A stretch of DNA of 36,448 nt, taken from contig WRGX01000216.1 in NCBI GenBank assembly GCA_009786975.1, positions 1 through 36,448 of the forward strand, given 5' to 3'. Numbering within the stretch: position 1 is the first letter of the stretch; every line of letters begins with the position of its first letter. This DNA comes from Defluviitaleaceae bacterium (GTDB taxonomy: Bacteria; Bacillota; Clostridia; Lachnospirales; WQUN01). The notes under the pieces were generated by a model. The model was not told the origin of the DNA and searched no databases. It saw nothing but the letters and a program-made list of their open reading frames with translations. The position numbers and the translations under genes are program-made. Below, piece after piece: positions 1 to 36,448 of this stretch.

Positions 1-2
1 TC

Positions 3-98
3 GATGTTGTTGACCCCAGTATCCACGGCGCACCTCCCACTTTCCAATGCCAACAATGCACAGGCATCATGTTTCCTGCTGACATGAAAAACACTTAG
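3..98 (+). CDS. C-terminal fragment of an unidentified protein (partial at window edge)
   Basis: Frame 3 reads ...DVVDPSIHGAPPTFQCQQCTGIMFPADMKNT*, with a CxxC pair; the TAG stop overlaps the left end of the foldback element at 95. Confidence 0.35.
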   Translation, partial: DVVDPSIHGAPPTFQCQQCTGIMFPADMKNT

Positions 99-261
99 GG
101 CGTGTTGCCACTACGCGAATGGCACGATTTTTGAGGCAAATTTTCGTCTGTTTTCGTCGCTTCCGCCGCCTCGACCTAGCGGGTCGCAAGAAGGAAGCGG
201 CGGAAACAGGCGGAAATTTGACCAAAAAGCGTGCCATTTGCGTAGTGGCAACACGCCCTAA
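95..261. mobile_element. Foldback MITE-like element, ~167 bp
   Basis: 22-nt perfect terminal inverted repeat ttagggcgtgttgccactacgc (95-116) / gcgtagtggcaacacgccctaa (240-261), with imperfect palindromy continuing inward (cgtctgttttcgtcgcttcc / ggaagcggcggaaacaggcgg). TA dinucleotides at both ends fit a TA target site. Confidence 0.75.
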
Positions 262-265
262 ACCG

Positions 266-1513
266 CTACGGCATCGGCGTAATTTCCAGCGACCGCCCCG
301 CAGGAACATTATCGCGATTCGTAATATTATTTGTGGCGACGATATGGTCGATGGCGCGCGTTTCGTCAACCCCGGGGAAATAGCGGCGCGCGATGCGCCA
401 AAGGCTTTCGCCGGCTTGGACGACGTGGGTTGTCGGAAGCGTTGCCGCGCCGGGAGTTGTTCCGGACGGCGTTGTCGTGTCGGCTTCGCCCGGGCCTGTT
501 ATGCCGTTTTCGGGCGGCGGCGGCGCGTACGGGTCAATTCCGTGGTCGCGCAACATATTTAAATAGTAGTCGCGTTGCGTCCGCGCTTCGTTCCGTTCGC
601 CAACGACTTGTGAGAATTGGGCTTCCGATTCCTGTCTAATGGAAGTAACTTCGCCTAAAGCCAAATAAAGGTCGTTTTCCGCTTCGCGAAGATTCCCGCG
701 CGAGGCAACAAGTTGCCACGTCAAAAACGCGACAATTCCAAGCATAAATATCGCCGTTCCCGCCATAATAAAACGAAGCGGACTAATCGGCTCGGCACTG
801 TTCGGGTCGTTTCTCATGCGATTTGTGCGGACATCGGCGCGACCGCCGCGAACAGGGCGATTCGTATTACGCGGAGGCGAAAACAGCTCGCCGGCGTTGT
901 ATCTGCGGCGGAAGGACTCCATATCTTCTTCGGATTGCGGCTCTTCGCCCGGAGGCATATTTTGCGGCACGCCGGAGTGCACGGGATGTTCAACGTTTAC
1001 GCGAACCGCAGGATTCGGCGCGGGATTTCTGCGACGCGCGCGTTCGCGGCCGGGGCGTTCAGGCGGAGCATCGGGCGTTTCACCGTGAAGCATTCTGTTT
1101 GTTGCCGATTCGCGCCGACGCGGACGTTCGGGCTCTTCATGCTCGGGGGGAGGCGGCGGCGGAGAGATTTCCAGAGGGTGCGCGGGCGGTTTAAATTTTT
1201 CACGACTTTTTGTGGGATTGCGGTCCGGGTTTCTGTTCGCACTTCTTTCAGGACTGCGGTCCGGACTGCGGTCCGGACTTCTATCCGGATTCCCGGCCGA
1301 ATTTCGCGTGGGGCTTCTGTCGGGGCTGCGGTCGAACCCGGAAACAAACGCGCTTTTTACGGGAGTCGGCGCGTCGGAACTTTCTGCTGCCGACTCGTCT
1401 TCGTCTCCTTCGTCGTTATCGAAAAGCCGTTTTACGGCGGCGCGTGAAAGCTCCTCGCTGTAAAAAGCATTTTTATCTTCACCCGAATCGGGCATATTTT
1501 CGTTTTTATTCAT
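266..1513 (-). CDS. LysM-domain membrane protein with low-complexity DRSP-rich N-terminal region
   Basis: C-terminal THVVQAGESLWRIARRYFPG...NNITNRDNVPAGRSLEI is a LysM motif; internal TM segment FIMAGTAIFMLGIVAFLTWQLVA; GGGGAG RBS before MNKNENM. Confidence 0.8.
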   Translation of the reverse strand: MNKNENMPDSGEDKNAFYSEELSRAAVKRLFDNDEGDEDESAAESSDAPTPVKSAFVSGFDRSPDRSPTRNSAGNPDRSPDRSPDRSPERSANRNPDRNPTKSREKFKPPAHPLEISPPPPPPEHEEPERPRRRESATNRMLHGETPDAPPERPGRERARRRNPAPNPAVRVNVEHPVHSGVPQNMPPGEEPQSEEDMESFRRRYNAGELFSPPRNTNRPVRGGRADVRTNRMRNDPNSAEPISPLRFIMAGTAIFMLGIVAFLTWQLVASRGNLREAENDLYLALGEVTSIRQESEAQFSQVVGERNEARTQRDYYLNMLRDHGIDPYAPPPPENGITGPGEADTTTPSGTTPGAATLPTTHVVQAGESLWRIARRYFPGVDETRAIDHIVATNNITNRDNVPAGRSLEITPMP

Positions 1514-1682
1514 AATCGGATGCTCCCCTATCATAAATTAAGGTAATTTTAGTTGTTTTGCAAAAAACTGTCAATATCACGCAAAAATTGCGCTTGCCAA
1601 AAATTAACGACATAAAAAAAAGAAGCGTGCAAATAATAGACTCATAAGGCGAAAGCCAATAAATATAAAAGGAGAAACAAAA

Positions 1683-1880
1683 ATGACAAACACGAATTCT
1701 TCAGTACCTCAAGCACGTGAAGCCCTTAACAAATTCAAATACGAAGTTGCCAACGAAATCGGCGTACCCTTAAAACAAGGCTACAACGGCGACCTCACGT
1801 CCGCACAAGCCGGTTATGTTGGCGGATACATGGTTAAAAAAATGATTGAAGCACAAGAACGCCAAATGGCGGGCAACTAG
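1683..1880 (+). CDS. Alpha/beta-type small acid-soluble spore protein (SASP)
   Basis: MTNTNSSVPQAREALNKFKYEVANEIGVPLKQGYNGDLTSAQAGYVGGYMVKKMIEAQERQM matches the SASP family pattern; aggagaa RBS. Confidence 0.93.
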   Translation: MTNTNSSVPQAREALNKFKYEVANEIGVPLKQGYNGDLTSAQAGYVGGYMVKKMIEAQERQMAGN

Positions 1881-1891
1881 GTAAGAAATAA

Positions 1892-1936
1892 AAAATTGCA
1901 TCGTCCGGTTATATCGGACGATGCAATTTTTTTTGT
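1892..1936 (+). terminator. Intrinsic terminator after SASP
   Basis: aaattgcatcgtccg gttatat cggacgatgcaatttttttt hairpin plus T-tract. Confidence 0.9.
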
Positions 1937-1939
1937 GGA

Positions 1940-2063
1940 CCGGGAAACTGCTTCCGGCTTCGAGAGAATGCGTCGCCGCCGACACGTGTCCCCGGTGGCG
2001 CGGGAAACGTTCGCTTCGCTCACTGCGCCCGTAGTGCCCACCGCGCGCTTGGCGCGCTTTTTT
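1940..2063 (+). repeat. Dispersed palindromic repeat, modules M1+M3+M2, terminator-orientation copy
   Basis: ccgggaaactgcttccggcttcgagagaatgcgtcgccgccgacacgtgtccccgg...gttcgcttcgctcactgcgcccg...gcgcgcttggcgcgctttttt. Confidence 0.85.
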
Positions 2064-2072
2064 GTTTGCACA

Positions 2073-2408
2073 TTAGTCTTTTTCTTTGAGGTCGCGAACA
2101 GCTTTTACGATGTTGACGATGCAAGCGAGTTCTTCTTCGTTGAAGTCCGAAATAAGGCTGTCCAATTTTTCACGAACATGCTTTTTTTGCGGCTTTTCGT
2201 TTGCGTCTGATTCTACGAAAAACTGGTCGGTCGGGACGTTAAAAATTTTCGACAGTTTAAATAAATTAAACGCCGACGCACCTCTGTCGCCGCGCTCGAT
2301 AAGCCCGACAGAGCTGGGTGTGTGTCCCAAAAGGCTCGCAAGCTCATCGGTCGTAATGTTGCGAGCGATTCGCTCTCTGCGAATGTTGGTGCCTACTAAG
2401 GCACGCAT
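2073..2408 (-). CDS. XRE-family (Cro/CI HTH) transcriptional regulator
   Basis: MRALVGTNIRRERIARNITTDELASLLGHTPSSVGLIERGDRGASAFNLFKLSKIFNVPTDQFF is an HTH_3-type pattern. Confidence 0.85.
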   Translation of the reverse strand: MRALVGTNIRRERIARNITTDELASLLGHTPSSVGLIERGDRGASAFNLFKLSKIFNVPTDQFFVESDANEKPQKKHVREKLDSLISDFNEEELACIVNIVKAVRDLKEKD

Positions 2409-2467
2409 CTCTGCTTTATTGATAATCTCACCCCCACAAATTAGATTTTTTTTCCGTACGTTTTTTG

Positions 2468-2496
2468 ATTGTAGCATGGGTAGCCGAAAACATCAA
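2468..2496 (-). promoter_or_regulatory. Sigma-A-like promoter for the minus-strand XRE gene
   Basis: Minus strand TTGATG-17 nt-TACAAT. Confidence 0.55.
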
Positions 2497-2516
2497 GCGA
2501 CAATATTTACTATGTT

Positions 2517-2544
2517 TTGACAATTTGTTATGATGAAATAAATT
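2517..2544 (+). promoter_or_regulatory. Sigma-A-like promoter for the plus-strand XRE gene
   Basis: TTGACA-16 nt-TAAATT upstream of the gtgggggt RBS. Confidence 0.4.
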
Positions 2545-2564
2545 TGTTGTGTGGGGGTATGCGG

Positions 2565-2786
2565 ATGGACACTGTTTCGGCTGTTCGGGGGCGTATTTTA
2601 CGCCTTTGCGGCGAGCGAAACATCACAATAGACAAGCTGGCCTCCAACGCAGGGTTGCCTCCCTCGTCCGTAAAAAATATTATTTACGGACGAAGCAAAG
2701 ACCCGAAAATAACCACGATTAAAAAAATTTGCGACGGGTTTGACATGACATTGTACGAATTTTTTGCTTTTGAAGAGTTTCAATGA
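2565..2786 (+). CDS. XRE-family (HTH_26-like) small transcriptional regulator
   Basis: MDTVSAVRGRILRLCGERNITIDKLASNAGLPPSSVKNIIYGRSKDPKITTIKKICDGFDMTLYEFF; divergent from the other XRE gene. Confidence 0.85.
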   Translation: MDTVSAVRGRILRLCGERNITIDKLASNAGLPPSSVKNIIYGRSKDPKITTIKKICDGFDMTLYEFFAFEEFQ

Positions 2787-2788
2787 AA

Positions 2789-3083
2789 GCGCGCTTGGCG
2801 CGCTTTTTTTGTACGCCGGGAAACTACTCCCGGCTTCGAGGGAATGTGTCGCCCTTGACACATGTCCCCGGTTTCCAAAGCGCGCTTGGCGCGCTTTTTT
2901 TGTACGCCGGGAAACTGCTCCCGGCTTCGAGGGAATGTGTCGCCCTTGACACATGTCCCCGGTTTCCAATGCGCGCTTGGCGCGCTTTTTTTGTGCGCCG
3001 GGAAACTGCTCCCGGCTTCGAGGGAATGTGTCGCCCTTGACACATGTCCCCGGTTTCCAAAGCGCGCTTGGCGCGCTTTTTTT
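2789..3083 (+). repeat. Tandem array of the palindromic repeat, exact 91-bp period
   Basis: gcgcgcttggcgcgc starts at 2789, 2880, 2971 and 3062; each unit carries three hairpins (GCGCGC-TTG-GCGCGC+T7; CCGGGA-aactgc-TCCCGG; TGTGTC-gccct-TGACACA). Confidence 0.95.
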
Positions 3084-3091
3084 GTGTGCGC

Positions 3092-3132
3092 AAAAAAGAG
3101 TCGGCGAGTGACACTCGCCGACTCTTTTTTTT
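3092..3132. terminator. Perfect palindromic hairpin (module M4 variant), bidirectional terminator-like
   Basis: aaaaaagagtcggcgagtgacactcgccgactctttttt. Confidence 0.85.
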
Positions 3133-3225
3133 TGCGAGGAAAATGAAAATAAAAAAACGCTTAAAACTCGTTTTTTTATTGCATTTTCGCACGATACTTT
3201 GATATACTGTTAAAAAGGCGGTTTT

Positions 3226-4584
3226 TTGGTGCGTAGGTTTCTTACAGCGGTTGTATTTTTTTTGCTTTTTTGGGGAAGTCTTGATGTTTTTGCCCAGCCC
3301 CTTGCGGACTCCCCTTCGGCGATTCTCGTTGAGCAAACGACGGGTCGCGTGCTTTACGCGCGAAACGAGCGGGAACGCCGCTACCCCGCGGGCTTGACGA
3401 ACATGCTTACCGCGCTTGTGGCAATCGAACATCTCGCGCCGGGCGATGATTTAATCGTCGGCTCGGAAATCCGCGGGATGCCGTCGGGCTTTGGCGCGGG
3501 CGTGCATTCCGAGGGTGAAATTATTTCGGTGCAAACGCTGTTAAATTCGCTGTTGGTGCGTTCGTCGGGCGAGGCGGCGCGGGTTTTGGCGATTAATACG
3601 GTGCGCCAAGCCGGAGGCCGCAGAAATATCCCTTATAATGAAGCGGAACATGCTTTCGCCGCCATGATGAACGAAAAAGCGCGCGGGCTTGGTGCGCAGG
3701 GTTCGAATTTTGCAAACCCCTTCGGTTCGCACGCCGATAATCACTTCACAACGGCGTACGATTTGGCGGTTATCACGCGCGCATTTATGGACAACCCGAT
3801 TTTGGCAGAAATCGCAGGCACTCGCGAATACGAAACGCAGCACGAAACTTGGACAAACGCAAACCAAATGCTCCCCCGCGCACCCATGGGCTATGCGTAT
3901 ATGACGGGCGCAATGGCGGGGTTTACGACGCCTGCCGGGCATGTTCTCGCAGGCGCGGCATACGACACGCATCTCTCTCTCGGGTTTGTTACAATCGTGC
4001 TTGGCGGAACCGACGCGGAACGCTGGCAGGACACGCGCCGCCTTATGGACCACGGGTTTAACAATTTCCGCTTTCGCGAAATCGCCCGCGAGGGCGAAGT
4101 GCTTGAAACCGTTTTAATCGAAAATCCGCGCTTGGGCGATTCCGAAATGCTTGAAATAATCGCGACAGCGTCATATACCGCGCTTTTAAGCCGCTTCGAG
4201 TACGACGAGCTTGCGCGGGTAATCACGTTTGACCCGATGTTATATGAACGACATGAATATGAAGAACCAATCGTCCTTCGCGCGCCGATTGAATACGGCG
4301 AGGCGGTCGGCACGGTTTCATATATATTGAACGGCGAGGTGTTGTTTGAGTCGGCGATTTTGCCGTCACGCGAGGTAATTCCGCGCACTTTTGACAGCGA
4401 TATGGACTATTATCTCGCCATCTTTTTCGAAAATGTTTTTACGAGACGCGCACTGCCGTACTGGTTCGGGATTTTCGGCGTGGCGTTCGGGATTTTCGGC
4501 ATTGTTCTGGCGGTTAAGGCACATAGCCGCGTAAGCCGAAAAGCCGTGCGCACCTCAAGCCGAAGCAAATACGGTCGTTATTAA
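3226..4584 (+). CDS. D-alanyl-D-alanine carboxypeptidase (DacF/PBP5 family) homolog with degenerate catalytic motifs
   Basis: SPSAILVEQTTGRVLYARNERERRYPAGLTNMLTALVAIEH...MMNEKARGLGAQGSNFANPFGSHADNHFTTAYDLAVITRAFM aligns to peptidase S11; signal peptide and C-terminal TM. Confidence 0.85.
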   Translation: MVRRFLTAVVFFLLFWGSLDVFAQPLADSPSAILVEQTTGRVLYARNERERRYPAGLTNMLTALVAIEHLAPGDDLIVGSEIRGMPSGFGAGVHSEGEIISVQTLLNSLLVRSSGEAARVLAINTVRQAGGRRNIPYNEAEHAFAAMMNEKARGLGAQGSNFANPFGSHADNHFTTAYDLAVITRAFMDNPILAEIAGTREYETQHETWTNANQMLPRAPMGYAYMTGAMAGFTTPAGHVLAGAAYDTHLSLGFVTIVLGGTDAERWQDTRRLMDHGFNNFRFREIAREGEVLETVLIENPRLGDSEMLEIIATASYTALLSRFEYDELARVITFDPMLYERHEYEEPIVLRAPIEYGEAVGTVSYILNGEVLFESAILPSREVIPRTFDSDMDYYLAIFFENVFTRRALPYWFGIFGVAFGIFGIVLAVKAHSRVSRKAVRTSSRSKYGRY

Positions 4585-4602
4585 AATAAGGGGGGATTAA
4601 GC

Positions 4603-4695
4603 ATGAAAAATCTAAGAAAGGAACGCGGGCGACCCATTTTAAATGGCGATTTATACGCTCGGCGAATGGCGAAAAAATTATGCCAAAAAGTATGA
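4603..4695 (+). promoter_or_regulatory. KNxxxERGR leader element / 30-aa uORF upstream of yicC
   Basis: RBS aaggggggatt then MKNLRKERGRPILNGDLYARRMAKKLCQKV*; aligns with elements at 18951-18879, 21487-21415 and 21413-21338 (minus strand). Confidence 0.6.
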
Positions 4696-5585
4696 CAGGG
4701 TTCGGACGCGGAGAATGCACGATGCACAACAGAAAGTTCAGGATAGAAATGAAATCGGTAAACCACAGGTTTAGTGATTTTTCAATAAGAACACCGCGCT
4801 TCCTCGCACCCTTCGAGGAGCGAATCCGCGCCCGAATTTCAAAGGACATTGTGCGCGGAAAAACCGATATGTGGATAAACTTCGAAAGTTTCGCGGAGGA
4901 CGATATGAAAATCCACATAAATTCGGTCTATGCCGACGCGTATATGAAAGTCATATGGGATTTAAGCAAACGGTACGGCATAGGCGACCCCGACACCGTC
5001 GCGCTGGAGCTTTTGGCAAAAACGCCCGACGTTATCGTGCATGAAAAATACGACGATGTAATGGATTTGGACTCGGCGGACGAGATATGGGCAGGGCTTT
5101 CCGACGCATTAGAAAAAACCCTTGCGCAGTTTAACCACATGCGCGAAACCGAAGGCGAGGCCCTCATCCGCGATATAAGCGAAAATTATATACGCGCCAA
5201 AGAGATTGTTAAGGAAATTCGCAAGCAGGCACCCCGCGCGTCGGAACAATACGCAGAACGGCTAAAAGAGCGGGTAAACGAATTGATGGACAAGTTTGGC
5301 GACACCGCCGACGACTCGAGGCTTTTAACCGAAATCGCCCTCCTTGCCGACAAAACCGACATAAACGAAGAAATGGCGCGCCTGGAAAGCCATTTGAGCC
5401 AACTTTCGGAAATGATACACGAAAACGGCGCGATAGGCCGCAAAATGGACTTCCTCGCGCAAGAGCTTAATCGCGAGGCAAACACAATCGGCTCGAAATC
5501 GCACGACGTGCAGCTTACACGCTCCGTCGTCGAGTTGAAAAGTCTAATCGAAAAAATTCGGGAGCAAGTCCAAAACATCGAATGA
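4680..5585 (+). CDS. yicC: YicC/YloC family endoribonuclease
   Basis: MPKSMTGFGRGE...RMDFLAQELNREANTIGSKS-type C-terminus (KMDFLAQELNREANTIGSKSHDVQLTRSVVELKSLIEKIREQVQNIE). Confidence 0.95.
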   Translation: MPKSMTGFGRGECTMHNRKFRIEMKSVNHRFSDFSIRTPRFLAPFEERIRARISKDIVRGKTDMWINFESFAEDDMKIHINSVYADAYMKVIWDLSKRYGIGDPDTVALELLAKTPDVIVHEKYDDVMDLDSADEIWAGLSDALEKTLAQFNHMRETEGEALIRDISENYIRAKEIVKEIRKQAPRASEQYAERLKERVNELMDKFGDTADDSRLLTEIALLADKTDINEEMARLESHLSQLSEMIHENGAIGRKMDFLAQELNREANTIGSKSHDVQLTRSVVELKSLIEKIREQVQNIE

Positions 5586-5644
5586 TATTTTAATCGAATG
5601 ATACTTTAATCGAATGATATTTTAATTGAATGATATTTTAATCG
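5581..5644 (+). repeat. 16-bp x 4 tandem repeat spanning the yicC stop
   Basis: aatgatattttaatcg | aatgatactttaatcg | aatgatattttaattg | aatgatattttaatcg. Confidence 0.95.
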
Positions 5645-5667
5645 ACACTTTAGGAGAGGTGCAAAAG

Positions 5668-5934
5668 ATGGGTTCAAAACTGATTAACGTCGGATTTGGC
5701 AACACTGTCCCCGCAGGAAGAATTATCGCGATTGTCGGCAATGATTCCCTGCCGGTTAAGCGAAATATAGGCGAAGCGAAGGAGAAGCACATGCTTGTTG
5801 ACGCGACCCAAGGGCGAAAAACCCGCGCCGTAGTTTATACCGACAGCGGGCATCTTGTTCTGTCCGCACTGCAACCCGAAACAATCGCGAATCGTTTTGA
5901 AACAAGCAACGACGCCGTCAGCGGCGAGATTTAA
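5668..5934 (+). CDS. remA: RemA-family (DUF370) extracellular matrix/biofilm regulator
   Basis: [76 protein letters not shown]; aggagagg RBS; yicC-remA-gmk synteny. Confidence 0.93.
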
Positions 5935-5937
5935 AAA

Positions 5938-6582
5938 ATGCCGCCCTTAGTGGAAGCAGGAATGCTGGTGATAATTTCGGGGCCGTCGGGGTCGGGCAAG
6001 GGGACGGTTGTAAAGCGTTTGAGTCCGGAAAACGGCTACGCGCTAAGTATTTCCGTCACAACGCGCTCGCCGCGCGTTGGCGAAGAACACGGTCGCGATT
6101 ATTTTTTCGCGACGGAAGACGAGTTTAAAAAAATGCGCGCGGAAAACGAGCTGCTTGAACACGCCGCATACGTCGGAAATTTTTACGGCACGCCGCGAGC
6201 TTACGTCGAGGAGCAAATCGAAAACGGCAAAATCGTTGTGCTTGAAATCGACGTTTACGGCGCGTTGCAAGTTAAGGAAAAATTCCCGTCGGCAATTTTA
6301 ATTTTTCTTATCCCGCCGTCACTCCCCGAGCTTTCCGCACGGCTTAACAATCGCGGAACCGAAGACGCCGTTACAATCGACCGCCGCCTTAAAAAAGCCC
6401 TCGAAGAATTGCCCCTTATAAATCGCTACAATTACCTCGTTATCAACGACGACGTACCCGACGCGGTTAATAAAATAAACAGCATCGTAACGGCGGAGCG
6501 ATTAAAACCTGCGCGTTCGGCAAAAATTATTGAAGAATTCATAGCCAGTAAACCGGTAAACCGGAACGCAAAGGAGTCTTGA
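5938..6582 (+). CDS. gmk: Guanylate kinase
   Basis: MLVIISGPSGSGKGTVVKRL, SVTTRSPRVGEEHGRDYFF, GTPRAYVEEQIENGKIVVLEIDVYGALQVK. Confidence 0.96.
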   Translation: MPPLVEAGMLVIISGPSGSGKGTVVKRLSPENGYALSISVTTRSPRVGEEHGRDYFFATEDEFKKMRAENELLEHAAYVGNFYGTPRAYVEEQIENGKIVVLEIDVYGALQVKEKFPSAILIFLIPPSLPELSARLNNRGTEDAVTIDRRLKKALEELPLINRYNYLVINDDVPDAVNKINSIVTAERLKPARSAKIIEEFIASKPVNRNAKES

Positions 6583-6620
6583 AATGATGACCATGCAAAC
6601 TCGAAAGGAGAAATTTTAAC

Positions 6621-7115
6621 ATGCTTACACCGTCCTATTCGCAACTTATGGAGACAATCCAAGAGGGTGAAAAACTCGACAGCCGCGTCACAAGCCGCTA
6701 CACCGTTGTTCTTGCGGCGGCAAAGCGCGCGCGGCAAATAACCGATGGCGCGAATCCGCTAACCTACGCACCGACGGACCGCGCCGTTTCTATTGCCGTA
6801 AAAGAAATGAGCGAAGGCAAACTTCGCATAAAAATTCAGGACAGCCTCTTGGATGAAGACTACATCCGCCTGAAAAAAGACCCCTTCCGCTACCGCACAG
6901 CAGTCTCCAAGGACGATTTGCGCGAAGATTTGAAAGAGGACTACATGCCCATTTCGTACGATATGGACGCAGACGACGACCGCGGCGAAATTTTCCCGAC
7001 GGAGGAATCGGAAGAAACCGCGCCCGTCGCAAAAGACGTGGACGATTTGGATATATACGAAGATACAGGCGATGACGCGGACGATGATACCGATATTGCA
7101 GATGTTGCCGAGTAA
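6621..7115 (+). CDS. rpoZ: DNA-directed RNA polymerase subunit omega with long acidic C-terminal tail
   Basis: MLTPSYSQLMETIQEGEKLDSRVTSRYTVVLAAAKRARQI; position between gmk and priA; tail DMDADDDRGE...EDTGDDADDDTDIADVAE. Confidence 0.92.
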   Translation: MLTPSYSQLMETIQEGEKLDSRVTSRYTVVLAAAKRARQITDGANPLTYAPTDRAVSIAVKEMSEGKLRIKIQDSLLDEDYIRLKKDPFRYRTAVSKDDLREDLKEDYMPISYDMDADDDRGEIFPTEESEETAPVAKDVDDLDIYEDTGDDADDDTDIADVAE

Positions 7116-9384
7116 TTTTGCACTTATTTGCGTTGATATTTTGCACGGCGATGTTGACCGTTTATTTTTTTACAAAATTCCGGCGGGGCTTGAAATTTCC
7201 GTCGGTCAACGCGTGCGCGTGCCGTTTGGGTTGGGCGATTCGATTAAAATCGGCTATGTAATGGAAGTTACACAAACGCCGACGGATGATATCGCGCCGG
7301 AAAAAGTCAAAGAAATACACAGTCGGCTCGACGATTTTCCCGTTCTTACGCTGGAAACAATCGAGCTTGCGTTTTGGATGCAAAAAAAATATTACACAAC
7401 GCTTGCGGCGTGTGTACGCGCGATTGTTCCCGGCTCGAAAAGCGACGGGAAATTTCCTGTCGCGCGGAAAAAGCCGAAATTTTCGGAAATTACGCCGGTC
7501 GACATCACTTTGACCGACGAGCAAGAACACGCCGTTTCGCAAATTCTTCAAGCCGTTTCGGTTTCGGCTTCGGCTTCGGTTCCGCCTGACGGAGAACGCG
7601 GGACTGCCGACACAGATTCACGCTGTTTGACCTTTTCCTCGTCTGAAAAAGTATCAGAGCGCGCTCGACGCGCTATTTTACTGCATGGAGTAACGGGCAG
7701 CGGAAAAACCGAAGTTTACTTACACGCAATCGAAAAAATTTTGGCCGAGGGGCGGCAGGCAATCGTTCTTGTTCCCGAAATCGCGCTTACGCCGCAAATG
7801 GTCGCGCTTTTTTCCGCGCGATTCGGCAGTGCCGTCGCCGTAACGCACAGCCGCCTCACCCAAGCCGAACGCTTTCAAATTTGGAAAATGGCACTATCCT
7901 CCGAAATTTCGCTTGTAATCGGGCCGCGTTCCGCCGTTTTCGCGCCGTTTCCGCGCCTCGGACTCATCGTTATCGACGAGGAACACGAACATACCTACCA
8001 TTCCGAAACCGCCCCAAAATACGACGCCCGCGAAGTCGCCTTAAAACGCGCGGAAATTTGCGACGCCGCCGTTGTTTTGGGTTCGGCCACGCCAAGTCTT
8101 GAAAGCTATTTTAAGGCGCGGGAAAAATTGATGATGTTGGTGCCACTAACCGCAAGGATTAATAAAACCTTGCCGGAAATCCATATCGTTGACATGCGAA
8201 ACGAGATGCGGCGGGGGAATGCGTCGATTTTTTCGCAAAGTTTTTCGGACGCGCTTGCGGAAACTTTGGCGGCGGGTCGGCAGGCGATTTTATTTTTGAA
8301 TCGGAGGGGGCATTCGTCGTTTGTTAGCTGTCGGTGGTGCGGGCATGTTATGGGGTGCGAAAGTTGCAGGGTTAATCATACATATCATGCGGACAAAGGG
8401 CGGCTTTTGTGCCATTATTGCGGCAAGGGGACGGCGATGCCCGCGCGGTGTCCGATTTGCGAGTCCGAGCATATAAAGAAGTATGGGACGGGGACGCAGA
8501 AGGTCGAGGCGGAAATCACCGAGCTTTTCCCCGACGTGAAAGTCCTGCGCATGGACATGGACACCACGCGCGGCAAGCATGGTCACGCGAAAATTTTGGA
8601 CGCGTTTCGCGCGGGCGAGGCGCAGATTTTAATCGGCACACAAATGGTCGCTAAGGGGCTGGATTTTCCGAACGTTACGCTCGTTGGCGTAATCGCGGCG
8701 GATATGTCGCTTCATACCGGCGATTTTCGCGCAGGAGAGCATACGTTTCAAATTTTAACGCAGGTGGCGGGACGCGCGGGACGGCGCGCCAAGCGCGAAA
8801 TGGACGCCACGGGCGCAGTGAGCGAAGCGAACGTTTCCCGCGCCGCCAAGGGCGCAGTGAGTTCCCGCGCTACCGAGGACTCATGTGTGCAGTCCGGGCA
8901 TTCTATCGAAGCCGGAAGTGAAGCCGGAAGCCATGAAAAAAGATACCAAGGAAAAGTCTTCATCCAAACTTTTAATCCCGAGCATTACGCAATCGCCCTC
9001 GCCGAAAAAGGCGATTACGAAAAATTTTTTGCACATGAAATCGCGTTGCGCGAGGCTATGATTTATCCGCCGTTTTCGCATGTTTTTTCGGTAATGCTTA
9101 CCGGGACGCAGGAGCGCGAGGTTGTCGCGGCGTTGCAAACGCTTGCCGCAATTATGGAATATGTTGCAAAGCGCGACGGGAAGGAACGTTTTGAATTAAT
9201 GGGGCTTTCACCCGCTTTTGTTTCGATGATAAAGAAACAATTCCGTTGGAAACTTCTTGTAAAATCGCGCGAGGAAGCCACGCTCGTCGCATTTGTGTTA
9301 TATTGTATAAAAAAATTAAAGCAGAGCAATCCGCTTAAAAATATGACTTTGCACCTCACACTTAACCCTATAATGATGGAATAA
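7104..9384 (+). CDS. priA: Primosomal protein N' (PriA helicase), with in-frame repeat insertions
   Basis: LLHGVTGSGKTEVYLHAI, LVIDEEHEHTYHSE, zinc cluster CRWCGHVMGCESC...CHYCGKG...CPICES, LTQVAGRAGR; the segment RAKREMDATGAVSEANVSRAAKGAVSSRATEDSCVQSGHSIEAGSEAGSHEKR is repeat-derived. Confidence 0.95.
8783..8940 (-). repeat. Palindromic repeat copy inside priA, in frame
   Basis: ggcgcgccaagcgcg...gggcgcagtgagcgaagcgaacgtttcccgcgcc...ctatcgaagccggaag; same modules as the intergenic copies. Confidence 0.8.
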
Positions 9385-9535
9385 AATAATTCACGCGAGA
9401 GACAGCGGGCGAATGTGTCCGTTGCGAAAATCGGTAATCGTGTGACGAAAAAATGGAGTAAAATAATTCACGCGGAAGACAGCGGGCGAACGTGCCTGTT
9501 GCGAAAATCGGTAATCGTGTGACGAAAAAATGGAG
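9382..9535 (+). repeat. Tandem duplication, 77-bp period, between priA and def
   Basis: taaaataattcacgcg...gttgcgaaaatcggtaatcgtgtgacgaaaaaatggag occurs at 9382 and 9459 with few substitutions. Confidence 0.95.
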
Positions 9536-9543
9536 TGACATTG

Positions 9544-10095
9544 ATGGCCCTCAGGACGGTTCGCAGGGAAGGCGACGAGATTTTAAAAAAGAAATGCAAG
9601 CCGGTAAAAGACATAAACCCGGCAATTATTCAACTTTTGGACGACATGAAGCAAACGATTCGCGAGCTTGACGCCGTTGGCGTTGCCGCACCGCAAATCG
9701 GGATGCTTAAGCGTGTCGTTGTTGTTGAATTCGAGGATGAATTATACGAAATGATAAATCCGGAAATAATTGAGTCGGAGGGCGACCAAAAATGTAACGA
9801 AGCGTGCTTGTCGGTTCCGGGGCGTTGTGGCGACGTTGTGCGGCCGTTTAACGCCAAAATTAAGGCGACGAATCGCGAGGGCGCGGAATATATAATCGAA
9901 GCCGACGATTTTTTATCCTCGATAATGTGCCACGAACTTGACCACCTCGACGGCGTGCTTTTTATTGACAAAGCGACGAATATTCAAATGATTAACGAGG
10001 AGCAAATGCGGGCGCGGAAACGCGCGCGGAAGAAGCGAATACAGGAGCGAAAATTGAAGCGGCAGGGGGTTTACGCAGGAGGACGGCGGCGGTGA
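9544..10095 (+). CDS. def: Peptide deformylase
   Basis: GVAAPQIGMLKRVVVVE, EACLSVPG, MCHELDHLDGVLFIDK. Confidence 0.96.
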   Translation: MALRTVRREGDEILKKKCKPVKDINPAIIQLLDDMKQTIRELDAVGVAAPQIGMLKRVVVVEFEDELYEMINPEIIESEGDQKCNEACLSVPGRCGDVVRPFNAKIKATNREGAEYIIEADDFLSSIMCHELDHLDGVLFIDKATNIQMINEEQMRARKRARKKRIQERKLKRQGVYAGGRRR

Positions 10096-11057
10096 AAATT
10101 ATTTTTATGGGGACGCCGACATTTGCGGCGGAGTCGCTTGACGCGATTTTGAAATCGTCGCACGAAGTTGTCGCGGTTTGCACGCAACCCGACAGACCCG
10201 CAGGGCGCGGGCATAAACTTACGGCAAGCCCGGTGAAGGAGCTTGCGGCGGCGCATGGTTTGCCGATTTTTCAGCCGGAAACCCTGCGATTTTCCGACGA
10301 GAACGCGAAAAAAGTCCGCGAGGAACTCGAGGAGTTCGGCGCGGATATTTTTGTTGTCGCGGCGTATGGCTTACTGCTTCCGAAGGGCGTCTTGACTATG
10401 CCGCCGCTGGGTTGCGTGAATGTTCACGCCTCATTGCTCCCAAAATATCGCGGTGCGTCGCCGATTCACGCGGCGATTTTAAACGGCGACGCGGCGACGG
10501 GGATTACCATAATCCACATGGACGCGGGGCTTGATACCGGTGATATGATTTTGCAAAAACGGCTTGAAATCGGGGCGGACGAGCGGTTTGCGGAACTGCA
10601 TGACCGCATGGCTGTTTTGGGCGCGGAGGCGATTTGCGAGGCGTTGGCGCAGCTTGAAAACGGAACGGCGGCACGGGTTGTGCAGGACAACGCGCTCGCA
10701 AGCCACGCGCCGAAACTGCAAAAATCTGACGGACGGATTGATTGGTCGGATTCAAGCGAGAAAATTTTTAATCAGGTGCGCGCGCTTGCGTGTTTTACGC
10801 AACGGGACGGGCAGGTCATTAAAATTTGGGATGTTGAAAAATCGACCGATGACAGTTTTCGGGAGCAGTTTCCCGGCGTATCAAAAAAATTTTCTCCCGG
10901 AGAAATTATTTCAGCAGAAAAAGGCCTGCTCGTTAAAACCGGCGACGGTGCGATTCGCATAACCGAGCTTCAAGCCGTTGGCAAAAAAAGAATGCCTGCG
11001 TCGGATTTTTTGCGCGGGCAGAGGGTTGGTGTGTCGGACAGGTTTAGATGGGTTTGA
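10092..11057 (+). CDS. fmt: Methionyl-tRNA formyltransferase
   Basis: MKIIFMGTPTFAAESLDAIL, VCTQPDRPAGRGHKLTASPVKELA, GCVNVHASLLPKYRGASPIHAAILNGDAATGITIIHMDAGLDTGDMI. Confidence 0.96.
   Translation: MKIIFMGTPTFAAESLDAILKSSHEVVAVCTQPDRPAGRGHKLTASPVKELAAAHGLPIFQPETLRFSDENAKKVREELEEFGADIFVVAAYGLLLPKGVLTMPPLGCVNVHASLLPKYRGASPIHAAILNGDAATGITIIHMDAGLDTGDMILQKRLEIGADERFAELHDRMAVLGAEAICEALAQLENGTAARVVQDNALASHAPKLQKSDGRIDWSDSSEKIFNQVRALACFTQRDGQVIKIWDVEKSTDDSFREQFPGVSKKFSPGEIISAEKGLLVKTGDGAIRITELQAVGKKRMPASDFLRGQRVGVSDRFRWV
10859..10890 (-). repeat. Partial palindromic repeat (M1 half) in frame inside fmt
   Basis: cgggagcagtttcccggcgtatcaaaaaaa is identical in core to intergenic gggagcagtttcccggcgta. 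Confidence 0.65.
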
Positions 11058-11144
11058 TATACAAAAATCAAACAGAAATAAAGGAAATGCTGGTAAGTGA
11101 AAGACAGGCATCAGTACGCACAGTCTAGGGCAAGTGACGCACTG

Positions 11145-11205
11145 CACCGGGTACACATGTCGGTGGCGACGCGTTCCCGCGAAGCCGGAAGAAGTTTACT
11201 CGCCC
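11145..11205 (-). repeat. Palindromic repeat M1 copy
   Basis: accgggtacacatgtcggtggcgacgcgttcccgcgaagccggaagaagttt. Confidence 0.8.
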
Positions 11206-11208
11206 ATA

Positions 11209-11247
11209 AAAATCGAGTCGGCGAGTGTCACTCGCCGACTCGATTTT
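11209..11247. terminator. M4 palindromic hairpin
   Basis: aaaatcgagtcggcgagtgtcactcgccgactcgatttt, perfect 39-nt palindrome. Confidence 0.9.
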
Positions 11248-11269
11248 GAAAAAAAATTTTTTTAAAAAA

Positions 11270-11351
11270 GCGCGCCAAGCGCGCATTGGGCACCGGGGGC
11301 ATATGTCGCGGGCGACGCATTCCCTCGAAGCCGGGAGCAATTTCCTTGCCC
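11270..11351 (-). repeat. Palindromic repeat M2+M1 copy
   Basis: gcgcgccaagcgcgcattgggcaccgggggcatatgtcgcgggcgacgcattccctcgaagccgggagcaatttccttgcc. Confidence 0.9.
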
Positions 11352-11352
11352 A

Positions 11353-11380
11353 TAAAAAAAACGCGCATACGCGCGTTTTT
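11353..11380. terminator. Bidirectional intrinsic terminator between fmt and PBP1A
   Basis: aaaaaaaa cgcgc atac gcgcg ttttt. Confidence 0.8.
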
Positions 11381-11394
11381 ACAGTTTTCAAAAA

Positions 11395-14300
11395 TCAATC
11401 CAACCCCGGAATCGGTACGGTATGAACAAACGGCGACGGTGTGTCGTCGGCTCCGGACGCTTCGCCGCCGGGGGTGCCGAGACCTTGCCACGGCGGAAGC
11501 GTCGGTATCGGCGCGGGGGTTGGTGTAGGCAGAAGGGGCGTAAAGGGTTCAATGAACGGGCCGGGCGGGGGCGTTGTTTGGGGCGATGGGAATCCGTCGG
11601 GGATACCCGGAATTTCGACATTGTGTACGACGTTTCCGTCGGGGGAAGTTGGCGCGCCCGCGCCCGGGCCCTGAACAAACATGCCAAGCTCGGGGTCAAA
11701 AATCATCGGATTCTGCCATAAATCGCCCACATTTACCCCGCCGCAATTACACACTATTCCCCGCAAAACATCGCCGGGGAAGTGCATGTGGCGGTCGCGA
11801 ATCGTTCCCTCGAGATGGTCAACAGACCACGGGCGAACAAGCCCGACGCGCGTTACGACTGTCCCGTAGGGGTATTCGCGGTTGCATCCCGGGCCGGCAA
11901 GTCGTCCGTGAACACTGCAATATGTGTGGCGTTGATGCACGTTGCAGGTTTGCGAGGGGACCATGCCGGGGGCGAAAATTTCGTTGCGCACGCGGTCGCC
12001 GCGCGGGTCGATGCGGCAAAGCTCGCTCGGCAAATGCCCGGAGTCGAGGCAAACCGCCGCGGAAACTATGCCCGGCGGGCGCGTAAACATAGCCGGCGAC
12101 AAGTCCATATGAATCTCTTCCATTATTGTGCGCCATAACGGCGTGTGGAACTGGTTTGTTCCGCGAGCCATGGGCTGATTATTATCGTTGCCGAGCCAAA
12201 TTGCCGCCGTAAAATACGGCGTGTAACCCGTGAAACCGAGGTCGGCGTTGTTTTGCGATGTTCCGGTTTTTCCCGCAAGCCCCATTTGCCCGCGAAGCCC
12301 CGACGCCGCCGTCCAGTTTGCGCGCCCGCCTGTCGCGCCTGCCCGCGTCATGGTGTCCTGCATTGTGCTGGTCAAAAGATATGCCGTTGTGTCGCGCAAA
12401 ACGCGTTGGGGATTATGATAATTTTCAAGCAAAATATTGCCCTCGTGGTCAAGCACCGTTGTGTAAAGCACGGGGCGGTTGAATTCGCCGCCGTTCGCAA
12501 TTGTCGCATACGCGCCCGCGAGTTCGATTAAATACATACCCCGCGTCATTCCGCCCAAAACAATCGCGGCCCCGTCGTGCGGATGAAGCGTCGAAACGCC
12601 CATAAGCTCAAGGTAGCGTATCATTGTCGTGACGCCCGCAGGGCCGGGAACAACCGTCGGGTCTGCCCCCGCGCGCGCGGAAACAACGTTGCCGGACGCA
12701 TAAATCGCATTTCGCGCCGTTGTCAGCCCGCGGAAAACCCTGCCGCCGTCCCAGTGATTTCGCGGTTGCCAGCCCCGCCCGCCCGGATTCGGCAGGTAGA
12801 ACGGGATATCATCAATGACCGTCGAGGGTTGCATCATGCCAAGCTCAAAAAGCGGCGCGAACGGCACAAGCGGCTTCATTTGACTGCCGGGGGAGCGCGT
12901 CGACTGGGTTGCGCGGTTAAGTGCGCGGTTGCCCAGCGACTCACCGCGAACGCCTCGAATCGCAACAACGTGTCCGGTGTGGTGGTCGATTAAAACGAAC
13001 GCGCCTTGGGGTTGCGGCACTTTAAACAGGCGGTATTCTACGATTTCGTCGGCGTGTGTGAGATGCTGCTCGTGCAAACGTTCGATAAACGCATCGACTT
13101 CCTCCAAGTTTGCAACGGAATGCGGCGGAAAATCCTCTCTGCGCCGCAGTTGCGTAATCGTATTGTAAACCGTCATCGAATATCGCACTTCAATCGAAAA
13201 GCCTACGTTCGGCCAAAGCGATTCGTCCAAAAAGGCGCGGTCAACAATTTCCTGAAGGTGCATATCCTGCACGGAATTTATCGTTATCCCGGTTTCGAAA
13301 ATTCTGCGGTCTGCCTCCGCCCCGGTGATTCCGAGCCGTTCAATCATGTCAACGCGAACCTGCGCCAAAAGTGCGGAGGTGTAGCAGTCGAAACGCGCGA
13401 TTATATCGCGGATATCGCCTGCGGCGGTTCGATAAATCGTGTCGTAAACAAGACCAAGCATAATCGGCTCGCCGTCCTCGTCGTACATCGGCTCGAAGGT
13501 GTAGGGGTCGATGACCTGCCGCGCCGCGATGGCTTCTTCGTATTCCTCCGTCGTGATTAAGCCGTTGCGTTCGTACATATTATACAAAACGAGCTGCGCG
13601 CGCCGCCAGTTATCGTGGGGGCGGGTGTCGGGGGGGAAGCGCGAAGGATTTTGCGTAATCGCCGCGATTACGGCGGATTGCGCGATTGAAAGCTCGCTTA
13701 CATCGAGGCCGAAGTAAAACTGCGCCGCCGCCTGCACGCCGTAGTTCGACCGCCCCAAATTTATCATATTCAAATACGACTGCATGATAAAATATTTCGC
13801 TTCCATATGCGGGTCTTCGTAGCCGTACCGTTCAAACGCCTCCGTAAGCTCCCGTTCGAAGTTCACGGCAAGATGCTGTTCCTGTAGCTTTGTAATGATA
13901 TCGTTGTCGATTTCAAGCATGTTTTTAATTAACTGTTGCGTAATTGTGCTTGCGCCTTCGGTTTGGCGACCGGGCTGGGTCGCGACCCAAACGGCGCGGG
14001 CAATTCCGCGGGGGTCAATGCCATTGTGTTCGAAAAATCGTTCGTCTTCGATTGCGATAAAAGCGTAAATCAAATGGCGCGGCATCTCGTCGATACGCAC
14101 AAATTCGCGGTTCATGCCCCTGTGAAGCGTTTCGCGAACTTCCCCCGTTCTTGCGCAAACTATATGCGAGGAAAGTTCCATGCCGTCTTGTATGCTTCCG
14201 CCCGTCATATGGGGGTCAATCGCGCGAGGTGAAACAGGTCCGAGCGAGCTGAAATCAAGGTCCGGCGCGCCTTCAAGTATCCCGATGTAAACGCCGATTC

Positions 14301-14439
14301 CCGCGCCCGCGCCCGCAAACACAGCAATCATCAGCAGCGACAGCGCAACACGCAAAAAAAGCAAGCCGAATTTGTTCCGAACACGCATGGTATGCGGTTC
14401 GCGCTTGCGCTTTTTATTTCCCGGTTGTGAGTAGTCCAT
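11395..14439 (-). CDS. Penicillin-binding protein 1A-type bifunctional transglycosylase/transpeptidase
   Basis: GT51 motifs AIEDERFFEHNGIDPRGIARA, QGASTITQQL-like EGASTITQQLIKNM; TP motifs STRSPGSQMKPL and AGKTGTSQN. Confidence 0.95.
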   Translation of the reverse strand: MDYSQPGNKKRKREPHTMRVRNKFGLLFLRVALSLLMIAVFAGAGAGIGVYIGILEGAPDLDFSSLGPVSPRAIDPHMTGGSIQDGMELSSHIVCARTGEVRETLHRGMNREFVRIDEMPRHLIYAFIAIEDERFFEHNGIDPRGIARAVWVATQPGRQTEGASTITQQLIKNMLEIDNDIITKLQEQHLAVNFERELTEAFERYGYEDPHMEAKYFIMQSYLNMINLGRSNYGVQAAAQFYFGLDVSELSIAQSAVIAAITQNPSRFPPDTRPHDNWRRAQLVLYNMYERNGLITTEEYEEAIAARQVIDPYTFEPMYDEDGEPIMLGLVYDTIYRTAAGDIRDIIARFDCYTSALLAQVRVDMIERLGITGAEADRRIFETGITINSVQDMHLQEIVDRAFLDESLWPNVGFSIEVRYSMTVYNTITQLRRREDFPPHSVANLEEVDAFIERLHEQHLTHADEIVEYRLFKVPQPQGAFVLIDHHTGHVVAIRGVRGESLGNRALNRATQSTRSPGSQMKPLVPFAPLFELGMMQPSTVIDDIPFYLPNPGGRGWQPRNHWDGGRVFRGLTTARNAIYASGNVVSARAGADPTVVPGPAGVTTMIRYLELMGVSTLHPHDGAAIVLGGMTRGMYLIELAGAYATIANGGEFNRPVLYTTVLDHEGNILLENYHNPQRVLRDTTAYLLTSTMQDTMTRAGATGGRANWTAASGLRGQMGLAGKTGTSQNNADLGFTGYTPYFTAAIWLGNDNNQPMARGTNQFHTPLWRTIMEEIHMDLSPAMFTRPPGIVSAAVCLDSGHLPSELCRIDPRGDRVRNEIFAPGMVPSQTCNVHQRHTYCSVHGRLAGPGCNREYPYGTVVTRVGLVRPWSVDHLEGTIRDRHMHFPGDVLRGIVCNCGGVNVGDLWQNPMIFDPELGMFVQGPGAGAPTSPDGNVVHNVEIPGIPDGFPSPQTTPPPGPFIEPFTPLLPTPTPAPIPTLPPWQGLGTPGGEASGADDTPSPFVHTVPIPGLD

Positions 14440-14581
14440 GAAATTTTTTCTCCTTGAATTGGCGAGCAATTGGTGAGCGTTAACAGAATTTTAACATACT
14501 TTTTGGCAAACTACAATACGGACGGATGGGGGGAATTCCACGCGGAATTCCACGCCAAAAAAAGGTGAATTGAAATTGTAA

Positions 14582-14762
14582 AAAATCGAGTCGGCGAGTG
14601 ACACTCGCCGACTCGATTTTTTTTGCGCAGTTTTATGGCAAAAAAAGCGCGCACTGCGCGCACCACGGGCGCAGTGCGCGAAGCGAACGTTTCCTGCGCC
14701 ACTGTAGACAAGTGCCGGAGGCGACACATTCCCTCGAAGCCGGGAACAGTTGCCCGGCGTAT
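14582..14762 (-). repeat. Composite repeat: M4 + linker + M2 + M3 + M1
   Basis: M4 palindrome 14582-14620, gcgcagttttatggcaaaaaaa linker, gcgcgcactgcgcgc 14647-14661, gggcgcagtgcgcgaagcgaacgtttcc, then cattccctcgaagccgggaacagttgcccgg. Confidence 0.85.
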
Positions 14763-14767
14763 AAAAA

Positions 14768-14800
14768 AATGATGATGTTAGTGCCACTAACATCATCATT
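14768..14800. terminator. M5 perfect palindrome hairpin
   Basis: aatgatgatgttagtg c cactaacatcatcatt (16-bp arms, 1-nt centre) with flanking A/T tracts. Confidence 0.8.
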
Positions 14801-14910
14801 TCGCATGGGGTACACAAATCAAGGTGGGTGCATCGGGTTTCCAACCGCCACCACGAGGCATCTGCGCCCCTTGTTCGCCTTCATTCGCCTTCATTCGCCT
14901 TCAATGGTTC

Positions 14911-15014
14911 ATACTTTTTCCGCTCAAAAAATTGGAATTCGCCCCTCCGTCACACGTCCGCTTTTCACTTGTTTCGTAAGGGCGAATTTCAATTTTTGAG
15001 AGTGGAAAAAGTAT
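14911..15014. repeat. Long inverted repeat (foldback structure) 3' of the small minus-strand gene
   Basis: atactttttccgctcaaaaaattggaattcgccc (14911-14944) vs gggcgaatttcaatttttgagagtggaaaaagtat (14980-15014). Confidence 0.85.
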
Positions 15015-15023
15015 CATTCGCTT

Positions 15024-15449
15024 TTAGCGGCTGTCCATCCAGTCGTCCGCCATTTCAAGAAGCGTAATCGGCGTAACAGTTCCCGCCGCGAACGCGCGAG
15101 CCATAGCAAAAATCACGTCGCGGTCGTCGGTTATGCCGTGCGTTTCTTCGCTTTCTTGAGGGTCAGGAAACTGCTCCCGGCTTCGAGGGAATGCGTCGCC
15201 GCCGACACATGTTCCCGGTGTCCAATGCGCGCCTGGCGCGCTTTCTTGAGGCATCCCGTCGGGCGCGCGGGATGCGTTGGCTTCGCTCGCGTCCGACGGG
15301 GTGCGTTTTTCGACGCGCAGGGCGTAGTATTCATCCCCGTCGTCGTTTAAGTAAGTTTGTACGATGTAGCTTAAAATCCACGTTTCTCCGGTTTCGGTGC
15401 TGATTTTTTCGTTCGAAACCATCTCATTTTTTTGCGCATTCGCAACCAT
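15024..15449 (-). CDS. Small conserved-looking protein (possibly DUF6514-type) carrying an in-frame repeat insertion
   Basis: ETGETWILSYIVQTYLNDDGDEYYALRVEK...ITDDRDVIFAMARAFAAGTVTPITLLEMADDWMD flanks repeat-derived ESAPGAHWTPGTCVGGDAFPRSREQFPDPQES. Confidence 0.6.
   Translation of the reverse strand: MVANAQKNEMVSNEKISTETGETWILSYIVQTYLNDDGDEYYALRVEKRTPSDASEANASRAPDGMPQESAPGAHWTPGTCVGGDAFPRSREQFPDPQESEETHGITDDRDVIFAMARAFAAGTVTPITLLEMADDWMDSR
15164..15302 (+). repeat. Palindromic repeat M1+M2+M3 inside the 15024-15449 CDS
   Basis: aggaaactgctcccggcttcgagggaatgcgtcgccgccgacacatgttcccggtgtccaatgcgcgcctggcgcgctttcttg, then M3-like gttggcttcgctcgcgtccgac. Confidence 0.9.
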
Positions 15450-15566
15450 TTATCCCGTCCCCTTTTCTGCTCATCTGTACACAATTAGTCTACATCAAGG
15501 GCTCGGAGGTTGCCATCCACAATTAGTAACATTTGCCAAATTTCGAGGATATTTTTTACAATTTTT

Positions 15567-17303
15567 TCAAATTTTTTTCAGAGCGTCGGCTTGGCTTTTC
15601 ATCTCGCTTGCGGATTGGAGCGTTGCCGATGTAATGGCGGCGCCGCCTGTTAATCGGGCGAGTTCGCGGATTGTACCGTCGGTGCAAAGGGGGGCAACGC
15701 TTGTGATTGTGCGGCCCGTTCGCTCGGCTTTTTCGATTAGGAAGTGCGTGTCCGCCATTGCAGCGATTTGTGGCAAATGTGTGATACATAAAATTTGTCG
15801 CGTGCGTGAAACCGCCGCCAGTTTTTCTGCTACTTGTTGCGCCGTTCTGCCCGACACGCCTGTGTCAACCTCGTCGAAAATTACGGTGGGCACGCGGTCC
15901 GACATTATCGTTTTTATAGCGAGCATGATGCGCGACATTTCGCCGCCGCTGGCGATTTTTCGCAGGGGTTTGGCGGGTTCGCCCGGGTTCGGCGAAATCA
16001 TAAACTCGATTTCGTCGTTGCCGTCAGCCGCGAACACGGTTTTTTGCTTGATTTGAATAAAAAGCTCCGCGTGTTGCATTCCGAGGTCGCGTAAAATTTC
16101 GGTGATTTCGGCGGAAAGTCGGGCGGCGTGGGCGGTGCGAATCGCGTTCATTGTTGCGCAAACCGCTGTTATTTCCGCGGAAATTTCCTTGCGACGCGCG
16201 CGGATTTTTCGCGCTTCGACTTCGGCGTTCTCAACGCTGTCCAGCTTTTGCGCCAAATCGTCTCGCTTCATTAGAATAGTCTCGACCGTTGCGCCGTATT
16301 TTTTTTTCAGCCTGTAAATCGTGTCGAGGCGCGTTTCCATTGCGTCGAGGGCGTGCGGGTCGGCGTCGAGTTCGCCTTCATAATCGCGAAAATCTCGCCC
16401 GATTTCGCGGATTACTGCGTTTACGTCAACCAAAGCGGTATGTAAATGTTCCTTCGACGGGTCAATCCGCGCGATTTCCGCGGCAAGCGCGACTGCTTTC
16501 GCGGTGGCGTCGGCGGCGGGCATACTCGGGCGTCCCTCAAAAAACCCCGCATAAAGCAGGGCCACAATGTCCGACGTGTTCCGACTCAAACGCTCGAGCC
16601 CCGCAAGCCTGTCCCGCTTTGCCGTAAGCGCGTCCTCTTCTCCCGGCTTCAGCGCGGCGGCTTCGATTTCGTTTAGCTGGAACCGCCAAATTTCAAGCTG
16701 TTCCGCGCTTGTTCCCGCTTCGATTTTTTTAAGCTCGCGCGTGGCCTCTTTATAGCGCGACAAATGTCCCGCGAGGGCGGTTTTCATCTCCGCCAGTTCA
16801 TCTCCGCAGAAATAATCCAGCATTTCAAGCTGTTTCGCCGGGTCGAGAAGGCTTTGATGCTCGTGTTGGCCGTGCAATTCAACAAGCAACTCCGCCGCGC
16901 TTTTTAACACGCCGACGGTAACGGTGCGGCCATTTATACGGCAAGTTGACTTGCCTGTGTCAGCCTGCATCGCGCGCGAAAGCATGAGTTGCCCGCCGTC
17001 GAGTTCTATCCCCAACGCAATAAGCCCCTGTTTTAAAGCAGCGGAAGCAGAATCCGGCTTCGAGAGCACGCGAGGCACCCGACACATGTTATCGGTGTCA
17101 AAAATACCTTCGACGCTGGCGGAGGGTGCGCCTGTGCGGATTAGGTCGCGGGAGGTTCGTCCGCCGAGCAAAAAATTTATGGAGTCAACAACAATGGATT
17201 TTCCCGCGCCGGTTTCGCCCGAAAGCACGTTAAGCCCGGGCGCGAACGCTACTTCGACCTCGTCGATAAGCGCGACGTTTTTTATACGTAAATTCACTAT
17301 CAT
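15567..17303 (-). CDS. recN: DNA repair protein RecN
   Basis: MIVNLRIKNVALIDEVEVAFAPGLNVLSGETGAGKSIVVDSINFLLGGR; IASGGEMSRIMLAIKTIM; IFDEVDTGVSGRTAQ. ATGA overlap with the argR stop. Confidence 0.96.
   Translation of the reverse strand: MIVNLRIKNVALIDEVEVAFAPGLNVLSGETGAGKSIVVDSINFLLGGRTSRDLIRTGAPSASVEGIFDTDNMCRVPRVLSKPDSASAALKQGLIALGIELDGGQLMLSRAMQADTGKSTCRINGRTVTVGVLKSAAELLVELHGQHEHQSLLDPAKQLEMLDYFCGDELAEMKTALAGHLSRYKEATRELKKIEAGTSAEQLEIWRFQLNEIEAAALKPGEEDALTAKRDRLAGLERLSRNTSDIVALLYAGFFEGRPSMPAADATAKAVALAAEIARIDPSKEHLHTALVDVNAVIREIGRDFRDYEGELDADPHALDAMETRLDTIYRLKKKYGATVETILMKRDDLAQKLDSVENAEVEARKIRARRKEISAEITAVCATMNAIRTAHAARLSAEITEILRDLGMQHAELFIQIKQKTVFAADGNDEIEFMISPNPGEPAKPLRKIASGGEMSRIMLAIKTIMSDRVPTVIFDEVDTGVSGRTAQQVAEKLAAVSRTRQILCITHLPQIAAMADTHFLIEKAERTGRTITSVAPLCTDGTIRELARLTGGAAITSATLQSASEMKSQADALKKI
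17041..17100 (+). repeat. Degenerate palindromic repeat M1 in frame inside recN
   Basis: aatccggcttcgagagcacgcgaggcacccgacacatgttatcggtgtca; translates MCRVPRVLSKPDSASA, like MCQGRHIPSKPGAVS encoded by intergenic copies. Confidence 0.75.
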
Positions 17304-17716
17304 GCGAGTCGCCTCGACAATTCCGCCGCCTCCGCCTCGGTTCGCACGACGCAAAAAACGGTATCGTCGCCCGCGACGGTTCCCAAAATTTCCTCATATT
17401 TCATAGCGTCAAGCGCGACCGCAACCGCCATCGCCATGCCGCCAAGCGTTTTCAAAACAAGCATGTTTCCCGCAAAATCCACATCGATAAGCCCCTCGCG
17501 GAACACTCGCGTAAGCGGATTTACTTCCGTTCCGTCGGGAGCCACATATTTTTTGCCCGCGGGCTTAATAAGCCCAATCTCGCGAATATCGCGGCTTACG
17601 GTAGCTTGGGTTGCCGCAAATCCCGCCGCAATAAGCTCCGCCGTAAGCTCCTCTTGCGTGAAAATATTTTTTGTGCGAACAAGGTCAAGAATTGCGTGTT
17701 GACGCGATTGTTTCAT
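17300..17716 (-). CDS. argR: Arginine repressor
   Basis: MKQSRQHAILDLVRTKNIFTQEELTAELIAAGFAATQATVSRDIREIGLIK...GTVAGDDTVFCVVRTEAEAAEL; adjacent to recN. Confidence 0.95.
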   Translation of the reverse strand: MKQSRQHAILDLVRTKNIFTQEELTAELIAAGFAATQATVSRDIREIGLIKPAGKKYVAPDGTEVNPLTRVFREGLIDVDFAGNMLVLKTLGGMAMAVAVALDAMKYEEILGTVAGDDTVFCVVRTEAEAAELSRRLA

Positions 17717-17958
17717 GTTTTTTGCCCCTTCCGATAATTTCGAGTATAGCACAAAATAAATCGCGGGTTCAAATGTTCTCGCTTGTTCGCTGATGAAAAA
17801 TCTTGCTTGCGTACAAATATTGTTGCTTTTGTTCATGCTGTTGAATTGCAATTATGCCGACATACTCTATTTCCGGACAGTTCCTTAGGATAACGTGATG
17901 AACCGAACCGCAGGCTTGATTTTTTGGCGTTTATGGGTATCCTGAACTCCCGAAATAT

Positions 17959-18888
17959 TCATAATTGCCGAAACCCATTAGTGTCCCCATCCCCCGTGCG
18001 AATATAATGAAACAAAAACTGTTGCGCGATGCCGGAAAAATTTTTTATTTCCGGAGGGAAGCCCTTGGGGAACCAGCGCGACATTGCGCGGCGAATCCAA
18101 ACGTCGGCGGGATAGCGTTCGACGCGACCGAATCCGTAAAGCAAAACACATTCCGCAACCTTCGGCCCGACGCCGCGAATTTTTTGCAAAACTTCGCACA
18201 GCTCGTCGGATGAAAAATTTTCACACGCGTGCAAGTCGATTTCGCCGCTTGCCACGCGCCTCGCCGCGTCCAGTACATATCCCGCGCGATAGCCCAAGCG
18301 CAGGGGCGCAAGGTCGACTTCGCTCAACCCGGCAAGTTTTTCGGGCGTGGGAAAATCGAAATAGTGCATGGCTTCGAGAGAACGCTCCGCCACGTGTCCG
18401 CAGTTTCCACCGTGCGCTTGGCGCACCCCGAAATTTTCGCACAATGCCTCCACCATTTTTTTTATGCGCGGAATATTTGCGTTTTGGCTCAAAATAAACG
18501 AAACCAACGTTTCCCACGAATTTTGGCGCAAAAGCCGCAAACCCGGCGAAAATTCCACCGCATTTTTCAGATGCTCGCTGCACTCCGAAAAAAGCGCGCG
18601 TAAATTTCCGTAATCCCGCTCGATGTCAAAGTAATTTTTCCATATTTTTTCAAACTCATCCTCCGAAACATCATGCAAAATCACTTCGCCGTTTGCGCGC
18701 GAAATTTCCAGCCGCCGCCCCTGCGCAATGCCGACAAAGAGTTCTCGGTTTTGAGCGCACGCGTCGCCACTTGCCCCCGGTTTCCACAGTGCGCTTGGCG
18801 CACACCAGCGAAACGCCTGCCCACAGTCAAGCGTTTGCGCAAGGTCAAAATCGATGCCCTTTAATATGTAATTCACACTTTTCACCAT
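17959..18888 (-). CDS. 8-oxoguanine DNA glycosylase (OGG/AlkA HhH-GPD) with two in-frame repeat insertions
   Basis: IDFDLAQTLDCGQAFRW, FILSQNANIPRIKKMVEALCENFG, YRAGYVLDAAR, LQKIRGVGPKVAECVLLYGFGRVERYPADVWIRRAM; may extend in frame to 18951/18960. Confidence 0.92.
   Translation of the reverse strand: MVKSVNYILKGIDFDLAQTLDCGQAFRWCAPSALWKPGASGDACAQNRELFVGIAQGRRLEISRANGEVILHDVSEDEFEKIWKNYFDIERDYGNLRALFSECSEHLKNAVEFSPGLRLLRQNSWETLVSFILSQNANIPRIKKMVEALCENFGVRQAHGGNCGHVAERSLEAMHYFDFPTPEKLAGLSEVDLAPLRLGYRAGYVLDAARRVASGEIDLHACENFSSDELCEVLQKIRGVGPKVAECVLLYGFGRVERYPADVWIRRAMSRWFPKGFPPEIKNFSGIAQQFLFHYIRTGDGDTNGFRQL
18370..18425 (+). repeat. Degenerate palindromic repeat in frame inside the glycosylase (copy 2)
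   Basis: gcttcgagagaacgctccgccacgtgtccgcagtttccaccgtgcgcttggcgca. Confidence 0.75.
18738..18802 (+). repeat. Degenerate palindromic repeat in frame inside the glycosylase (copy 1)
   Basis: gcgcacgcgtcgccacttgcccccggtttccacagtgcgcttggcgca; translates APSALWKPGAS, cf. APSAHWTPGTC in prmC. Confidence 0.75.
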
Positions 18889-18951
18889 TCGCTGAACGCA
18901 CAAATCGCCATTAAAAATCGGACGCCCGCGTTCCTCTTGTTCATTTTTCAC
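18879..18951 (-). promoter_or_regulatory. KNxxxERGR leader element fused in frame to the glycosylase start
   Basis: VKNEQEERGRPIFNGDLCVQRMVKSVN; nucleotide alignment with the yicC and cellulase leaders. Confidence 0.6.
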
Positions 18952-18994
18952 ACTTCTCACCCCTTGCATTTTATCACAAACAGCAAGAAAAAAA

Positions 18995-19168
18995 GCGCGC
19001 CAAGCGCGCAGTGGACACCGGGGAAATATGTCTGCGGCGACGCGTTCCCTCGAAGCCGGAAGCAGTTTCCCGGCGTATGAAAAAGCGCGCCAAGCGCGCA
19101 GTGGACACCGGGGAAATATGTCTGCGGCGACGCGTTCCCTCGAAGCCGGAAGCAGTTTCCCGGCGTAT
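18995..19168 (-). repeat. Two near-identical tandem palindromic repeats (90-bp period)
   Basis: gcgcgccaagcgcgcagtggacaccggggaaatatgtctgcggcgacgcgttccctcgaagccggaagcagtttcccggcgtatga at 18995 and 19085. Confidence 0.95.
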
Positions 19169-19171
19169 GAA

Positions 19172-19210
19172 AAAATCGAGTCGGCGAGTGTCACTCGCCG
19201 ACTCGATTTT
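19172..19210. terminator. M4 palindromic hairpin
   Basis: aaaatcgagtcggcgagtgtcactcgccgactcgatttt. Confidence 0.9.
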
Positions 19211-19235
19211 TTTGGCGCAGCTTTATGGCAAAAAA

Positions 19236-19318
19236 GCGCGCCAAGCGCGCAGTGGACATCGGGGACACGTGTCGGCGGCGGCGCGTTCCCTCGAAGCCGG
19301 GAGCAGTTTCCCGGCGTA
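19236..19318 (-). repeat. Palindromic repeat M2+M1 copy
   Basis: gcgcgccaagcgcgcagtggacatcggggacacgtgtcggcggcggcgcgttccctcgaagccgggagcagtttcccggcgtag. Confidence 0.95.
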
Positions 19319-19327
19319 GTGCAAAAA

Positions 19328-19360
19328 CAGGGCGTGTTCCCTACATGGGAACACGCCCTG
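19328..19360 (-). terminator. Intrinsic terminator of the cellulase / glycan locus
   Basis: cagggcgtgttccc tacat gggaacacgccctg with T-tract on the minus strand. Confidence 0.9.
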
Positions 19361-19386
19361 TCTTACATTAACGCCCTCAATCACCC

Positions 19387-21339
19387 CTACGGCGCAACCA
19401 AATCAAACGTAACTTCAATAGAGTGAATCCGCACCCCCGCATAATTCGCAAGCAACCGCGGGTTTGCGTTCGCATCTTCATCTTGGAAAACGCGCGCTCC
19501 CGCAGGAATGCCCGCAACCCAGCCATTGTACAAATTCACACGGGTTGTATTTCCGTCGTCGCTTGTCGTGAATGGAACGCCGATTTGCTCGGCTTCGTTG
19601 CCGTTTACCAAAATGGATGTGATGTTTACATAATATCCCGGAAACAGCGACTCGCCGTTGAAAATCCCAAGCGCGGAGAAGGTAATTCCATTCGCGCCGC
19701 CACCGGGTACGCCTCCGAAGTTCAGTCCAACGGTGTAAGTCCCTTCGCCCGTAATTTCAACGTCGGCAGCGACAACGCCGCTTGTTATGCTTTCCGGCCG
19801 ATAATCGTCGCCAACGCTGTATTGCACCGACCAATCCGTGCTTGTGAACATAATCCACGCAACCGCCATGTCGTCGGGAATTATCGTAACGGGGCGATTA
19901 CGCGCCATTTCCATCGTATTTTCCATGCTTTCGCGCGCTGCCGCAATTATATCGGCGGTAGTCAGGCCTTCGCGGGCTTCGACGCTTCGGCTTTGGAAAA
20001 GCTCCAAAATATCCGGCTCGGTAAGGGTTCGCGTGAAACGCCTGTCGAACATTCCGCCGGCTCCCCTGTCCCATAAAATCGGCGAAAAACCGTGATAATC
20101 GCTTAAATCCAAGAAATTCGTAAAAAATTTCAGCCTGTCGGGCCCCTCGTTATCCAAGACGCCCCATTCGCCCAAAACTATGCCGTAACCCTGCTCGGTG
20201 AAAAAAGTCAAACGGCCCAGCAAATCATTCATTTCCTCGACTTCCGTTACTGTCCCCCAGTGGTCCACGCCGGAAACGTCGCCCGTAAAACTCCACGGGG
20301 TGTAGTAATGAACGCTTAGTAAAATTCGGCCGCGCGGGTCTGTGGGCAGCTCAAAGCGCGGGTCCAGGGTCATCATAACGTCGGTGTTATAGCCCTTCAT
20401 CAGCAAAAAACGGTCGGGATTGTACCCGCCCTGCGAACGAATCAGGTCAACAAAAACTTGGGACAAATATGTGAGAAGCTGATAATTTTCCGTTACGGAG
20501 AAAATTCCGCCGGGACTGAAAGCGGTTGCGTCGTTAAAACGACTGCCCCATTCCTCGTTGGACGGCTCCAAAATAAGGCGCATGTCGTAATCGGCAAAAT
20601 GCTCGCCGATTTGCGTCCACATCGCAACGAACATTTCATGCGCAAAATCTCGCCGTTCCTCCTCGGGATGCCCGAACATGCTCCACCATCCGTGGTCCCA
20701 ATGCGCGTTAATAATAACGAACATGTCCTCGTTCAAAGCGTAATTTACGATTTGTTCAACGCGCTCGAGGTAGTCGATGCCTATTGTAAGGTCGCCGTTT
20801 TCGAAGTCCATCGCGTTTGTCCACGCAACGGGAATTCGCAGGGTGTTAAAGCCCGCGTCGCGCATTCCCGTAATCATTTCCTGCGTCGTAACGGGGTTGC
20901 CCCACATTGTTTCGTAAACGGAAGTGTGTTGATTCGGCACACGATTCGCGGAATTCACCGCTTCCATCGTATTGCCCAAATTTATTCCGTTGCCCAAAAG
21001 CCGCGCCATCTCAAGAGATGTTACATACGCGAGACTTTCGCAAGGCGGCGGCTGAACCCGCTCGCTATCCTGCGTGCCGCCCGAATCGGCTGTCGGCGTC
21101 GCGTCATTCGAAGCATTATTCGAAGCATTATTCGAAGCACCGGTCGCAACGCCATCCGCAACATCGGTCGCAACATCATTCGAAGCGTCATCCCCTGCGC
21201 CCTCCGGACTTTCCTCCGGCGCATCTTCAAAAACGGGCGAGGCCGGGTACTCATACCCGGCCTCATCCGTCCCGCCGCAAGCGGCAAAAAACAACATCCC
21301 CACAGCGGCAAAAATTAAAATTTCAAAATATTTTCTCAT
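19387..21339 (-). CDS. Lipoprotein GH5-type cellulase/endoglucanase with C-terminal beta-sandwich-like module
   Basis: Lipobox FFAACGG; LGNGINLGNTMEA; FNTLRIPVAWTN; LILEPSNEEWG (acid/base); GIVLGEWGVLDN (nucleophile). Confidence 0.88.
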   Translation of the reverse strand: MRKYFEILIFAAVGMLFFAACGGTDEAGYEYPASPVFEDAPEESPEGAGDDASNDVATDVADGVATGASNNASNNASNDATPTADSGGTQDSERVQPPPCESLAYVTSLEMARLLGNGINLGNTMEAVNSANRVPNQHTSVYETMWGNPVTTQEMITGMRDAGFNTLRIPVAWTNAMDFENGDLTIGIDYLERVEQIVNYALNEDMFVIINAHWDHGWWSMFGHPEEERRDFAHEMFVAMWTQIGEHFADYDMRLILEPSNEEWGSRFNDATAFSPGGIFSVTENYQLLTYLSQVFVDLIRSQGGYNPDRFLLMKGYNTDVMMTLDPRFELPTDPRGRILLSVHYYTPWSFTGDVSGVDHWGTVTEVEEMNDLLGRLTFFTEQGYGIVLGEWGVLDNEGPDRLKFFTNFLDLSDYHGFSPILWDRGAGGMFDRRFTRTLTEPDILELFQSRSVEAREGLTTADIIAAARESMENTMEMARNRPVTIIPDDMAVAWIMFTSTDWSVQYSVGDDYRPESITSGVVAADVEITGEGTYTVGLNFGGVPGGGANGITFSALGIFNGESLFPGYYVNITSILVNGNEAEQIGVPFTTSDDGNTTRVNLYNGWVAGIPAGARVFQDEDANANPRLLANYAGVRIHSIEVTFDLVAP

Positions 21340-21487
21340 TTTTTCGTCATTCGCTGAACGTACAAATTTCTAATGGAATTCGTCGCCCGCGTTCCTTTTT
21401 TCGATTTTTAACCCTTTTTCGTCATTCGCTGAACGCACAAATTCCTGATGAAATTCGTCGCCCGCGTTCCTTTCGCCGATTTTTCAC
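21338..21487 (-). promoter_or_regulatory. Tandem pair of KNxxxERGR leader elements upstream of the cellulase start codon
   Basis: Copies MKNRRKERGRRISSGICAFSE* (21487-21422) and (V)KNRKKERGRRIPLEICTFSE* (21412-21347); ggaacgcgggcgacgaatt...tttgtRcgttcagcgaatgacgaaaaa in both. Confidence 0.7.
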
Positions 21488-21489
21488 CC

Positions 21490-22482
21490 TTAGTCCTTTT
21501 TCTTCATCACGAAGAACACAATGCCACCAACAACCGCAAGTGCCACAACAATCAGGACAATTACGAGTACCGCGTTACCGCCGTCATCCGCTGCAGGAGC
21601 GGGAGCGGGTGTGGGCGCAGGGGTAGCGTCGGGGGTTTCATCGGGAGTTTCATCAACGACGTCTTCGGTGATGTCCTCGGTAATGGGAACAGGGTCAATT
21701 TGAACGGGTTCTTCTTCTGGTTCGTCAACATCTGCGGGTTCTTCAACGTCGTCGGGTTCTTCCCCGTTTTCATCCGCTTCCTCGCCGTTTTCATCTTCTT
21801 CCGGCTCGTCCTCGGGTTCATCTTCGGGTTCGTCCTCGGGTTCATCTTCGGGTTCGTCCTCGGGTTCATCTTCCGGCTCATCTTCGGGTTCGTCCGGCTC
21901 GGGCTCGGGCGCGGCGGCTCCGCCAAAGGGATTGGCTGCGCCGGCTTCCGTTATCGCCATACGTACTTCAATTCTGCCGAAAGACCCGATACCGCCGTCG
22001 GTCAAAGAACCATAAACCGGTCCCGCAAGCGGCATATCTTCTTCGGCCCAATAATTCGTAAGCGAAACGCGAATGCCGCCGTCGTAAGCGATACCTACGG
22101 CATCGGCATTAAAACTGACGGGGCTGCCGTCAATGGTAATGCTTTCAATAAACGCATCGTAATTTTCAACATAAGCCATGTTCGCCACGCGTATATCGGT
22201 TTGAATAACAAAGGCATAACCCCATCCCGCATGAACATGCGCCCAAGTCGAGCCGCCCGCGTCCAAAACAACGGTAAACGGTTCGCCCGTGGTGAAGGCT
22301 GTGCTTTGATTTTCATGCGTTTGCCACTCGGGAAAATAATACTCGGGATGCATCATTGTTCCGCCGAAAAAAGCGTTTCCGCCTTCTTCAACAACTGCAA
22401 AAGCAGGCACGGCAAGCATCGAGCCAAAAATGGTCAACGCGATCAAAACAGCAAAAATGTTCTTTTTCATGTGATTCATCAC
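21490..22482 (-). CDS. Secreted/cell-surface protein with EDEP stalk and C-terminal TM
   Basis: Signal peptide MKKNIFAVLIALTIFGSMLAVPAFA; EPEDEPEDEPEDEPEDE; C-terminal AVLVIVLIVVALAVVGGIVFFVMKKKD. Confidence 0.75.
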   Translation of the reverse strand: MMNHMKKNIFAVLIALTIFGSMLAVPAFAVVEEGGNAFFGGTMMHPEYYFPEWQTHENQSTAFTTGEPFTVVLDAGGSTWAHVHAGWGYAFVIQTDIRVANMAYVENYDAFIESITIDGSPVSFNADAVGIAYDGGIRVSLTNYWAEEDMPLAGPVYGSLTDGGIGSFGRIEVRMAITEAGAANPFGGAAAPEPEPDEPEDEPEDEPEDEPEDEPEDEPEDEPEDEPEEDENGEEADENGEEPDDVEEPADVDEPEEEPVQIDPVPITEDITEDVVDETPDETPDATPAPTPAPAPAADDGGNAVLVIVLIVVALAVVGGIVFFVMKKKD

Positions 22483-22493
22483 CTTTCAGATTT

Positions 22494-23948
22494 TTAGCGA
22501 CCTAAAAACTGGTCAAGCATAGCTTGATGTGAGCCGCGATGCGCTTCGACTGCCTCGATGGGTGTGGCGTATTGGTTGAACAGATAAATCGAGACGTCGT
22601 TCATAATCGCGGTATATGCTGTTCCGCCAACACGAAGCATCCATCCGAAGTCAAATCTTCCGTTCTCGCCGATATCATGAAGCATACGCCAAACGTCTTC
22701 CTCGTGACGGAAAGTGCTCATCGGCCAGTTAACGCTGTCTTGGAAATGACGCCATTGACCGTCGGGACCGGGCCAAGCGTGCAACTCTTCCATTACCATA
22801 AACACAGCTTCAGGGTCTTCAACACCAACGGGAATCGCAAGCCCTCCCGGCCAGCCCTGGAACCATGTACCGCCGGAAGTATTCGCGGGGCCGTGCGGCC
22901 ACGGAATAATGTGATAATCAAATGCGATATCGCCCGAAGACCATGTCATAGCCGGCCAAAAAACGCTGTTTCCTTCTTGGAACGACCAGAAATTCCGTCC
23001 CCAGTCGCCGATTTCCGCGCCGATAACAGGGTTGTAGAACCAAAGGCGTTCGCGGAAAATAAGGTCAACAAGCTCTAAAGCCTCGATTGTATTCGGGTGA
23101 GCCATGCCGAAATTATAATTATCGTCAACGAGTATGCCGTCGTTTGCGGCGATGAGGCTCCAAATTAATTCGCCGTGATTTCCTGCCATACCGAAATGCC
23201 CGGGAACATCACTTGCGCGACGCATGATATAAAGGAAATTTTCCCAATTCCACTCGCCCGAGTTGTAAAGCGCGACAGGGTCGGGCAAGCCGAGGCTGCG
23301 AATAAGGTCCATGTTTACGCCAACACCAACGCCGGTTGCGTTATACATATGCGTATTAAATGTCCAGTAATTATCGTTGAAGAAAACACCCGGTGTCGAG
23401 TGTATTTGCGCCCCAAGGGTGTCCGATGTAGGCGGCGCAATCGAGCCGAGAGGCATAATCAAATTACCCGTAACCGACGAGAAAACCATATGCCCCGGCA
23501 TGTGCATAATGTCAATGTTTGGCGTACCCGCCGCCGCGCTTGCAGTAAGCATAGGCACAACTTCGCCGTATCCGAAAACTACTTCCTCAAATTCGACGTT
23601 CCAATCCTCGCGGATGCGTTGGGCATTTTCCCAAATAAGCATCGCCGCTTCAAAGTCTTCCGTTTCTGCGGGGTCAGGCTCTTCAAAGAGGTATGTTGAC
23701 AAATAGCCCGCCCAGTAGTTGCCCACGCGAATTACGCGCCCGCCCAAATCACGCGGCGGATGAATTCCGCGATGCGCCCCGATAGCCTCCAAGTCGGCGG
23801 AGCCATCGTCGCCTCCAACAGATGCGTCGCCATTTTCCACAGTCGGCGGTGCATCGATTCCGGCATCGTCCCCGTTCTCACAAGCGCAAGCCGTAAGCCC
23901 AAGCGCGAGAACAAGAAGCATCACCGAAACAATTAAAATTCGTTTCAT
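22494..23948 (-). CDS. ABC transporter extracellular solute-binding lipoprotein (family 1-like)
   Basis: Lipobox LALGLTACACENG; solute-binding-like sequence; next to a permease pair. Confidence 0.85.
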   Translation of the reverse strand: MKRILIVSVMLLVLALGLTACACENGDDAGIDAPPTVENGDASVGGDDGSADLEAIGAHRGIHPPRDLGGRVIRVGNYWAGYLSTYLFEEPDPAETEDFEAAMLIWENAQRIREDWNVEFEEVVFGYGEVVPMLTASAAAGTPNIDIMHMPGHMVFSSVTGNLIMPLGSIAPPTSDTLGAQIHSTPGVFFNDNYWTFNTHMYNATGVGVGVNMDLIRSLGLPDPVALYNSGEWNWENFLYIMRRASDVPGHFGMAGNHGELIWSLIAANDGILVDDNYNFGMAHPNTIEALELVDLIFRERLWFYNPVIGAEIGDWGRNFWSFQEGNSVFWPAMTWSSGDIAFDYHIIPWPHGPANTSGGTWFQGWPGGLAIPVGVEDPEAVFMVMEELHAWPGPDGQWRHFQDSVNWPMSTFRHEEDVWRMLHDIGENGRFDFGWMLRVGGTAYTAIMNDVSIYLFNQYATPIEAVEAHRGSHQAMLDQFLGR

Positions 23949-23973
23949 TTTATTTCCTCCTTTATTTTTTTAT

Positions 23974-25008
23974 TTATCCTACTATTCCGCTGCGCTCCAA
24001 GCCTTCTACAAAGTAGCGTTGCAGGAACAGGTAGATTACCATAATCGGCAAAATCGCCAAAACAACTCCAGCAAAAACAACGAGCTGTTCAAGCGCGGGG
24101 TCATTTATATTTTCCAATTGCGCGAACGTCGAACCAACGCCGCCAATCATAGCCGCCATCAAGTTGTTTCCGGGGTTAAGCATAGAGCTGTAGAACGTAT
24201 CGTTGTAATGCCAAACAAACGAGAACAATAAAACCGTAACAATAGCGGGCGTCGCGTTCGGCATCATAACCTTTATAAATGTGCCGAAGAAACCCGCGCC
24301 GTCAATCAACGCCGCCTCTTCAATTTCCTTTGGAAGCCCCCGGAAAAACTGCCGGAAAATATAGATATACAGCCCCGAGCGAAGCCCAAGCCCCGTAAGC
24401 GTCAAAAAAAGAAGTGGCCAATGCGACCCCAAAAGGTTAAAATCCAGCCCCAAAAAGAACCTGAAATTCACAAACATCGGCACAATGTATACCTGAACAG
24501 GCACAACAATTGTAATGATGACCATCGCGAAAATAAAATTCCTGCCGGGGAAATTAAACCGAGCAAACCCATAGCCCACAAGCGACGCAATAACAACGTG
24601 CAAAAGTGCGAACGACACCGAAAAGCCCATGGTTCTCGCCAAAGTCCCGGAAAAAATCGTACCGCCCAAAATATCGAAACTTACATCCGTAAACGGAATC
24701 GAAATAGTAATATCGTTACCCGTTAAAAAATTCATATGCGTCATTGCGTGTCCGTAATGTTCAAGGGTCGGCTCGTTCGGCAAAAGAAAAACCATCGGAT
24801 TGATAATATCCCGCGGCGACATAATAGAATTCGCCACAATGCCGATAAGCGGGCTGAGAATTACATAGCACACCCCGATTACAATAATTGCCATGCAAAT
24901 GCCCAAAATAAAGCCTTTGACTTTATTTTGCCACTTCTGCATCGTGTTTTCATAATTTTCAGCGTTAAACCATTTTAATCTTTGCAATTTTTGAGTCACG
25001 ATTATCAC
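23974..25008 (-). CDS. Carbohydrate ABC transporter permease (MalG/LplC-like)
   Basis: EAA motif EEAALIDGAGFFGTFIKVMMPNATPAIVTV; GTGA overlap with the upstream gene. Confidence 0.9.
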   Translation of the reverse strand: MIIVTQKLQRLKWFNAENYENTMQKWQNKVKGFILGICMAIIVIGVCYVILSPLIGIVANSIMSPRDIINPMVFLLPNEPTLEHYGHAMTHMNFLTGNDITISIPFTDVSFDILGGTIFSGTLARTMGFSVSFALLHVVIASLVGYGFARFNFPGRNFIFAMVIITIVVPVQVYIVPMFVNFRFFLGLDFNLLGSHWPLLFLTLTGLGLRSGLYIYIFRQFFRGLPKEIEEAALIDGAGFFGTFIKVMMPNATPAIVTVLLFSFVWHYNDTFYSSMLNPGNNLMAAMIGGVGSTFAQLENINDPALEQLVVFAGVVLAILPIMVIYLFLQRYFVEGLERSGIVG

Positions 25009-25898
25009 CCGTTCACATAAAATACATACTTTGAAACAATCCAGCCAACAAGCAAGAGGAACATACAAGCAACAAGCCCGCTGACAATTGACATCGCGGA
25101 CGAAATCCCGAATTGTTGCATTTCAAAGAAGAAACTCGTAGCGGTTTCAACAACGGGACTGTGCGAATAAAGGTCAACGATGGTGTAAACCACGTTAGTC
25201 AAAATTAACGGACTGACCATCGGGAACGTAATTTTCCAAAATGTTTCATACCCCGTCGCGCCTTCAATTTGCGCAACTTCGTACATTTCGGCGGGAATTG
25301 CCTGTAACGCCGCCAGGAAAATCAAAATTTGCACGCCCGACATCCTCAAAATTTCGTTCAATCGGAAAATCGAGTCCACAATAAACCCGACCAAATCATC
25401 GGGAAGCCCAAAGTCGCCCAAAATAAACGTAATCGCCTCGGGCGAAAAACCTGCCATCTCCGCCATAACATCGGGAGGAACATTAGTCCGCCCACCCATC
25501 ATCATGCTCATACTAAGCTCAAGCGCGGTCAAAATCGCGGGCGTAGCCATGATTACCGGCACAAAGAAAATCATACGCACGAAACTGCGCCCGATAAAAT
25601 GCCGATTCAAAATCATCGCCATAAACAAACTGAAAAAAATAATCAGCGGAACATACCAAACCATATCGATTAGCGACTCAATAAGCTCGCGGTTAAACGT
25701 GCCGTGCTGAAACAGCACAAATTGGAAATTCTCAAGCCCAACGCCGTCCATTACAAGCCCCCCGACCTCCGGCACAATCCGAACGTCGTTAAAGCTGTAA
25801 ATCACGGCCTGAACCATGTTAAGCAGAAAAAAACCAACCAAACCGATAAGGAAGGGCAAAATAAATAAATAGCCCGCAATCGCTTGTTTTTTCCGCAT
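25005..25898 (-). CDS. Carbohydrate ABC transporter permease (MalF/LplB-like)
   Basis: MRKKQAIAGYLFILPFLIGLVGFFL; YEVAQIEGATGYETFWKITFPMVSPLI. Confidence 0.9.
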   Translation of the reverse strand: MRKKQAIAGYLFILPFLIGLVGFFLLNMVQAVIYSFNDVRIVPEVGGLVMDGVGLENFQFVLFQHGTFNRELIESLIDMVWYVPLIIFFSLFMAMILNRHFIGRSFVRMIFFVPVIMATPAILTALELSMSMMMGGRTNVPPDVMAEMAGFSPEAITFILGDFGLPDDLVGFIVDSIFRLNEILRMSGVQILIFLAALQAIPAEMYEVAQIEGATGYETFWKITFPMVSPLILTNVVYTIVDLYSHSPVVETATSFFFEMQQFGISSAMSIVSGLVACMFLLLVGWIVSKYVFYVNG

Positions 25899-25921
25899 GG
25901 TTAAGCCCTTTCGCTCCCCTG

Positions 25922-28564
25922 TCATACGCTACCCCCGTTTCTCACATAGAACCCTTCGGCCTCGATGAAGACATCCCCGTTTTCGAAGGGTTCGCGTGTA
26001 TGATTTACATAAATTCGCGTGCCGTCTTCAAAAACGGTAACCGTAACCTGCGCCGTTCCCGTTACGCCGATTTCCCCGCCCTGCAAAATAATAAAATCGT
26101 CGATGCGAACGGAGCGAAGGTTTCTGTAGATATCATTGAAAATGCGATAATGTTCAATCGCGGCTTCCATCCAGTTTGTATACTGCGTGGAATAGAAGCG
26201 TTCGTGCGGTGAAAATTGCGCGTGACGCGTGGGTTGCGCGGAAAGTATATAGCGCGGCGACGCGCCCGTTGCAAGCGAGTTCAGCAAAACGATTTCCGGG
26301 CTGTAATTCTCACGCATATTCGCGGGCGTTCCGGCAAATTCAATAAACCCGTGAACAACCATCGAGTAAAACGGGACTTCGTAATCAATAATTTTAAACA
26401 TATCCGCTTCCGTCGGAACGTCAACCAAGTGTGACGCAAACGCGAAGGAGTAATCATTACCGCCGGATACAACAAGGCTGGGAATTTGCGCATTAATGCG
26501 GCCCATTTGCTCCATAGCAATCAAACGGGAATGTTCGCGGTCAACGGCGTCTCGGCGATACATGCTTTCCGTCATAACGCTTCCGAGGTCCGTAAGCATC
26601 AAGCCGTCAAGCCCTGCACGCCTTTCGAAATTCGGCAGGAAGTCGTCAACGTGAAACGGCAACGCCGCAGGATGCACCATCAAATGCCACCCATTCCGAT
26701 GCATCGAAAAACGCGTACTTAACGAATCCCGCGCGCTTTGCGACATAAAGCCGACAAATCCCGCAGGGTCTCGCGCACCTTCAAAGGTGGAATTAAAATT
26801 GCGCGAAAACCAGTTCGTAAATTGGAAATTTACCGCGGGATGAAGTCCACCGTAATTCGCTTGCAATCGAGAATTTAAATTTCGAAGCTCGGCGGCATTG
26901 CCCACATCATCAATAATATTTACATTTCGAGCAACGTCGTGATTAATTCCACGGTTAAACCAGCCGTGAAGCTGCATCTGAATCGTATCGACTCCGTTTT
27001 CATTTAAAATATCAACGAAACGATTCGCGTCCGCAATTGTAGTCATGGCTTCCGTTGACATGTACGGCGTTCCCAAAATATGACGCTGGATGTCAATCCC
27101 GCCGATTATATCCAAATAAAACGAACGGTCACGGTTTCCGACAAGCGGCGTAAGCACGCCTTGGCTTACAAGAAAATCCTGATAAGCGCGCGCCATTTCG
27201 CCGACCCCGGGATTATCACCCGCGATGAAATGATACATTACCGCGATGTCGCCGGTGAACGGATATGTTTGGATAATCGTTAAATCCGACGTGGTTGTGC
27301 CGGGTATGGCAGACATGCTTAAAATCGTGGAATCGCGTAAGGTAAAGCGGAACCACGCGTTGTTATACGAATTTGTACGCCCCGCAACGTCGGCAACAAC
27401 CGTCGTAAGTGCTTGGCCGCTGTAAACGTGCGCAAGCATTGCCGCGCCTTCGTTTTGAATTCCGAAAACCGGCAACCGTGCGGCCTGCGTAACTTGCGGC
27501 CGCATATTGCTCATTAAATAATCAAACCCATACATCGGGGCTTCAAACATAGCTTCTCTGTGCTTGCCGTTGTTAAAATTAATTATTCCGCCGGAGCCGC
27601 TCGGGACAAGGATAAATCCTTCGTCGTCGGAACCGCCCGCACCGAAAAACGGCAACAAGTCAAGTTGGAAAATATTTGAGTCATCGCCGACAACCTCAAT
27701 CTCCCTAAGCGGAATATTCACCTTCAACGCGTCATCAACAAGCACAAATTCCATGACAATCAGAAAAAAATTCCTGTCCAGTTCAAGTTCAATTCCGGCG
27801 GCGGCATTGTCCGCGACCAGTTCTTCGTAGGTGTATCCGATGTCCTCGAAGATGCGTATCATTCTGGCACTTTCGATATGGTTGTCGCGAATCGCGCCCG
27901 ACATTTGCATAAAACCTTCATAGTCGCGCGATTCAAACCAAAAACGCCTGACACGTTGCCATTCCTCGGGGTCAACATACGGCAAAACACGGGTGTTAAA
28001 CCGCTCGATTTCCATGAAAAACGGAACTGCGTCAATCCCCATATTCATATCCCCGACTTGGTATTCGATTCTCAAGCCGTTGTCAATCGAAAAAATTTCA
28101 AACTGGTATTCATGCGCAATGGAGTCGTCATAAAGCCAGCGGGTGTGTGACCTCCGGAGATTATCGAAAAATCCGAACCCCAAATTAGACCGCATAACGT
28201 TTTGCTGGAACGGTATCGCGATGGGGTCATGGCTTGTTCCGGGCGGGGCTGAATGCCAAGTATGGCTGTTGCGCCTGTCGTAAACGGCGATTATCGTCGT
28301 GTAGGGGTCAACGTAAAGCTCCAAAAATTCGGACTGCGCGGCTTGAACCATCCCCGGCACACTTGTCCCGCCCATTGGCGTAAACGCTCGCGATTCCCCC
28401 AAATCAAACGTACGCGTAAGATGCGAAAAATCGTACGCGTTAAAACTGTTTACATAAATAATGTACGCCGTAACGCCAAGGGCAATAACCAAAACAAAGA
28501 TAAGCCGATTTCGCCACGCCCTAATGGTCTGCTTGCTGATTCGTTCTTTTTTCACAGCCGTCAC
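25922..28564 (-). CDS. Large membrane-anchored extracellular protein, DUF5696-like
   Basis: N-terminal TM LIFVLVIALGVTAYIIYV, large extracellular region with barrel-like segments; gene context with ABC permeases and YIP1. Confidence 0.65.
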   Translation of the reverse strand: MTAVKKERISKQTIRAWRNRLIFVLVIALGVTAYIIYVNSFNAYDFSHLTRTFDLGESRAFTPMGGTSVPGMVQAAQSEFLELYVDPYTTIIAVYDRRNSHTWHSAPPGTSHDPIAIPFQQNVMRSNLGFGFFDNLRRSHTRWLYDDSIAHEYQFEIFSIDNGLRIEYQVGDMNMGIDAVPFFMEIERFNTRVLPYVDPEEWQRVRRFWFESRDYEGFMQMSGAIRDNHIESARMIRIFEDIGYTYEELVADNAAAGIELELDRNFFLIVMEFVLVDDALKVNIPLREIEVVGDDSNIFQLDLLPFFGAGGSDDEGFILVPSGSGGIINFNNGKHREAMFEAPMYGFDYLMSNMRPQVTQAARLPVFGIQNEGAAMLAHVYSGQALTTVVADVAGRTNSYNNAWFRFTLRDSTILSMSAIPGTTTSDLTIIQTYPFTGDIAVMYHFIAGDNPGVGEMARAYQDFLVSQGVLTPLVGNRDRSFYLDIIGGIDIQRHILGTPYMSTEAMTTIADANRFVDILNENGVDTIQMQLHGWFNRGINHDVARNVNIIDDVGNAAELRNLNSRLQANYGGLHPAVNFQFTNWFSRNFNSTFEGARDPAGFVGFMSQSARDSLSTRFSMHRNGWHLMVHPAALPFHVDDFLPNFERRAGLDGLMLTDLGSVMTESMYRRDAVDREHSRLIAMEQMGRINAQIPSLVVSGGNDYSFAFASHLVDVPTEADMFKIIDYEVPFYSMVVHGFIEFAGTPANMRENYSPEIVLLNSLATGASPRYILSAQPTRHAQFSPHERFYSTQYTNWMEAAIEHYRIFNDIYRNLRSVRIDDFIILQGGEIGVTGTAQVTVTVFEDGTRIYVNHTREPFENGDVFIEAEGFYVRNGGSV

Positions 28565-29196
28565 CCCCTAAAAATTATTTCGTCGTAAACACTCTGTATA
28601 AACATGAGAACTTGGAACAGCAAAGTAGAAAGCATCGTAAGCAAAAACACGATTACAATAAGCGCGACAAACGTAAGAAACATCGTGATTATGGCTTTAG
28701 TCGCCGTATAATTGTGAACCGTTACAAGCCCGATAAACGCAAGGAACAGAAAATACGCCATCCCCACGCTCAAAAGCATAAAATAAAACCCGGTTTCCTC
28801 GTACGCCAAAACATTACTTAAAAGCGTGGCAGGTATCATCGTAAGCACCAAAGGCGTCATCGCATAACACACGGCCATAAAAATTTCCTTTAATTTTCCC
28901 TCGCCGTCCGTGAGCGACGTCACAGACCAGTTCGCGACGCAAAACAGAACCAACATGCTTGTAAGCGTTGTAAAATCCATCAAGCTGTTCAGTGCCAAGG
29001 GATTGTGCGGGGTAACAATGCTGGCGGTATATTGCGCCATAAAAGAATACGATATGCAAACCACAAGAAAATTGAATGCGGCAATCCACAATCGCCCCTC
29101 TTTTTCGAATTTCATGGCGCGAAATCCATCGAAGGGATGGATTAAAATATACAAGGGAAGGCCATAGAAAGTTAATATTTTTTTCAGCGCGCTCAT
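28561..29196 (-). CDS. YIP1-family multi-TM protein
   Basis: ILIHPFDGFRAMKFEKEGRLWIAAFNFLVV...LKEIFMAVCYAMTPLVLTMIPATLLSNVLA...FLAFIGLVTVHNYTATKAIITMFLTFVALI. Confidence 0.8.
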   Translation of the reverse strand: MSALKKILTFYGLPLYILIHPFDGFRAMKFEKEGRLWIAAFNFLVVCISYSFMAQYTASIVTPHNPLALNSLMDFTTLTSMLVLFCVANWSVTSLTDGEGKLKEIFMAVCYAMTPLVLTMIPATLLSNVLAYEETGFYFMLLSVGMAYFLFLAFIGLVTVHNYTATKAIITMFLTFVALIVIVFLLTMLSTLLFQVLMFIQSVYDEIIFRG

Positions 29197-30665
29197 CAGT
29201 CCTCATCCTCCGCTGTTTGATAGCCCTTTACTTTTACCAAAATTCTTAAACCTGCAACGATAGCGATTAAAACAATGCCGACAGTTAAAACAGCGGGCAA
29301 CGCTTCGTGCATCACGTCGATGCGGTGCCGCCTGAAGGCTATGGAATAATGCTGCATATCCATGCCTCTGTACAAATAATACATAGCGGCAACATTATCG
29401 CCCGACGCAAGCATGGAACGTCCTATTCCCGCCCACGCAAGCGCGAAATTTTCGTCAAGCGAGACAAGCCTGCGCCAGTAATGCACTGCGTCTTCCTCGT
29501 CACCCCTGTGGCGCGCGGCTATTGCGGAATTAACAAGTCGCCCGTATTCGGTAGGCTCGAAATACACGACGCGTCCGCGCCCTGCATCCAAAATCATAAT
29601 GTTTTCGCCAAGCATTTCAATTGCGACGGGGCGGTTTGTCATTCCGTGAAGCGTGCCTATGCCGGAAAAAACGTAAAGCAAATTACCCTCCGCATCGTAC
29701 GTATACACACGCCCGCGTGTGGAGTCCAGTGTGGAAAATTTTCCGTAGGGACGCGCGATTATATCAATAAACTGCGAAGGCCCGGTAAGCCAGCCGCCGG
29801 CGGGACGGAACCACTGGTCGCCGTCAATGCCGACATTGTCGTTAAAATTTTCGATTACATTGCCGCCACGCGGGTTCAAGCGCATGACTTGGTCGTTTGT
29901 TCCCCACGGTTGGATGTTTGTTGTTAAAACAAATCCGTAAGAGTCCAATGCCATGCTTTGAAATTCCGTTGGGATAATGCGCGCTTGTATGGCGCGTTGC
30001 TCTCGGGTTTGAAAATTTCGCCAAAGCAGTTCGAGCGGGCTTGCGTTTACGGGAATCGAGCCGAAGTATCCCAAGAAGTCACCCTCGGGCGAAAACATCA
30101 TCATTCCCTCGTATACGCGCTGGACAATAACAAGCACACGCCCGCTTCTGCCCACTAAGACTTGCTCGGGCAAGAACGCGAAATCGTCTTCAAGTTCCTC
30201 GACATCAGGCTCGGTAATTTGCCTTAAAAAATTGCCGTTACCGTCCAAAACCACGATTCTGTGGTTATTCGTGTCGGCGATATATTTGTGTCCGCTTGGG
30301 GTTACGAAAATGCTGTTGGGGTTACTGAAGGAATCCGCCTCGCCGTCGCGAGTAAATGCATCGATAACGCGAATCAAATTTAGCTGATTGTCAAAACCGA
30401 TGATGCGATTGTTGCCTCTGTCCACGATGTAAATTATTGTTTCGCACGGCGCGACGTGTATATCCGAAGGCTCGTTAAATTCGCCCAAAGTCGGGCAGAT
30501 GTCGCTTGCCACAAATGTGCGCACGGGAACATACGCCGCAGGAGCGGGTACGAGCCTGCCCCAGTAATCATAGGTGTAGCCTTGATACGGCGTGTCTGCC
30601 GCAACCGGCACCGCCAAAATTACAGCGGCAAGCAAAAACAACGAAATTGCTAAAATTCGCTTCAT
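29196..30665 (-). CDS. Secreted NHL-repeat beta-propeller with C-terminal TPR-like segment and TM
   Basis: FNEPSDIHVAPCETIIYIVDRGNNRIIGFD, FSNPNSIFVTPSGHKYIADTNNHRIVVLDGNGNF; ALAWAGIGRSMLASGDNVAAMYYLYRGMD. Confidence 0.82.
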   Translation of the reverse strand: MKRILAISLFLLAAVILAVPVAADTPYQGYTYDYWGRLVPAPAAYVPVRTFVASDICPTLGEFNEPSDIHVAPCETIIYIVDRGNNRIIGFDNQLNLIRVIDAFTRDGEADSFSNPNSIFVTPSGHKYIADTNNHRIVVLDGNGNFLRQITEPDVEELEDDFAFLPEQVLVGRSGRVLVIVQRVYEGMMMFSPEGDFLGYFGSIPVNASPLELLWRNFQTREQRAIQARIIPTEFQSMALDSYGFVLTTNIQPWGTNDQVMRLNPRGGNVIENFNDNVGIDGDQWFRPAGGWLTGPSQFIDIIARPYGKFSTLDSTRGRVYTYDAEGNLLYVFSGIGTLHGMTNRPVAIEMLGENIMILDAGRGRVVYFEPTEYGRLVNSAIAARHRGDEEDAVHYWRRLVSLDENFALAWAGIGRSMLASGDNVAAMYYLYRGMDMQHYSIAFRRHRIDVMHEALPAVLTVGIVLIAIVAGLRILVKVKGYQTAEDED

Positions 30666-30692
30666 GCCAATGCCCCTTTTTTTAGAAATTTG

Positions 30693-30760
30693 CATCCGGC
30701 TTCGAGAGAATGTGACGCATGTGACACATTCCCTCGGTACCCATCGCGCGCTTGGCGCGC
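30693..30760 (+). repeat. Palindromic repeat copy abutting a permease stop codon, inside the operon
   Basis: atccggcttcgagagaatgtgacgcatgtgacacattccctcggtacccatcgcgcgcttggcgcgc; stop TAG (cta 30760-30762) shares one base with the hairpin. Confidence 0.9.
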
Positions 30761-31701
30761 TAGTCTTTCATTCCGGACGTTGTAAGCGTTTCAATCATTT
30801 GGCTTTGCGCGATTATGAAAAACGTAACGGGTATTATCATCATTAAGAACATTACGGCCGCGCTTTCACCGGCGCGGGCGATGCCGCCGCCCGCGATTTG
30901 ACCCATCGCGAAGGAAAGCGGTTTAAGCTCCTCGCTTCGTATAAATATGCCGCCGGTTGTCGCCCATAATCCTTGAAATTGCAGGATAATAAGCGTAAGC
31001 CACGCGGGCTTTACGTTCGGCATTACGATTGACCAATAAATTCTGTACTCCGACGCACCGTCGATTCGCGCGGATTCAACCAGCGAGTCGGGAATTTGCT
31101 CCATGAATTGCTTCATTAAATACAACCCAAGCGGCGCGGAAAACGCGGGCAAAATAATCGCCCAATACGTGTCAATCAGCCCCAGCGATGAAATTATTAT
31201 AAAGTTCGGAATCGACGTTACAACGGCGGCAAACATTAGGGAAAGCACCACCATTGAAAACATCATTTTTCTGCCGGGCAATTCCACTTTAGCAAGCGCG
31301 TACGCCGCCGAAGACGCAAACATTAAATGCCCAAGCGTTCCGCCCAAGGTAATTATAAGCGTATTAACGGCGTAACGCGAAAAAGGCACCCACGTCGCCT
31401 GCATCGATACGAACAAGTCCGAAAAATTGCTTAGGGTCGGATTTCGTACGACGATTTGCGGCGGGAAAAGGAACAGCTCATCCAGCGGTTTTAACGCGTT
31501 ACTTACTGTCAAAAACAGCGGGAAGCCCATGAATACGGCAAGGAGCCCCATGAAAATAAACAGCACAACGGTTCCGCCCGTTGAGCGGTTTAGCCGCTTC
31601 GTGCGCTTGGCAAGTTTGCCGATTTTTTTTCCATGCTCGTCATAAATATATTGCGGCTTGGGAAATTTTTTTCTGAAAGAAGTCTTTAATGCGGCAACCA
31701 T
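30760..31701 (-). CDS. Carbohydrate ABC transporter permease (MalG-like)
   Basis: VESARIDGASEYRIYWSIVMPNVKPAWLTL EAA loop; SRYAVNTLIITLGGTLGHLMFASSAAYALAK. Confidence 0.9.
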   Translation of the reverse strand: MVAALKTSFRKKFPKPQYIYDEHGKKIGKLAKRTKRLNRSTGGTVVLFIFMGLLAVFMGFPLFLTVSNALKPLDELFLFPPQIVVRNPTLSNFSDLFVSMQATWVPFSRYAVNTLIITLGGTLGHLMFASSAAYALAKVELPGRKMMFSMVVLSLMFAAVVTSIPNFIIISSLGLIDTYWAIILPAFSAPLGLYLMKQFMEQIPDSLVESARIDGASEYRIYWSIVMPNVKPAWLTLIILQFQGLWATTGGIFIRSEELKPLSFAMGQIAGGGIARAGESAAVMFLMMIIPVTFFIIAQSQMIETLTTSGMKD

Positions 31702-31702
31702 T

Positions 31703-32626
31703 CTATGTTCCCACCCTTCGCAAAAGATGCTGAACCGTCTTGTTCGTGGTTATCATCATAATGAACAAAATCGTGGCGATTGCCGAAGCGAATCCCATTT
31801 CGAAGCGTATCCAGCCAAAGTCCATCATGTGTGTGACGATGGTTTCGCCGGCGTAGTTTACGCTGGGAAGCCCCGCGAGAGTCGTTGAAATTTCCGCAAC
31901 GTTGAAGGACGTCGTGATTTGCATAACCGCACCGAACATTAACTGCGGCTTCATGGACGGAAGCGTGATAAACCAAAGTTCCTGCCAGCGGTTTTGAATC
32001 CCGTCAACCGCGGCGGCTTCGTACATTGATTTATCCACGGTTTGAAGGCCCGCGATAAACGCCAAAAAGCCCACGCCCAGCGAAAGCCATAATTGCACCA
32101 GCAGAAGGAGCGGCAAAATATAATCGGGGTCGCGGAAGAAGTTTATCGGGTCGGTTTCAAGCCCCCAGCGCAACAAAAATCCGTTCACCAAGCCATAGCG
32201 GTCGCCCGATAAAAAGAAGCCCCATATGAAAAATACATTGCCCGAAATCGACGGCGCGTAAAAAATTACCGTCATTACGGCGCGAAGTTTGGGCCTCATT
32301 TCATTTATAATCCACGCGAGACCAAAACACAGGACATACGAAAGCGGACCCGTTACAACCGCAAAAATAAGCGTGTTTTGCAGGGCAATCATAAATACTT
32401 CGTTTTCCAAAAACAAACGAATGTAGTTTTCCCAGCCGACAAACTGCGGCGGCTGCAGCATATTAAAGCTGGTAAAACTGAGCGCGATTGCCATAAGAAC
32501 CGGCAGTACCGTAAACGCGAAAAACAGAATGAAATACGGCGCAAGAAGCGTATAGCCTTGCCTTGTGCGTTTCATTCGAACCCAAGTGGACGCTTTGCGC
32601 GGTTTTGTATTATTCAAGTTTAACAC
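31703..32626 (-). CDS. Carbohydrate ABC transporter permease (MalF-like)
   Basis: GYTLLAPYFILFFAFTVLPVLMAIALSFTSFN; YEAAAVDGIQNRWQELWFITLPSMKPQL. Confidence 0.9.
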   Translation of the reverse strand: MLNLNNTKPRKASTWVRMKRTRQGYTLLAPYFILFFAFTVLPVLMAIALSFTSFNMLQPPQFVGWENYIRLFLENEVFMIALQNTLIFAVVTGPLSYVLCFGLAWIINEMRPKLRAVMTVIFYAPSISGNVFFIWGFFLSGDRYGLVNGFLLRWGLETDPINFFRDPDYILPLLLLVQLWLSLGVGFLAFIAGLQTVDKSMYEAAAVDGIQNRWQELWFITLPSMKPQLMFGAVMQITTSFNVAEISTTLAGLPSVNYAGETIVTHMMDFGWIRFEMGFASAIATILFIMMITTNKTVQHLLRRVGT

Positions 32627-32641
32627 CCCTTTTTGCCATTG

Positions 32642-35572
32642 TTATTCTATCCCAAATTCCCGACGTTTTGCGCGCAGTTCGTCGTTTATGCGGCGCGTTG
32701 CGTCGGTTAAGGCGTCGCGGGGGCTCATGTTTACGCTGTCAAGCTCCACCACGGTGAAAAACGCATTACGCACTTGACGCGGCGTGAAATATCCGCCCGG
32801 TACCTCGGGAATGCCTCTTACATGTTCAAATTGCGCAAGAAGTTGCCTGTAGTCTTGAACGGGCCACGGCATTTGGCCAAAGGCCTCGAGATTCGCGGTT
32901 GGGTGACGCGCCGCCGAACCCATCAGGGATTCCATTTCGCGACCGAAGCGCGTTTGCGTTTCCGCAGAGGTCCACCACTTCATAAATTCCCAAGCGGCAT
33001 CGGGGTCGCTTACTTCATCAAGCATCATTACGCCGGAACCTCCGGCGGCAACGGCGCGATTTATCGAGTCGTCGGGCTGAACCGTTCCGGGGACGGGCCT
33101 AAAGCCCCACAGGCCCCGAATTTCCGGCGCGAAAACGTGAAGCATATTATAGAAGGAATAGTCCACAATCGCCAGCGGCATTTCGCCTTGACGGAAGCGG
33201 TTGGGGAAGTCAAATTCTCTGTCGAGGTCGTATTCCGTGAAAAAGCGGGTGAATTCGCGAAAGGCGTTAAGGGCGACGCCGCTGTCTAAGGTCGAAAGGG
33301 AGCCGTCTTCATTATAGAATTCTCCGCCGGCTTGATACAGGAACATCGCAAAAGCCCCGAGGGGCTGGTCCCCAACCAAAATTCCGAAGTCCATGTGATT
33401 TATCGCCAAGGTTTCGATGGCGATACTTACTTCGGCCCATGTCTCCGGCGGCTCGAGGTCGATTTCATTCAAAATATCCCTGCGGTAAAACAGCATCGGG
33501 AACGTTATCGTTTCGGGCAGGGCGTAAACAGCTCCGCCAAAGGAGTACGGAACCATTGCTGCCGGCGGGAAACGTTGCGTCACTTCTTCAAAGTCCGCAA
33601 AAGTCGTGAGGTCGCGAATCGCGCCGCGCACACCAAAGTCCATCGGCACATTGTTGCCCACGGTCAGCGCGACGTCGGGGCCCTGCCCCGTTACGGTCGC
33701 GGGCAGAAGCGTTCCCATATCCACAAGCATCAGCGTGACGTCGATGCCCGTATGCGGGGTAAATGTTTCGTCAATCATATTGCGAATAATATTCGCTTGG
33801 TCGCGACCCGTGCCGACCCATACTTCTATGCCGACTCCTGCGCCTATCGTGTTGTAATCTATAATGAAGGACCAAATCAGCGAAAGGATTTCGTGCCAAA
33901 TTTGACGCCACCATCTCGACCCGTTGTCCGGTTCGGGCGCGTCGTGGGGGAGGATATAAATTGCGTCAACGGAAAGCATTTGTTCGCGCACGATTATTAG
34001 CCATGTGCCGAGGGAGCCGACGCCTTGTCTGTATTGCGACAAACGATTCGGCACTTCTTCGACGTCGTTGTACAGAATTGCCAAAACCGTCGAAAGGTTG
34101 CGAATCATAGAGTCTCTGTCGCCGCGCCCGACTGCCATTTCCGAAAGGCCTTCGAACACGCGGTCCAGCCTTTCGCGTTCGTCGCGCAGGGCTTGCTCGA
34201 GGTGCGGCAGGCGGCGGCCGATTTGGTAATCACGGGCGGATTCGGGAGCGGTTCCCGTTATCATTACGATTTGGCGATACAACGAGTTTAAGTGAAGCAT
34301 GGATTCTTGAATTTCGCGGACGTATTCGGCATATCCGCCCAGCACCGCCTCCATACGAATTGTATGCGTTCCGGCGGGCAGCCAAAACATGAAGGGGTTG
34401 TCGTTATTATCGCTTAAAGTGTCCACTCGCCAGCCGTTATCGAACCCGAAGGCGATGGCTTCCATTTCGGAGAAGGGAACTTCGCCGTTTATCGAGATGC
34501 GGCGGAAGGAATTCGCGCCTCTGTGGTAGTGTTGGCGTACGTTTAGGGCGATATTGTACAGCCCGTCCGTCGGGACTTCGAAGTCCCATTCAATCCATGC
34601 GCCCGGCTCGGACCACGCGCTTCCGCCGATTGAGTTTACGCGTATGTAACGCGCGCTGTAGGGGTAGACGCCGGGGCCGGAATTATCGGCTTGCGGCGCG
34701 AGAAGCGGCGAAGATTTGCGGGCCGCGTCCTGCCCTTCGATGCGAATTACTTCGACTTGCGAGACGCTTGGGCGCGCAAGCGCGGCTTGGGCGGCGGAAA
34801 CTTCCGCGTAGGGACGCACCTCCGGTGCTTGATGCACGCGAATTTGACGAATCACCATCGGTTCGCGCTGTGAAAAGAAACCGATTGTGTTTCGCCCTGC
34901 CTGAAAGTAAAATGAAAGCGGCTCGTTAAACGAGCCCATATTGTCGCGAATTAAAGCCTCGTTCCATGAATGTTCTTCCACTTGAACGGGGCGACGGTCG
35001 TTGCCTTGCTCGTCGCGTTGGATATAGTCCAGTTGGTTTACCCAGATGCGCGGGAGTTCGACGGGATTCGCCTCTATGAAGGGCTTTTCGCCGTTGATAA
35101 CAACAGCGCGTTGGATGCCCGAACTTCTTCCCGCGACGGTGTAGTACAGCACGGAAATATTGTAAAGTCCGGCTTCGGACACGTAGAAATCCCATTCGAT
35201 TAAGCCTGTTTCGTCCGTCCAAACCGACGTGCCGGGCATATCCTCAAAATTTTCGCCGTCGAAGTTTTCAAAATAATACATATCCATACCCGCGACAACG
35301 GAAAAATCTCCCGCTTCTATTATATACTCGGCGTCGGGACGCGGGGTGGCTCGGTGAGTTTCCCTGAATTCCTCAAAACTGTCGTGGACTCCGAAGGCGT
35401 TTAGCATGGCGAGGTGGTATTGCATTATTTCGGCTTCGGTTTGGGCTTCCGGTCGGGCTTCGGTTTCCGCTCGGACTTCGGTCGGCGCGATTGGGGCTAT
35501 GCCCGAAAACACAAAAGTAAATGCTAAAAAAAAGCACAACAATTTTCGTGCGCTTATCTTCATTTTCATCAT
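32642..35572 (-). CDS. Large solute-binding protein with two N-terminal CBM-like modules
   Basis: Sec signal; duplicated module (IEWDFYVSEAGLYNISVLYY...VVINGEKPF and IEWDFEVPTDGLYNIALNVRQ...ISINGEVPF); C-terminal SBP region VAAGGSGVMMLDEVSDPDAAWEFMKWWTSAETQTRFGREMESLMG. Confidence 0.85.
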   Translation of the reverse strand: MMKMKISARKLLCFFLAFTFVFSGIAPIAPTEVRAETEARPEAQTEAEIMQYHLAMLNAFGVHDSFEEFRETHRATPRPDAEYIIEAGDFSVVAGMDMYYFENFDGENFEDMPGTSVWTDETGLIEWDFYVSEAGLYNISVLYYTVAGRSSGIQRAVVINGEKPFIEANPVELPRIWVNQLDYIQRDEQGNDRRPVQVEEHSWNEALIRDNMGSFNEPLSFYFQAGRNTIGFFSQREPMVIRQIRVHQAPEVRPYAEVSAAQAALARPSVSQVEVIRIEGQDAARKSSPLLAPQADNSGPGVYPYSARYIRVNSIGGSAWSEPGAWIEWDFEVPTDGLYNIALNVRQHYHRGANSFRRISINGEVPFSEMEAIAFGFDNGWRVDTLSDNNDNPFMFWLPAGTHTIRMEAVLGGYAEYVREIQESMLHLNSLYRQIVMITGTAPESARDYQIGRRLPHLEQALRDERERLDRVFEGLSEMAVGRGDRDSMIRNLSTVLAILYNDVEEVPNRLSQYRQGVGSLGTWLIIVREQMLSVDAIYILPHDAPEPDNGSRWWRQIWHEILSLIWSFIIDYNTIGAGVGIEVWVGTGRDQANIIRNMIDETFTPHTGIDVTLMLVDMGTLLPATVTGQGPDVALTVGNNVPMDFGVRGAIRDLTTFADFEEVTQRFPPAAMVPYSFGGAVYALPETITFPMLFYRRDILNEIDLEPPETWAEVSIAIETLAINHMDFGILVGDQPLGAFAMFLYQAGGEFYNEDGSLSTLDSGVALNAFREFTRFFTEYDLDREFDFPNRFRQGEMPLAIVDYSFYNMLHVFAPEIRGLWGFRPVPGTVQPDDSINRAVAAGGSGVMMLDEVSDPDAAWEFMKWWTSAETQTRFGREMESLMGSAARHPTANLEAFGQMPWPVQDYRQLLAQFEHVRGIPEVPGGYFTPRQVRNAFFTVVELDSVNMSPRDALTDATRRINDELRAKRREFGIE

Positions 35573-35680
35573 CCTTTCCCCACGTGTTCCCCATCTTAAT
35601 ATGAAACATATAAAAATACAAGATTATTTATGTTTTTTTTATATTGAATCAATAGAAGCAATTTGCGTCGATTTGCGGAG

Positions 35681-36448
35681 TCAATTTGCGGAACAATCCG
35701 AAACACCGCGCACAATCCGCGGCAGACCTGCGTAATCGCTTGAAATTTCTACATCGCTGAAGCCCTCGTCGCGCAGTAAATCCGCAACTTCGACCGGTCC
35801 GATTTCGAAAAACAACGCCCCGCCTTCGCGCAGGGCATTTTTTGCTTGGGGGATTAAACGGCGATAGAGGTCGAGTCCGTCGGGGCCGCCGTTTAGGGCG
35901 AGATGTGGCTCGTGGTCGCGGACGGAGGGGGATAGGGTTTGCATTTCGGCGGCGGTGATGTATGGCGGGTTTGAGATGATTATGTCGAATTTTTCGTCGG
36001 CGGAAGGCATGTTCGGCTTCGAAGGCATGTGTCTTTTTTGTGGGCCGGGAAATTGCTTCCGGCTTCGAGGGAATGTGCCGACTTCGACACATGTCCCCGG
36101 TGTCCAGTGCGCGCTTGGCGCGCTTTTTTGAAAAATGTTATCGCTTATGAGGTCGGATTCGATAAATTTCACGCGCGCGGAAAGCCCCAGTTTTTCCGCA
36201 TTTTTTTTCGCAAGCGCGAGGGCGTCGGGGGAAATGTCGGTTGCGGTGATTTCGGCGCGGTCGCCCAAAACATGCGCAAGTGCGAGGGCGATACAGCCGC
36301 TTCCGGTGCAAACGTCGAGTATGCGCAGGGGTGTGTTTTTTTGTGCGTGAAAATCGAGTCGGCGAGTGTGACTCGCCGACTCGATTTTATTTTTGGCAGG
36401 GAAACTGCTTCCGGCTTCGAGGGAACGCGGCGATTCCGACACATGTCC
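35681..36448 (-). CDS. prmC: Peptide chain release factor N5-glutamine methyltransferase (3' part; continues past window) with in-frame repeat insertions
   Basis: LRILDVCTGSGCIALALAHVLG...FDIIISNPPYITAAEMQTLSPSVRDHEPHLALNGGPDGLDLYRRLI is the PrmC/HemK signature. Confidence 0.92.
   Translation of the reverse strand, partial: GHVSESPRSLEAGSSFPAKNKIESASHTRRLDFHAQKNTPLRILDVCTGSGCIALALAHVLGDRAEITATDISPDALALAKKNAEKLGLSARVKFIESDLISDNIFQKSAPSAHWTPGTCVEVGTFPRSRKQFPGPQKRHMPSKPNMPSADEKFDIIISNPPYITAAEMQTLSPSVRDHEPHLALNGGPDGLDLYRRLIPQAKNALREGGALFFEIGPVEVADLLRDEGFSDVEISSDYAGLPRIVRGVSDCSAN
36044..36128 (+). repeat. Palindromic repeat M1+M2 in frame inside prmC
   Basis: ccgggaaattgcttccggcttcgagggaatgtgccgacttcgacacatgtccccggtgtccagtgcgcgcttggcgcgctttttt; translates SAPSAHWTPGTCVEVGTFPRSRKQFPGPQK. 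Confidence 0.95.
36350..36388. repeat. M4 palindromic hairpin in frame inside prmC
   Basis: aaaatcgagtcggcgagtgtgactcgccgactcgatttt; translates KIESASHTRRLDF. Confidence 0.9.
36396..36448 (+). repeat. Palindromic repeat M1 copy in frame inside prmC (runs off window)
   Basis: cagggaaactgcttccggcttcgagggaacgcggcgattccgacacatgtcc; translates HVSESPRSLEAGSSFPAKNK. Confidence 0.9.

Follow-up and report, generated by a model that had tools for sequence, protein, structure and literature searches.

The window analysed here, a stretch of 36,448 nt, carries the genes priA, fmt, recN, ogg and prmC together with a gene of the DUF6514 family, and copies of three repeat families, designated R1, R2 and R3, are scattered between and within its genes. 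It is contig C216 of a MAG, G000, which comprises 2.21 Mb in 219 contigs. Its nearest named relatives are Defluviitaleaceae MAGs (class Clostridia). By name only, their isolates resemble those in termite-gut MAG studies, which would make the termite gut its habitat. The R1 profile was seeded on the intergenic repeat of the window, refined and searched with nhmmer, and matches of at least 20 bits were counted as copies. In shuffled DNA (100 dinucleotide-shuffled windows, 3.6 Mb) matches reached at most 13.4 bits with the initial profile and 11.8 bits with the refined one. Copy numbers for G000 refer to 670 kb out of the 2.21 Mb (about 30% of the genome) and those for its congener G003 to 610 kb of sequence; in both cases ORFs were called with a simple home-made hexamer gene finder.

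R1 is about 94 nt long and showed three consecutive hairpins with a T-run at each end, arranged as T-run, hairpin 1 (CCGGGAAACTGCTTCCGG), hairpin 2 (around GAGGGAATGCGTCG...CGACACGTGTCCCC), hairpin 3 (GCGCGCTTGGCGCGC) and T-run. Hairpin 3 and the final T-run constitute an intrinsic terminator on one strand. This is the only well-kept hairpin, being 97-99% paired; covariation was looked for in the pairing of hairpins 1 and 2 and none was found. The folding energy of R1 lies about 5 standard deviations below that of shuffled sequences on both strands. The consensus can be read without a stop in each of its three sense frames, and in five of the six frames overall. That this openness is an adapted trait was considered and rejected, since mononucleotide shuffles reach at least five open frames in 6.6% of cases and the result is thus not significant. 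A long form of the element has one more hairpin module, placed ahead of the terminator. An Rfam search of the window returned no family.

The intergenic copies of the window include two long forms, at 1929-2061 (+ strand; nhmmer 71 and 17.5 bits) and at 14673-14768 (- strand; 63.9 bits), and a further copy at 30684-30761 (+; 64 bits). Tandem copies of R1 have a period of 90 nt; an array of 3.3 units of 91 nt occupies 2786-3085 (+; TRF 98% matches, nhmmer 90-93 bits each). After fmt, two copies (52.6 and 91.1 bits) flank an R3 palindrome at 11138-11359 (-), and three copies identified by TRF and profile lie at 18991-19320 (-), two of them in 90-nt tandem and one beyond an R3 palindrome. R3, some 40 nt long, is perfectly palindromic and flanked by T-runs, and from its sequence would terminate transcription in both directions. 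It occurs at 92 sites per 670 kb, often abutting R1, and in the window at 3090-3130, 11211-11252, 14580-14626, 19170-19215 and 36348-36392. Beside R1 copies at 14769-14790 and L089:14300-14340 lies a further short palindromic repeat, TGATGATGTTAGTGCCACT with its complement, and a similar peptide, MMLVPLT, occurs inside PriA. Two other repeats of the window are a 16-nt tandem repeat, ATCGAATGATATTTTA, of about 4 units at a gene junction (5577-5656), and two 77-nt tandem units, 92% alike, at 9376-9529, the first of which lies at the priA stop codon; no further copies of the latter were found in the 670 kb.

An earlier note on this DNA had proposed that a repeat of about 90 bp lies in frame inside housekeeping ORFs, and the profile confirmed it in priA, the DUF6514-family gene at 15.2 kb, recN, ogg (twice) and prmC (twice), the scores within the window ranging from 28 to 90 bits. 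As the note had also stated, the hosts between them use all three frames; this is true of either orientation of the repeat. The priA gene (7114-9384, +; PDB PriA E=1e-107) contains a long-form R1 at 8784-8940 (-, antisense; profile match 8844-8940), which directly follows VAGRAGR and corresponds to residues ~559-610. In eight congeners GRAGR runs almost directly into G[KR]VFIQT, G000 having about 51 extra residues, and Klebsiella PriA (PDB) is contiguous at this site as well. PriA has another in-frame insert, absent from the earlier note, of about 33 residues (~151-183; 7564-7662, -), which is weakly R1-like (15.1 bits at 7571-7676) and is also missing from the eight congeners. The DUF6514-family gene (15027-15449, -; Pfam PF20124) harbours R1 at 15152-15244 (+, antisense; 86.6 bits), and its G003 ortholog lacks the insert. 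In recN (15570-17303, -) mainly the hairpin 2 part of R1 is present (17031-17102, +, antisense; 44 bits), and eight congeners lack the inserted residues. By profile and ortholog comparison ogg (17962-18969, -) contains two copies, at 18352-18426 (residues ~187-201) and 18731-18803 (residues ~56-80), both on the + strand and antisense; seven congener orthologs are without them. A full R1 (36034-36127, +, antisense; 90.5 bits) lies in frame in prmC (35684-36448, -) just before NPPYI, and the corresponding residues 101-148 are absent from nine congeners and from HemK structures. These ortholog alignments had been set beforehand as a test of the proposal.

The second prmC copy (36387-36448; 48.8 bits) forms, together with R3, the stretch 36348-36448 (+) in the interdomain linker. 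The contig end, which falls within this copy, truncates the gene, and a search of the rest of the assembly did not recover the N-terminal domain of PrmC. Other contigs also break within R1 copies; a repeat was found in the first 120 nt of 10 of the 33 sampled stretches. The proposed copy in fmt is the one case that stood only in part. The match, a fragment of hairpin 1 at 10860-10887 (-, antisense), is marginal, 28 nt with a noise-level score of 13.5 bits, although the fmt loop is longer in G000 than in congeners and the peptide REQFPG is shared.

The note had expected the inserts to occupy loops. Two proteins were modelled with AlphaFold, and both models match the expected PDB folds. The PriA model (74 sequences) had a mean pLDDT of 88 and fell below 50 only at residues 163-178 and 562-606, i.e. 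at both inserts. In the OGG model (8 sequences) pLDDT was below 50 at the inserts (59-73 and 187-200) and also at residues 1-30, an N-terminal extension read from an R2 copy (18876-18955, +; R2 profile), and at the C-terminal tail (328-336). The models thus agree with the expectation: in both proteins the inserts are predicted to be disordered loops amid confident folds.

G000 contained 241 copies of R1 per 670 kb, 44 of them well inside genes; in G003 the figure was 46 of 90. According to Pfam, the hosts in G000 include, besides priA, recN, ogg and prmC, the genes for RecG, PurH, MurJ, a pyrimidine phosphorylase, an M24 aminopeptidase, a PilB-type ATPase, NAD kinase, a DinG-like helicase and a U32 peptidase; those in G003 encode UvrC, DHFR, AroA, ThiI, TsaD and a radical-SAM enzyme. 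Frame was also examined by a test blind to ORF status, in which sites were kept where both flanks match one subject ORF. Among the 17 sites obtained, 13 are truly intragenic, and all 13 are in frame and free of stop codons (p = 6e-7 against an expectation of 1/3). Four apparent frameshifted insertions were discarded after inspection, since they sit between adjacent genes.

The repeat itself proved taxon-specific. Within the genus two species besides G000 carry R1, G003 and G009; in the remaining congeners and in 28 more members of the family it was absent by profile, save for weak matches in G002 and G005. Searches of plasmid, phage and IMG/VR collections gave no match. Carriers and non-carriers belong to one genus, and clean empty sites are therefore available. 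At the best intergenic one, G009 has flanks 85-88% identical to those in G000 and the insertion is a clean ~62 nt, with no target duplication obvious. Neither did the other empty sites examined show a clear target-site duplication, and the ends of the R1 consensus have no terminal inverted repeats. No Y1/REP transposase (PF01797) was found in G000, G003 or G009 (genomes 71-94% complete), no reverse transcriptase in G000 or G003, and no split R1 copies around a transposase ORF in the 1.28 Mb sampled.

It might be asked why the in-gene copies are so unevenly oriented: in G000, 34 are antisense and 10 sense to the host gene (p = 4e-4). Counted by gene, which is safer because tandem copies are not independent, the ratio is 40 to 13 over two genomes (p = 3e-4). 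The bias is not due to stop codons, since the consensus has none in its three sense frames. It is the terminator which accounts for it. Among 174 intergenic copies, hairpin and T-run are kept on the element strand in 83 and on the other strand in one. None of the nine sense copies in real genes keeps the terminator, compared with the 83 of 174 between genes (p = 0.004); the one sense in-gene copy that does so lies in an ORF of 108 aa, probably no gene. R3 is nearly excluded from genes (3 of 91, versus 42 of 239 for R1; p = 5e-4). R2, a second repeat family of about 65-75 nt with 40 copies per 670 kb (in the window also at 21331-21480), has a single usable frame, encoding QREERGRPIFNGDLCVQRMAK; wherever it overlaps a gene (17 of 17 cases) it is antisense.

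Of 24 tandem spacings inside genes, 21 are divisible by three, compared with 31 of 55 outside. G003 possesses in-frame arrays of an R1-derived unit, mostly of 57 nt, at L105:3077-3916, L114:5708-7240, L113:5035-7398, L219:6275-8485 and L225:2704-4110. Their hosts are the genes for DHFR, AroA, UvrC, a radical-SAM enzyme and ThiI. In the DHFR, five units of 19 residues separate the halves of the fold, where the loop in solved DHFR comprises 8 residues. The pN/pS between in-gene tandem units was 0.81 (13 pairs, no confidence interval), so that the differences look near-neutral. The inserts read as tolerated passengers rather than selected parts, though the numbers are small.

The most convincing explanation, and very probably the correct one, is that R1 is a short selfish repeat, and that selection, acting on frame, transcription and loop position, decides which copies persist in genes. 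R1 would be a high-copy, probably non-autonomous element that spreads through the genome by insertion; its intrinsic terminator works in one direction, and stop codons are scarce in all its frames. A copy in a gene would survive only if it adds a whole number of codons free of stops, if the host transcript corresponds to the strand without the terminator or no terminator is left, and if the added peptide falls in a tolerant loop or linker. The peptide, presumably translated and retained in the mature protein, would give its host an additional loop, disordered and nearly neutral, and the inserted unit may then amplify in tandem, again mostly by whole codons. Selfishness, a term of the earlier note, and mobility are what we infer from this pattern. 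Against this reading speak the failure to find a mobilising enzyme in the carrier genomes searched, the lack of terminal inverted repeats and of a clear target-site duplication, and the absence of covariation in hairpins 1 and 2.

It could be argued that no insertion took place and that ancestral loops were expanded or converted locally into repeat-like sequence. Tandem growth within genes is real in G003, and some in-gene matches, those in recN and NAD kinase, are partial and replace a few host residues. However, up to about 90 nt are common to in-gene copies and distant intergenic ones, the priA copy spans the terminator hairpin through to the T-run, and the loops of congeners are short and without such sequence. 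Ancestry of the peptide segments had been named beforehand as an alternative, and the orthologs do not carry them; local expansion is very improbable. The idea that short-read contigs were misjoined through the repeat can hardly be entertained, even if many contigs begin or finish in repeats and the upstream prmC copy lies at such an end. Chimeric assembly is unlikely because both unique flanks match one ortholog in frame, in 13 of 13 cases, and an independent MAG shows the same pattern with diverged copies at other sites.

A role for the in-gene copies, for instance as ribosome-pausing mRNA hairpins at loops and linkers or as interaction-surface peptides, would be another reason for their retention. 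The PrmC linker, OGG loop and fmt loop that bear inserts in G000 do so in G003 as well, with different inserts of its own (a further one lies in another PriA loop), and such independent insertion in the same loop of two species speaks for function, as does the fact that the repeat folds far better than shuffled sequence. On the other hand, the closest relatives do without the inserts, pN/pS between tandem units is near 0.8, hairpins 1 and 2 lack covariation, and identity to the consensus is lower in genes (0.78) than outside (0.85). Nor is there a common peptide, because all frames are used. We consider retention for function improbable and prefer the filtered selfish repeat. Going beyond it, R1 might represent a new class of short elements which spread without a known transposase, are suited to carriage inside proteins by their open frames and one-strand terminator, and amplify in tandem in essential enzymes, thereby serving as a continuing genome-wide source of new loops in gut Clostridia; this broader view is tentative and less likely than not.

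In-frame selfish repeats in housekeeping proteins have so far been treated as a quirk of Rickettsia, Wolbachia and one archaeon. The case from the Bacillota is independent and larger, and it displays the filters of selection, i.e. frame, terminator strand and loop position. The neutrality of the inserts becomes directly testable on enzymes that are simple to assay (DHFR, AroA, OGG, PrmC). The case is also a warning, since gene callers and fold predictors will encounter such inserts in termite-gut MAGs. The literature searched, from which most subscription papers were missing, contained no earlier description of such a family in Clostridia.

The Rickettsia palindromic elements (RPE; Ogata 2000, 2002) are, according to PMC10969869, PMC3767692 and PMC2229807, repeats of 100-150 nt located in frame in conserved genes, and an RPE-bearing guanylate kinase is reported to be translated and active (PMC2229807). 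Like RPE, R1 has many copies both between genes and in frame in conserved ones, leaves the host ORF intact and the gene apparently functional, and adds loops in segments that are unstructured in the PriA and OGG models. In one defining feature R1 departs from them: an RPE forms a single long stem-loop bounded by terminal inverted repeats (PMC2229807), whereas R1, of about 90 nt, has three hairpins. The comparison drawn in the earlier note therefore holds for behaviour and not for the word palindromic, and R1 may be called RPE-like in this sense, whether or not it is an RPE by descent. R1 further differs from RPE in its intrinsic terminator with the orientation filter, its use of all frames, its in-gene tandem amplification and its host, a clostridial gut bacterium with a genome of 2-3 Mb.

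Wolbachia palindromic elements (Ogata 2005) resemble R1 in that WPE-like inserts in addA, addB and priA (PMC4224334) are in frame and without premature stops, even priA being shared, in an unrelated lineage. The coding palindromic repeats of Methanocaldococcus jannaschii (Suyama 2005, cited in PMC2996958) are likewise in frame in assorted genes outside the Rickettsiales, their host being an archaeon; both comparisons are by description. The ERIC/RU of enterobacteria (PMC2759123) are intergenic repeats whose open frames are sometimes fused in frame to genes, but at 24 annotated loci that are mostly not large conserved families, whereas R1 occupies tens of conserved enzymes in a single genome. 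SPRITE and REP/BIME (PMC10969869, PMC3733652) are high-copy terminator-like or hairpin repeats as well, but mainly intergenic. Unlike the REP elements mobilised by RAYT, R1 is without a Y1 transposase in what is assembled of its three carrier genomes. Classical MITE have terminal inverted repeats and a target-site duplication; R1 has no inverted ends, and the empty sites inspected gave no clear sign of a duplication. New in the present analysis are the antisense bias of in-gene copies, the loss of the terminator in sense copies and the whole-codon tandem growth in a sister species.
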